Part shown: positions 1 through 64,000 of the stretch, in pieces
How positions within the stretch are numbered: the stretch's first letter is position 1
Layout: each line of letters begins with the position of its first letter
NCBI GenBank assembly: GCA_964017185.1
Contig: OZ024870.1
Location: 56,360,312 to 56,424,311, forward strand
Length of the DNA stretch: 64,000 bases
Direction: 5' to 3'
DNA from: Rugalucina vietnamica
Taxonomy: Eukaryota; Mollusca; Bivalvia; Lucinida; Lucinidae
The notes under the pieces: model-generated
Seen by the model: the letters and a program-made list of their open reading frames with translations, nothing else
What the model was told of the DNA's origin: nothing
Database searches by the model: none
Translations under genes and position numbers: made by a program

Positions 1-1930
1 CAGTCCATGCTGTTTTTGCCAGGAGGTGATACAGTAACCTTTTGTTGTTAGTGTATAGGAAAGGGGTCAGTCTGAAAACACTTTCGAAGGGTTTCATACC
101 TGACAGGCTTTGTTAACTGAGTTAGCCTTTACCAGATAATATCAAGGAAACGGCCGCTTTGGAGGGTGTTATGGCAGCAACGTAGAATCATATACGTAAG
201 ATATATGGTTTGATGTGAAAGTGGTAAACAACAGCAAAAATTCCCACGCTTAAGGCATATTACCACCAAAAGTAGCAATATCTGTAAGAATGAGCAGACA
301 GTATCGAGATATGGCAAATATCAGCAATGAAACATAGAACTCTGAATGATTTTCCACAGAGCCGATAACCAATATACATTTGCAATTTGCTAGGCTAAAC
401 TTTGGTCATTTTGTGAAAGTTAAACATATTGGCTATTAATGTTGTAACTTAGGTTATTTTAGCCTCACTATGTTGAATATAGCCTGAAGATACATGTATG
501 TGTGTATTCAGGAAGTATGAATACCACTGCAAGCCATAGGACAATATTCGTTTTTCTGTATTTGGTGGTTGATTTTTGTTTTATACCTCACTCAACAGCT
601 AAGGTCATGTGGAGCCGAGACCTCAGTTTAAAGTCTTATTCAAAAGATAGGAAAAGCCAAGGCTTAAACCCAAGACCCCTGGCTTACATGTCATTAGCTT
701 AATCATAACCCCACAGAAACAATTATAACTGTGGATCCTGTTTTGATACGGTCTAGAAATACCTTAAATAAATAGCAAATGTGTATGCCAGCCAAGCTCA
801 TAAGGCTGTTGTCATACGGAAACAGCCATCTTTGATGCCATCTTAGGTTCAGAGTGTTCTAATAATGGTCTTGAGTCATATCTGCACATGGCACTGCAAT
901 ATAAGATTAACTTACAGGATAAAATGAAGACAAACCGCTCAAGTTCTGTGCATTACGTTTTATTCTGTGCAAAAATTGTATTAGGCGGCCATCTTGGATG
1001 CCATGCTTATTTTTTAAAAATCATTTTAGGAATGTGATTTATCAGGCAACTTCAAAGGTATGTTTTAAGAGCCAAATGTGGCAAATAGAAACAAGTATTC
1101 AAGTCTTAGACATAGCAAACAAGTGATAACATATATTTGGCGGCCATTCTTGATGCCATCTTGAATATCTCAAAATGCTCAAGGATGACAAGGTGACATC
1201 ACTCAGATTCTTGAAGGACAAGGTTTTGGCTACAAGAATCAGTCAAGAAAAAAAGTTTGAACCCTATTTCCGGGTTCCGACAAAATACCCTATAAATCTG
1301 CAGGACTATGGCCCCGATGTTATAAACTTATTTCATACTCAACTCAGCTGAGCATAAAATTTATACAGCTCATTAAAATACCAGGATAGCTAAAATATAT
1401 TTGAATTGACGATTTAGAACTCCAAAGCCTGTAATTTACCATGCCAATAAATGTTAAAATGTAAAAAATGTTGGCATTTTAACATTAATTAGCAGGATAA
1501 ATTTTAGTCTTTTCTGAGCTGTGCATGCAAAAAAAGTTTTGTAACCTCGGGGCCTGGTCTAATAAATTGGTATAATTTGTCCAGGAGACCGCAAAACCGA
1601 TTTGTTAGATTTATGTTATTTAAGACAAGAGAAAGCTCATCAAAACATCCACCATGTACATAATTATGGGTCTGTTTATTGCAATTTCAGTTTGAATCGT
1701 GAACCGTATGCTAACTTAACAGTTTTCAGCTTAGTCAAACCATCCATTCATACATGTATAAGCCTTATTGGTTTGCTTGGGTGATTATCAGCTTTTCCTG
1801 CTTTCCAGGTGTTCACATATCAGAAATATCAGCTTTCAAAGCCCATTACGATGGTTCAGCAAGCTTTATACTCCTTCCCTTCACCACTGGGTTATCTTTT
1901 ATAACAGAATTTGATGATCAGTTGTGAAGT
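1..1930. other. Gene-free flank; no recognised element except weak tandem motif
   Basis: I see no coding sequence above 66 codons and nothing resembling a known family. Between about 820 and 1165 a short motif (GCCATCTTGGATGCCAT and variants) recurs three times at roughly 155-165 bp spacing (about 822, 985 and 1139). This may be a decayed tandem repeat related to the longer AGCTCACCTG elements, which carry a similar GGCGGCCATCTTGG motif. Confidence 0.4.
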
Positions 1931-2452
1931 ACAAGCCCTTTGAAGACAACTCCACAGAATAAATCCTTTTATCTGGACCACTAAAGGTCATGTTATTAGT
2001 GGCATAAGGTGCGTCTATGCAATCAAGTTTCTCTTATCCAAGAAAATGTCGGAAATCTTGAGAATTTCTTTTAGACTTATGTCAGCTTACTATGACAGTA
2101 TGTAATCAGAAAAATCAGCCGCAACATAGAAAATTTAACACAAACTACATGTATGTTTGTATCTAAGGCGTCCGTTTGCCCTAGAGATCTACCAGAAGCT
2201 CACAAATGCATACATGTAACTGTCCTATTTAGGTAATGGAAGGGAACCAAAAGCGAAACCCTTGGTAGGGTTAAACATGCGTAGAAGCCATATTTAGATG
2301 CATTTCATTTTTACGTCTCGGCTCAAAATGTCTCATGGTCGCTTATTTCTTGACTAATGAGAAAACAAAGACTGAGTGATTGGTATTGATCTCCTGTGGC
2401 AGCCAACTTGCAACCTTTATGTCCAGGAAGTCCATCAGAGCAACTTGCATTT

Positions 2453-2656
2453 GAGCCGCTGCATAAGGAAACCAAGAATCTGCATATGCGAAAACAAAGC
2501 CGCAGATCAGCCGTGCAATAACTGCACGGCTGACGCAGATACCTCTCCTTCTTAAATCCGAAATTTCAAGTTGTAGCCTGCTCCTGAGATGGTACAGGCC
2601 GGTTTGTGTCGGACCCGGTCGAAACCCAAATTGTTGGTTTTCTCACGCATAGGCTC
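2453..2656 (+). mobile_element. GAGCC-type MITE with ATTT target duplication
   Basis: A 204-bp element begins GAGCCGC and ends GGCTC, flanked on both sides by ATTT (2449-2452 and 2657-2660). Subterminal sequence contains the AAAACCAA / TTGGTTTTCTCACGC inverted pair, and an internal GCAGATCAGCCGTGC hairpin lies near 2508-2535. Relatives occur at 19.31, 51.67, 11.35, 29.6 and 56.5 kb. No transposase is present, so it is non-autonomous. The superfamily is not identified from these ends. Confidence 0.75.
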
Positions 2657-3010
2657 ATTTAAAAAGGGGTTAAAATATTAAGGAAAAATTCTGTTACAAT
2701 ATTTATCATGACAGAATTCATTAATAAAGAAACATCACAAAGTAAAAACATTGGCTACACGTTCAGAGTTAACAATCATAAGCTACAAAACTTTAGACAT
2801 TATAAAATTAATATGAACTACCAGTCGTAACTGGAAATTTACACGTGTGTTCATATTTTTTTTTCTCAATAAATTTCTACACACCTCACGCTTATCTAAA
2901 ATACCCATAATCCGGTCTTTCTTATGTATGTCTCTGAGAGATGTACAAATAGCTTAGCTCGATTAGGTTAGATTCTTTTTGTATAGTTTCGAAACATATA
3001 CTTGACTATT

Positions 3011-3319
3011 CATCAGGAAAATATTTCCATGTAATGTATATCCCCTTATACCCCACTTTTATATGGTAAAACTGGAATATACAGGTGTAGACCTATTTTT
3101 CTTGTTTTAGCTCGAAACAAAGATTGTGGGTACTCGTTAGAACCGCCTCGTACTACGTGTACCGAGTACCCACAATCTATATTTTGAGCAAAAATAAGAG
3201 AAATATCGAAACTTTTCTACTGAAAAAAAAAATCACTTTTTACAACTTCCAAAATAAGGTAGCCTATGCATTTGAATGGGTGAAAGAATCTAAGTTTGCA
3301 TGGACATGTTTTCGTAATG
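3011..3319 (+). mobile_element. Hairpin MITE (CATCA..GAAAAC family), copy 1
   Basis: Starts CATCAGGAAAATATTTCC and ends GTTTTCGTAATG, which are inverted relative to each other. It contains the family's two internal palindromes: a short one around the CCCCACTTTTATAT block and the long one around GTGGGTACTCGTTAGAACC (about 3125-3175). The right arm is rearranged here, and extra sequence lies at about 3240-3295. Non-coding and non-autonomous. Confidence 0.75.
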
Positions 3320-3991
3320 TAAGTGTCCAAAGTTATAAATTCGACTTCCATGGTGAAAACAAAAAATAAATTTGGAATCAATTTTTAATACACTACAATG
3401 ATTTTATTTAAGTAGCCATAAGAACACAAACGACACATACTCGTATTAACCATGTAAATAAAACCACTAAAATAGTGCAGAATTACATTTTTATTCTTTT
3501 TGATAATTGAACTTTTTCACTGTGGCGTCATCTGTTACATGTAGGAGTTTTTCGCAGTTTTTTTTTATAATAAGAACCTATCCTTATTTTATATGGGATG
3601 GTGGATGCCCTCACTCAATGCAAATGAACCCGAAAATAGATTAGCAAATTGTTCTGGGACCAAATGTATATCGATTTATATCAATATGTGACCAAAATCA
3701 CTAGAATAATCCCTTAAGACGTTTGCATAGAATTGCAATGGCGTTATGGAACAAGTTCATAATTATGGTAATAGTGGACTTTGGACGATTTGCCAACATG
3801 TAACAACTTCGAGTTTCACAGTACGCGATAAAGATTTAGGTTGATATCCGAGCAATCAAGAGCAGAGTCAACATTCTAGACAGGTACTTTCCATAAATCT
3901 GCCACACCGATTAACTCACTGAGGCATTTAAAGTACTTTTGGCCAACGGTTACCCAGGTTGTGTCAGTATGTCAACAGTTTGTCATAGTAG

Positions 3992-5307
3992 AGGGTCTGG
4001 ATGGGGGGTCCTGGTATTCACTAATCACTAAAAATTTAGCCATTTATTCACTGTCATTAAAAGTTTGGCTTATTCATTAAAATTAGCTCGATTATTCATT
4101 AAAATATGATAATTACTAGTCACGCCTTCTTCGCCAAGCTAATATCCCTAAGCAAATAGGTGTTCTCCACTTAAGGCATCCCTTATCTCAAGCCACAAGG
4201 ACTAGTTCTATGATATTAAATTGTAGACTGCTGAGTGCAACCTTGATATAAACATATTGAGAGAAGCCTAAATATATACTCTGCTAGACCACAAAGCCTC
4301 ATAGAAACTTTCCGAAACAGTATACCGATCTTTTTTTTTTTGGAAAACCCCTTTTAAATCTGTTGCGAGTATAATCCCCTCCACCTTAAATACTGAATAC
4401 GCCTTAAGTTTACCCTGAATCTTTCTCCTCAATTATGAATACCAAAGGTTATTTAAGAAAAATGGTAACCTCAGGGGTAAAAGTTTCAATAAAATGCTGT
4501 TGCTTTTATTTAGTAAACTAGTTAGCATAGGAGTACTATGTGATGTATGGATATGTGCTTGTGCCTGATTGTACAATACATTTTATTAAATGCCGAGCGA
4601 GCGAAGCGAGCGAGGAAAAAATATGTAGCGCCATATAAATTGCCTGATAGATTTGCATTAACGTTCTTAGTGCTGCCTTGTTTCTGATTGCAAAAGACAC
4701 TGTAATTATGTTCTGTCATATAAAATAGCAAGATGATGTCCATCCACAGAAAAGATTATCATTATAAGATTGGAAAATACATGAAAAGGACAAAGTGGGA
4801 TAATAGAATAAAAAGAAAATAGTACATATACATAAGCAAACAAAACAGTGAAATAGTATCTGGCTCAGTAAACATCCAGAATGATTTATTTTTCTCTGCC
4901 TTCAAATAACACATTTCTTTTTCAATTGGTCCATGAGGTGAGCCCTTACATGCTTGGCTTCAAGACATATATCTTTCCAAACATTCAAGGATTTCTGAAA
5001 TACGAATACAACATTTGAACTAAATCGGGTCTGAGGGCGTCCAGACCCCAGAAAAAAAATGAAATTCTGGAATGTCAGGGAGGACATATAAGGCAATTCC
5101 ATAGCCAAATTTTAGCATATTCATTATTCTTTAAAATGTTATTATTCACTATTCATTATATTATTCTGCTATTCATTAAAAATTTACATTTATTCATTAT
5201 TCTTTAGGACCTCATTATTCACTAATCATTATTTTTTTGGCTCTTTATTCACTCTCATAAAAATTTTAGGCCATTATTCATTAATCATTATACCCCATCC
5301 AGACCCT
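3992..5307. mobile_element. Non-autonomous hAT-like element
   Basis: The ends are inverted repeats of AGGGTCTGGATGGGG (3992-4006 and complement at 5293-5307). They are flanked by 8-bp CATAGTAG (3984-3991) and CATAGTAC (5308-5315), a 7/8 match to the 8-bp target duplication expected of hAT transposons. Both subterminal zones are packed with TTATTCATTA variants, possibly transposase-binding repeats. A small GCCGAGCGAGCGAAGCGAGC hairpin tip sits at about 4592. No transposase is visible in 1316 bp. Confidence 0.7.
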
Positions 5308-5315
5308 CATAGTAC

Positions 5316-6308
5316 AGCCACCGCATTGTTTATTGACGCCTCCCCATGACCAACACGATCCCGTTTCAACTGTTTAGTTAACGGAACCAATAAGCCCTTC
5401 GCCACGACGTTTACAAAATGGCAATATTATAGTTAACTAGTGTTGTCACAAAACATGACAATGGATGTCCGCTATACAAAATCATCATATTGATAAAACA
5501 GAAGGTACAGGGTTATATCATGATTTAAACTAATGGCAATTTTATTTTAGTAACAAACTTTGAATTATATAGCAGACTGATCAAATATTCTTGCATTTAT
5601 TCACTGTTTGTGACTGCTACATGCCTTGCAATCAAGAGGTTGCGGGTACAATCCCCGGACATTAAATGTCTGCCGTTTTGATCACTAATGTTTATCCTAA
5701 ATTAATACAGGTAGAACAACTAACTGGCTTCCACTTCCAAACTGCAACATTTCGTAAACGCTAAGAAGCACAGATAATAAGAAAATCAATTTTAGCATTG
5801 CATCCTTCGAATAATTAAATAATTTGCAAAATTGCCTTATGAAGGATGAGTCTGTTAGACATCCCATTGGAACTGGGCAAATGCATTTACTGATTGTAAA
5901 CATTTTTTTTCTGGAAGGCAGTCCACTCGATTAGGTTTATTTTAACAGATATAGACAATGTTATTTTCAACACAAAAGAACCTAATTGCAATGAAAACAT
6001 AATTTTATTGAATAGTGCTCAATATGTAAACTGATTCCAAAATTGATATATCACTGGCGCCATGCTGATTTCATATGATCTCAAGTCTATAATGAGATCA
6101 ATTACTGTGTGGTTTACTGTAAACGTAAAACTGTTCTGTTTAACTGATATTTTGCACAATGATTTGGATATCCGTGGGTGGTGTGTATGTGGTGGAGAAG
6201 ATGAACGGTGTTGTTAAATAACTTTTGATTTGAAAGATTAATATAAGAATCGATGATACCCGCTGCCTATTTGTTTCCGGATTCTGGTTAATACTTGCTA
6301 TCGTTGAG
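5316..6308. other. Non-coding part of the inverted duplicate
   Basis: No gene is seen. A short tRNA-like stretch at about 5605-5665 (GGTTGCGGGTACAATCCCC resembles a B box) may be a SINE remnant. The block near 6045-6090 matches 19.28-19.31 kb in inverse orientation. Confidence 0.45.
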
Positions 6309-6321
6309 TGCATCCAAGTGA

Positions 6322-6624
6322 AATGAACATTACCCCTTAAACCCCAATTTTATATAGTAAAGCTGGGGATTACAGGGGTATACCTATTTTTTTTTTATTT
6401 TTTGATCCAAAACATAGATTGTGGGTACTCGTTAAAACCGATGCGGTTCTAAAGTGTACCCACAATCTATGTTTTGAGCAAAGATAGGAAAAACATAAAA
6501 AAATGTTCTGATTGCGCCTTTTCCTGATCTTTGCCTACTTGTACCTCTTTCTACTGCAAATTTTCACTGAATGTTTACAACTTAAAAAAATCTCTGTATA
6601 TCGCAAGGGCAAGTTTTCGTAATG
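6322..6624 (+). mobile_element. Hairpin MITE, copy 2, with a nested PLE tip
   Basis: Contains the CCCCAATTTTATATAGTA palindrome and the long hairpin around GTGGGTACTCGTTAAAACC (about 6420-6475), shortened at its tip. It ends GTTTTCGTAATG at 6624. The left terminus is degenerate. The downstream flank of the hairpin is interrupted at 6506-6546 by the last 41 bases of the Penelope-like 3' terminus. Confidence 0.75.
6506..6546 (+). mobile_element. 41-bp Penelope-like 3' end fragment
   Basis: The sequence TTCTGATTGCGCC...TACTTGTACCT is identical to the terminal part of the longer Penelope-like 3' ends at 23.58-23.62 kb and 52.88 kb (minus). It interrupts an otherwise recognisable hairpin MITE, so it looks like an extremely 5'-truncated insertion. 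Confidence 0.6.
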
Positions 6625-6935
6625 AAAACGTCCATTTTATTTGAAAAAGTTTCAAAATAACTTTTTACCCGACACGTGTTTCTATCTTGACAAACATAAT
6701 TGCTAATGGATGACAAATCACTGAAGCTGTCTTTAGACTAAATGAAGTTAATTCCCGCCGCTTCTCTCCCGAAGCTTAATTTTTCACTAATTATATCACA
6801 TTTTATCTCCAAATTTACATTATTGACTCATTCCGTAGGAGACATAACACACCTCGAAACGAAATAATGATAAACAAAAACAAAATACAAATCCCCTATA
6901 GTTTTTAAACGTATTTCTAAAACAAATATCAAAAT

Positions 6936-7203
6936 CATCAGGAAAACATGTCCGTGAAATGTAAACCCCATCATACCCCACTTTTATAAAGTAAAACTGG
7001 GGTATACAAGGGTATATCTATTTTTCTTATTTTTGCTTCAAAACATAGATTGTGGATACTCATAAGAACTGCCTCGCCGAGGCGGTTCTAACCTGTACCC
7101 ACAATCAATGTTTTGTGCAAAAGTAAAAAAGATATCATCCTCTTTTCTGCTGAATTGTTTACAGGTGAAAAAATCACTGTAAAATGCATGGACAAGTTTT
7201 TGT
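6936..7203 (+). mobile_element. Hairpin MITE, copy 3
   Basis: Starts CATCAGGAAAACATGTCCG. It carries the CCCCACTTTTATAAAGTA palindrome and the long hairpin whose tip is ACTGCCTCGCCGAGGCGG (about 7047-7115). The right end GCATGGACAAGTTTTTG lacks the final GTAATG. It lies just outside the inverted duplicate copy. Confidence 0.75.
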
Positions 7204-7339
7204 CTGGCTTGTTTTTGAGTATCGAATCAAGACAAATGGTGCGTTGGGCTTTTTTCAAAATACAAGCAAATTGGTTTTCAACTTTATAAATAGTACTATA
7301 CTACATTTTTTCTATTATATGCACATGGCCTGACTTTTT

Positions 7340-8527
7340 AGCTCACCTGACACGGAGAGCTTATAGGATGGCCGTCGTCCGTCCGTCCGTCGTCCACAAT
7401 TTCAAAGATCTTCTTCTCTGAAATCGCTTGGCCGATCAAGTTGAAATTTTATGTGGGACCTCCTTGGGTAGTAGCATATATATTTTGTTCCAAATATCTT
7501 GTTCACATGACCAAGATAGCCGCCACGCCCATATATGATAAAAACCACTCAAAAATCTTCTCCAGAACCGGCAGGCCGATTTTCACAAAACTTGGTATGT
7601 AGTATTTGAGACTCCAGGCCATCATAGTTTGATCAAATGATGCCCAGAGGACGACATTGACCTGTTTTACGGCAAGGTCAATTTTGGAAACATAGGCTTT
7701 TCCATGGGAAAAAGTGAAAACTATGGATGTTTTGAAAACCAAAACCATTGCAGCCTGAGACCTGAAAAGTGGTAGATGCAAACAACTAATTGAGTAGATG
7801 AAGGTATGAGATTAATTTAGGTCAATGTCATCTTTTCACCTTGGCAAGTCTGTCGTCCATACACACTTTTCAAAGGTCTTCTTCACTGAAACCGCTTGGC
7901 CAATCAAAGTGAAATTTTATGTGGAGCATCCATGGGTATGGGGAACGAAAGTTTGATCGCGAAATCCGGGTCACATGACCAAGATAGCCGCCACGCCCAT
8001 ATATGGTAAAACACTCAAAATCTTCTGCCCCAGAACCGACAGGCCGATTTTCACGAAACTTGGTATGTAGCATTGAGGACTCCAGCCCATCATAGTTTGA
8101 TCAAACGATAACCGTAGGATGACTTTGACGTATTTTACGGCAAGGTCAATTTTGGAAACACAGGCTTTTACACGGGAAAAGGCAAAAACAATGAACATTT
8201 TGGAAACTGTTGAAGTCCGAGACTTGAAAGTTGCTAGATGCAAACAACTAATAGAGTCATTGAAGGTATGTAATTAATTAAGGTCAATGTTATTTCTTGA
8301 CTTTGGATCAAGGTCATTTAAATATGCAAATTAAGATTATGGTTTTCTCAGAAATCACTGGGTTTGGAAATCATTGCAGCCTGAGACCTGAAACTTGGCA
8401 GATGCAGACAACTTATAAAGTCAATAAAGTTGTGTAATTATTCAAGGTCAAGGTCATTTCATGATGACTTAATGCTCCAAGATCAGGCTTCAGGTGAGCG
8501 TTCTAAGGACCAGTGGTCCTCTGGTTT
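7340..8527 (+). repeat. AGCTCACCTG element, copy F1
   Basis: Begins AGCTCACCTGACACGG, followed by a CCGTCCGTCCGTCGTCC simple stretch. It ends with CAGGTGAGCG and GGACCAGTGGTCCTCTGGTTT. Internally two related blocks repeat with about 468-bp spacing (TCACATGACCAAGATAGCC at 7504 and 7972). Open reading frames of 67-92 codons on the minus strand follow these internal repeats and overlap in different frames, so they are not treated as genes. The same termini, inverted, bound the copy at 61.1-62.6 kb. Confidence 0.75.
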
Positions 8528-9431
8528 AAACGTCTTTTAAAAATTACATCTCATACTGTATGTATTTGATGTGACAAAAACACAACTGAGACATAAATAT
8601 TTAAATAGATTGCTTTGGTTGAAGTTATTCTAGACATTAATCATGACATATGAGTAGTCAGTAAGATATAGACACCGTCCCGCGAGGTAAAACATCTCAA
8701 CAAACTATAACACATTACAAGAAATTAATTCTTATACAACTGTTATTTTGTCTCATAGGACAAGATTTAGGGTTTCATTTTTTCAGGAAAAATAGATTCG
8801 ACGTCAATGTACGATTACCCGTTCTATCTGCCAGTTAGTTTTTAGATATACAAAGTGATGTTTATTGCTGGGCATATATAGTACATGTCTTTCAAAAGTT
8901 TCGTAAAGGAAATGAATTAGTACATGTAACCATCAAACTAAGTCAATAAGGCTTATACATGTATATACTAAACAAATAAAGTTAGAGATCAAACTTTTAA
9001 CGCGCAATATCTAAGGGATCTCGAACTGCTGGTAAACTGAAACATTTCTATCATCAAGGTAAGTCATTTTCCATAGAGAATTGAAGGTGTGTCAGATCGT
9101 TCGTGCAAAACTTTTAAAATGGCTAGAAATTTCCATTTTTTTTGCTGGCTGACCTTAGAAATGATGAATCTTGATAACTATCTTGCAAATTCGCCAAATT
9201 TTCTTGAATGGCAAAACTGATTTTTTGTGGAATCAGTTTTTATGGATTTTTTTATCACTTTGGTTTTTAGGGTAGTGTGGTTTTTAAGAACAGCTGTTCT
9301 TAAGTCATATGGTGCGCAATTTCAAAATTGATGGCATATGAAAGTGCGATAAAACTTCACCATATAAATGAAAAATTGAGTTATTATCGATTGGCTCAAA
9401 ATGCATCCCTAAAAGTTTGATTCCTAACTTA
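8528..9431. other. Non-coding; includes one arm of a distant inverted pair
   Basis: No gene is seen. At about 8650-8760 the sequence around GATATAGACACCGTCCC is the inverse of 15.78-15.90 kb, placing two arms about 7 kb apart. The rest is AT-rich and unrecognised. Confidence 0.45.
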
Positions 9432-9562
9432 TTTTGACCAGTATATATGGATGGCTTGACTTAAACCACTTTTCCTGGGCAGACTTAAACCAAAGCAGTT
9501 AACTAGTAATCAGATGGACAGTCAGTAGCGTAGAAGCTTCGCCTGGAGGCACAAGCAGCCTG
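9432..9562 (-). repeat. SINE-like repeat (GGGCTGCTTG family) fragment
   Basis: The minus strand reads GCTGCTTGTGCCTCCAGGC..., then a block containing CCATCTGATTACTAGTTAAC and a CCACTTTT-type segment. This matches the heads of SINE-like copies at 38.9, 43.0 and 44.6 kb. The tail half is missing. Confidence 0.6.
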
Positions 9563-9629
9563 CTTTATTTGCTGTTATGTCTTTTGTTGTCCTTGCTTCT
9601 CGCCTGGTGTCTGGGTTGGCATTTTATTA

Positions 9630-9795
9630 ATTAGCATTCGCACGAGAAAAACAACAATTTGGGGTTCCGACCAAGTCTCACTGACACAAACCTATCTGTA
9701 CAGTCACAGGGGCAGGATAGAAGCTTGATGTTTTGGATTTAAGAAGACGAGGCATTGTACTATCCGAGTAGCGAAAACAAAGGCGCTGCTTTCCA
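9630..9795. repeat. GAGCC-type MITE fragment
   Basis: Contains CACGAGAAAAACAACAATTT, the GTTCCGACCAAGTCTC and CTGTACAGTCACAGG blocks and the GCGAAAACAAAGGCGCTG segment, in the order seen in the 19.31-kb copy. The right terminus is lost. Confidence 0.55.
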
Positions 9796-9849
9796 GAGTG
9801 ACCATTGGTATGGACCTAGCAATCTATTGCCATCAGCAACGAATGAAGA

Positions 9850-9990
9850 AAAATGTTACACCCCCTATGGGCGGTTTGCCTTTATTACGTCAGGGTGAAC
9901 ATTTGTCACCAACATGACAGGCACATGTACCAGCCGGGTTTCGAACCTGCAACCCCTTGTTTGCTAAGCAAATACGCAAAGACGACGTTA
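9850..9990 (-). repeat. tRNA-like SINE head fragment
   Basis: On the minus strand a B-box-like GGTTCGAAACCCGGC occurs at about 9938-9952, preceded by an AGCAAACAAGGGG segment. The acceptor and D arms do not fold convincingly, so this is a tRNA-derived repeat remnant, not a tRNA gene. Confidence 0.4.
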
Positions 9991-10076
9991 CACTTTAAGG
10001 AGACACCATGCCAGTCAAAAACGATACAATTGTCGCAGTTACAAGACAATATTAAAACTATTAATTGAAGTTTTCT

Positions 10077-10325
10077 GTGGTGGTTCTTTTTGTTTTATAT
10101 ATTGGTGTTTAAAATTTTTGTGCTGTTGGCGCCTTATGTAAGTTTTCATATTTTTAGTTAAGTTTAGGTAACTGAGTGGCCTCCTATTGGCAAAATAGCT
10201 GATCATTTGGCTTACGATATGTTTTCATGTATAAGTACCTGATTGTTAATTTAGTTTTTTCCCCACCTCGGTTTTTGGTTTCTGATTGCGCCTTTTCCTG
10301 ATCTTTGCCCTCTTGTTCCTTTTAG
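10077..10325 (+). mobile_element. Penelope-like 3' end fragment
   Basis: From GTGGTGGTTCTTTTTG through GTGCTGTTGGCGCCTTATG, the TGAGTGGCC block and the final TGATTGCGCCTTTTCCTG, it follows the 3' untranslated end of the Penelope-like element, about 85-90% alike by eye. It lacks all coding sequence, as expected of a 5'-truncated insertion. Confidence 0.7.
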
Positions 10326-10613
10326 CGCTGAAAGCGTTGTAAGCACATTTTGAAACTAAAAGCAGGTGTAAACGATACAAGTGTGTTGTTTCGTAAAGAG
10401 GGAGGTATCTCTCTGTTTTGGTTAAGGTTACATTTATATATGTCTCTTAACAACACGATTCATAAAAGTTCATGCGCTTCTTGTATCTAATAAAAAAGTA
10501 TGTGCCTCTTAATTTCAAGCATTATTGATGCTCCTTGTGCACACTTCATTGCGTGAAACATTTCATCACTTGCCAGTACATATGTACTTGTTGCTCCTTT
10601 ACACATTAATCTG

Positions 10614-10815
10614 TGTAACGTGGGCCGAACCAAAGCCACAGAAACCCCGTCGGTGGAAAAGCATGCTCATCCACCAAGGGTGGTTTACTGCGCTATATAC
10701 CTAACACTTACTCTAATCACAAAGTTTCGAGTTTCTAATTTGCATATTACTACCTGCTAATATGCCGCTAATACGTTGCACCAACGTATTCTACAAGGGA
10801 GACTATCCCGTTACA
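10614..10815 (-). repeat. TRIM LTR (3' LTR on minus strand)
   Basis: 202 bp, TG...CA ended. Adjacent to it on the interior side is the polypurine tract at 10816-10829 (minus strand). Confidence 0.88.
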
Positions 10816-10902
10816 TTACTTCCCCCTCCGAGAAGACTCGCCCCGAGTCTTGGCCTGGGGACTACATGGGTAAGACAACTCCGTTCTGGCAGTTGTCATT
10901 AT

Positions 10903-10920
10903 CCCACTTCTGACACCAAA
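10903..10920 (-). other. TRIM primer-binding site region (tRNA-Leu)
   Basis: Minus strand TTTGGTGTCAGAAGTGGG next to the LTR. TGG followed by TGTCAGAAGTGGGAT is the complement of the conserved tRNA-Leu 3' end ...CCCACTTCTGACA plus CCA. Confidence 0.8.
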
Positions 10921-11123
10921 TGTAACGAACGGCCGAACCAAAGCCACAGAAACCCCGTCGGTGGAAAAGCATGCTCATCCACCAAGGGTGGTTTACTGCG
11001 CTATATACCTAACACTTACTCTAATCACAAAGTTTCGAGTTTCTAATTTGCATATTACTACCTGCTAATATGCCGCTAATACGTTGCACCAACGTATTCT
11101 ACAAGGGAGACTATCCCGTTACA
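10921..11123 (-). repeat. TRIM LTR (5' LTR on minus strand)
   Basis: 203 bp, nearly identical to 10614-10815. The visible difference lies between TGTAACG and GGCCGAACC. Confidence 0.88.
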
Positions 11124-11127
11124 TCTG

Positions 11128-12420
11128 CAATGTTGATTCCCCAAGGGATTAAAAGGAAGTGCTACAACCACACGAGTTCTGACAGAACATATGTACTTGT
11201 ATTTCCTGAAGAACATTAACTACCAAGAGACAGATTTGTTTATGTGCATCTTTTAACCATATCGCATTTTATTTTGGTGTATGCCTCAAAGAGTAAATGC
11301 TTGATCGGCTGGGTCCTTCGCACTGGTAGCATTAGCTGTTTCGGATTTGAGCCGCTGCATAAAAAACAGCAATCTGCATATGCGAAAACCAAGGGGCAGA
11401 CCAGCTTCGCGGTAACCGCGACGCTGATCAGCGCCTTTGGTTTCGATACATGGATGGTACAATCCCTCTTCTTACTTCATCCGAAATTTGAAGCTTCTAG
11501 ATATCATCATGGTAATCTTAGGAAATTGATGCAGAAACTCATACATTCTCATTAGTGTGGCCTTTGTCGCTCAAAGATGGAGCAGTTGGCTTGGATCTAT
11601 AAGTAGGCTAATGTCGGAGAGCTTAATCACACACTTGTACTTGTGAAAACAGAGTAAAACCAGATAAAAACGCACCAAATGCGTCATATTAAGACGCATG
11701 TCACTAGTTGTTAACAGGATACTGCAGATAAGGACAGAGAAACATAACACGTTTTTGTTAGGCTTTAGATTGCCAGGGTTTTCTTTAGCATCATAACATA
11801 CTAGAAAAAATATGGCATGAGAACAAATATAGACGCCTTATCAAAGTTGCCTTGCACACTACACACGTGATACAGCTATAGCAACATTTGGCCTAGTTTC
11901 TCTGGAAACTCCTGATGTGTTGATACGTTTTAATAACGTTGGTTCCAATCGCGATTGTTTTATTTAAAAATGTTATAATGAAAACAAATGAGTCCATTAA
12001 TTTTATCACGGAACCCATATGTGTGAGCTGTAATAGAACCATGTCGCGTGAAAATATGTAATCGAGGATTCTGGCTCGGTCACTTTTGTAGATTCAAGTT
12101 ACGGACCGAAGGTAAAACATATATCGCTTTTAGCAACAAGAGGTATCATGCGCGTAGACATTAGGCAATAAAAACTGCACTGCTTATCATGCTCCTCAAT
12201 GCTTAAAATATTGACGCAATTCTTGTCATGGTGGGACTCTTTTGATACATCATGACAATTAATCTACCGCTGTTTCTTGACATAGTCTTGGACAATAAAT
12301 TACACTAGTGGTCTCATATCCTAACACAATGCCAGAAAATTAATTGCTCCAAATCCAGTCAGGAATCAGGTTTGATCACCAAACACAATTAAAGGTATTT
12401 GGTATTTTATCAGTCATTAA
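11128..12420. other. Non-coding with one MITE fragment
   Basis: At 11348-11500 a GAGCC-type MITE fragment starts GAGCCGCTGCATAA and includes a GCGACGCTGATCAGCGCC hairpin. The remainder, 11.5-12.4 kb, is AT-rich and I recognise nothing in it. Confidence 0.4.
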
Positions 12421-12566
12421 TCAAACTAATGTCAACAAGAAAAGATATGACACAAGTGTCACAATAGACTCAATCCTATGTAACGGAAACGTTTTACGTG
12501 TCTGATGGAACATATACAAGGCAAAAATGCCAAGTATGAATAGAGGGACCAAGAATCGATGAAGTC

Positions 12567-12839
12567 CATCACGAAAACATGTCCGTGTAATGTATACCCC
12601 CTTACACCCCACTTTTATATAGCAAAACTGGGGTATGCAGGGGTATACATGTACCTATTTTTTCTTATTTTTGCTCCAAAACATACATTGTGGGTACTTG
12701 TTAGAACCGCCTTGGCAAGGCGATTCTAACGTGTATCCACAATCTCTGTTTTGAACAAAAGTAAGAAAAATATCAAATTTTTTCAGCTGAAAATTTTTTA
12801 TTTTTAATTTTTGTATTGCATGGGCAAGTTGTCGTAATG
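12567..12839 (+). mobile_element. Hairpin MITE, copy 4
   Basis: CATCACGAAAACATGTCCG at the left and GTTGTCGTAATG at the right are imperfect inverted ends. Both internal palindromes are present: CCCCACTTTTATATAGCA, and the long hairpin with TTAGAACCGCC arms at about 12680-12755. One of the most complete copies. Confidence 0.8.
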
Positions 12840-12959
12840 CAAAATCCCAACATGGGCACTAGGCGGGAAAGAGGAGACAGCACAAAACATCACATTTTTC
12901 CCAACAACACGCTTGAATAGCAAGATGAACAAGCCCTTTCCCAACAAAGTAGCCGTCCG

Positions 12960-13055
12960 GCTAGCAAATTTTAGATTTAGAAATTAAAGGAATTGTACTA
13001 TCCATGCAGTGAAAGCAAAGTCGCTGATCCGCTGTGCAGCTACTGCGCCTTTGTA
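12960..13055. repeat. GAGCC-type MITE internal fragment
   Basis: GGAATTGTACTATCCATG, then GTCGCTGATCCGCTGTGC and CGCCTTTGTATTCGCC match the hairpin core of the GAGCC MITE. Both termini are absent. Confidence 0.45.
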
Positions 13056-13160
13056 TTCGCCTAATGTATATCATTGGTCTTCTTATTCTTCTTCTTCTTC
13101 TTATGTGGAGGCTCATAATGTGTTATATGAAGAGCATTGTCATAAAAAGTTCAAGATTAG

Positions 13161-13198
13161 AAACATGCTCAGAAACATGCTCAGAAACATGCTCAGAC
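13161..13198. repeat. 13-bp minisatellite, about three units
   Basis: AGAAACATGCTC is repeated three times in tandem with a 13-bp period immediately before the retrozyme array. Confidence 0.85.
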
Positions 13199-13286
13199 GA
13201 AGATGAAGACTTAAATAACCACTATACAATTAAAAATAAAACTGAGATCCTTTAAGAGCAGTGAACATATAGATGAGAAAGGGGAT

Positions 13287-13330
13287 GGGCCATAAGATGG
13301 TTTCGGCTACTTAAGCCTCTTCAGTGACCC
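13287..13330 (-). ncRNA. Hammerhead ribozyme A1 (stem III degraded)
   Basis: On the minus strand: stem I strands GGGUCA and UGGCCC (with one G-U), core CUGAAGA, stem II GGCU...AGCC, core GAAA, cleavage triplet UUA. The tiny stem III (ACC...) no longer pairs well. Probably weak as a monomer; related minimal-stem HHRs are known to act as dimers. Confidence 0.7.
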
Positions 13331-13659
13331 TACAGATTTGGCAACATGAAGCCAAAGAGAATTACTGTAATTTTGCATCTTTCAACAAGATAGTCGATAA
13401 GACTATAGTAATCAAAATGGGGCCAAATATATTAAACGGTGGTTAGAAAATGAATCTTAACCAATAATAATTTTCTGATTTCTCAGAATACCCTCGCTGA
13501 TCTTAAAGGACCAAAAGGAAAATATAATCTGCACTATGGATGATGTACGGGGAGACTTTTTAGGGCCGCCACACGGCACAACACCAGCTGCAGTAATAGC
13601 AAATAAAAATAAAACTGAGATCCTTTAAGAGCAGTGAACATATAGATGAGAAAGGGGAT

Positions 13660-13703
13660 GGGCCATAAGATGGTTTCGGCTACTTAAGCCTCTTCAGTGA
13701 CCC
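13660..13703 (-). ncRNA. Hammerhead ribozyme A2 (stem III degraded)
   Basis: Identical to A1 and 373 bp away. Both conserved core strands are intact; stem III carries the same changes. Confidence 0.7.
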
Positions 13704-14231
13704 TACAGATTTGGCAACATGAAGCCAAAGAGAATTACTGTAATTTTGCATCTTTCAACAAGATAGTCGATAAGACTATAGTAATCAAAATGGGGCCAAA
13801 TATATTAAACGGTGGTTAGAAAATGAATCTTAACCAATAATAATTTTCTGATTTCTCAGAATACCCTCGCTGATCTCAAAGGACCAAAAGGAAAATATAA
13901 TCTGCACTATGGATGATGTACGGGGAGACTTTTTAGGGCCGCCACACGGCACAACACCAGCTGCAGTAATAGCAAATAAAAATAAAACTGAGACCCTTTA
14001 AGAGCAGTGAACATATAGATGAGAAAGGGGCTATTTACATCCCTTATGTGGACAAATTGAGCTCTGGCTCTTACAATTTTTAATTTCTAAACCCTTCAGA
14101 ATATAGCTCCAATGAATTGCCATTACCTATATTTTAACGAATTTGGTTCAAATATCTTCAAAATACATTTAACATGTGCATACTCAGTCTCAGATAGATG
14201 TCAAGTTATTCCATTATCAGGCCTAAGAAAT

Positions 14232-15315
14232 CACAGATACTTGGGGTTACTGTTTAGACTTTTTTCAAAAGCTCATACTTGTACTTTTTTTTCAAAACTT
14301 ACAATTATGTTTTTTGTTATCTTTTTGAGCTTTTCTGCAATAGTCGTGACCTTGCAAAATTAGAAAAAATGTCTAGAATCTATAGAAAGCAATCGAAATA
14401 CTGATATGCCATCCTGAATGTAGAGAAAAAACACAAGATAAACAACTTCGCTTTTCCAAATTCTCGACCGTCACTTTGAAAAGACAAACTGATTCACTAA
14501 TCCGTAACTTACAAGAATCTTATATATATCAGCATGTCCGGGAATCATTACGCTTCAAACGGACACAGAAAGTATTTAATTATTCCCTTGCATACCCACA
14601 AAATCGTCTGTTTAACAGCAGTTCTCCATCGCTAGCGCACTGAGGTGGCCACAGTGTTTACAGTAAAGGAAATCCCGTTTGCCATGTGACTGGCCCGCTT
14701 GTTTTCATTGGTCAATCAGGTATGACGCAACCAAATCCAAATTGCCATGTGACTGGACCGCTTGTTTTCATTGGTCAATCAAGTCTGACGCAATCAGAGG
14801 TCCTTCGGTTTGATCGCTGGTTACCCGTTTTCGCCGTTTTAAAACGTACGCCCGGAATCCAGTCACATCCATTATTTACTTCCGGCCACCTCAGTGCGGT
14901 AGCAATGAGAATCGTTGTTTAACAGCCGATTTTGTGGGTATGCAACGGAATATTTTAATGCTTTCTGTATCCGTTTGAAGCGTAATGATTCCCGGACATG
15001 CTGATATATATAAGATTCTTGTTAGTTACAGATTAGTGAAACAGTTTGTCTTTCCAAAGTGACGGTCGAGAATTTGGGACAATTTGGAAAAGCGAAGTTG
15101 TTTATCTTGTGTTTTGCTTTACATTAGTGATTGCTTATCAGTATTTCTAATGCTTTTTATGTATTCTAGATATGTTTTTCTAATTGTATAAGGTCAGGAC
15201 TAATGCAGAAAAGCTAAATGAAGAAGAAAAAAATACAAGTAGAAGTTGTTTTTTTTAAAAGTACAAGTATTAGCTTTTTGCAAAATCTAAACAGTAACCC
15301 CCAAGTATCTGTGTA
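14232..15315. mobile_element. Large foldback element with promoter-like core
   Basis: Two long arms, about 14232-14655 and 14885-15315, are inverted copies of each other. Examples are CACAGATACTTGGGG with its complement near 15300, TCTCGACCGTCACTTTG near 14462 with its complement near 15060, and CATGTCCGGGAATCATTACG with its complement near 14980. The 230-bp centre is unlike its AT-rich surroundings. It has a 64-bp tandem duplication containing CATTGGTCAATCA (inverted CCAAT) and an ETS-like ACTTCCGG. No protein. It may be a foldback transposon or a duplicated, divergently arranged promoter. Confidence 0.7.
14679..14805. repeat. 64-bp tandem duplication with CCAAT motifs
   Basis: GCCATGTGACTGG...CGCTTGTTTTCATTGG occurs twice with 64-bp spacing. 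Each copy has ATTGGTCAATCA followed by TGACGCAA. It sits at the centre of the foldback. Confidence 0.8.
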
Positions 15316-15367
15316 AGAAATGTACACGGAACAAATGGACCAACCGTTCACCAAGGGGGTGATTCAA

Positions 15368-15564
15368 ATGATGCTACATGTGCTGTCGTCTGAGTCATTT
15401 TTCTACCATTACATGCAAAAACATTCTGTTGTCCGAGTATATCGACAGCAGTATCATGACTCGACAGCAAAATCCCCAGTATCATATTTACGGCCGTCAG
15501 CCATATACTCGAACGACAGCAGGTTTTTGCATATAATGGTATACAAATGACAGCACAGGTATCA
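15368..15564. mobile_element. 200-bp foldback
   Basis: GATGCTACATGTGCTGTCG at the left and CGACAGCAGG / GACAGCACAGGTATCATC at the right are inverted. Inner arms such as ACCATTACATGCAAAAAC and GTTTTTGCATATAATGGT also pair. Short antiparallel ORFs on both strands are by-products of the symmetry. Confidence 0.65.
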
Positions 15565-15591
15565 TCATTGCTCACTCGGCAAGCGATATGT

Positions 15592-15692
15592 ATAAGTACT
15601 TATTTTTTAATTTATTTTCCCCACCTCATTTTTGGAGTGAGAATTTCTTTCTGATTGAAACATTTTCTGATCATTGCCTACTTTTACCTCAA
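15592..15692 (+). mobile_element. Decayed Penelope-like 3' end fragment
   Basis: TTCCCCACCTCATTTTTGG, then TTTCTGATTG and CTGATCATTGCCTACTTTTACC follow the terminal 100 bp of the Penelope-like 3' end with many substitutions. Confidence 0.5.
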
Positions 15693-15779
15693 AGCTTTCT
15701 TGCAGCGGGTAATGCTTGATTTACTGTAGAAACATTTTTTGAACACTGAAACCTTCAATTCTCACTAAGAGAAAAAACA

Positions 15780-15900
15780 ACAGACTTGTAAGAATTAATT
15801 TCTTGTAATGTGTCATTCTATACCGTGATGTTTTACCCCAAGGGACGGTGTCTATATCTTACTGACTACTCTTTTGTCATGATTTATGTCTTCAATCGGT
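15780..15900. repeat. Arm of inverted pair with 8.65-8.76 kb
   Basis: AATTAATTTCTTGTAATGTG, GGGACGGTGTCTATATC and TTACTGACTACTC are the reverse complement of sequence at 8650-8760. Either a dispersed repeat or a local inversion trace. Confidence 0.55.
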
Positions 15901-16185
15901 ACAGCGTTCGCAATCTTTTTGTTTTATCGAATAAATAGTCTTACAAAAGGCAATGTCTTTAACTATAGATACTTCTTCAAGATTTTACGTGCGTGTACAG
16001 TTTTCATTATATCCCAACCGAGATGCCAGGCTAGAAACGATATTATATGTAGATATTTGATGTCATAAATATGGTTGCAAGTTCGTGGTTTTCAAGCAAG
16101 AGCCTTTCGTTTGGCATCTGCATCAAAGCAGGTGCGATATCAATGTCAGAAAAAGCCAGTTCATCTACTTTTACTTTTGATATAA

Positions 16186-16300
16186 AGTGTTTGTTTGTTT
16201 GTTTGAATTACTTTATGTCCCAGTCAATAGTTATGGTCATGTCGGGACGCTGCCTCAATTTAATGGGACTTGTACCCAAAATAACTCGGATGCCATGATG
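16186..16300 (-). repeat. SINE tail, CAAA-ended
   Basis: The minus strand reads GGGTACAAGTCCCAT, then GTCCCGACATGACCATA, TTGACTGGGAC and an (CAAA)n tail. These match the 3' half of the SINE-like copies at 43.2 and 44.7 kb. Confidence 0.65.
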
Positions 16301-16311
16301 CCATATATATA

Positions 16312-17242
16312 CACATGGGAATAAGTTAGGGAACACTTTTATCCCTTGGGGAAAGATTGGAAAATCCATTTTCCTTTTTTCTGGCGATACTGAATTTTTT
16401 ATCACATATATTTCATTCCTTCGCCTAGCTACAGACCAATTTATGGAAATTCACAACATTTTGCCTTTGTGCTACGGAGAATACAATATGCCATATGCGA
16501 AAAACTCCACTTTTACTGAATACAAGTTTGCCTTTTTGCTTCTGCAGTCCGCAAAACTCAATTTTTGAAAGCAAAACAGGAATAAAATGTTGAATCTGAT
16601 CGTTATGAATGAATAAACTACTTCGGACCTAAAACTTTATGCTTCATCTCCAACCAACTAATCATACAAAATCAACAGTTTGCATTGATTTCTATGGAAA
16701 GGAAAATTCTTGGACATTTTGCAAATAAAGCCGTAAAAGAATAATTCCGCTAAGAGACTATAACCAGAACGTACATGCTTTGATCCCTAAAGGGTCATTT
16801 CGAATATCTGGCCCAACATTTACAACCAGCAAAATGTATACCCAAAGAACAAAACGGGGACATGAAACTTATCCCCGGAAAAGTATGGGCCTACCGCCGA
16901 CAGTCGGTCAGAAAATTAAGAATTTATGATCAAAGTTCCGCAAGCAAAGTCTCAGCTTTATGCTTACGAAAAATTACGACAACGTGAGTTCAAATAATGA
17001 ACTTATCGCAAAGACTAGCAGTGCGTTTCTTAAATTTAGCAACAATTTTCTGAATCAAAGATGGCCGCACTCCGCTGCAGTTTATGTTTGACGCTAACCA
17101 TTTTCACATAGAAGCAACTTTGGGGACTACAGATTCTGACAAATTGTCAAAACATTGTTCATAATGTTCACAAATAAGGATATATACAGTCCAAAGTCGG
17201 TAGTCACATAATTACAGGTGTTCCCTAACTTATTTTCATGTG
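16312..17242. mobile_element. Non-autonomous Tc1/mariner-like TIR element
   Basis: 25-bp inverted ends (16312-16336 and 17218-17242) share ATAAGTTAGGGAACAC with two mismatches elsewhere. Both are flanked by TATATATA runs, consistent with TA insertion. The 931-bp interior has no transposase. It lies directly before the start of duplication unit 1. Confidence 0.7.
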
Positions 17243-17587
17243 TATATATACTGAGGAGTATCATTTGTTTAAGGAAGTTGTTTTCTAACAATTTGGGATT
17301 GGGATTGTGTTTATCTTGATCATGATTTCATTTCTAGGAGCGCTACGTCTTAAACATAATGAGGCAATAATGTAAATCTGGAGACAAATTGTGAGATAAT
17401 TACTATTAAGTAGAGAAAAATAGACTTCGGGAGGGAAACGGTTGGAATTAGCTTAATTCAGTCATATAGACAGTCCCAAATAGCACCATTTAGCAATTTA
17501 GCAATAATGTTTATTAAATAATAGTAATAATAAAAACAACTGATTTCTTTTAATTTAGAGCAGTGAAAACATAAACGAGAAAGGGGA

Positions 17588-17632
17588 TGAGCCATACTGT
17601 GGTTCCGGCTACCAGCCTCGTCAGTGACCGTA
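17588..17632 (-). ncRNA. Hammerhead ribozyme B1 (core damaged)
   Basis: CUGACGA is intact, but the second core strand reads GGAA in place of GAAA. Stem II GGCU/AGCC still pairs. Likely inactive. Confidence 0.6.
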
Positions 17633-17960
17633 TAGATCCGGCAACATGGAGCCAGAGAACATAACTGCAGTTTAGCAAAATTTAACCAGGCAGAAAATAC
17701 ACAGGCGAGTTGTTCCAAATAGTGTCAAACGATTATTAATAATTATTGTTTCGAAAAATGTACTTATACTCACCTGGTAATCTGATTCCTCAGAACATCG
17801 TCGCTGATATCAGGGAAGTAAAATATAATCTGCACTATGGATGATGTACGGGGGACGTTTTAGGGTCTCGGGACGATACAACATCAGCTGCAGTAATAGC
17901 AAATAGAAATTAAAACTGAGATCCCTTAACAGCAATGCAGACATTAATGAGGAAGGAGAT

Positions 17961-18004
17961 GGGCCATACCGCGGTTTCGGCTACTCAAGTCTCGTCAGTG
18001 ACCC
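17961..18004 (-). ncRNA. Hammerhead ribozyme B2 (intact core)
   Basis: Minus strand: stem I GGGUCA with UGGCCC; CUGACGA; stem II GACU/AGCC with one A-C mismatch; GAAA; stem III ACC/GGU closed by GC; cleavage after GUA. Type I topology with the very short stem III typical of ribozymes in Penelope-like elements and animal retrozymes. Confidence 0.8.
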
Positions 18005-18170
18005 TATAAATCTACATGGAACCAGAAAATAATACTGCAATTTTTCAAATAACTTGACAGTGAATTAACAGATGGGTAGTTTCAAATATAGAGTCAAACG
18101 ATTTAAACGCATCGGGTAAAATAAAAATAATTGTTAGATCCTTAGGAAGCAGTATTCAAAGCGAGAAGAT

Positions 18171-18216
18171 GGGCCATATTGTACAATTTTGGGTGATGAA
18201 CCTTCATCAGTGACCC
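18171..18216 (-). ncRNA. Hammerhead ribozyme B3 (degenerate)
   Basis: CUGAUGA and stem I are present and stem III is longer (AUUGUACAAU), but the GAAA strand reads AAAA. Probably inactive. Confidence 0.5.
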
Positions 18217-18319
18217 TTTACAAAACAAATATTTTTGCTGCAATTCCAAGACTATTTTGACACTATTTTCATATAAGTTGGGCATTCTACTGTTTTATCC
18301 ATTGGTTGCATTTGACGTA

Positions 18320-18599
18320 CATCACGAAAACATGTCCGTGTAATGTATACCCCCTTGAACCCCACTTTTATATAGCAAAACTGGGGTATGCAGGGGTAAA
18401 CCTATTTTCCTTATTTTTGCTCCAAAACATAAATTGTGGGTACTCGTTAGAACCGCCTCGGCGAGGCGGTTCTAACGTGTATCCACTATCTATGTTTTGA
18501 GCAAAAATAAGGAAAAGTATCAAAAATTTTCAGCTGAAAATGTTTAGTTCTTAAACCTCAAAAAATCTCTGTATATTACATGGACAAGTTATCGTAATG
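18320..18599 (+). mobile_element. Hairpin MITE, copy 5 (best preserved)
   Basis: CATCACGAAAACATGTCCG and TTATCGTAATG form imperfect terminal inverted repeats. The first palindrome is built on ATACCCCC...GGGGTATGCAGGGG. The long hairpin, about 115 bp including its TTATTTTTGCTC shoulders, has tip CCGCCTCGGCGAGGCGG. Short ORFs through it are by-products. Confidence 0.85.
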
Positions 18600-18694
18600 G
18601 TTACAGAATAAACAAAATCCAGAAATGAGAATTAGGATTCCAGCGTGTCGCGTATAAATCTGGTTCGCTAGGTAAACTTTAAGGAGTGTCATGA

Positions 18695-18814
18695 AAAGTA
18701 CAAGTAGGCAAAGATCAGGAAAAGGCGCAATCAGAAAAAGACTCCCACTCCAAAAACCAAGGTGGGAAAAAACCAAACTAGCAATCAGGTACTTATACCA
18801 TGAAAACATTTCGT
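18695..18814 (-). mobile_element. Penelope-like 3' end fragment
   Basis: On the plus strand it starts GTACAAGTAGGCAAAGATCA and runs to CCATGAAAACATTTCG, the complement of the last 120 bp of the element. High similarity to 43.5 and 52.88 kb. Confidence 0.75.
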
Positions 18815-19312
18815 AAGATGAAAGATTCGCAAAATATTTAACGCTCAAATGCTCAAATGTATCTGCAGACAATCGAATGATTTGATGAGAAATGGAGCAT
18901 CAAAATAACCTTACTAACTGTCATAAAGCAACCACTCTGCCAATATTAGTATCAGGGCTGTCTTCACCACTTAGGCCTAATATATTACGTACTGCAATGT
19001 GAAGGTGATTTGCAAGACTGAGTGTACGCTGAAATGCAATTTTGATGAAATGTTTGCATGGTTGATATACGGATGCGTTCACATGGTGAAATTCCCTAAT
19101 TTGGCAAATCACGTTTTCATGTCAAGCAATGAGCAATATTAGTAAAAGCAAAGGATCGTTTTCACTTAGCTACAAAATAATGAGGTACTTGTTCGATTTT
19201 AGATTGGAGATCAGTTCCGTAATTACATTTCTATTAAATTTTATCTTATACCAGAAATATTGCTATAGCTGCCACAACATGAAATCAGCAAGGCGCCAGC
19301 GAAATATCAATT

Positions 19313-19487
19313 GAGCCTTCACATGAGAAAACCAACAATTTTTGTAACTGACCAGGTCTGACATAAATCAGCCTGTGCAGTCACAGGAGCAGGTTTGAAG
19401 CTTGAAATTTTGGATATAAGTGAAAGAGGAATTGCACTATCCATGTTTTCGCATATGCAGATTGCTCATTTTCCGATGCGGCGGCTC
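19313..19487 (-). mobile_element. GAGCC-type MITE with AATT duplication and empty site
   Basis: Starts GAGCC, ends GGCTC, flanked by AATT (19309-19312 and 19488-19491). The equivalent place in unit 2 (about 42.72-42.73 kb) has a single AATT with no element, confirming the boundaries and that insertion followed the duplication. Confidence 0.85.
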
Positions 19488-20197
19488 AATTATGGCATCA
19501 GTTTTCAATTTCAGCAATATTCGTAAAATTGAAGTTATCATTGTAATTGGTTTCGTATTCTGTTGCAAATTACATTAAATTTCATGTCTACATCTGTTAA
19601 TATAAATCAAATCGAGTGGAATATCTGTGCCAACTGATTTCGAATTGGTAAAGGCATTTACTCAGTATAACAATAACCCAAAATGATAACTTATATAGTC
19701 CAATCCATTTGATAAAGGACATTTCAAGTAATTTAAGTAAATTAATTTTATATAGAAACCAACAAACATTTTGAGCAAGCTGTTCTAGGAAAAACTTTAA
19801 AACAACTGGAAATAACCGAGAATTAACACGGTAAGAGAGGCGATAGAAAAAGACATTCATTGTACATGTATATTCAAAAACATATGGCAATGAAGAGAAA
19901 AGCCTCTTTGCTGGACATGATAAAAACAGAAATTGTCTGGCAATGATACTAAATACAGAAACAAACACATGGGCTCAAAACGAAACATGGCAGTAAGGTG
20001 GAAGAAAAGGTAGAAAATTGTGACATAAAATGACTTCTGATTTCTTGAATGCATTTGACTGGGAAACAAACAGCCTTATACAACGCCCACCAAGAGCTTA
20101 TTGCAGTTACAGTCAACTGGGTCAGACCACGTGTGGCAGACTTAGGAAAAAATGCCGCCTTAGAATGTGTACTTTTCACTTGTTGCTCGGATATTAA

Positions 20198-20418
20198 CCC
20201 ATATTTGACGAATGGATTCTCCCATCATTATCAATTGGGCGAGTCCACTTTCATTTTTAGGGGCCGCAGGTGTGATTATAAAATTTTATTCCATTTTTCG
20301 ATGAAATTTCTGTAAGCAAACAGAATAGCCCCAGATGGGACGCCGCGTTCTGCGGCGTCCCATCTGGGGCTATTCTGTTTGCCTAAGTCCCATAAAAGGG
20401 ACGTCAGGCTTAAATGAG
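20198..20418 (+). mobile_element. TTAA-flanked MITE (piggyBac-like), copy 1
   Basis: Flanked by TTAA (20194-20197 and 20419-20422). Unit 2 at 44.13 kb has one TTAA in otherwise matching sequence, an empty site. Ends CCCATATTTGACG and, inverted, CTCATTTAAGCCTGACG. Its centre (20316-20382) is a near-perfect 67-bp palindrome with arms beginning GCAAACAGAATAGCCCCAG. The TTAA target suggests mobilisation by a piggyBac-type transposase; none is present. Confidence 0.8.
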
Positions 20419-20428
20419 TTAACCTATA

Positions 20429-20912
20429 GAGGATATTCAAGTTTTTGGAGTGAATATGAGTTTTATTTCATTGAGTGAAGTGAAAAAAAAATTATATTTC
20501 ATGAGTGCCGAAGGCACGAATGAAATATATAATTTTTCACTTCACGAGATGAAATAAAACTCATATTCACGACAAAAACTTGAATTTTCTTTTTATTATA
20601 TTGCATGTAGTCATTGTAACGTTGCGCGCTAAAACATATGACGTCAAAATCTTAAATGACGTCATTACGTCACGTCATTACGTCGCTATTGTGTGTGAAC
20701 GTTCATTGCGTCAACAATAGCACAGATTATAAAATTTATTTATGTATTAATTAGAAATGAAACGGTGGAATCGTAATTTGTGTATTCCCAAATCTTATAT
20801 TTTCACATGTGAAAATATAACTTTTTTATATTTTCACATGTGAAAATATAACTTTTTCAAATATTGGTTATATTTAATACATATTTCTCTATATTTCATC
20901 ACTTGCCATATA
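20429..20912. mobile_element. Second insertion with 160-bp foldback
   Basis: Absent from unit 2, where CCTATA joins TCTTTATC directly. It holds an inverted repeat at 20432-20591 (arms include ATTCAAGTTTTTG, TGAATATGAGTTTTATTTCA and GTGAAGTGAAAA) and then tandem TATTTTCACATGTGAAAATA palindromes near 20805-20850. Possible TA-type target duplication. Non-coding. Confidence 0.55.
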
Positions 20913-22264
20913 ATAAATATCTTTATCAAACAGTGAGAAATTCGAAGCTGTTACATGTTGGCAAATCGTCACAAAGTCTACTATTGTCATAATACTGAGT
21001 ATGTTCGAATGCGTTTTTACAATTCAATGCAAACGTCTTAAGGGATTTCTCTGTACTGTTACAGCACGGAGTCTAGTGATTTTGGCCACATATTGATAAA
21101 AATCGATGTACATTTGGTCCCAGAACAATTGGCCAACCTATTTTAGGGATTATTTGCATCACAAACTAATACAAGGGTAAGAGTTTGATATTTTGATTCT
21201 AATTAAAATGAACAGAGAACTCCTTAATTTAGCCGATGACACCAGTGTGGATTAGATAAACAACCATCAAAAAGAAGATAAATCAATGTAAAGTTCTTAG
21301 CACTATTTTAATGCACAATTTTACCATTGTGTTTACTTTTAAGGCATATATGAAGAGTCTAACTAGCGACCAGATGCCCTGACCGAGACGAAATACCCTT
21401 TAAAGGTGGAGAATCACGAACGTGTACGGGTACACGTAGATTATACAAGAGGAGCGTAGAAATCGTTATGTTACTAGTGCAGCTGAATAATTGCTACTGT
21501 GTATTATTTTGTATTATAATTCTGAACTTGTAGCCAGAAATTTGAATTTAGATATACTAAGACTAAGCAATACTAGTGATGGTGGCACCATGTGTGTCAA
21601 AACTCTCTCCAAGTTGTTAACCAGTCTTATATTTTACTTCATGCAAGTTGCGATGATGGACTTTGTGACAAAGGCTGCAAGCTGGTTGCCACAGGGGATC
21701 AATACCAATCACTCAGTCTTTGTTTTCTAATTAGTCAAGAAATAAGCGACCATGAGACATTTTAAGCCGAGATGAAACAATATAAACGAATTTTGATGTT
21801 TGACCAACATGGAAAGGTAAGTCTGTACCAATCACGTTATAAGCTTCTATTTTTAAAAGGCGTCTTGCTTTTGTTCTTTATAGGCCAGAGATACCTTTGC
21901 TAGGCAAGGAAAGATGCATATAACGTGGCTCGGCTGTGAACACGGATTATTCATCATGTATTCATCATGGTTGCTTTGCTAGGCTCATCTTTCTGATTAC
22001 ATACTGTCATAGTAAGCTGACATAATTCTAAGGGAAATTCTCAATATTTCCGACATTTTCTTGGATAAGAGAAACTTGATTGCATAGACGCACATTGCAC
22101 CTCAAATAACGTGAACTGTAAGACCAAAATGAAGGGATTAAGTGTGCGTGGTTATCTTCAGAGGCTTGAACGTCATGAGTTAAATTATGTTCTGCGCTGA
22201 TTCGTTAAAGGGCATAAAGCTTACCAACTGCGTTTTAAAACAGCCCATTTTGATATGTGATATC

Positions 22265-22544
22265 GGAGCTTCTTGTCTGTTGCTTGGCCCACCGGGGTCC
22301 AACTGGTGTTTTTCTTTTGCTCGGGAGTTAGTAGGTTATTCGGCGCCCAGGAATCTCCATCGTTGGGCAGCTTACTCAATCAGTGAGTCCTGGTTTTTGA
22401 TTCATCAGGATGTTTATCATGATTTATTTGTTTGTTCTTGATGATTCATTGACTAGTTAGAGATTCACCACGAGGACCGAAGAACTAACTAAATGTTATG
22501 AACCACTGCAGAAGCTGAGGGTGAGGTTAGGTACCTGTAAAACC
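22265..22544 (+). mobile_element. Penelope-like 3' region fragment
   Basis: From GGAGCTTCTTGTCTGTTGC to GGTACCTGTAAAACC it follows the sequence just after the RT stop codon in the 53-kb element. The remaining 3' end is replaced by 276 bp of unrelated sequence, after which the GAAGCTGAGGGTGAGG block starts again at 22821. Confidence 0.75.
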
Positions 22545-22820
22545 AGTTATTTTATAACTGACCGTACCAAGGCGGTATTGCTGTTCTGGTTCACAATTTC
22601 AAAGTTATTCCAATTACGAGTTTCATGTTGCATGGCTTTGTGACCACCCGAATATAATGGCTGTTCACTTAGCCCTCTGCATTTACTTGTTCTGTCCAAG
22701 CTAGCACTGTGACCACCTAATACCTTCAATAGCTGCTCACTCTGCTCTCCGTTATTCATGTTAAACGTTGGTATCTATGTTTAGTATTTTCTTAATATGA
22801 TTTCTTATTTCTTGTTTACA

Positions 22821-23138
22821 GAAGCTGAGGGTGAGGTTAGGTACCTGTAAAACCGGTTTAAGCCCGCCAGTAACTTTGTGTTACTGATCGTTCCAAGTCG
22901 ATACTTCTTTGGTGGTTCTTTTTGTTTTATGTCTTGTTGTTTAAAAAATTTTGTGCTGTTGGCGCCTTATGTATGTTTTCATATTTTTAGTTAAGTTAAG
23001 GTAACTGAGTGGCCACCTATTGGGAAAATAGCTGCTCATTCGGCTTACGATATGTTTCATGGTATAAGTGCCTGATTGTTAGTTTGGTTTTTTCCCACCT
23101 CGGTTTTTGGAGTGGGAATCTTTTTCTGATTGCGCCTT
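22821..23138 (+). mobile_element. Penelope-like 3' end, tandem module a
   Basis: GAAGCTGAGGGTGAGG through TGATTGCGCCTTT, then it switches without a gap to GATTCATCAGG, the start of module b. Tandem partial copies are common for Penelope-like insertions. Confidence 0.75.
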
Positions 23139-23622
23139 TGATTCATCAGGATGTTTATCATGATTTATTTGTTTGTTCTTGATGATTCATTGACTAGTTA
23201 GAGATTCACCACGAGGACCGAAGAACTAACTAAATGTTGTGAACCACTGCAGAAGCTGAGGGTGAGGTTAGGTACCTGTAAAACCGGTTTAAGCCCGCCA
23301 GTAACTTTGTGTTACTGATCGTTCCAAGTCGATACTTCTGTAGTGGTTCTTTTTGTTTTATGTCTTGGTGTTTAAAATTTTTTGTGCTGTTGGCGCCTTA
23401 TGTATGTTTTCATATTTTTAGTTAAGTTAAGGTAACTGAGTGGCCACCTATTGGGAAAATAGCTGCTCATTCGGCTTACGATATGTTTCATGGTATAAGT
23501 ACCTGATTGTTAGTTTGGTTTTTTCCCACCTCGGTTTTTGGAGTGGGAATCTTTTTCTGATTGCGCCTTTTCCTGATCTTTGCCTACTTGTACCTTTTTC
23601 CTGATCTTTGCCTACTTGTACC
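23139..23622 (+). mobile_element. Penelope-like 3' end, tandem module b
   Basis: Complete 3' untranslated end from GATTCATCAGGATG to TTGCCTACTTGTACC; the last 21 bp (CCTGATCTTTGCC...) are duplicated at the tip. Nearly identical to module a over the shared part. Confidence 0.75.
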
Positions 23623-25390
23623 TTACTAATTTGAAATGTTTGAAATATTAAAATGTCTTAAACGTTGAACTGCTAACTATTTGGAATTTTCAGAATTCCA
23701 GAAAAATCAACTATTATAATTGCAGATATTTACTAAAATCGATAGAAGAATAAAGTTCCCAAAAGTTATCTTCAGTGTGAATTTTGTATTCAGCCTGGTT
23801 TAATAGAAAGTGCATTTCAATTTTTGCTACGTAGCATTAATTATTTTATATTAAGCATAATTTCCTCTATTTTTGGCAATGATTGTTCTAATTTTGTACT
23901 CGCGTAACTCCGTGTTGGTCAGTTATGAAAGCTTGACTGTGCCGTGCCTGTCGTGTCCTTTCCTACCAGACAAGAAATTTCCTTCCACAACAGCAAATGT
24001 GTCAAAATACTAATCGTTAGATATTTGATACCATAACTACTAAGAGAATTTATTAATTCAGACTCAATACATTTTACCCTAACTGGATCTTTTACTGTGG
24101 AAAATTACAAAGCTGCACGGTAGTTATCAGTGGTCATAGCCGTGCTTTACATCTTGTTATACATGCATGTTTCGTGAAATAGAGCATTTTGACAATGTTT
24201 TATACGTATCAACAAATGAGAATATCCTTTTTTCTATTCATTGTGGTCATAGCCGTGCTTTACATCTTGTTATGCATGCATGTTTCGTGAAATAGAGCAT
24301 TTTGACAATGTTTTATACGTATCAACAAATGAGAATATCCTTTTTTCTATTCATAGATCAAGCTATTTTGTTGTTCAAACTTTACAAATTTAAAGGTAAA
24401 GAAAACTGTAATACTGGCCCGGCATAATGGGTGTGGCAAACACGTCATGGTCACAGCTTTCACACATTGTCGTTAATTCTTCCGAAATCACGATATCAAG
24501 TCATCACGTAACCGACCTATTTGTAATCATTGATTTCCATTTCTTATTGATGTAATATTTTTAACAAGCGTAAAAAATAAGTTATAGTTAAAAACTGACG
24601 GAAAAAATGCACTGAGCTTTGCAAAATACACTGCAGTATTTGATTATTTGTAAAAATGAGAGAATGTGAATTTTCTGTAGATTTATCTTACGAAACCATA
24701 GAAAACAAATTTGTTGTTATGGTTTTGTAGTTTTCTGGACAAAGTTCGGTCAGTAATACTTTTGCAGATATGCACATATAAACGGTCAATATTTGATACC
24801 ATGAAAAACCTTTGTAGACAATGTAATGCTTGCTTAAAATATGGCTGTCTGCGGTTCAAACGTTTTCCCATAACCCGGTCCATTTTCATTATTCAAGAAT
24901 TCAGAGAGCATGAGACACATTGATTATATACGGTAATGGAAAGATGACATTTGTCAGTGGGAAATAGTTGGAAAATTCACCGTACTTCCGATTTCTTTGC
25001 GAATAAGAGCTTATTGATTAATTGCGTGCGCCCGTTATGTCAGGCATTGAAAGTTGACTTATAATTACAGAATTCTCCGACGATGCGTCTAATATGTAAT
25101 GCAACAGATGCTGATATACAAAGTCAATGAAGCGGCTGATTCTGCATTCTGCAATCTTGCTGAGATTTTGTTTGCAATTCAAGGAAAGCTTTCAGTGAGT
25201 CTAGCTTTTAAAGTCAATGAACAATCAGGCTGGTTCAATCAGGAGTGAGTTTTGATGTGTTCGTAAAAAGAGTGTCTGCGTTGCCTTTAATAATAATGCC
25301 TTGTGGTTGTATGACACTATTTTAATGTTTAACGACCACAGCTCATACCAGAGAATAATAGAAAAATAAGAATAGAATTAAAAGGAATTA
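23623..25390. other. Non-coding part of unit 1
   Basis: Contains a direct duplication of about 117 bp: GTGGTCATAGCCGTGCTTTA at about 24130 and 24243, nearly identical. 24.64-25.25 kb matches 46.3-47.3 kb in unit 2. No gene is visible. Confidence 0.5.
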
Positions 25391-25479
25391 AAGTGTGACA
25401 AGTATACCAGAGAGGTAGACAAAATAAACAGAAAACAAGAACATGAATCACAGCATAACCGTCTTTGAACGGTCAGTAA

Positions 25480-25680
25480 AGAAATTACTGGGGGGTTTAA
25501 AGTATATTTTCGGTTCTAATGGTCTAAGAACTACCGTACTGCTGTTGTGGTTCTTATTATTCTATGTTTTGGTGTTGAATTTTTGTGGAGTTAGCACCTG
25601 TTATGGACGTTCTCAGATATTAAGTCTAAGAAACTGAGTGGCTACCTATTGGGAAATATCAGCTTACGCGTGTTATATTA
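25480..25680 (+). mobile_element. Ancient Penelope-like 3' fragment (unit 1 copy)
   Basis: TTTTGGTGTTGAATTTTTGTG, then TGAGTGGCTACCTATTGGGA, is a diverged version of the Penelope-like 3' end. A paralogous copy lies at 50.58-50.89 kb, so it predates the duplication. Confidence 0.55.
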
Positions 25681-25935
25681 TATGATATATTTTATTAAAT
25701 CCTTTACGTGTTATTTATAAACAAAGGGGAGTAACCTTGATTAATATATTTTCATTTTATGACATTTTTTGTTTCCTGAATTTATAGGGTCTAGAACTTG
25801 ACAGGAGTATGTCATTCATTATTTTCATAACTATTATTATAATTAAGAAGTTATGAGCAGATTATAGAAGTTACTGGTTGAAACTGGGTGATTCGTACTG
25901 GGTTGTCACCATAATGCAGAAATAATATATTATCA

Positions 25936-26841
25936 TGGTCATGTCAGAAGTGTGTGACGCCTTATCCTATCTCCTGGATAATATTTATATTAGATTTGGG
26001 ACCAAGTTATACAGACAAATTGTTGGAATTCCGATGGGTACAAATTGCGGACCTCTCGTAGCTGATTTATTTTTATACTGCTTCGAAAGAGATTTCATGG
26101 ATTCTCTGAACCATGATAACCAAACTGATGTTATCGAGGCTTTTAATTCTACTTCTAGATACCTCGATGATCTTTTGAACATTGACAACCCTTATTTTCA
26201 GGTATGGTCAATCAAATTTATGCACCTGAACTACAGTTGAACAAAGCCAATACCGAAGCCCCCTTTTTAGATCTACATCTTTCTGTTTCAAATGGATTTG
26301 TTTCTTCTAAAATTTATGATAAGCGCGATGACTTTGATTTTTGATATAGTAAATTTTCCGTTTTTGGATGGTGATGTTCCTCGTCGTGCTTCTTATGGTG
26401 TATACATTTCGCAACTTATTAGGTTTGCTAGAGTCTGCAATCATGTTACAGACTTCAACGCTCCAAATAAATGTTTCACTTCTCCAACAGGGCTATCGGT
26501 ATCATGAAATTCGGAAAACCTTTTATAAATTTTATCGTAGACACTATGAAATGATTTCCAAATATAATGTTGGGTTAAAGACGCTTTTAAATGAGGGCCT
26601 TTCGGAACCAGAATTTTATGGTGACTTGGTTTACAAATTTTAGAAACTTATAGGAAGTAATGATTTTTCTTTTCAGTTTAGAAAAATCATAACACGTTAC
26701 AGACGTATAGGTTATAACTTGAATGTTATGCGACAGTCTGCATGCTTAGTTTTTAACCCAATTATTGCTTATAACTATGCTGCCTTCTTTAATTGCACGC
26801 CGGTGGGTCAGGCGTCAGACTCTGTGATGGCCCCGACCTAA
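25936..26841 (+). pseudogene. Penelope-like reverse transcriptase, truncated and frameshifted
   Basis: Encodes the second half of the RT domain seen in the 53.5-55.9 kb element: a GIPMGTN segment, the catalytic YLDD box at about residues 76-79 of the first fragment, and the downstream FPFLDGDVPRRASYG block. The 5' part, including the first catalytic Asp motif, is missing. Against the sibling, a base is lost just after the DNPYF codons (about 26200), there is a small in-frame deletion near 26250, an extra base near 26340, a deletion near 26475, and an in-frame TAG at about 26641. It ends near ...CTPVG and a TAA at 26839. No GIY-YIG endonuclease follows. Clearly dead; dispersed 5'-truncated copies fit the Penelope-like lifestyle. 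Confidence 0.8.
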
Positions 26842-27228
26842 AGCTATTCATTTTAGTTGGTTGGGGCCGGAGCTTCTTGTCTGTTGCTTGGCCCACCGGG
26901 GTCCAACTGATGTTTTTCTTTTGCTCCGGAGTTAGTAAGTTATTCGGCGCCCAGGGATCTCCATCGTCGAGCAGCTTACTGAATCTGTGAGTCCTGGTTT
27001 TTGATTCATCAGGATGTTTATCTTGATTTATTTGTTTGTTCTTGATGATTCGTTGACTAGTTAGAGATTCATCACGAGGACCGAAGAACTAGCTAAATGT
27101 TATGAACCACTGCAGAAGCTGAGGGTGAGGTTATGGCCATGTAAATATCGATTTAAGCCCGCCAGTAATTGTGAGTTACTGATTGTTCCAAGTCGATACT
27201 TCTGTGGTGGTTCTTTTTGTTTTATTTG
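26842..27228 (+). mobile_element. 3' untranslated region of the 25.9-kb Penelope-like copy
   Basis: Runs from the TAA through GGAGCTTCTTGTCTGTTGC, GATTCATCAGGATG and GAAGCTGAGGGTGAGG to GTGGTGGTTCTTTTTG, then changes to unrelated sequence at about 27228. The terminal 200 bp found in other copies is absent. Confidence 0.75.
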
Positions 27229-27837
27229 TTTCACTAGTATTGGATTAGAATAATTCTCTGTGGATTATTATTGTGAACGGTGGACAATATCAACATCTTG
27301 TGCTGTTATGAACTTGAACGTTGGAAACTGGATTGAGGATATCTGTGAACTGACATTTTTAGGGACAGGGACTTATTTAGACACTTAGATTATAAGTCAA
27401 TTATTTATTTAAATGTGTTTTGAGATGTATTCAACCCATTATCTCGAGGGACTCGGTGCACACTTCTTATGTCATGATTAATGCTGAATGTCTACATTCT
27501 CGTCAATATAACAAAGACATTATCTTACCTTATTGAGCCACGACAATAAGTATAATATATTACTAATCCAACGTGAGAAAAAGTATAAGCAAAATGAGGA
27601 AAAATCTGGCGGGAAGTTATCTGAAATTATCAAGCATGCCCAAGTTACGGGCTTCGCCCAAATATACTGTTCTTATCTATGAACTTGGGGAAAAATGAAG
27701 ACCGTTATGCACTGATACGGTACAAACATATACAACAAAAATGCCTAAATGATAATGTGTTTAATTTACTTTCTAGGTATAAGGCCTTGTTACTTTTATA
27801 AAGTTCATTTGTTATAGACGCTTCGAAAAACAGCCTT

Positions 27838-28403
27838 ACCGGGGTCCAACTGATGTTTTTCTTTAGCTCCGGAGTTAGTAAGTTATTTGGCGCCCAGGGA
27901 TCTCCATCGTCGGGCAGCTTACTGAATCTGTGAGTCCTGGTTTTTGATTCATCAGGATGTTTATCATGATTTATTTGTTTGTTCTTGATGATTCATTTAC
28001 TAGTTAGAGATTCACCACGAGGACCGAAGAACTAACTAAATGTTATGAACCACTGCAGAAGCTGAGGGTGAGGTTACGGCCGTGTAAAATCGATTTAAAC
28101 CCGCCAGTAACTTTGTGTTACTGATCGTTCCAAGTCGATACTTCTGTGGTGGTTCTTTTTGTTTTATGTCTTGGTGTTTAAAATATTTTTGTGCTGTTGG
28201 CGCCTTATGTATGTTTGCATATTTTTAGTTAAGTTAAGGTAACTGAGTGGCCACCTATTGGGAAAATAGCTGCTCATTCGGCTTACGAAATGTTTTCATG
28301 GTATAAGTACCTGATTGTTAATTTGGTTTTTCCCACCTTGGTTTTTGGATTGGGAGTCTTTTTCTGATTGCGCCTTTTCCTGATCTTTGCCTACTTGTAT
28401 TTT
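27838..28403 (+). mobile_element. 5'-truncated Penelope-like insertion with empty site
   Basis: CCGGGGTCCAACTGATG through GCCTACTTGTA with no coding part. Unit 2 at about 52.13-52.15 kb lacks it: CTTAC joins TTATCTAATCAGTTGCG directly. The flanks share TTAC, a possible short target duplication. The insertion postdates the duplication. Confidence 0.8.
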
Positions 28404-29830
28404 TTACTCATCTAATCAGTTGCGTCTAGTGACATTGAAAGAGCTGCCTGTGCGGATGTGTAGCCGTTTTACTACGCCATGGAAAAATAATCCTAAGAAA
28501 TTGGTTCAGTCTCAGAGCATAATAGTTTTATGCAATTTATCACGACATCTTAGCGTATTTGAAAAGAAATCATGAATCAACTTGTCGAAAATCCAACAGT
28601 CCGAAAACTAGTTGATTGCGACATATCACGCATAATTGTCGTTAGAGGAAAACGTTGCATAGACTGATGATAATGGCTGCAAAGGTTTAAACAGACACAT
28701 TGTTGATTATAATTCACAATATAGAATCTACAATATTCATTCGATTCAATTTTAGGAATTGCAACTGAATATAGCATTAGCTGGTAAAACGGGTTTCATA
28801 GCCCTCGGTAGCTTCTTACTGACAGTTCCAATATGGTGATTTAATTAATGTTTACTTAACAAGTTATTGAAGTATGTGTTATATATGTGTCATTGTATCG
28901 CCTATTCACGTTGGATGGATAAATATTTGTCGAGAAAGAGAGTAAGGAATGAATATTCAGAAAGTGGTAAAACCCCAAACCAAAAACACCAGGCAAGAAA
29001 GAAAAAAATATACAAAAAATTACACAAAAAACTTTAACAAAATGCATGTAGAGCAATATAATGACTAGCTCTTTCCCAGCGAGTAGCCATTTGACCAACA
29101 TCAACCAAACAAAGATGACGAGTTCAAAAGTCAGACAGATCAAATAAACAGACAACAATAAAGCTCATTCACGACAGAACCACTGTGGAACGCTTAACGA
29201 GCTGCGACGTTTGTTTCATGACTCGGCACAAATACAGCGATTACTGGAGTACTGGTTATTCTATCAGCTCATTTTAACAGGCAGTCAAGTCATCCTCATA
29301 AGCACATGCATGTACTTCACACAGCTTAATCCCAGAATTGTTCGCTTGTAATTACCGCCCATAAGGGCTTGAAAGTAGGTGAAGTCAGTTTTAACATGCT
29401 GCTGTCAAAAGACAAGAGGACTTTGACACACAATCATTTGACACTTTACAGAGATAAGATATAAGTTAATCTCTGGAAAACGGGTCACGAATCTACTTTC
29501 CAGTAAGAATGGTCTGAAGTACGGATACTATAGAAACCCATCTAGCAATAGGACACTAATAATGAACATCTTTCTGCTATCAGACATGTCAGTAGCAAAT
29601 AGTAATTTGAGCCGCCGCACCAGCTGATCAGCGACTTTTTTTCGCTACTTGGACAGTACAATTTCTCTGCTTCTTACAATGTAACTTGTGTCCCGGAATT
29701 TCAAGTTTATAGCCTATTTCTAAGACTTACAGGCCGGTTTGTGTCAGACCTGGTCGGAAATCCCGCACCCTGGTTTTCTCAAGTTGCTTATTAATAGATT
29801 GTTGACGATTCTTAAAGTGTTGGACATTTG
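28404..29830. other. Non-coding part of unit 1
   Basis: 28.4-29.17 kb matches 52.13-52.48 and 56.09-56.47 kb. At about 29605-29780 lies a decayed GAGCC-type MITE (GAGCCGCCGCACCAGCTGAT...). No gene is visible. Confidence 0.5.
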
Positions 29831-29839
29831 GCCTTGATA

Positions 29840-30062
29840 AAAAGTAAAACTGAGTTCATTTAAGAGCAGTGAAAACATTTACATGTACATGTATACGAAA
29901 TGGGATGGTTCATACCACGGTTTCGGCTACTCAAGCCTCACCAGTGACCCTATAAACCAGGCAACACGCAACCAGAGAAATTGCTGCAATTTGTCAAATT
30001 TCAACTGAACAGTCAATAAGTAGACGGGTAAATTCAACTACAGTCAAACGATTTAAATTGTT
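29840..30062 (-). mobile_element. Retrozyme single copy C
   Basis: AAAACTGAGTTCATTTAAG through the ribozyme and CAACTGAACAGTCAATAAGT match array units, but less than one full unit is present. Unit 2 does not carry it at the equivalent place. Confidence 0.65.
29907..29950 (-). ncRNA. Hammerhead ribozyme C (core damaged)
   Basis: Stems II (GGCU/AGCC) and III (ACC/GGU) and GAAA are intact, but the first core strand is CUGGUGA, changing a conserved A. Stem I has a mismatch. Probably inactive. Confidence 0.6.
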
Positions 30063-30356
30063 CAGATAAATGTATCTAAACTGGTTATACAGTTTAGCGG
30101 TCTCATTCGTTTGCAATATTGTTTTCTGTCATGTCTGTGCCATTTCCATAAATTTATTTACAAAACAACGTCTAGCAGTGAACAAATACTTCTAATGCTA
30201 AAAGCAAACCCTTTCTATGGAGGAGTAATAGTAAAACTGAGTGCTATTAGAAATAACAGGGCAAAACGTGTCATAAAAAGCTTTCAGCAAGCCAATTTAA
30301 ATAATAATAAATCTGGCGTAATTATTGTTTCTTTTGGAATACAGTACGAACGTTAA

Positions 30357-30565
30357 CGCATTTTAGCCTGGCGTCCCTTTTATGGGACAGAGTCAAACAG
30401 AATAGCCCCAGATGGGACGCCGCGTTCTGCGGCGTTCTATCTGGGGCTATTCTGTTTGCTTACAGGAATTTGAATAAAAATTCAAAATCACTCCCGTTGT
30501 CCATCGTAATGAAAGTGGACTCACCCATTTGATAACGATGGGAAAATCCATTCGTCAAATATGGG
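30357..30565 (-). mobile_element. TTAA-flanked MITE, copy 2
   Basis: Flanked by TTAA (30353-30356 and 30566-30569). Same ends as the 20.2-kb copy, inverted, and the same central palindrome (about 30394-30458). Unit 2 at about 56.95 kb reads CGAACGTAATGGCCTC without an element: a slightly changed empty site. Confidence 0.8.
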
Positions 30566-30928
30566 TTAAGGCCTCTGTACGACAGCAGTCTGAGATTTGC
30601 ACATAAAAGGCTTCGATCAGTATGGGCTACATGTACCTCGCCGAAGCGAATACAGACCTTTGACTGTTGTAACAAGAGTAATACGACATTGATCAGACCT
30701 TAGCTGATCAAATGATTCATTGAGCGCAAATTATGGTTTTGTCAACAAAAAGCCATCAAGTTTCCAAGGAACCGGAAATGCGCCTTCTGAATCAGACGCC
30801 TACGTTTGTTCAAATTATCAGTCGACATGTTTAAACAATATGGCGTAGCCACCAAACAAACAAGTGGACAAACAAATGAAAATACAAATAATAAAACAAC
30901 AAAAAACAATGCAAAGCACTTAACGGAT

Positions 30929-32672
30929 ACCCAGCTAACAAAACAACGTTGTATAAACGTTGGCGCAACGTTTTATTTTGGTTGTGAAAACGTTTTGATT
31001 TAACGTTTAGGAGAGTTTTCTAGGAAAGTTTTCCTAATGTTTTCAAAACGTTTTCGTTCAACGTTGCAGAAAACCTTTCTACAACGTTGCCAAATCCTTT
31101 ATACAACCTTCTTGTAACCTTTACAAAACGCAAATGCAACCTTTCTATAACGTTTCTAGAACATTTTATAACCTTTCCTAGCAGCCACTTAAACTTGTGG
31201 GATTGGTTTTAAATGTTTCCAAAACGTATAGGTAGTATTTAATTTTTCAAACACAGCAAACACATTACTGCAACTGTCATACAACTTCTCAGTCGTTGAA
31301 TATGTACCACCTCTTCAAGTTTGTTGTCATGAGGATCGCTAATAATAGGCCACCTCTCCCAAACAAACCTGCATGAGGATCGACAAATTCACACAACATA
31401 CAAAGTGCACTAACCTTTTCAATATGTGTGAGATGACGGAAAAGAAACTTCTAAAAGCACAACCCAGTCAGTGAAGGTACAGTTTATCTCTAAGTAGGGC
31501 GCATGGAAACATTTAAACCAGAAACTTATAAAACAACATAGACAAATTATGATGCTCTCTCATTTAATTTGATATATCTATGAACATCAACGACAACAAT
31601 GATATTCCCAAGTGTAGGTCATTCCATGTAAAAACCGTCACCACTCGTGTCACAGCTACCTGAAATAAACATAAAAACATATAAGTAATGTTTCTACTGC
31701 ACAACGTTCAAAAAACGTTTGCATAACATTTTTAAGTAATAACGTTTAGAGAACATTTTCACAACGTTTTGATTAAACGAAAGTATTTCCTAGATTTTTC
31801 TACATAAATGGAAGCTAGATTATCAGAAATCCAGACATATATACTGAGCTAATCATATATATGCACGAAGAAGCCAAATATGCACATGTGTCAAGTATAA
31901 AGACTTTTCAGAGGATGCAAAAAGAACCGTGGTCGCGAAAACATATAACAATCACAATATTCGAAAGAGAGCGCATTGTTTCAATACTTTAATTTTAGAT
32001 GATCAATAAAATGTGAGAAACATGTACGTACGTATTGACGATTATTTGCAACATCATTTAGAGCAAAATAATAAATAAAACTGATACTTATACTCTGTCA
32101 CGCCGTTTCCTTTTGTTGCATATTCAAATGGCCGAGAACAAAGGAACCACGTGGTGCGAAGCTAAAGCATTTTGTTTCGAACAAAAAAGATTGAATTGAT
32201 TGTCGCAAAATGCATGCACCAACAGACAAAAAATGCGAAAGAAAATCGTCTGATAATACGCTTTCCATTCCTAACGCAAAGTATTAATTAAATACACCCT
32301 GTGAAGGAAATAAAATAATACGAAGCTGCGGTAAATTTACAGTCATTATAAATGTTGTTGCAAACGTTTGTAAAACGTTCTGGAAACGTTTTGTTGCCGA
32401 GCTTATTATATTAGAAACAAAAAGCTTTGAAATAACTGGCAGCTGTATACTAATCAACAAATAGCTCTGTTTAGGACAAATACCATTCACAGAAAAGCGG
32501 AATTTGTTATGTTAACAAAAACGTTTTCATAACGTTTGCTAATGGTTGATACTTACATTGCCAATTCACAACCATTTCAAAACGTTTCAGTAACATTTTC
32601 CCAACGTTAGGTTTAGCCAAACCTTTATACAACCAAACCGTAATGTTGTCAAAACGTTTTCTGTTTGCTGGG
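30929..32672. mobile_element. AACGTT-rich TIR element with TA duplication and empty site
   Basis: Ends CCCAGCTAACAAAAC and, inverted, CCCAGCAAACAGAAAAC, flanked by TA (30927-30928 and 32673-32674). Both ends, and to a lesser degree the interior, are packed with AACGTT and AAAACGTTT repeats. The equivalent site in unit 2 (about 57.3 kb) lacks it. No transposase in 1744 bp. The superfamily cannot be fixed from these data. Confidence 0.8.
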
Positions 32673-33427
32673 TATAAACAAACCGCCATTCAATGATATA
32701 AGTTTTATTTAAAGATTGAAACAACAACATACTAAATGGCTTTGTAGGGTCAACGTGTGTGGCTGCCTGTATACAGATTAATTGACTTGTTATTCTTATG
32801 AAATTGCTTTTTGTTTTGCTCTCAGTTTAAAGTTTAATCATATTCTTCAAAGCATTCAGTGATCATAGAATGGTGTCTTTGCATGTGCACTTTGACAAAG
32901 AAATGCAGCCTAATGCATTCATAACTTATTGATGTTTGCTGTTTCTGATATTTAAAAACCAAACCTGAAATATTTCATCTAATCCCATGCAACGGTCTCC
33001 AGAGTTTTAAAAATTCAGATAAGATTTTCTTGATTACAAATGAACATTGTTTCCTCCATGCAAAATATTGTGCAGCTGAATTAATAAATATTAACGAAAT
33101 ATTTCAAAGAACAAACGCTGTTTCAGTCCCTGATAGTGATCGCTTGCTATCAGGCTTCATATAGCCGGCTTCCTCTGAAACTATGCTTAGTGAACGTTAT
33201 TATTTCTCAAAAGCTAGTGAAATTTCGAATCAACGTCTGTTTTAGACCAAACATTAATGTACTTAATAAGTAGCAGGCAAGACACATTTCAAGAGTCGAG
33301 GGAACGGCTATAATCCAAATGATGACAAATCGGCCACCCAACTGAGCCAGTTAGAATGTGAACATGTCTGAGAAAATAAACTTACTCAGACTGGCATAAA
33401 ACAAAACAGATGAGGGCCAATGGACCT

Positions 33428-33707
33428 CATCAGGATAACATGTCCGTGAAATAAATCCCCCTTATACCCCACTTTTATATAGTAAAACTGGGGTATGCAG
33501 GGGTATACATATTTTTTTTTTATTTTTGCTCCAAAACATAGATTGTGGATACTCGTTAAAACCGCCTAGTCGAGGCGGTTCTAACGTGTACCCACAATCT
33601 CTGTTTTGAGCAAAAATGAGAAAAACATCAAGAAATTTCTACTGAAAAATGTAATTTTATACAACTTTAAAAATCTCTGTAAATTGCATGGGCAAGTTTT
33701 CGTAATG
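33428..33707 (+). mobile_element. Hairpin MITE, copy 6
   Basis: CATCAGGATAACATGTCCG to GTTTTCGTAATG. Both palindromes are present; hairpin tip CCGCCTAGTCGAGGCGG. It marks the left edge of the 6.9-kb block absent from unit 2. Confidence 0.8.
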
Positions 33708-33713
33708 TGATAT

Positions 33714-36041
33714 CACTCACCTGTAATTTGCTCTTTGATAGACGACATTTGACTAAGTACATGTTGGTCAAGGACAAACGTTAACTTGACTCGAATACTC
33801 ACATAATCTTTATAAACACGGTAAACTGTCTGTATCTACCAATTTTTAGGTCACAGGCTACAAAAATTTCTTGATAATCCAATGTTTCCAGTTTTTCCCA
33901 TTGATTAGCCTTTGTAATCACATTTGATTTTGTTGTTAAATAGGCCAAGGTCAGCCCAAGATCATGTTTCATATAAACTTTAATGGGCAAGAGTCCCCGA
34001 TGCTACATAACCAAATTTTATTGAAATCAACCCATCCGTTTCGAAGATTTCTTGAAGATTTTTACCACAAAGGGACATGACGGTCATCTTGGTCATGTGA
34101 CCTGGACCATCTATACAAACTGTGGTTCCGCCTCCCTAAGGATACTACATATAAAATGTAGGTTTGATTGTTCAAGCGCTTTCTGAGAAAATTAAGTTTT
34201 ATATTTAATATGTATATGACCTTTGGCTAAGGTCAAGAGATGACCTTGACATTGATTACTCACATAACTTCATAAACTCAGTAAGTTGTCTTATCTACCA
34301 ACTTTTAGGTCACATCCCACATAAGTTTCATTGAAATCAATACAGCAGTCTCAGAGAAGAATATTTCACAAGTATTTAGTATTTATAGCCCTGGCGGACA
34401 TCTTGGATACAGTATGACATGGGCCGTTTATACAAGCTTTGTTTCGCCCTTTCTAAGGATGCTCTACATGAAATTTTACTTTGATTGGCCATGTGGCTTC
34501 ATAAGGATGATGTTTGAACAGTGTGAACAACGACAACGATAACGACGACGATGGGTATACTTTAAGGATGTATGAAGGTCTATGCCTGAATAATGTCATT
34601 TTTTTAAAAAGAACTTTTTTGTCAAGTATAACACTTGGTTAAACAAATTAACCTAAAAAATCAATAGGTACCCATATTCGTGTGGGTGCTGGAGGGGCAC
34701 GCGAAAAGGTACCCAAAATGACATTTTAACATTAGTGCCTATGGGAAAATGTCTATTTTTATGACATTTATCAAAATTTAGATATCATGTTATAATGTCA
34801 ATTTTGTGAAACTCTGTACAACAACCAATAAAGGTACATTCTTTAAAAATATGATGAAAAAAAAAAAACATGTGTAACCAGCCTTTTTATGAAGCCACGG
34901 CATGATAAAAGGGGGCTTTTGGCCATATTTTCCATCAAAATTACCATTGTGGGCAAGTTTAAATGAATAAATTAATGAGAAAGTCATCAAACAAAGTCCT
35001 CTTATTAAGTCTTTCATCCTATTTGCAAAATACGTAGTAATAACGACAGATAGTCCCTAAAACATAGGCCACGACACGAAAAAAGAACCCTTTTAACAGT
35101 GTTTTGCTGTTTTAAAATTACCATTGTGGGCAATTTTAAAGGAATAAAAATGAGAAAGTCATCAAATAAAGTCCTCTTATTGAATTTTTCATCCTGTTTA
35201 CAAAAACATAGAAAATAATGACATATAGTCCTAAATCCATAAGAATATAGAGGTCAGGGCATGAAAAAAGTGCCTTTTTGCCATAATTTTACCCTAAAAT
35301 AACAATTTTGGACATTATTAAGCACAAAAATGAATGAAAAACTTGTCATACTTGATCATAGTTGAACATTCCCATTCCAGTTTGTGAAATGGCATAAAAT
35401 AAAAGCCAGATACCCATTAGATTTTGGGTCATGTCAAGGAAAAAGGTGTTCTTATAACCCTTTTTTGGAATTTTTACGATAAATTTACATGGTTGGTCAT
35501 TATTAAACATTCAAATAAACAATAAAATAGTAATACTTAATCATGTTACTAACTTCACTTTTCACTTGGGTAAAATACATACAATAATTATGTGTTTCCA
35601 AATAAATGAAGGGGTCAGGGCATGACAAAATGTGCTTTTTTGCCATAATTTCACCCTAAAGCAACTATTTTGGTCATTTTAAAGACCAATATCTATGCTA
35701 AGAATTGTCACACACAGTTATTGTTTTGATTTACTATATGAATCAGTGAAACAAATTAATGCCAGATACCCTTTATATTTTGAGCCATAGCATGAAAAAA
35801 GGTATTTTGCCATAATTACACCTTGGACATTTTTAATGTCAAAACAACAAGGAAATCAACTTGTCATTAACTTTTAATATCCAATTCGTGAAATCTTAAA
35901 ATAAATGCAAGTTTCAGCGATAAATACATACATGTATTTGAAAGGGTGGGAACAGACTAACAGACAGACCTACAGACAGATGGACACCGGCTCGAGTAAC
36001 TTCCAATAAGCTCACATCCTGAGCAAGCTCAGGTGAGCTGA
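33714..36041 (+). repeat. AGCTCACCTG element, copy F3, with ~175-bp tandem interior
   Basis: Starts near CACTCACCTG and ends GAGCAAGCTCAGGTGAGCT. The first 0.8 kb has the CATCTTGGTCATGTGACCTG blocks shared with F1 and F2. From about 34.79 to 35.93 kb a degenerate unit recurs at about 34892, 35068, 35263, 35434, 35612 and 35783 (171-195 bp), each with a CATGAAAAAAGG..TTTTTGCCATAATT-type core. Non-coding. Confidence 0.7.
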
Positions 36042-36390
36042 AAACCAGATCGTGGATATCCTAGGTCATCTTGAGCACTAAAGGCTGGTGAGCTCTATGA
36101 AAGGGTCTGTTGTCTTATTTTCATAAACTTTTTTGTGGAATTCCTGAAAACAAACTGTCGGAAATAACCACATAGCGAGAAAATACTGGATCCATTCTGA
36201 CTCCTTAAAATTTTGCTCATTCTCATTTGTAAAATATATAGAATCTGAAACATACTCAGACGATTTTCCAGTTCCTGGTCATTGCTACGGTAATTCTTAT
36301 CTTTTCTCACAAGAAGATCAAATGACAGACTTCGCTTTGTTTCCAGCCCAAGGTTATGATACTTTTTTTTCATGCCCATCAAATACTGGA
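36042..36390. other. Unassigned, non-coding
   Basis: A 95-codon minus-strand frame exists but resembles nothing known and has no visible promoter, splice or repeat support. Confidence 0.35.
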
Positions 36391-36392
36391 AT

Positions 36393-36560
36393 AGGAAGCC
36401 TACCCTGGCAGAGTGATAAAGCCAATCAGCTTGTAAACCAGGGATCGTGGGATGGATGCCAGGCTTCTCAGCCTCTCAAATGAGACTTGATATATAGGGA
36501 GCTTGTCTCTGTATGACCTCAGCTGTTGAGTGGGATTTATAACCAACCGACAATACTGCA
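36393..36560 (+). repeat. tRNA-Thr-like SINE, diverged copy
   Basis: GGAAGCCTACCCTGGCAGAG is followed by the CTTGTAAACCAGGG anticodon-loop-like segment, GCCAGGCTTCTC, and the TGTATGACCTCAGCTGTTG tail block. This is the same design as the SINE at 63.14 kb, with a mutated B box. Confidence 0.65.
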
Positions 36561-37685
36561 ATGGCTAAAATCAGTGGAAATTTCTGTCTTAAATCATAAA
36601 AGCCATTCATTTTGCTCACTTTATTGTTTAAATTACAACAAATGTGAAATATACAGGGCAGGAGTTTGTTGATGTTTTCTTTCTCCAATATATATGTCTG
36701 TCACATCTTTCCATTCAATGTCAGATTCTGAAAAAATAATCACATGCAATCTAATTATAAATGAATACATGCATCTACACCTATTCTGGTGGCCGGGTAT
36801 AAAAGCTTTGACCCTGTTGCACATGCCAACCCTGTCAGCCTTAAAACGTGAAAATGATATTTTGTCACATTATAACTAACATTAACGGGATATTCTAAAA
36901 TATTGATACATGGAATGAAGTAAACACATTTTGTTTTGCGAAAAAATATTCATGTATCACAGTGACCAGCTAAGATACAATAAGATATGAAATATCCTTT
37001 ACGTAAGTAGTTTTGGCAATGCATTGCGGTTAATGAAAGTGTCTGGCCCAGTAAAGCATGCATGGCATGGTCAAAGCTCTCATGCCCGACCTATTTTGAT
37101 TAAACATTTTTAAACGCTGCGAGAAAATCGGTCTTCAGGGTTTCTGACCAGGTCTTATAGAATTAGGCCTTTGCAGTATTAGAAGATGGCTTCAAATTTG
37201 GCATACTCCACTTTTCCAGATTAGGAAAGCTGTTATTTTCAAAATGGCAAATCTGTCTTTTTAGATGGTTAGCTATAGAAAAAAAATGTTGTTAACCTTA
37301 ATATCTGTCCCTACATTGCCTGAGACGATAAAAGGTAGATATAAAGCAACAAACAAGATCAATTACCAGTCCTCCAATGCTGAACCTCTTCTCTAGCACC
37401 ATTCGCAGTGACCCTGTTATGGCTGCAACTCATTTTGGCTGTAATTATAATAGAGTGAGATTTATGCACAAAAATCTGACAAATCTTGTGACACATCAGT
37501 TATCGAGAGACAACCAATGCAACTGAGAACAACTAATGTACATAGATATTACTGTGTGGGAACAACTAACCATAGAATAAGCATTCAAACCCATGGTTTA
37601 AGTTGTTCCTAGACAGTTATGTACTCCCCAATGTTGCGAATTGATTTCGCCTGCATTGATTATTCTGTCTTGTTACGAAATAATT
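36561..37685. other. Unassigned, non-coding
   Basis: No gene or known repeat recognised. Part of the 6.9-kb block missing from unit 2. Confidence 0.35.
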
Positions 37686-37687
37686 TG

Positions 37688-37905
37688 CTTTTATACCTGG
37701 AATAGTGGTAGAGCCTCGGACTCCATATCAATGGTTCCTGGGTTAAATCCCCACAGGTGTCGTGTTGTGTCCTTGCACAAGACACATTAACTCCCTACAG
37801 TACTGGTTAAACCAAGAGCGTTTGCTCTATCCCGACATGGCTGAAAAATTATTAACTGGGACGTTAAGCCTCAATAACAATATTTCTGTCAAGATGGGTT
37901 TGCTG
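37688..37905 (+). repeat. tRNA-derived SINE (TGTGTCCTTGCACAAGACAC family)
   Basis: A-box-like TAGTGGTAGAGCCTCGG and B-box-like TGGGTTAAATCCCCAC are followed by GTGTTGTGTCCTTGCACAAG, GACACATTAACTCCCTACAG, TCCCGACATGGCTGAAAAAT and a GACGTTAAGCCTCAA tail. The same family is on the minus strand at 46.4 kb. Confidence 0.75.
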
Positions 37906-38247
37906 CTCTGCATGTTATTATTTCTCTACATATTCAATGGAACAATTATTAAATTCAATAGTTGTTAATTTTACTGTTTTTAAATTTTATTCACCTTAGC
38001 TGCCTCATTGTACAATTATGCTGCAACTGTTCAGTTGATTCATCTGGCTTGCTATTCACCTCCTCACCATTGTACGGGAAATTTCTGAAGTAAAAATAGC
38101 TCACTGAACAGAAAAATAAATAATATATGGCTCCAACACATTCAACTTGTATTCATATTAAAACCTGGCTGTGTCACATTCTAAAGATATACTTTGGATT
38201 CAGTTTAATTTCATCCTTTTCAAAATTCAAGACAATTTCAGCTCATA

Positions 38248-38511
38248 CATTACAAAATAATATACAGAGAATTTTTTTCAGCATCAAAATTTGAAAAAAA
38301 TTCATTAGAAAAAATTGATAATTTTAATATGTTTGTTCAAAACATTGTGGGTACACGTTAGAACCACCTCCCCAAGTTGGTTCTAATGAGTACCCACAAT
38401 CTGTTTTGGAATGAAAATAAGAAAAATAGGTATATCCCTGCATACCCCAGTTTTACTATATAAAAGTGGGGTTTAAGCGGGTATACATTTCACAGACATG
38501 TTTTCCAGATG
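38248..38511 (-). mobile_element. Hairpin MITE, copy 7
   Basis: CATTACAAAATAATATACAG on the left, long hairpin around GTGGGTACACGTTAGAACC (tip altered) at about 38345-38395, and the CATACCCCAG...AAGTGGGGT palindrome, ending at the complement of the CATC..GAAAACATGTC start. Confidence 0.75.
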
Positions 38512-38629
38512 TATGGGGAGAGTTAATCAGTAGGTGGGGCGAAAACACGAGAACCCCAAGAAAAATAACACATGGCACACCCACAGGCATTACTTGGCTT
38601 GTCTCACATGTGCCCCACACCAGACATGT

Positions 38630-38712
38630 CAATGAGGTAATTGAATGATTAAGCCCGGTGACTGTAATGAAATATCAGTGCTCTTAACCACTAGGCCTCG
38701 GGAGCCGCTGTT
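38630..38712 (-). repeat. tRNA-like SINE head fragment
   Basis: The minus strand reads GGCTCCCGAGGCCTAGTGG then TTAAGAGCACTGA, an A-box-like tRNA start. The B box is degenerate. Confidence 0.4.
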
Positions 38713-38914
38713 AGAAATTTTGTACCCATTCTACATACATGTTCTAGTTCAAACTATAAAATCAATATTGAACTGCAACATTTTATGCAACAGCATAATC
38801 GATAACTCTATAGAAACAGGGAGCTCCAGGTACTATTACCCATACTGTCCAAACAACATTTGTCAGAAACTGTGTTTTCAAAATCACCTTTTTCTGAAAC
38901 ACCCCTACCCGTTG

Positions 38915-39155
38915 GGGCCTGAAGAAATAGATGGGCTGCTTGTGCCTCCAGACAAAGCTTATTCGCTACTGACTGGCCGCCTTGATTACTCGTTAACCAC
39001 TCCGGTCTGAGCCTGCCAAGGAAAAGTGGTTTCAAGTCTTACCAGCCATACATATAAACCTTACTGGCTTAGTTGGGTGGTTATATTCTGAGGCGTGTCC
39101 TGACATGACCCTGGCTGTTGACTGTGATGTTAAGCATCAGTTCAAACAATTCTGT
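38915..39155 (+). repeat. SINE-like repeat (GGGCTGCTTG family)
   Basis: AATAGATGGGCTGCTTGTGC, CTCCAGACAAAGCTTATTC, a block with GTGGTTTCAAGTC, and the tail CCTGACATGACCCTGGCTGT ... TTAAGCATCAGTTCAAACAA. Copies at 43.0, 44.6 and 46.7 kb share head and tail. No obvious tRNA cloverleaf. Confidence 0.65.
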
Positions 39156-39599
39156 CCAGATATCAAGGTACCTGCACATAATCCTCGCGAGAAGGTGCTG
39201 CAGTATATATAGAAAGTATATATAGAAAATGTAGTTTCCTAAAGACAGTGTATGGACAGTAGATCATAGACTGAAATTGTACAGTTTGAGTTTCCCGTAG
39301 AAATCCCATCACTCTCACTCTTGGGAGTAAATAATCATAAGCACTTAACACACGCCGTGTCTAATTTCACTCGATACATTGCATTGATCAGCAATTAGCC
39401 ATTCGTAAAGATGAAATTTCCATTGAATAACGTACGCGAAAATACGTGACAAAAGACTTTTGAAAAGTACTCAGCTCATACACACACCGTAATTTGCGCA
39501 AAATACTGTAACAAATCAATGACATACCATTCAATTTCCAAATATCCAACAGTCTGTGTTTTGATGACCATTCAAATAGGGGAAATAATCCGTTTTCAA

Positions 39600-39775
39600 C
39601 TGGTTTCTAATTTGTATCGATTGTCAGACCGCAAATGGCGGCTCATTGGGAAATCCATATCCGGTTTCCGTTTCATTGATTCGGCAAACGCGTGGCTGCC
39701 GGTAACCAGTATACAGGCGCGTGCCGAAAGTCATGTGACGTGCGCAGAAGTTCGAAAACAAGACCGTCGTACATC
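39600..39775. promoter_or_regulatory. GC-richer, promoter-like patch
   Basis: Contains CAAATGGCGGCTCATTGG, ATCCGGTTTCC and GTCATGTGACGTGCGC: CCAAT-like, ETS-like and E-box/CRE-like motifs in one 150-bp patch unlike its AT-rich surroundings. No supported gene follows. Confidence 0.25.
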
Positions 39776-39779
39776 CTTA

Positions 39780-39816
39780 AGCTCACCTTGGGAGCCTAAC
39801 GGCTCAGGTGAGCTAA
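39780..39816 (+). repeat. Solo terminal hairpin of the AGCTCACCTG element
   Basis: AGCTCACCTTGGGAGCC and GGCTCAGGTGAGCT form the same terminal hairpin that ends copy F2 at 62.6 kb, with no element body attached. Confidence 0.6.
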
Positions 39817-39837
39817 AAAAGAACAAACCTCAAGGTA

Positions 39838-40184
39838 ACTGGCGGTCCTAAAAAATCTCTCCGTACATCATCCATAGTGCAGGTTATATTTTCGTTTTGG
39901 TCCTTTGAGATTAGCGGGGATATTCTGAGAAATCAGAAATTTATTATCGGTTAAAAATTATTTTCTAACCAATATTTAACATATTTGGTCCCATTTTTAT
40001 AATTATTATTATACTAGTCTTTGTATCGACTACCCTGTTGAAAGTTGCAAAATTTCAGTAATTCTCTTTGGCTCTAAAGGGTCACTGACGAGACTTTAAT
40101 AGTCGAAACCGCGGTATGGCCCATCCACTTTCTCATTTATGTGTTCGCTGCTCTTAAAGGATCTCAGTTTTAATTTTTATTAGA
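39838..40184 (+). mobile_element. Retrozyme copy D (plus strand)
   Basis: Almost one full unit, inverted relative to the other loci: GGCGGTCCTAAAAAATCTC, CATCATCCATAGTGCAGG, the hammerhead, then GATCTCAGTTTTAATTTTTA. It lies inside the block absent from unit 2. Confidence 0.8.
40079..40122 (+). ncRNA. Hammerhead ribozyme D (best preserved)
   Basis: Stem I GGGUCA (40079-40084) with UGGCCC (40117-40122, one G-U); core CUGACGA (40085-40091); stem II GACU/AGUC, fully paired, loop UUAAU; core GAA plus A (40105-40108); stem III ACC/GGU with a two-base GC loop; predicted cleavage after A40116 (GUA). Every invariant hammerhead position I can check is present. Confidence 0.85.
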
Positions 40185-40221
40185 ATGGTCAGTAGTGAAT
40201 TACTGTGTGGGCTCTAAAAGT

Positions 40222-40312
40222 ATCCGCTACCTTTGTTTTGGTACAAAAATAAGAAAAAACTGTATACTCCTCAACACCGCAGTTTTCTGTTTCAAAGTGG
40301 GTATACATTTAA
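40222..40312 (-). mobile_element. Hairpin MITE remnant
   Basis: AAAAATAAGAAAAAACTGTA, ACACCGCAGTTTT and AAAGTGGGTATACATTT match one shoulder and the first palindrome of the MITE. It sits at the right edge of the block missing from unit 2. Confidence 0.45.
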
Positions 40313-40319
40313 TGGCAAT

Positions 40320-41545
40320 TACACTTATCTAACTTTTTTACATCGTAACAACCTCACCTTTCATGACTATACCCATTTAGCCTTAGTTCCAACGCAAAAC
40401 CACTCCCATGAACATCAAAAGGGACCATTTTGATCCATTGCATGATTCATTACATAGTGAAATCATGATTCAAATCGCTGGAAGAAAAGTTCATGTATGA
40501 GATAATGGACATGAGCACGCATCTGAGTCATTCATAGCATAAGCAAATTCTTAGAATAAACTTAAGATTTGCGTGTCTTGTTATTTCAATACAAATTTAC
40601 ATTCAACGAAAATGTACTGGCAAGGCAAAACAAATCATTTTACCACATTTTATCCACAACAAGATCTGTCGAGCAAATTTTACATATCGACAATTTACTT
40701 GTGAATTATCGGTACAGAAACCTCACAGTCCTTGAAGAATTGGTACATTGTACAAATGTGACATATTCATACCATTTTTTCACATGTGAAATGTGATATC
40801 TGCGGGTCAACGAGGATCTCTCTATACACACATATGGAAATACCTTAATATAATTAATATTTTACTTCTGGCCTCTTCAGGTTCACTGTGGCTCATAGCT
40901 CCAGGAACATCACAAAAATGAAATTCATGTCTTAAAATAATTCGCCCAGACTGGCCAAAAAGAAAAAAAAAACAAGATAACTGCAGATTTAGAATGGGAA
41001 TGGTTCCCTGATCATTGCCTACGTTTACCTTCTTGAATCATGGTGATGATGATCAAACGTCTTTTTATTCAATTTATGCATTAACATGATACATTTATAA
41101 AACGGACAGACGTGCACTTGCTGTTTGAGTAAATACAGGCGGCAATATTTAAGTGTTCCTTTTAGAACGTTTCATGCAATCAACGAATCCATTAGTTGTC
41201 GCGGTATTCTGAAGCGTTGCATTTTAGAATATTGTTCACTGAAGATGTTTCATTAATGGACTTATATACATTTAAATTTGATGGAGTGCATACGTGTACG
41301 TGGTGCCACAATAAAGATTTGAATGACGACTCAAGCTTGTTCTACAAACCGCCATTTAGACGCAATATATTATTACATAAAGCGATAAATGCAATCAAAT
41401 TATTTCATGTCTCATGTCCAATTGTCCATCGCAAATTGTCATGCCTTAAAAAACGTTGCAACATAGTCATAACCTTTTTCAAACAATCAAAGATATTATT
41501 TAGACAGAACCTGCACAGCTGATCAGCGCCTTCACTGATCAGTGA
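40320..41545. other. Non-coding end of unit 1
   Basis: Matches 58.1-60.1 kb (for example CATTTTAGAATATTGTTCAC near 41220 and 59810). A 40-bp remnant of the Penelope-like tip lies at about 40990-41032. No gene is visible; a 108-codon frame at 41.2-41.5 kb is not preserved in unit 2. Confidence 0.5.
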
Positions 41546-41880
41546 ATTTCTTGCATTCGTTTCCAACAGAAACTAACATAGTATCGAGGAGTATCATTTG
41601 TTTACGAATGCTGTTTTCTAACAGTATGGGATTGGTGTTTTGTTTTTGTTGTTCCTGATTTCGTTTCCAGAATGAAACAAAAACGTCAATCTGGAGACAA
41701 AACGTGAGATAATTATAGAAAAATAGGCTTCGGGAGAGAATCCTCTGAAATTAACTTCATTTAGTCTTAAACTTATAGGCAGTCTCAGTAATTTTCATCA
41801 AATTGGCAATAATGTTAATCAAATAGAGATTACATGTGTAACTGATTTCTTTATGAGCAGTGAAAACATTAAAAGGTGAT

Positions 41881-41924
41881 GGGCCATACCGCGATTTCGG
41901 CTACTCAAGCCTCGTCAGTGACCC
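41881..41924 (-). ncRNA. Hammerhead ribozyme E1 (intact core)
   Basis: Minus strand: stem I GGGUCA/UGGCCC, CUGACGA, stem II GGCU/AGCC fully paired with loop UGAGU, GAAA, stem III AUC/GGU with one U-G, cleavage after GUA. Confidence 0.82.
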
Positions 41925-42255
41925 TGTAGATCGGGCAACATGGGGCCAAAGAAAATTACTGCAATTTTGCAAATTTCGACAAGGCAGATAACACACAGAC
42001 GGTTATTCAAATTAGAGTCAAACGATCCAAATTGTTTAGAAAAATGTATCCAAAACTGATGATAATTTTCTGATTTCTCAGAATATCATCGCTGATCTCA
42101 ATGGACTTAAGGGAAAATATAAGCTGCACTATGAATGATGTACCGGTAATAAAATTTAGCGCCACCAACCGGCACAACAGCAGCTGCAGTAATAACTAAT
42201 AAAATTAAAACTAATTACTTTTAAGAGCAGTGCAATCATAAATGAGGAAGGGAAT

Positions 42256-42302
42256 GGGTCATACAGCGGTTTCGGCTACTCAAGCCTCGTCAGTCGGTGA
42301 CC
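42256..42302 (-). ncRNA. Hammerhead ribozyme E2 (4-nt insertion in stem I)
   Basis: CUGACGA, stem II and GAAA are intact, but four bases (CCGA) separate stem I from the core, and stem III has a C-U mismatch. Activity is doubtful. Confidence 0.6.
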
Positions 42303-43017
42303 ATATAAATCTATCAACATTTAGCCAGAGAAAAGAACTGCAATTTTTAACTGAACAGTCAATAAATAGACAACACAACATATTTTGATATTAGAGCTGC
42401 CTTTACCACTTTGACATCAATTAATACGTGTTACACTAAAGCTGATTTGCCAGTGTATGTTGAGTGCAGTTTTGGTGAAATGTTTGCATGGTTGATTTAC
42501 GGATTCGTCAACATAGTGTTGTTTTCCCTAATTTGAAAATGCAGTGAGCATCATATAAGTAAAAGCAGAGGATCGTTTTGACAAAACTACAAAGTAATGA
42601 GTTACTTGTTTGATTTTAGATTTGAGATCAATTCCGTAATTACATTTCTATTACAGTTTTATCTTTATAACAGAAATATTGCCATTACTGTCATAAAATG
42701 AAATCAGCAAGGCGCCAGTGAATATCAATTATAGGATCAGTTTTCAATTTTAGCAATATTCAGTAAAATTGAAGTTATCATGGTAATTTGTTTCTTATTC
42801 CGCTGCAAATTACATCCATGTCTACATCTGTTAAATTAACCCCAATCGATGAGAGTGTCTTCCAAAAACGCTTTGTTCCGAACGAATTTTCAAATTGGTA
42901 AATACAAGTTTGCTAAGAAATAATGGCTCAAATGGATAGCTTATAGTCCGATCCATATGACATAGGATATACCATGTGTTCGGTTATAGTTATATAGAAA
43001 CAACAAATATGTGCAGC

Positions 43018-43300
43018 CTAAAGAAATAGATGGGCTGCTTGTGCCTCCAGGCAAAGCTTATACACTATTGACCATCTGATTACTGGTTAACTGTTCAGGT
43101 CTGAGTCTGCTTAGAAATAGTGGTGTTAAGTCAAACCATCCATGCATAAGCGTGTCTTACTTGAGTGGTTATATTTAAAGCACGTTTTGGAAATCACAAC
43201 ATCCTAATTTTGGGTACAAGTCCCATGAAATGGAGACAACGTCCCGACATGACCATAGCTGTTGACTTGGACGTTAAGCACCAATTCAATCAAACAAATA
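43018..43300 (+). repeat. SINE-like repeat (GGGCTGCTTG family)
   Basis: Head GATGGGCTGCTTGTGCC to tail GTCCCGACATGACCATAGC...GACGTTAAGCACCAATTC. It interrupts sequence that is continuous in unit 1 (about 19.74 kb), and nearby sequence (ACAAAC..AACATTTTGAGCAA) flanks it on both sides. Confidence 0.7.
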
Positions 43301-43514
43301 AAACAAACATTTTGAGCAAACACTTCGAGAAAAAAAACCATTAAAACAAGTGAAAATAACCGAAAATAAATGAAAATAAACACGGTCAGATAGAAATAGA
43401 CATACGTGTATATGTATGAAAGACATACATGTATATGTATGTGCACAGCACATGATTTTACTGATGGTAACGAAAAGAAAATCACTCGCCCCCTTTTAAT
43501 GGACTTCATAAAAA

Positions 43515-43620
43515 GGTACAAGTAGGCAAAGATCAGGAAAAGGCGCAATCAGAAAAAGATTCCCACTCCAAAAACCGAGGTGGGAAAAAAACAAACTAAC
43601 AATCAGGTACTTATACCATA
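43515..43620 (-). mobile_element. Penelope-like 3' end fragment
   Basis: GGTACAAGTAGGCAAAGATC to CAGGTACTTATACCATA, the complement of the terminal 106 bp. Very similar to 52.88 kb. Confidence 0.75.
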
Positions 43621-44584
43621 AATACAGAGATTGTCAGGAAATAAACAAAAGAGCACGAAAAGGAATATGGTAGTTTGGAGCTAGAAAAGGTAGAAAATTG
43701 TGACTTAAATTGAGCACTGATTTCCTGGGGCCAGATGTTCAAAACTTCGTTAGCTTAACGTCGACGTGAAACCTCAGCTTGTTAAGTAAATTCCCACTAC
43801 ATACGCAAATACATTGTTATTTTTGTTGATAAAATGTGAGAATCCTTTGCAATGCAAAGGATTCTCAAATTTTTTCAACAAAAATTAACAGTGTATTTGT
43901 AATATTGCCAATTGAAATTTCAACGAATCGTTAAATAACGACATTGTTAATTTTGAACAACTGGGCCCTTATTGATATTAACTGGGAAGCAAACAGCACA
44001 TTGACAAACTTCCTTATACGACACTCACCAAGAATTTATTGCAGTTACTGTCAACTGGGTCAGACCACAGGGGGCGGATTTATGAAAAAGTTCTCCTTAA
44101 AAGCAGTTGACTTTGCTCTTGTTGCTCGGATATTAACCTATATCTTTATCAAACAGTGTGAAAAACGAAGCTGTTACATGTTGGCAAATCGTCCAAAGTC
44201 TACTATTATCATAATAATGAGTTTGTTCTAAAGCGTCATTGCAATTCCATGGAAACGTCTTTAGGGATTACTTTGTACTGTCATAGCACTAAGTCGAGTG
44301 ATTTTGGCCACATATTGATACAAGTCGATATACATTCGGTCCCAGAACAATTGGCTAACCTATTTTAGGGGTTATTTGCATCACATACTAATACAAGGAT
44401 AGGCGTTCGATAGAACAGAGAACTCCTTAGTTAAGCCAATGACACCAGTGTGAATTAGATTAACAACCATCAAAAAAGAAGAGAAAGCAACATAAAGTAC
44501 TGAGCACAATTGTACTATTGTATTTACTTTTAAGCACATAATATTATTTTTACTATTATTCTGTTGGATTGTGTGTTTCGAATG

Positions 44585-44800
44585 GCAATCTGATTACTGG
44601 TTAACCGATCAGAAGGACCGAGCCTGCCCAGAAAAAGTGGTTCAAGTCAAACAATCCAAGCCTTAGTTGTTTACTTGGATGGTTACATTCTCATGCACAT
44701 TATTCCTAATGTTGGGTCGAAATTCTATAGAGTGCAGACAACGTCCCGATATAACCATTGCTGTTGGCTGAAACACTAAGCCACAATTCAAACAAATATT
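44585..44800 (+). repeat. SINE-like repeat, head-truncated
   Basis: GATTACTGGTTAACCGATC, GTGGTTCAAGTCAAAC, GTCCCGATATAACCATTGC and AAGCCACAATTCAAAC match the middle and tail of the 43.0-kb copy. Confidence 0.6.
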
Positions 44801-44939
44801 CGACGGGCAGTTAGTTGTGTTTTCTATATCTACCGCATATTCTGAGTTCCAACGCATTCGTATTTTTTCCTCTCTTGATTATCAGAAAATATTTGTGCTT
44901 TATCAGCATCAAAATGACCCGAAATAATTTCTTTATTAT

Positions 44940-45300
44940 GCAATTCAAGATTCTAGTGCGCATGCGCGAGAAATTACTGCATGGTGAAAAAGCGCATTTT
45001 CCCTGCCTGTAAATGTTGTATCCTACGGCTCAACGCCAAAATTGCTATCGATGTTTGGTACCCGTAAATACATTTTTAGGCTGAATATTCAGTGCACATG
45101 GTCACGTGGTTGACGTCAGTAAAAATGTCAACAATATGCTTTATTATGTACTAGCAACTTAGGCTTGTTGAAAAAAAAAGTTTCGCGGCTATGGAAAATT
45201 CGTTTTTATTGCGTTTCGATGCTTAAGAATAGAGTAGTTTGTAAGGTTCCTGCTAGAGAATAGAGTAGTTTGTATAGTTCCTGCAAGAAAATCGTCCAAA
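44940..45300 (+). promoter_or_regulatory. Promoter-like region in a unit 2-specific block
   Basis: Contains GTGCGCATGCGCGAG (NRF1-like palindrome), GGTCACGTGG (E box) and TTGACGTCAG (cAMP-response-element-like) within 180 bp, then a 30-bp tandem duplication (GAATAGAGTAGTTTGTA at about 45227 and 45258), then an ATG at 45302. Unit 1 lacks this block. The motif combination is typical of animal promoters, but no gene model is established. Confidence 0.35.
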
Positions 45301-45301
45301 A

Positions 45302-45520
45302 ATGGATTTCTTTCTAGCGTCAGTTTTTAACCACCTTGATGCAGACGAAAAAATTCTGGCGGCTGATTTTCACACGTCATCTCTAAAAATGACTAGGCTA
45401 CATCTATGCCGAATGTCAGATGAATCGATTGCATACACAAAAAATAATTCAAATTTAAATAATGACAAGTTGTGTTGGCTGGGGAACTATTTAAACATTG
45501 TCTTTACTACATTATGCTAA
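45302..45520 (+). CDS. Possible short ORF or first exon, 72 codons
   Basis: Starts at the first ATG after the promoter-like patch and encodes 72 residues (begins MDFFLASVFNHLDADEKIL). I recognise no domain. It could be a first exon whose partner exons were lost or lie elsewhere, or a chance frame: its length is not exceptional in this window, and the stop comes just before a GT microsatellite. Codon use is not informative at this size. Confidence 0.2.
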   Translation: MDFFLASVFNHLDADEKILAADFHTSSLKMTRLHLCRMSDESIAYTKNNSNLNNDKLCWLGNYLNIVFTTLC

Positions 45521-45524
45521 ACAT

Positions 45525-45525
<1 letters not shown>

Positions 45526-45575
<50 letters not shown>
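45526..45575. repeat. (GT)n microsatellite
   Basis: Uninterrupted dinucleotide repeat of about 25 units. Confidence 0.98.
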
Positions 45576-45576
<1 letters not shown>

Positions 45577-46410
45577 GTTTTTGTTTCACTTATCGAAAAT
45601 TTCTTTTAAATACTAACCTGTTTCAGAATACAAGCTACGATGGTGGACTTAGTGGGACACGATGTTTGCAAGTTTGATGCAACAGGGGATCAATACCAAT
45701 CACTCAGTCTTTGTTTTCTCATAAGTCAAGAAATAAGCGACCATGGGGCATTTTAAGCCGAGATGTAACGAATAGTACGAATTTAGATATGTGTCCAACA
45801 TGGAAAGATAAGTCTGTACCAATCATGAAAAGCTCAATTATGGGGACTCACTTTGGGTTACTTGCTATTACCTTAATAGGTCAGTGACTCCTTTGTCAGG
45901 CAAGGGTAGGTGCATTATACTTGTCTTGGCCGTGAACACAGACTACTCACGGTTGCTTTACTATGTTGAGGCTCATCTTTCTGATAACATACTGTCATAG
46001 TAAGCTGACAGAAGTCTAAAAGAAATTCTCAATATTTCCGACATTTTCTTGGCTAAGAGATTGCCTAGACGCACCTTCTGTCCCGAATAACGTGACCTTT
46101 AAGGGCAAAAAGAGAGCTTAAGTCTGCTAAGTTATCTTCTGAGCGTTTTGGCTTAATTCGTTAAAACCATTGTTTTTCTGAGCTTACAAACCATCTATTG
46201 TGATATGCGATACTAATTTAAAATGCATGAACTATTTTAAAAATGTCTTTAATCGGTTATAATAGGGACCCAGTATTCTGTGCATGGAGTCTTTGAAGGC
46301 AATGAGAATTTTCTGTAGATAAGTCGTTGAAAGCGAATTTGTTATTTTGGTTTTGTATAATTTTCTGGACAAATAAAAGTTCAATCAATCAGACTTTTGC
46401 AGATAAACAG

Positions 46411-46622
46411 TTTTTTTGTTTGTGTTGAGGCTTAACGTCCGAGTCAACAATTTTTCAGTCATGTCGGGACGGAGCCAACGCTTCCTGGGTTTAACAAGTA
46501 CTGTAGGGAGTCAACGTGTCTTGCTGAAGGACACAACACGATGACGCATGTGGGGATAGAACCCAGGACCTCTCGATTCGGGGTCCGATGCTCTACCACT
46601 ACGTATACGGCACCGCGCTCCC
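46411..46622 (-). repeat. tRNA-derived SINE (complete)
   Basis: Minus strand: GCGCGGTGCCGTATACG, A-box-like TAGTGGTAGAGCATCGG, B-box-like CTGGGTTCTATCCCCAC, GTGTTGTGTCCTTCAGCAAG, GACACGTTGACTCCCTACAG, TCCCGACATGACTGAAAAAT and GACGTTAAGCCTCAACAC. Unit 1 lacks it at the matching place (about 24.77 kb), so it inserted after the duplication. Confidence 0.8.
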
Positions 46623-46654
46623 TAATGATAAACAAATATAAACAGAATCATCTA

Positions 46655-46850
46655 TTGACTGACCATCTGATTACTGATTAACTGAGCGTGCCCAGAAAAA
46701 GTGGCGTCAAGTCAAACCATCAATACATAAAAGTCATGGCCTACTTTGGATATATGGATGTCTGATATCCTAATTTTGGGTAAAGACCATAGCTGTTCAC
46801 TGGGTAAAGACCATAGATGTTGACTGGAACGTTAAGCATCTATTCAAATA
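46655..46850 (+). repeat. SINE-like repeat, rearranged
   Basis: GACCATCTGATTACTGATTA, AAAAAGTGGCGTCAAGTC and a tail in which AAAGACCATAG..GTT is duplicated (about 46785 and 46808), ending GAACGTTAAGCATC. Confidence 0.6.
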
Positions 46851-47479
46851 AAAAATAAAATATGCGTTACAATATTAAAGGTGTTGTATTATTAAAATCC
46901 TTTGTAGACGATGTAATGCTGGCTTACATGACTGTCTGGGTTTCATACGTTTTCCCATAACCTGGTTCATTTTCATTATTCAAGAATTCAGAGAGCATGA
47001 GACACATTGATTATATACGGTAATGGAAAGATGACATTTGTCAGTGGGAAATAGTTGGAAAATTCACCATACTTCCGATTTCCTTGCAAATAGAAGAGAT
47101 TATTGATTAATTGCGTGCGCTCGTTATGTCAGGCATTGAAAGTTGACGTAAATTACAGAATTCTCCGACGATGCATCTAATATGTAACGCAACAGACATG
47201 CTGATAAACAAAGTTTTTGAAGAGGCTAATTTTGTATCCTGCAATCTTGCTGAGATTTCAGTGAGTCTCGATGTTAAAGTCAAAGAACAATCAGGCTGGT
47301 TCAATCAGAGGTGAGTATTGGTAGTGTTCGTAAAAAGCTGTATAACTTGCCTTAAACAATTACGTTCAGTAGATTCATCCTTGTCATTATATAACAATAT
47401 TGTAACGTTTAACGACCGGAGCTTATACCAGAAAATAATCATAATAGAAAATACGAATAGAAAGCACAGGAATTGATAC

Positions 47480-50387
47480 TGTGGAGAATTCGTTCGAATA
47501 TGTGTTTTGTATTCTTAAATACGGCTCTAGTGACCAATGGAATTTTATTTCATAAACGCAACAGTCAGGATGACACCACAGATTGATTTGAATTCAGACA
47601 CAACTGCTCAATCTGATAAGCAGTTTCTTTAAATTGACCACAAAATTGACTAAAGGATCTTATGACAACACAACAATAAATGCAGTTCCAAAATTTATAT
47701 ACTTTCTCTTTTTGTTCTCAACAATCTAATAACAGACAATTTTCAAAGCATATGAAATATGTTTACATGTAAATTTAACTAATGCCAGTCACTTGGGAAT
47801 AAAGGTCAAGGGATAGGTCTAAAACTGAAACTATTTTGAAACTTTTGGACCAATGTTCATGTAAGGGTAATGATCTAACTTTTTGAATTAATTGATATGG
47901 ATATGAGACAAAAGAATAGAAACTTTAAGATAGAATGGGGCCTTTGATTCTTTTTGTTTAAATGACTTTGAAGTATATAAATAATCATTAACATTTCTCA
48001 ACAGATGTGAACAACCACATGTTCTCTGAAAATAACCGTAAGTTATTTTCTCATAGTACATCTGCTGAAAAACTTCCTTTTTCTGTCTCAATGACTCATA
48101 TAATTTTCAGATGACAAATGACACTGAGCTCTGACCATATAATCAGACAAAATGCTAACAATGAAATCAACTTTCAGGCTGTCTGAGCTACCACAAGCCC
48201 TGAGGAACCAACATCCTCGAATCCCCAACAGTGCTGAATGATGATCTCATTGAACAGACACACTTAAGATATAATATAAAAATTTTGATGCCAAATAATT
48301 CCTTTCCAAACCAAGGATTTAATCTTTTGGTTTTATTCAGCTGTCTCTAACATCGGATTCAACCAACATGAATATCAAGGCTACCAACAAGCCTTTCATA
48401 GCCCGATGAGAGACAAGTGAATAAAATATAAACTGACTAAGAAAGATGGCCAGACTCATACACTATTAAATTTTACAAACTTTCACAGAGCAATTTCTGA
48501 CACCAGATACCAACAATCCGGCATATATATAAAGCACCGACAGCCTTATATAGGACAGAAAGACCTCTTATGAAATTATCGTAGAAAATATCTAAGTTAA
48601 AATATTTAAATTAAATTAAATTTAAATCACAACTGCTTTTTAATTATGATTTGTTTTAAATTCTATTGAATAAACTCCAAAGTTTTATTATAAAAAGTAA
48701 AAGATATTTACATTGACTTCAAAGAATCTCTGGTAGATCAACTATACAAAAAGCCCACAGCCAGTCCCAGATCTAAAATGATGTTGTTTCTAGTTGGAGA
48801 ATTTTAAGCAGAATGAGATGCAATCCAACTTACTACCTATCTAATACTCAGAAAGATAGAAGAGTCCATTTCTAAAGAGGGTAACTGGCTTTGAAATTTA
48901 ACAATTAAAACTAAATGGCATTCCGGTGGCTGGCATCAAATAACCATTCCATACATCATTTACATATTGATACCTTAACAATGTCACAAAATTCAATTGC
49001 AATTTCAAGTTATTGACAATTTTAAATACGAAAACATAGACTCTTCCAAAATGAAAAATAAAAACTACAGCAAAAGAACAGATCCTGACATGAACAAACC
49101 AATGTTTGGCTACAATAGGCAACTATTACATTTGTTGAAAAATGCATCTTAAATTTTACCCAGAAGCATTCTAAAGAATCCATATTAAAACTTACTTAAG
49201 CATGAAACATACTACAGCCTATAATTTCATGTACATGCACTAGGAAAATGCAATTCGAAAACAATCAACAAATTTTAAAAGCTTTAAGCATCTTTTTCCA
49301 GAATAAATGTTTGTATCATTTCCCACGAAAACAAGAAAGTTGGACAACAAAAATGAGTCTTGGACTGAAGGTGCCTTTCAACAAAAATTGTTAACCAGTA
49401 ACTCTATTCATATCCGTTAATTAAAAGCAAAATCATATAACTTATGATTAGATAACCAAAATATAGGTAAATATTGACTATGCCAATCTTTATTTATAAT
49501 GCCCTATCCTGTCCAATAATTTTGGTCAGTTAAACCTAACCTTTTGATATGCTATAGCTCAATTACAAATTCTGTTTTTTCTCAGCAATAATTATTATTA
49601 TTTGGGTATGTGCCTTAGTAAAGGTATCTTAGCACAAAAAAGTAATACACAATCAAGATAAAGCTAATAAGACAGCAGCACTTATAGTTCACTTAATTGT
49701 TGAATTTAATGATGCACCTTGATTAAAGAAACCAATTATACCATATAATATGCAGCATAAACACAATCTATTGTTCCATACATGTTCAATAAGATTTCTT
49801 ATATTTTGCACTGACTGGAGGCTGATATAAAACTCATTACCTCATCATGTAATCATAAAGGTTCCTTATTACATTGTTTTTGAAACATTGCAGGCTCTAC
49901 AGTCTCTATAAACAACAATCATAACCCAAAACCATGCAAAACTTTAAAGCAACATAAAAAGCTTCAATAAAACAAATTTTCAAGCATGTTCATGAAGTAA
50001 TTTAGTTGTTCAATAAGCTTATAACTGGTATTTCAACATTAGATTTCTCTATGCATTGACTCTCAAATATGTTAACACCCATTCATATCTGATAATATCT
50101 AGCTTTTTTGACTGACCTAGATGAAATCAACACATTTTTCTCACAATTTGCTGTCTTTTAGACCAAATGTTCAGGGAGTGACACAATCATAAGCTTATGT
50201 TTGTTTTTTATGGAACTTCTGGAGTACACCAGAACAAAAGAGAAAGGTGTTCAAATTTACAACTTCCACTAATATACTAAACACTACAATAGGTACTAAT
50301 TTCTAATGATAAGAAAACAAACAAACATACACATAAAAAAAAAACAAATGTGTTCCAAAATGATGTCAAAATTCTATATTCTCCACA
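47480..50387. mobile_element. Candidate 2.9-kb TIR element
   Basis: TGTGGAGAAT at 47480-47489 and its exact complement at 50378-50387 are each flanked outside by ATAC (47476-47479 and 50388-50391). The interior is uniformly AT-rich and free of the MITEs that litter the rest of the window. It lies between two blocks (25.3-25.39 and 25.39-25.68 kb equivalents) that are nearly adjacent in unit 1. A 10-bp match plus a 4-bp duplication is modest evidence. No transposase is recognised; the longest frame is 74 codons. Confidence 0.45.
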
Positions 50388-50579
50388 ATACAATTAAAAT
50401 CCAAACCAAGACACCAAGCAGGAAAAATGTACAACAAAAAAACGCAAGACGACTACATGCAGCTCGTTTCTAACCATGTACATGTACAAGTGTGACAAGT
50501 ACAACGGAGAGGTAGACAAAATAAACAGAGAGCAAGAACATAAATCGTCGATTTAAAGATTTTACTGCAGCGTTTAAAG

Positions 50580-50890
50580 TATATGTTCAGTTCTAATATC
50601 ATCCCGTACTGTTGTAACAGTTGTAGTTCTATTTGTAGTTCTATTTTTTATGTTTTGGTGTTGAATTTTTGTGCAGTTAGCGCCTTTATATACATGCTTA
50701 TATGTTTAGTTAAGTGCTGGTAACTGAGTGGCCACCTATTGGGAAATAGCTGCTCAGTCGGCTTAGGATATGTTCTTTATGTATATGTAAATGATTTTCA
50801 AATAAGTTATTTCCCACCTCGATTTTTTGGGAGAGACGTCCGTTCTGATTGTCCCATTTCCTGATCATTGCTTACTTTAATCATTTCAAC
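50580..50890 (+). mobile_element. Ancient Penelope-like 3' fragment (unit 2 copy)
   Basis: TTTTGGTGTTGAATTTTTGTG, AACTGAGTGGCCACCTATTG, TTCCCACCTCGATTTTTTGG and CATTTCCTGATCATTGC: a diverged 3' end, paralogous to 25.48-25.68 kb but longer. Confidence 0.6.
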
Positions 50891-51214
50891 AGACAGAGTA
50901 AAAAGAAAACTAACAATACCCGAATTGTATTTTATTGACCAAAGTTAAGACCGATATTGTAATAGGAAATGAATACCACAGGGAGGAAAAAAACAATTGT
51001 GTAAGAACGTATCGTAAAATGTGTTTGAGACGAATTCAAAAAAAGGTACAAGTAGGCAAGAGGAATAGGTAACCCTATTCCTCTTGAGATTTGATGGACA
51101 CTTCAGTCTTATGTCATGATTTATGCTGAACGTCTGACGCTAGAACTACATCCTCCTTGTAACAAATATATAACCAATACGAAAACTTGTCGATGCTATA
51201 TACAGATATTTCCC

Positions 51215-51231
51215 AAGTTGTAAAAATTAAA

Positions 51232-51281
<50 letters not shown>

Positions 51282-51475
51282 AAAGTTTTGATATTTTTTT
51301 TTATTTATTTTTTGCTCAAAACATAGATCGCCGAGGCGATTCTAACAAGTATACACAATCTATATTTTAGATCAAAAATAAGAAAAATAGGTATATTCCT
51401 GTATACCCCAGTTTATCTATACAAAAGTGGGGTATAAGAGGGTAAATACTGCAAAAACATAAAAACATGTTACAT
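51215..51475 (-). mobile_element. Hairpin MITE, copy 8, decayed
   Basis: TTTTTTGCTCAAAACATAG, a shortened hairpin with CGCCGAGGCGATTCTAAC, AAAAATAAGAAAAATAGG and CCCCAGTTTATCTATAC..GTGGGGT. A 45-base A run (51233-51277) lies in its left end. Confidence 0.6.
51233..51277. repeat. Poly(A) tract, 45 bases
   Basis: Uninterrupted A run. Not adjacent to an LTR or LINE end I can identify; probably an expanded A-rich shoulder of the surrounding MITE. Confidence 0.95.
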
Positions 51476-51669
51476 GTATTTTGATGGTTATTTAGCCAAA
51501 ACAGTGAGGAAAACATATTACTGATCCCGTGTGAGAAAGGGTATAAGCCAACAGAGGAAGAATCTGGCGGGAAGCTTTTTGAAATTATCAAGCATATCCA
51601 AGTTACGGGCTCCACACAAATGTATTGTTCTTACATGTCTTTTCTATGACCTTAAAAGCTATGTGGTAT

Positions 51670-51889
51670 GAGCCACCACATGAGAAAACCAACAATCTGC
51701 ATAGACGGAAACAAAGCCGCAGATCTGCACAGCTGATCAGCGCCTATGTTTTCGCTGAGCGGATAGAACAATCCTTCATCTTCTTAAATTTGAAATTTCA
51801 AACTTCTAGCCTGCTTCTGTGACTGTACAGGCTGGTTTGTGTCGCACATGGTCGGAACCCACATAGCTGGTTTTCTCACGCACAGGCTC
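51670..51889 (+). mobile_element. GAGCC-type MITE, full length
   Basis: GAGCCACCACATGAGAAAAC at the left and GTTTTCTCACGCACAGGCTC at the right are inverted ends. It contains the CTGCACAGCTGATCAGCGCC core. Flanking GTAT/ATAT is an imperfect target duplication. Confidence 0.75.
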
Positions 51890-52677
51890 ATATTGAAATT
51901 TGGTATACAGTGCTGGGAACCAAAGTTCTAAAAACTACTTTCACAATAAAGACGTCCATGTAATGACCACGGTTATTTCTATGACAGGGTCAAACATTTC
52001 ATTACTGGTGATAAAATCAAAGCTATATAGAGCGGAAATAAATAATGGTTGAATGATAAGTTTTAAATCACTTTCGAGGTATAAAGCCCAGTGACTTTTA
52101 TAAAGTTCATTTGTAATAGACGCTCCGGAAAAATAGTCTTACTTATCTAATCAGTTGCGTCTAGCGGCATTGAAAGCTGCCTCATCCGATGTGTAGCCTT
52201 TTAACAACGCCACGGAAAAATAATCCCGAGAAATTGGTTCAGTCTCAGAGCATAATAGTTTTATGCAATTTGTCACGACATCTTAGCGTATTTAAAAAGA
52301 AATCATGAATCAACTTGTCGAAAATCCAACAGTCCGAAAACTAGTTGATTGTGACATACCACGCATAATTGTCGTTAGAGAAAAAAAGTTTCACATACTG
52401 ATGATAATGGTTGCAAATGTTTAAACAGACACATTGTTGATTATTACCCACAAAATAGAACCTATAATACATGTATTTGATTGATTTTTAGGAATTACAA
52501 CTCATCAGGAAACATGTCTGTGCAATGAATACCCTCTTAAACCTACTTTTATATAGCAAAACTGGGGTATGCAGGGGTATACCTATTTTTCTTATTTTTG
52601 CTCTAAAACATAGATTGTGGGTACTCGTTAGAACCGCCTTATGTTTTTAGCAAAAATAAGAAAAATAGGTATACCCC

Positions 52678-52720
52678 TGCAATTGCTGGTATTGCCTCTA
52701 CTAGATTTTCCCCATCTTTC

Positions 52721-52775
<55 letters not shown>

Positions 52776-52878
52776 CATCATCAACAACAACATCTTCATC
52801 TAAATGTAAAACGCAGCTTCGGTAAAAATATGTTGGTCAGATGAAAGATATGGTGTTTTTATGGTGTGTTTATTGAAG
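52678..52878 (+). repeat. Dispersed repeat carrying a (TCA)n core, copy 1
   Basis: GCAATTGCTGGTATTGCC, GATTTTCCCCATCTTTC, 17 TCA units with one interruption, CATCTTCATCTAAATG, AACGCAGCTTCGGTAAAAAT, GGTCAGATGAAAGATATGG and TGTTTATTGAAGAAA. The flanks are shared with 60.61-60.81 kb, so the microsatellite moves as part of a larger repeat. Confidence 0.75.
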
Positions 52879-52879
52879 A

Positions 52880-55800
52880 AAAAGGTACAAGTAGGCAAAG
52901 ATCAGGAAAAGGCGCAATCAGAAAAAGATTCCCACCTCAAAAACCGAGGTGGGAAAAAACCAAACTAACAGTCAGGTACTTATACCATGAAACATATCGT
53001 AAGCCGAATGAGCAGCTATTTTCCCAATAGGTGGCCACTCAGTTACCTTAACTTAACTAAAAACACGAAAACACACATAAGGCGCCAACAGCACAAAAAA
53101 TTTTAAACACCAAGACACAAAACAAAAAGAACCACCACAGAAGTATCGACTTGGAACGATCAGTAACACAAAGTTACTGGCGGGCTTAAACCGGTTTTAC
53201 ATGGCCATAACCTCACCCTCAGCTTCTGCAGTGGTTCATAACATTTAGTTAGTTATTCGGTCCTCGTGGTGAATCTCTAACTAGTCAATGAATCATCAAG
53301 AACAAACAAATAAATCATGATAAACATCCTGATGAATCAAAAACCAGGACTCACAGACTGAGTTAGCTGCCCGACGATGGAGATCCCTGGGCGCCGAATA
53401 ACCTACGAACTCCGGAGCAAAAGAAAACCACCAGTTGGACCCCGGTGGGCCAAGCAACAGACAAGAAGCTCCGGCCCCAACCAACTAAAATGAATAGCTT
53501 TATGTCGGGGCCATCATAGAGTCTGACGCCCGACCCACCGGCGTGCAATTAAAGAAGGCAGCATAGTTATCAACCATGATTGGGTTAAAAACTAAGCATG
53601 CAGACTGTCGCATAACATTCAAGTTATAACCTATACGTCTGTAACGTGTTATGATTTTTCTGAACTGAAAAGAAAAATCATTTATTCCTTTAAGTTTCTT
53701 AAATTTGTAAACCAAGTCACCATAAAATTCAGGTTCCGAAAGGCCCTCATTTAAAAGCGTCTTTAACCCAACATTGTATTTGGAAATCAATTCATAGTGT
53801 CTACGATAAAATTTCGAAAATGTTTTTCGAAGTTTATGATACCGATAGCCCTGTTGGAGAAGTTTTGCCGTTAAACATTTATTTCGAGCGTTGAAGTCTG
53901 TAACATGATTGCAGACTCTAGCAAACCTAATAAGTTGCGAAATGTATACACCATAAGAAGCACGACGAGGAACGTCACCATCCAAAAAAGGAAAATTTAC
54001 TATATCAAAATCAAAGTCATCGCGCTTATCATAAATTTTAGAAGAAACAAATCCATTTGCAACAGAAAGATGTAGATCTAAAAAGGGGGCTTCAGTATCT
54101 GAGATATTGGCTTTATTCAACTGAAGTTCAGGTGGATAAATTTGATTTACCATACCTTCAAAATAAGGGTTGTCAATGTTCAAAAGGTCATCGAGGTACC
54201 TAGATGTGGAATTAAAGGCCTCGATAACATCAGCTTGATTATCATGGTTAAGAGAATCCATGAAATCTCTTTCGTAGCAGTATAAAAATAAATCAGCTAC
54301 GAGAGGTGCGCAATTTGTACCCATCGGAATTCCAACAATTTGTCTGTATAACTTGGTCCCAAATCTAATATAAATATTATCAAGGAGATAGGATAAGGCG
54401 TCGCATACATTCTGACATGACCAAAGTGTATACCGACTTTGGTCAGAGGAAGTGAAAAAAGCCTTTCTGTCATTACATGCCAAATAAAGTGAACCATAGT
54501 TTTTTAATGCCCTTTTGAAGGTCCACTCTATCAAATCCAGAATTTTTCTTTAATTAGATTATGTGGTAATGTTGTATACAGAGTAGAAAAATCATATGTG
54601 GACAAGCTTGTCGCACGGAACCCTCTACACTTCAATTTACTGAGCACCTCACCAGAATTTTTAATTGACCAAAACCAATTTTTATTTGAAGTTTCATACA
54701 CTGTCTCACAGTATCTTATAACATGAGATTTGATAGCAGTAAGACAGGAAGTTAATAATTTAGAAAGTTCAGTGGTAGTACAAGAGCTAGAATTTGCAAT
54801 AAATCTAGCTTTGTGTGGTCTTTTGTGAAGCTTAGGTAACCAATACATCGTAGGAAGTTTGTCTTGGCCTTCATTGACACAAACAGAAAACTTAACAGGT
54901 AAATCGTTTAAGTGGGCATTAACTACAGACACCTCATCAGTATCTGTCTCCAGATAAGCCCTGGTACCATCAAGCTCCTGTTTTAAGGTGTTAACGTAGT
55001 GAAGCCTACAAACGACAACAACATTGTTTGCGGCTTTATCTGCCGGAACCAAGACATACTTTCTATGAAATTCTTGGATACCCTGCTTCAAATGCCTAAA
55101 TGACGATTTGGGTTTAGGAGGTAAAAGATTAGTATTTTGTGAATAAAACTTAATACGTTTATCCACGATAGTGAAGATACTTCTTTTCCATTCTTTAAGA
55201 GCATTATCCTCAACACCCTCTCGTTTACACCATCGATTACCGAAATCATTTAATGCAAATGAAATCTCCTCTCTACATTTGTCGAAATTAATGTAGGAAG
55301 GGAATCTATATTTCGGACCTTTAGAAACAATTTTGCGAATTCTAGAATCCGAAATTATTTTTAAATTTCCAGTAACAATATGTCCAGCGGGTTGATAAAC
55401 ATATTTTGAATCTTTACAATCTCAAGACTTAGGAGTATTAGCATGGATATCAAGATCAGAAACAAGTTTATTGAAATTAAAAATTGTATTTCTGATTGGT
55501 TTGTTATATTTGTAACAAATAATAGGAGGTTCTGAATTTTGGAAGTAGGTAGGTATAGACTGTATCACTGATTTATCCTGGAATATGCTTGGTAAATCAA
55601 TAAAGTCAATTCCTTTATTGATGAAAGGAATTTTAATAAAACTTCTAATGTGATTAGATTCGGAATCGATAAATGGACGAAGAGCATGCTGAGTATAACA
55701 TCTTGTTAACAGTGCAGCGTCATACATTTGATGATTTCTATCGTAAAATCTATTAGCCTCTGTGTCCAAGGAACGTAATGCAGCAATAGGTAGAGAACTA

Positions 55801-55925
55801 AGATACGACAGCATTGGATGTCGACCATGAATCCTTAGTTTAACAGCTAAATCATTAAGAGAAATGTTCAATTTTAATGCAGCACACCGTTTACGTTTGT
55901 CATTACCCTTTTTCCGTATACCATG
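52880..55925 (-). mobile_element. Penelope-like retroelement, nearly full coding length
   Basis: Minus-strand element: coding region about 53500-55925, then a 620-bp 3' untranslated end finishing TTGCCTACTTGTACC at 52880. The 3' end has the same blocks as the many solo fragments in the window, showing that those are 5'-truncated relatives. The 5' boundary is taken at about 55925, where MITE-tail sequence begins. No GIY-YIG endonuclease is recognisable after the RT. Confidence 0.75.
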
Positions 55926-55961
55926 AAAACTATCGATTTTTTTTTCAGTGAAAATTTTCAT
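53500..55961 (-). pseudogene. Penelope-like reverse transcriptase, two disabling changes
   Basis: About 820 codons across three fragments. The first (55961-55422) is an N-terminal region of no recognised domain; its first dozen codons come from MITE tail, so the true start is lost. It ends at an in-frame TGA (55422-55424), after which the same frame stays open to 54531. This second part has KLHKRPHKARFIA and the first catalytic motif YDFSTLYTTLPHN, as in Penelope-type RTs. A small indel near 54531-54540 shifts to the third frame (to 53500), which carries GIPMGTN (residues 69-74), the YLDD catalytic box (113-116) and the FPFLDGDVPRRASYG block. The terminus ...CTPVGRASDS lacks a GIY-YIG domain. 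Few lesions imply a fairly recent copy. A different RT class is less likely but cannot be excluded without a tree. Confidence 0.8.
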
Positions 55962-56089
55962 TTTTACAGCAAATTTCTTTTTCTATATATTGAAAACTAT
56001 CGATTTTTTTTCAGTGAAAATTTTCATTTTTACAGCAAATTTCTTTTTCTATATATTACATGGGCGTGTTTTTTTAATGTGAATAACCG

Positions 56090-56292
56090 TATTTCCTAGC
56101 CCTCGGTAGCTTCTTACTGACAGTTCCAATGTGGTGATTGAATTAAATTTTACTAGACATGTTACTAGAGTAGGCGTTATATGTTTCATTGTGTCGGCAG
56201 ATAAATATTTGTTGAAAAAAAGTGTAAGGATAGAATATTCAGAAATTGATACAGTAAAGATTAAAACCCAAAAAACACCAGGCGGGAAAGGA

Positions 56293-56348
<56 letters not shown>

Positions 56349-56700
56349 GCATCATGCATCTAGCAATATAATGAATAGCTCTTTCACAGCGAGTAGCCAT
56401 TTGGCCAGCATCAACCAAACAAAAATGACGAACTCAAAAGACAGAGGAGATAAACAATAAATCACGAAAGAATCACTGTAGAATGCTTAGTGGGCTGCGA
56501 CGCGGGCTAGAAAAGCAACAGTGTGTTTTTCGACCAGGTCCGACACAAATTGGCCTGTACAGTCATAAAAGCAGGTTAGAACTTTGAAATTTCGGATTTA
56601 AGAAGGAGAGGGATTGTTCTATCCGAGCAGCAAAAACAAAGGCGAAGATCAGCTGTGCAAACTGCACAGCTGATCTTCCCCTTTGTTTTCGCATAGGCAA
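56090..56700. other. Unit 2 sequence with microsatellite and MITE fragment
   Basis: 56.09-56.47 kb matches 28.78-29.17 kb. 56505-56703 is a diverged GAGCC-type MITE (CCGACACAAATTGGCCTGTA, ATTTCGGATTTAAGAAGGAG, and an AGATCAGCTGTGC hairpin). The 109-codon frame through the AAT repeat is not a gene. Confidence 0.5.
56293..56348. repeat. (AAT)n microsatellite
   Basis: About 18 uninterrupted units. Unit 1 has only a short A-rich stretch here. Confidence 0.97.
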
Positions 56701-56703
56701 AAT

Positions 56704-59700
56704 TCGTTTGCAAAGCTAATTTCTTTTTGTCATGCCTGTGTCATTTCTATGAACTTATTTTATACCAGTTTTAACGAAACAACGTACATTCACATTCGAT
56801 AGTTCTAATGCGAAAAGAAAACGTTCAAAGAAGCGGTAATAGTGCAAAAAGTGAGTGCTATTAGAAATTACATTGCAGAATATAACAAAGAGGTTTCAGC
56901 CAGCCAATTTAAATGATAATACATGTTCTTTCCTTTCATGGAATAAAGTACGAACGTAATGGCCTCTGTACGACATTTATCAAAGTTTTGCACACAGAAG
57001 GATTCGATCAGTATGGGCTACGTCACCAAAGCAGCGAATACAAGCATTTTAACGTGTCTATTGTTACAAGAACAATACGACATTGATCAGCCTTTAGCTA
57101 ATCAAATGATTCATTAAGCCTAAATGAAGGTTTTGTCAACAAGTAGCCATAATTGCCGAAGGAACCAGAAATGCGCCTTCTGAATCCTACGCCTACGTTT
57201 GTTCGAATTATCAGTCGATATGCTTGAATAATATGGCGTATCCACCAAACAAACAAGTGAACCAAATAAACAGACAATACAAAACTAAACAAATAGCGCA
57301 AAGCAAAAACAAAAGAAAACAAACCGGCATGCAGTGACACCACATTTATTTAAAAGTAGAAACAACAACATATTTAATGTATTATTGACAGATATTTCCT
57401 ATTACTAAATGGTTAAATTGCTCCTGAGTGGGCGAACTTGTTATTCTAATGATTTTGCTTTTAATTCTTTATTTTTTTCGCTCTCAATGTAAAGTTTAAT
57501 CATATACTTCAAAGCATTCAATGATCATAGGATGGTACCTTCACATATGTTGTGCACTTTGTCAAATAAATGCAGTCTAATGCATTCACAATTTATTGAT
57601 TTTTGCTATATCTGACATTTGATGTTTAATCAAAACCCATGCAACGGTCTCCAGAGTTTTAAAAATTCAGCTAAGATTTTCATGATTACTTTACAAATTT
57701 ACATCATTTTCCATGCATACTATTTTACAGCTAAATTTATAAGTGTTTAAGGAATGATTCTGTTTTAGTCTCTGTTAGGGATCGCTTGCTACCAGGCATT
57801 GTATAACCGTTTTCCTCTGAAACTATGCTTGGTTTGGAAATTATGGTGAACATTACTTTAATTTATGATTTCTCAAAAGCCAGTGAAATTCTATATCCAA
57901 ACATTTTTATATCGAAACGGTAAGTTACGAAATTAGTAGCAACATGCAAGACACAATAGGAGGGATGTTTTTTAAGAGTCGAGGGAGCGGCAATTATCCA
58001 AATGATGACAAATCGGCCACCCCAAATGGGGCAATAAGAATGTGAACATTTTTGAGAAAACATATCACTCAGACTGACATAAAAATTAGATAACTGCTAA
58101 TTTGGAATGGTAAACCTTACCATTCATGACTGATATCTTTGTTACCAATTAAGGCCTAGTTCAAACACATAACCACTCCCAGGATCATCAAAATGGACTA
58201 TTTTGATCCAATTTTGCATACTGCACTTCGAAAATGTTTCAAATATCCTAATCATGATTCATATCGTTGCGAGAAACAACCATGTATGAGATAATGGGTA
58301 TTTGCACGCATTCGAGACATTCTTGGCATAAGCATATTCTTAAAATAAAACTAAGATTTGCCTGTCTTTTTTCTTTCAATACAAATTAATATTCAACGAA
58401 AATGCATTGGTAATGCAAAACAAACCATTTTACCACATTTTAACCACATCAGGGTCTGCTAAGCAAATTCAACATTTGGACAAATTAAAGTGTGAATTAT
58501 CTGTACCAAATCCTCACTGTCCTTGAAACATTTGGTACAAATGTGACATATTTACACCATGTTTATACATGGAAGTGAACTGTGGAAGAATCTCGGAAGA
58601 CGTTATAGGTTTCCCGCCCAAAATTTGAATGTTTCTGGCGGCTTCTGTGTTATTTGTATAGACTATCTGTTGCATTCTCCGTAAAATAAAACCTTTGATA
58701 AATACAGCAACATGTTGGAAACCTTTGATTTTACATACCCCGCAGCATAAATCGGTGTCAAAGGGGGTGGGCAAAAATAATTTTGTCAGAAAACATATTT
58801 TTAGCCATAGATAACATTATGCATATTGCAACCTAAATTTTGGGGTAGAAACGGCTTATGCACGAACAACAGGTGCATCATAATTGTATTAGATTTATAA
58901 CTATAAATAACACTTTCCGTCACTTGTGTGGTGGCTGAATTAATCGTAGATTTAAAGTCCACTAACTTAAAGGCATATCTCAAATAAACATAAACCATCA
59001 ATATTTGATAAACTTATTTTGCACAGTATATTTATATGCATTAAAGTATGTACACTTTGTATATACCTGTTAAAATAGGACCGTCAGTCTGTTCATTCAG
59101 GTAGAACATACATATACAGTATATTTCCATAGCCTTGGTACATTAGAAATAATGGAGCTTAACCCATTTATCGGTTTTGGGGCTTTTCGACAGCCTTCCC
59201 CCCTTGTCCAACATGACATTTTTATCAAAATGTCATTTACAAAGTAAAATTGTGTTCAAAATATTTTGATTGGGCGAGGGGTGGGTGCGTGGGGTAACAT
59301 GGACTTGTAAAAGGTTTCCTAATTCCTATATGATCCTATGTTAAATTTAAAGATTTTATCTAATTTTCAAAGAAGTCTCTGCTTGAGTTACGCAAAACAT
59401 TACTTGTCTAAACACAATAGAAACTTGTTTTTCGACTGCAATAAACTTTATTTCAGAGCCTTATAAATGTATTGGGCAATCTCACAACAGAAGTCTGTCG
59501 AGACCCTTTGCGGTTCAACAAGGGTCTTTGTATACACATTTATAGAAATACCTTGATATAAGGAATATTTGGCTCCCGACCTATTTTTACCACGACATAA
59601 AATGAATCACGATAAACGTTTGTTTATTCAATTTATGCATTACTATGAATAATTTATAAAACGGTCGAACGCGCATTTGCGGTTTTAGTAAACCCAGAGT

Positions 59701-60130
59701 GTACTTCTAGAACGTTTTCATATGCCTATTTGTACCTTTTCATGCAATCAACGAATCCATTAGAGTTGTCGCGACATAAATGTTCTGAAGCGTTGCATTT
59801 TAGAATATTGTTGACTGAAGATGTTTCATTAATGGACTGATATATTTGATTTTGTTGGAGTGCATACGTGGTGCCACAATAAGACATGCTTAAGTAAATT
59901 GACTACTTAAGCTTGTTCTTAAAACAATCATTTAGACGCAATATCTAACGCATCAAGCAATAAATGCACTCAGCTCAGGTTTTCTCATGTCTCATTAATT
60001 CCATCTCTTGAAAAACGTCGCAATATAGCCATTCTTTTTTTTTTCAAAGAATTATAGCTATCATTTACGAACTGTTTAATTAAGGCATTGTTATAGATGG
60101 CAGTTTGTGGGGAGGTTGTGTGTGCATACA
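56704..60130. other. Non-coding remainder of unit 2
   Basis: Colinear with 30.08-33.4 and 40.32-41.54 kb of unit 1, without the TTAA MITE, the AACGTT element and the 33.4-40.3 kb block. No gene is visible; frames up to 86 codons are not conserved in unit 1. Confidence 0.5.
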
Positions 60131-60606
60131 TATCGTCCATAGGTATAAGAAAACCGGACATTGGTAAAAAACAGATTTATAATGAAAAAGTCCTCTTTTC
60201 AAGGACCGCTGTGCGTTCGTAGTAAAGGAGGTCATAACATCTTTCTTGTAATCCGACTTTGTCTTACTTGGTCGAAATTACATTGTTAACACTCTTGGCA
60301 AATGTTACCAGAAAGATTGCCATGAATTTGCAACGTCTTCCTAACTCTCATTTAACCCCACTTCTACGTTATTTCATTGCGTAACTAGGGCTTACTTGAT
60401 ACCATATTAATGTAAACACTGGCGGATATTGCGCGACCTCTAGACTATTACCGGAAATTTATGGGTGCGATATCATCTGACAATGCATTATGTAATAAGA
60501 AAGTGTTGTAAACACATTTGTACGTTAGAGATAAGTAATATTTGTCTGCAAGAAACACATCGGAGACTTGCTCTTGGGACCTTTATTAAATTTATCTGTT
60601 GTAAGA
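60131..60606. other. Unassigned, non-coding
   Basis: Single-copy-looking sequence after the end of unit 2. Nothing recognised. Confidence 0.35.
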
Positions 60607-60649
60607 AGCAATTGCTGGCATTGCCTCTAAAAGATTTTCCCCATCTTTC

Positions 60650-60710
<61 letters not shown>

Positions 60711-60808
60711 TAACAATATCTTCATCTAAATATATAACGCAGCTTCTGTAAAAATATATTGGTCAGATGAAAGATATGGTGTGTTTATGGTGTGTTTATT
60801 GAAGAAAT
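60607..60808 (+). repeat. Dispersed repeat carrying a (TCA)n core, copy 2
   Basis: Same flanks as 52.68 kb with a pure TCA run at 60650-60710. The translated His run here and at 52.7 kb is a by-product. Confidence 0.75.
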
Positions 60809-61093
60809 CTGCTTTTGTATGTTTTGATAAAAGAATTGTGTCTAATTCCTCTTCTTAAACTTAGTATCCAGATTGATTGGATCGAATCTTAGTCATGGTC
60901 TCTTCCCTTACGTAAAGAATTGTTACTTATTACTTTATTGCTTATCCTCTGTAGGAACGGATTCATGTACGAATGTATAAAAGAATCAATATATCGATTA
61001 ATTGATCTATCAATCATAAAAGTTTATTTGATATTTTGAAAGTTAAGTGATTCATTTATGACAAAGTCGTGTCAATAAAAACATAAGATTTTG

Positions 61094-62633
61094 AAACCAG
61101 AGGACCAATGGTCCTGTAAACGCTCACCTGAGATCAGCTGCATATACCAATAAACATGTTTGAATATTATGGTATTTAACTCCAGTGCAGGGGCAAATAA
61201 GCCCTTGGGCCATTTTCTTTTTTCAGAATCTTCAATATTCTGTCCATTTGCCAATTTCCTGTTGGCTTTTTCCTTCAAATGACATTTTAACAGTTTTCCC
61301 AATTCAGATGCACAGGCAACCCATGTTGACCTTGCCATAAACTTGGTCAAGGTCATCACAGGGTCATAATTTATATATACATTGGAGTACTTTAGCCATT
61401 GATGCCTCACGCCAAGTTTCCTTGAAATCAGTCTATTGGTTTCAGAGAAGATGATTTTTGATGGGTTTTTACCATATATGGGCATGGCGGCCATCTTGGT
61501 CATGTGACCTAGATTATTTATATATACATTGATTCCCCCATTCTATAGATGCTTCACTTAAAATTTGGCTTTGTTTGGCCAAGCAGTTTCAGAGGAGAAG
61601 ACGTTTGAATATTATGGAAATATACATGTATATTGCCCCGGGGTGGGGGCACATGAGCCCCTGGGGTCCAATTTTTTTCAGAATCATTAATATCCAGTCC
61701 TACTGCCCATTTCCTGCAAGACTTTCACTTTAAATGACATTTTAAAAGTTTTCCCCATTCAAATGCATTGGTGACCTATGTTGACCTTCCCGTAAAATAG
61801 GTCAAGGTCATCACAGGGTCATGATTTATATACACATTGTAGTGCTTGAGCCATCAATGCTTCGTGCCAAGTTTCGTTGAAATCGGTCAACCGGTTCTGG
61901 AGAAGAAGATTTTTGAACGGTTTTTACCATATATGGGCATGGCGGCCATCTTGGTCATGTGACCTGGATTTTTTATATACATATTTGTTACCCCTTCCTA
62001 TTGATGCTTCACATAAAATTTCGCTTTGATTGGCCAAGCGGTTTCAGAGGAGAAGATGTTTGAATATAGTGGAGATATACATGTATATTGCCCCGGGGTG
62101 GGGGCGGATGAGCCCCTGGTGCCCAATTTTTTTCAGAATCATTAATATTCAGTCCTACTGCTCATTTTCTGCAAGATTTTTCCTTTAAATGACAATTTAA
62201 CAATTTTTCCCATTCAAATGCATTCGCGACCTATGTTGACCTTGCCGTAAAATAGGTCAAGGTCATCATAGGGTCATGATTTATATATACATTGTAGTGC
62301 TTGAGCCATTAATGCTTCATGCCAAGTTTGGTTGAAATCGGTCCAGTGGTTCCGGAGAAGAAGATTTTTGAAGGGTTTTTACCATATATGGGCATGGCGG
62401 CCATCTTGGTCATGTGACCTGGATTATTTATATACACATTGGTTCCCCCTTCCCATAGATGCTTAATGTAAAATTTGGCTTTGATTGGCCAAGCGGTTTC
62501 AGAGGAGAAGATCTTTGAAAATGGTGGACGACGGACGGACGACGGACGGACGGACGACGGACGACGGACGGACGGACGACGGAGCATGGGTATACTATAA
62601 GCTCACCTTGTGAGCCTGACGGCTCAGGTGAGC
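61094..62633 (-). repeat. AGCTCACCTG element, copy F2, exact 455-bp tandem interior
   Basis: AAACCAGAGGACCAATGGTCC at the left and the hairpin GAGCCTGACGGCTC within AGCTCACC...GGTGAGCT at the right. ACCATATATGGGCATGGCGG occurs at 61471, 61926 and 62381, a period of exactly 455 bp. 455 is not a multiple of three, so the 143- and 92-codon minus-strand frames across it cannot reflect a coding repeat. A GGACGGACGAC simple repeat fills 62524-62582. Confidence 0.8.
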
Positions 62634-63136
62634 TAAAAATATTGCCAATATCAATACTTGTCAGTTGTTTAAAATCTAGAACGATAGAGGATTATTTTTC
62701 TAGTTATTTGTAAGCCGTTTCACCGAGAATATCAAAGAAGCCCATGGATTGATCGCAGATGTCTAAAAAAACATAAGAGATATAATGCTTGACGATGTAG
62801 CAAAACAACATGCTTAATAAGGCAATTATGAACTCATCGGAGTAAGAGAAACAACGAAGACAACAACCGTTCATTATGAACTTTTACCCTTATCAGCCAG
62901 GGCAGTATTGTTATAACCCATATAAGCATTTTGCAAATTGTCGTTGGTTTTTAAGAAATGAGAAAGGCCGTCTATATTTCTTTATTATTATATTGCTCAT
63001 GTGTGTTGATGAGTTATTTGCTGGTTGGTTGTGCAATACTGTCGGATACAAAGAGAGCAGGTCAAATATGCAACCAGAATAAATGTTCATCCATATGAGA
63101 TACAGCAGATCATATGTTTGCTCAATTAAGTCATTA
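62634..63136. other. Unassigned, non-coding
   Basis: A 68-codon plus-strand frame at 62876-63082 has no recognisable domain. Nothing else is seen. Confidence 0.35.
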
Positions 63137-63284
63137 GAAGCCTCCGTGGCGCAGTGGTTAAGCCACTTGCCTTGTAAACCAGGGGTCGCAGGTTCGATCC
63201 CGGGCTTCTCCAGTCCTTCAGATTGAAACTATAAACCCAGGTCCCGTCTCCATATGACCTTAGCTGTTGGTGGGGCGTTAAACC

Positions 63285-63315
<31 letters not shown>

Positions 63316-63316
63316 G
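63137..63316 (+). repeat. tRNA-Thr-like SINE with AATC tail
   Basis: GAAGCCTCCGTGGCGCAGTG starts a tRNA-like head. A box TGGCGCAGTGG (63147-63157), anticodon-loop-like CTTGTAA (TGT, Thr), B box GGTTCGATCCC (63191-63201), then GGGCTTCTCCA. Extra bases near the D arm and a mismatched anticodon stem argue against a working tRNA. The body has ATGACCTTAGCTGTTGG and GGGCGTTAAACCCCAATC, ending in (AATC)n at 63287-63314. This layout matches tRNA-headed SINEs common in molluscs. Confidence 0.8.
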
Positions 63317-64000
63317 TTAAGTCATTGATCAAATAGCATAAAATGGACATACATGTTATGTCAATAAGAATTAAGTGGGCTATCCAATCTGTATGTATAG
63401 AAAAACTTACCTTGCTTCTTTTGATGGTGTCTGGGTTTACAGCTGGGGAACTCAAAGTATGACCAAAATAACACCTAAGTTCTTTCTAATGTTGCAAACA
63501 ATCTATATAATTTCATTGATGAACTGTTGACTTCTTTGTGAAGTAGTGAAGAGATTACCCTATCAACTTGCCAACATAGAAATAATCTTCCTGACAATTT
63601 TCATGTGGTGATTGATTTATAAAGCCTGTTAGATTGGTACACAATTGAAATCAGCAGATTTGGCCACCTTTTGTTGGTTCTGTTAAGGGTTGACCAGAGC
63701 AATTTGCAATTGATTTGGATTGAGGAAAAGTATGAAATTTAAGTTTGGCCACCCTAAACAATTTAAAGATTAAGAAGTAATAAAAGAACCATTCAGTTAC
63801 TTTGGCCATAATTTGTCTTCTTTTGGTGTAATAAAAAAGAGACATTATGGGTCAAGTAATCATGGGCATCGGTAGATCTGTGACAAAATAAACGACCGTA
63901 GAGAAATCTGGACCAGTAATAGGAGCGGAAAAGGGATACTTTTGAGTGCGGATCTTACAACAGGGTCCTTCGGACAAACAAGCACCTTTTAAACTAATAA
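63317..64000. other. Unassigned, non-coding
   Basis: No gene, repeat family or RNA recognised. Confidence 0.35.

What the first reader, a model, noticed from the sequence alone, without database searches (positions are those of the whole stretch)
13232..42375. Five-locus family of ~373-bp retrozymes carrying type I hammerhead ribozymes
Seen directly: at least nine copies of one motif set (CUGANGA, a 4-bp stem II, GAAA, a tiny stem III, and a stem I of GGGUCA/UGGCCC) at conserved positions in units with a 372-375 bp period. Known: small non-autonomous retroelements with tandem hammerheads (retrozymes) exist in plants and animals, and minimal-stem-III hammerheads occur in Penelope-like elements. 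Inference: this is a molluscan retrozyme family likely to make small circular RNAs. It is a self-cleaving RNA system in otherwise gene-free sequence, and the family may be undescribed in this species.
Basis: partly seen in the sequence, partly recalled or inferred. Interest (0 to 1): 0.88.

Follow-up and report, generated by a model that had tools for sequence, protein, structure and literature searches.

The report
Retrozyme family with dimeric hammerhead ribozymes
The window holds scattered copies of a small gene-less jumping element that carries a self-cutting RNA, a kind already known from mussels, and the surrounding genome keeps a readable record of how such elements may copy themselves from little RNA circles.

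Summary
Nine hammerhead-bearing copies of a ~373-bp unit lie at 13,227-42,372; two are intact (40,079-40,122 + and 41,881-41,924 -). Loci 2 and 5 are one insertion copied by an old segmental duplication, so the window has four clear independent insertions plus a remnant. The family is genome-wide: 6,421 and 7,227 exact matches to two hammerhead patterns, none to reversed controls. It fits the metazoan non-LTR retrozymes of Cervera and de la Pena 2020: a new member of a known kind. Of 110 sampled arrays, 90 end at one U-rich site; their 5' ends are scattered, without pile-up at the cleavage site; 22 of 26 testable arrays are monophyletic, as if each came from one template. This is the footprint expected of target-primed reverse transcription running round an RNA circle. 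Helix III is an 8-nt palindrome in 125 of 148 complete sites, so the ribozyme should act as a dimer. Variants present before insertion are scarce in the ribozyme and, more strongly, in a second segment (unit positions 1-~107) of unknown function: the one unexpected result. RNA, cleavage and circles were not tested; a molluscan host is inference.

The parts
13227..14031 (-). Locus 1: 2.16 units of 373 bp, element 3' end at 13,227
13287..13330 (-). Hammerhead 1a; helix III broken (ACCATCTT)
13660..13703 (-). Hammerhead 1b; same broken helix III
13493..13599 (-). Second constrained segment (unit positions ~1-107), locus 1 unit x; end point approximate
13866..13972 (-). Second constrained segment (unit positions ~1-107), locus 1 unit y; end point approximate
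17519..18110 (-). Locus 2: about 1.5 units, old copy in segmental duplicate A
17589..17630 (-). Hammerhead 2a (A13G, shortened loop II)
17961..18004 (-). Hammerhead 2b (palindromic helix III; one stem II mismatch)
18136..18244 (-). Diverged remnant 2c with hammerhead at 18,171-18,216 (helix III ATTGTACAAT, G12 lost)
29837..30090 (-). Locus 3: 5'-truncated single unit, hammerhead at 29,907-29,950 with A6 mutated
39839..40181 (+). Locus 4: single unit, unit positions 28 to 3' end
40079..40122 (+). Intact type I hammerhead, helix III ACCGCGGT
41829..42372 (-). Locus 5: about 1.5 units, duplicate of locus 2 in segmental copy B
41881..41924 (-). Intact type I hammerhead 5a, helix III ATCGCGGT
42256..42303 (-). 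Hammerhead 5b with 4-nt insertion before the core

Best explanation
This is a dispersed, high-copy, non-coding non-LTR retrozyme family. Transcripts of tandem units are cut by a type I hammerhead that works mainly as a dimer, two units pairing through a palindromic 8-nt helix III. Monomers are ligated into circles. A reverse transcriptase supplied by another element starts at one internal U-rich site (UUUUAUUUUUAUU) primed by the target DNA and runs round the circle a variable number of times, leaving an array with a fixed 3' end, a random 5' end and near-identical units that then decay neutrally. Shown here: sequence, fixed 3' end, scattered 5' ends, one template per array in most arrays tested, palindrome, scarcity of pre-insertion variants in the ribozyme. 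Inferred: cleavage, ligation, circles, the enzyme, and transcription.
For: Genome-wide: 6,421 exact hammerhead matches, 0 to the reversed pattern. 90 of 110 arrays end at profile positions 365-373; none of the other 20 ends within 8 nt of the cleavage site (310); 5' starts within 10 nt of the cleavage site 6 of 90 against 5.1 expected, within 20 nt 8 against 9.9; 87 of 90 arrays are longer than a cleaved linear monomer primed at that site could give, the longest 2,320 nt. Share of rare variants held in common: 56.5% within arrays (96 pairs), 2.5% between arrays (3,000 pairs). 22 of 26 arrays with two or more near-complete units monophyletic, at most 2 in each of 50 label shuffles. Shared versus private rare variants, 31 arrays not chosen by hammerhead sequence: core+stems 2/21, rest 105/161, p = 0.0028. 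Strict palindrome in 125 of 148 sites; pair 305-306 is A-T or G-C in 62 of 68 distinct sequences; pairing of the two inner helix III pairs exceeds all 2,000 shuffles. Dimer minimum-energy fold of the locus-4 and the commonest 44-mer is exactly the double hammerhead (-35.1, -36.4 kcal/mol), while the monomer's is not a hammerhead.
Against: No RNA, cleavage or circle data. Rfam gives no hammerhead above threshold. Filtering before insertion is not unique to the ribozyme: unit positions 1-107 are filtered as strongly (3 shared/40 private). The ribozyme result is weaker in other cuts: core alone p = 0.085; positions 302-316 in all fetched loci p = 0.077; in the 18 arrays covering 1-107 twice 1/6, p = 0.12 at the 0.1 threshold and 0.013 at 0.2; in 22 such arrays 7/13, p = 0.056. 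Both locus-1 units share a broken helix III and three L011 units share ACCATAGT, so some templates had an imperfect helix III. Covariation rests largely on two subfamilies. In 5 of 96 within-array pairs the partner ranks worse than a quarter of unrelated units (four in L091, one in L034), and 4 of 26 arrays are not monophyletic. Exact adjacent target-site duplications barely exceed control (9 nt or more: 6 of 90 against 2-3, three of the 6 being T-rich). For locus 5a another dimer fold is lower, and locus 1 folds poorly as a dimer. The circular fold is clearly stable in one of three units (z -2.9, -1.5, +0.6).
Confidence: 0.8

Rival explanations
1. The arrays grew at the DNA level, by unequal exchange or slippage in a single inserted unit; the ribozyme and circles play no part in array formation.
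For: Units within an array are near-identical, as local duplication would also give. Both locus-1 units share a broken helix III.
Against: In the multi-unit arrays listed, consecutive units join tail to head at profile positions ~373 to 1, and the partial first unit begins anywhere in the unit, which a 5'-truncated monomer cannot supply. The one old multi-unit array examined, L091, is star-like, not homogenised: four full units differ pairwise by 22-31 nt.
Confidence: 0.1
2. Linear multimeric read-through transcripts, not circles, are the templates.
For: Gives multi-unit arrays as well; no direct evidence of circles in this genome.
Against: Daughter arrays would inherit different source units, yet units group by array (22 of 26) and in the six full units of L033 adjacent units are no closer than distant ones. 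Active ribozymes would cut such RNAs, but 5' ends do not pile up at the cleavage site.
Confidence: 0.15
3. The hammerhead is a relic: the family spreads as an ordinary SINE-like element and the ribozyme has no role.
For: Seven of nine window copies look damaged; positions 1-107 are as constrained as the ribozyme; core alone p = 0.085.
Against: Core variants are as frequent per site as elsewhere after insertion but none was seen before it (0 shared, 6 private); helix II and inner helix III pairs covary.
Confidence: 0.07

Closest known systems
Non-LTR retrozymes of metazoans, Mytilus galloprovincialis family (Cervera and de la Pena 2020, PMC7229834; parts 1-4 of 6 of the text read)
   Same: Type I hammerhead, ~350-390-bp low-GC units in short tandem arrays, thousands of copies (there ~5,000 hammerheads), no LTRs.
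   Different: There a cloned mussel repeat cleaved on its own (kobs ~0.1/min) and dimer dependence was reported for the axolotl; here the palindromic helix III points to dimers. A fixed U-rich 3' end and a second constrained segment were not described in the parts read.
Newt/axolotl satellite-type retrozymes (PMC7229834, part 3)
   Same: Weak helix III with palindromic tetraloop (Amex1) or two pairs plus tetraloop (Amex2), dimer-dependent cleavage.
   Different: Other host and unit; here two pairs and a palindromic tetraloop occur together.
Minimal type I hammerheads of Penelope-like elements (passages of the review PMC7761336; introduction of PMC7229834)
   Same: Type I, minimal helix III, thought to act as dimers.
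   Different: Lie in PLE pseudo-LTRs and usually lack the non-conserved helix III nucleotides; here in non-coding 373-bp units.
Plant LTR retrozymes (PMC4918200: search listing only; features from PMC7229834)
   Same: Circular RNA retroelement principle.
   Different: Type III hammerhead, LTRs, 600-800 nt.

Membership tests
Metazoan non-LTR retrozyme | Type I hammerhead in the units | tested here: met
   2 of 9 window copies intact; 107 of 148 complete 44-nt sites intact by a similar rule, out of 180 units examined; L050-L099 were chosen by hammerhead pattern
Metazoan non-LTR retrozyme | Short tandem units of about 150-450 bp, dimers to multimers | tested here: met
   373-bp unit; arrays 37-2,320 nt; of 52 pattern-sampled C1 arrays with complete 3' end 16 exceed one unit
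Metazoan non-LTR retrozyme | Low GC (<45-50%) | tested here: met
   0.38-0.39 in three units
Metazoan non-LTR retrozyme | No LTRs, PBS or PPT; non-coding | tested here: inconclusive
   Longest stop-to-stop frame 55 aa in one doubled unit; PBS and PPT not searched
Metazoan non-LTR retrozyme | Target-site duplications, when present, longer than 4 bp | tested here: inconclusive
   13 bp L027, 12 bp L021; overall barely above control; against uninserted Naiad sequence outcomes vary from overlap to deletion
Metazoan non-LTR retrozyme | Highly self-paired circular RNA | tested here: inconclusive
   z -2.9, -1.5, +0.6 in three units
Metazoan non-LTR retrozyme | Expressed as linear and circular unit-length RNA | not testable with these tools
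   no RNA data
Metazoan non-LTR retrozyme | Self-cleavage in vitro | not testable with these tools
   bench test
Rfam hammerhead families | Match at or above gathering score | tested here: not met
   none in window; best 15.4 of 48.5 bits on a slice
Penelope-like element hammerheads | Hammerhead lies in a PLE pseudo-LTR | not tested
   flanks were not searched systematically for PLE coding sequence
Plant LTR retrozyme | Type III hammerhead between LTRs | tested here: not met
   the open helix is I, not III; LTRs not searched for separately

The most novel reading that the evidence does not exclude
Each array is a fossil of one RNA circle, reverse-transcribed from a single fixed internal priming site. 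Two separate modules were required for that journey: a hammerhead that works as a palindrome-joined dimer, and a second segment of ~107 nt directly downstream of the priming site, perhaps a reverse-transcriptase recognition element or an internal promoter, not described for animal retrozymes in the parts of papers seen here.
Probability: 0.5. Interest if true: 0.62.

Novelty: new member of a known kind. Interest (0 to 1): 0.45.

Why it matters
Animal retrozymes were shown to make RNA circles, but that the circle is the transposition template, where copying starts and which parts of the unit are needed stayed a proposal (PMC7229834 suggests a primed circle). A genome with thousands of copies lets these be tested from sequence: variants shared by all units of an array predate insertion, private ones follow it. 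That test supports the circle model, shows scarcity of ribozyme mutations before insertion, and points to a second functional segment that can be mutated at the bench.

Tried and rejected
Rfam at gathering score and at relaxed E-values did not find the hammerhead; treated as a model limit, not a refutation. The first shared/private test was biased, because L050-L099 had been fetched by hammerhead pattern; redone on L011-L049, where restricted versions on positions 302-316 were not significant (p = 0.077 in 45 arrays, 0.6 in 14). A sliding-window control then showed the ribozyme is not the only filtered region, which led. The nearest-neighbour unit test (of 114 units, 73 closest within their own array, 4 ties, 37 closer to another array) was set aside as unfair because of short overlaps and many comparisons; replaced. 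Dropped before counting: L016 (same flanks as L012), L055 and L056 (same place as L054), arrays at locus edges, units under 120 nt and rows under 280 nt. One search, a whole-window self-BLAST, missed the direct repeats and was replaced. One search printed its shuffle results and then stopped with an error; the rest was redone. No tRNA in 13,000-43,000, no convincing pol III boxes and no well supported covarying structure (4 of 20 predicted pairs with any double change) explain segment 1-107. The site matching locus 3 in segmental copy B is not a clean empty site. Two phage-like contigs with the same 25-nt hammerhead string share nothing else detected with the unit. Pfam finds nothing significant in the three RT-like frames. 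A genome-wide two-unit version of the shared/private test at G12 could not be run, because the server stayed busy. The species was not identified: 1.09 Gb in 47 contigs, of which C1-C14 and C17 were seen at 35-102 Mb; 2 of the 120 listed homologues of the neighbouring reverse transcriptase are named from Candidatus Thiodiazotropha bins, recalled as clam symbionts; a bivalve is inference.
Full report
Observation. One 373-bp unit recurs at five places and a profile adds a diverged remnant beside locus 2. Nine copies carry a recognisable hammerhead. By a strict type I descriptor (helix I and II paired, at least two pairs of helix III, position 17 not G) two are intact and none appears in 20 shuffled windows. 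The other seven show core or stem damage by eye. Rfam does not call a hammerhead.

Correction. A chunked self-comparison of 12,500-44,000 against the window shows an old collinear duplication, about 17,253-41,502 against 41,586-60,067, most pieces 70-81% identical, with later insertions. Loci 2 and 5 sit at matching places with shared flanks, so they are one insertion. Independent insertions in the window are locus 1, locus 2/5, locus 3 and locus 4, plus the remnant 2c.

Genome. The window is G000:C2:56,360,312-56,424,311 of a 1.09-Gb, 47-contig assembly. The unit search scored 40 of 3,568 first-look candidates, so copy numbers from it are lower bounds. The pattern GGGTCACTGANGAGRCTN{3,7}AGYCGAAA has 6,421 exact matches and its reversed control none; CGAAACCNNGGTATGGCCC has 7,227 and none. 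Of the roughly 100 rows listed, counted by eye, ten have a middle dinucleotide other than AT or GC.

Array anatomy. I fetched the 39 other scored loci and 48 consecutive pattern loci on C1. Of 110 arrays clear of locus edges, 90 end at profile positions 365-373 of 374, in CTCAGTTTTATTTTTATT or close variants; the other 20 end elsewhere, the nearest to the cleavage site (310) at 301. Among the 90, 5' starts are spread over the whole unit, 6 within 10 nt of the cleavage site against 5.1 expected; lengths run from 37 to 2,320 nt. So copying seems to start at one internal U-rich site and stop anywhere, passing the cleavage site freely. A linear RNA cut by the ribozyme and primed at that site could give at most ~64 nt; 87 of 90 exceed this by more than 15 nt.

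One template per array. Rare variants are held in common in 56.5% of calls within arrays (96 pairs) and 2.5% between arrays (3,000 pairs); median divergence 1.6% against 13.1%; in 70 of 96 pairs no unrelated unit is closer, in 5 more than a quarter are. On a tree with the tested hammerhead columns masked, 22 of 26 arrays are monophyletic, at most 2 in each of 50 label shuffles. Three full units of L026 differ by 0-1 nt; six of L033 are star-like; four full units of the old array L091 differ by 22-31 nt, so they decayed independently (its first partial unit is ~20% off and may be a separate insertion).

Ribozyme. Of 180 units, 148 have a complete ungapped 44-nt site; helix III reads ACCATGGT in 83 and ACCGCGGT in 42; 125 of 148 are strict palindromes. 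Pair 305-306 would be loop in a monomer; it is G-C in 34 and A-T in 28 of 68 distinct sequences. Pairing in helix II and in the two inner helix III pairs exceeds all 2,000 column shuffles, while helix I and outer helix III vary too little to tell. Related lineages inflate such shuffles. Folding two 44-mers together gives exactly the double hammerhead for locus 4 and the commonest sequence; alone, the minimum-energy fold is not a hammerhead. For locus 5a a different dimer fold is lower, and locus 1 folds poorly. The dimeric hammerhead is known from newts and PLEs (cited in PMC7761336 passages); an invertebrate retrozyme resting on it would be a modest extension.

Selection before insertion. A variant present in all units of an array was probably in the template; a private one came later. 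In 31 arrays not chosen by hammerhead sequence, private rates are alike in core, stems and rest (0.018, 0.019, 0.019 per site), while shared rates are 0, 0.0026 and 0.0127; core+stems against rest p = 0.0028, core alone p = 0.085. Resampling 30 arrays keeps the difference below zero in 99.9% of draws. The control was informative: using the last two units of each array, the ribozyme has 2 shared to 17 private, unit positions 1-107 have 3 to 40, the neighbouring parts 74 to 55. Within the 18 arrays where both last units cover 1-107, that segment has 1 shared and 31 private while the middle and near parts have 42 and 46 (p = 1.2e-6); there the ribozyme alone is 1 to 6 (p = 0.12). Adding four arrays ascertained otherwise gives 7 to 44 for the segment (p = 7e-9) and 7 to 13 for the ribozyme (p = 0.056). 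Conservation across units agrees: 48-64% of positions at 97% identity in 1-132 and 48% in 265-308, against 14-20% in 133-264 and 25% in 309-352; that count weights sampled arrays unevenly. The motif GTACATCATCCATAGTGCAG is kept in loci 2 and 4, and with one change in 5. I found no well supported RNA structure, tRNA or clear pol III boxes in it. It could be a promoter or a site bound by the reverse transcriptase; I cannot tell which.

Insertion sites. Four arrays (L019, L027, L033, L035) lie at the same place in the tail of a Naiad-like Penelope element whose uninserted copy is in the window at 53,195-53,200; junctions there range from a 1-nt gap to a 13-nt duplication. Elsewhere L042 shows a loss of about 20-27 nt and L096 an overlap of up to 16 nt. 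Such variable outcomes suit target-primed reverse transcription. The target reads CCGG^TTTTACATGG, so an A-rich primer could pair with the U-rich start site; inference. The enzyme that moves the family is unknown.

Known work. PMC7229834 (parts 1-4 of 6 read) describes mussel retrozymes with ~350-390-bp units, ~5,000 type I hammerheads, circRNAs in mussel tissues and RtcB circularisation in vitro, and proposes a primed circle as template. The present family meets the sequence features of that class that could be tested. Searches for 'retrozyme' (34 papers, 30 listed), for hammerhead with bivalve (3 papers), with other mollusc words (too broad to be useful) and with circular RNA and rolling circle (8 papers) showed, in the titles and abstract beginnings listed, no array-based test of this kind; I did not read those papers apart from the two named.

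Noticed in passing
window 53,458-55,982 (-); second copy around 25,936-27,225 (+): Reverse-transcriptase frames of a Naiad-like Penelope element: an in-frame TGA at 55,422-55,424 gives Sec-D-Cys in a CxC-like motif, a frame change lies near 54,549, and SECIS_1 elements above Rfam threshold lie at its end (53,458-53,525 -, 26,816-26,883 +). The Naiad name, its CxC motif and clam Naiads with selenocysteine are recalled from Craig et al. 2021 (not held).
   Followed up: partly
window 17,253-41,502 and 41,586-60,067: Old collinear segmental duplication, most pieces 70-81% identical, with different later insertions.
   Followed up: partly
window 53,195-53,200 (+); L019, L027, L033, L035: Four retrozyme insertions at the same site of the Naiad tail.
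   Followed up: partly
L034, L057, L090 (retrozyme profile positions ~199-205); L063 similar split: Naiad 3' ends abut retrozyme units split near one place with 4-7-nt overlaps: the two elements land repeatedly in each other. That the L063 insert is a Naiad was not checked.
   Followed up: partly
window 13,287-13,330 and 13,660-13,703: Locus 1, whose units are over 99% alike, carries the same broken helix III (ACCATCTT) in both units, so its template seems to have had a defective ribozyme; perhaps helped in trans or altered after insertion.
   Followed up: no
L001 12,596-12,620; L002 1,959-1,983: Two phage-like IMG/VR contigs hold a 25-nt hammerhead string matching this family's pattern, with weaker hammerhead-like hits nearby, and nothing else detected in common.
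   Followed up: partly
window 61,218-62,528: A 455-bp unit repeated 2.9 times, unrelated to the retrozyme in the comparisons made.
   Followed up: no
window 12,560-12,839, 18,313-18,599, 33,428-33,707 and others: A dispersed ~280-bp repeat with an inner inverted repeat; one copy underlies a sub-threshold MIR821 match.
   Followed up: no
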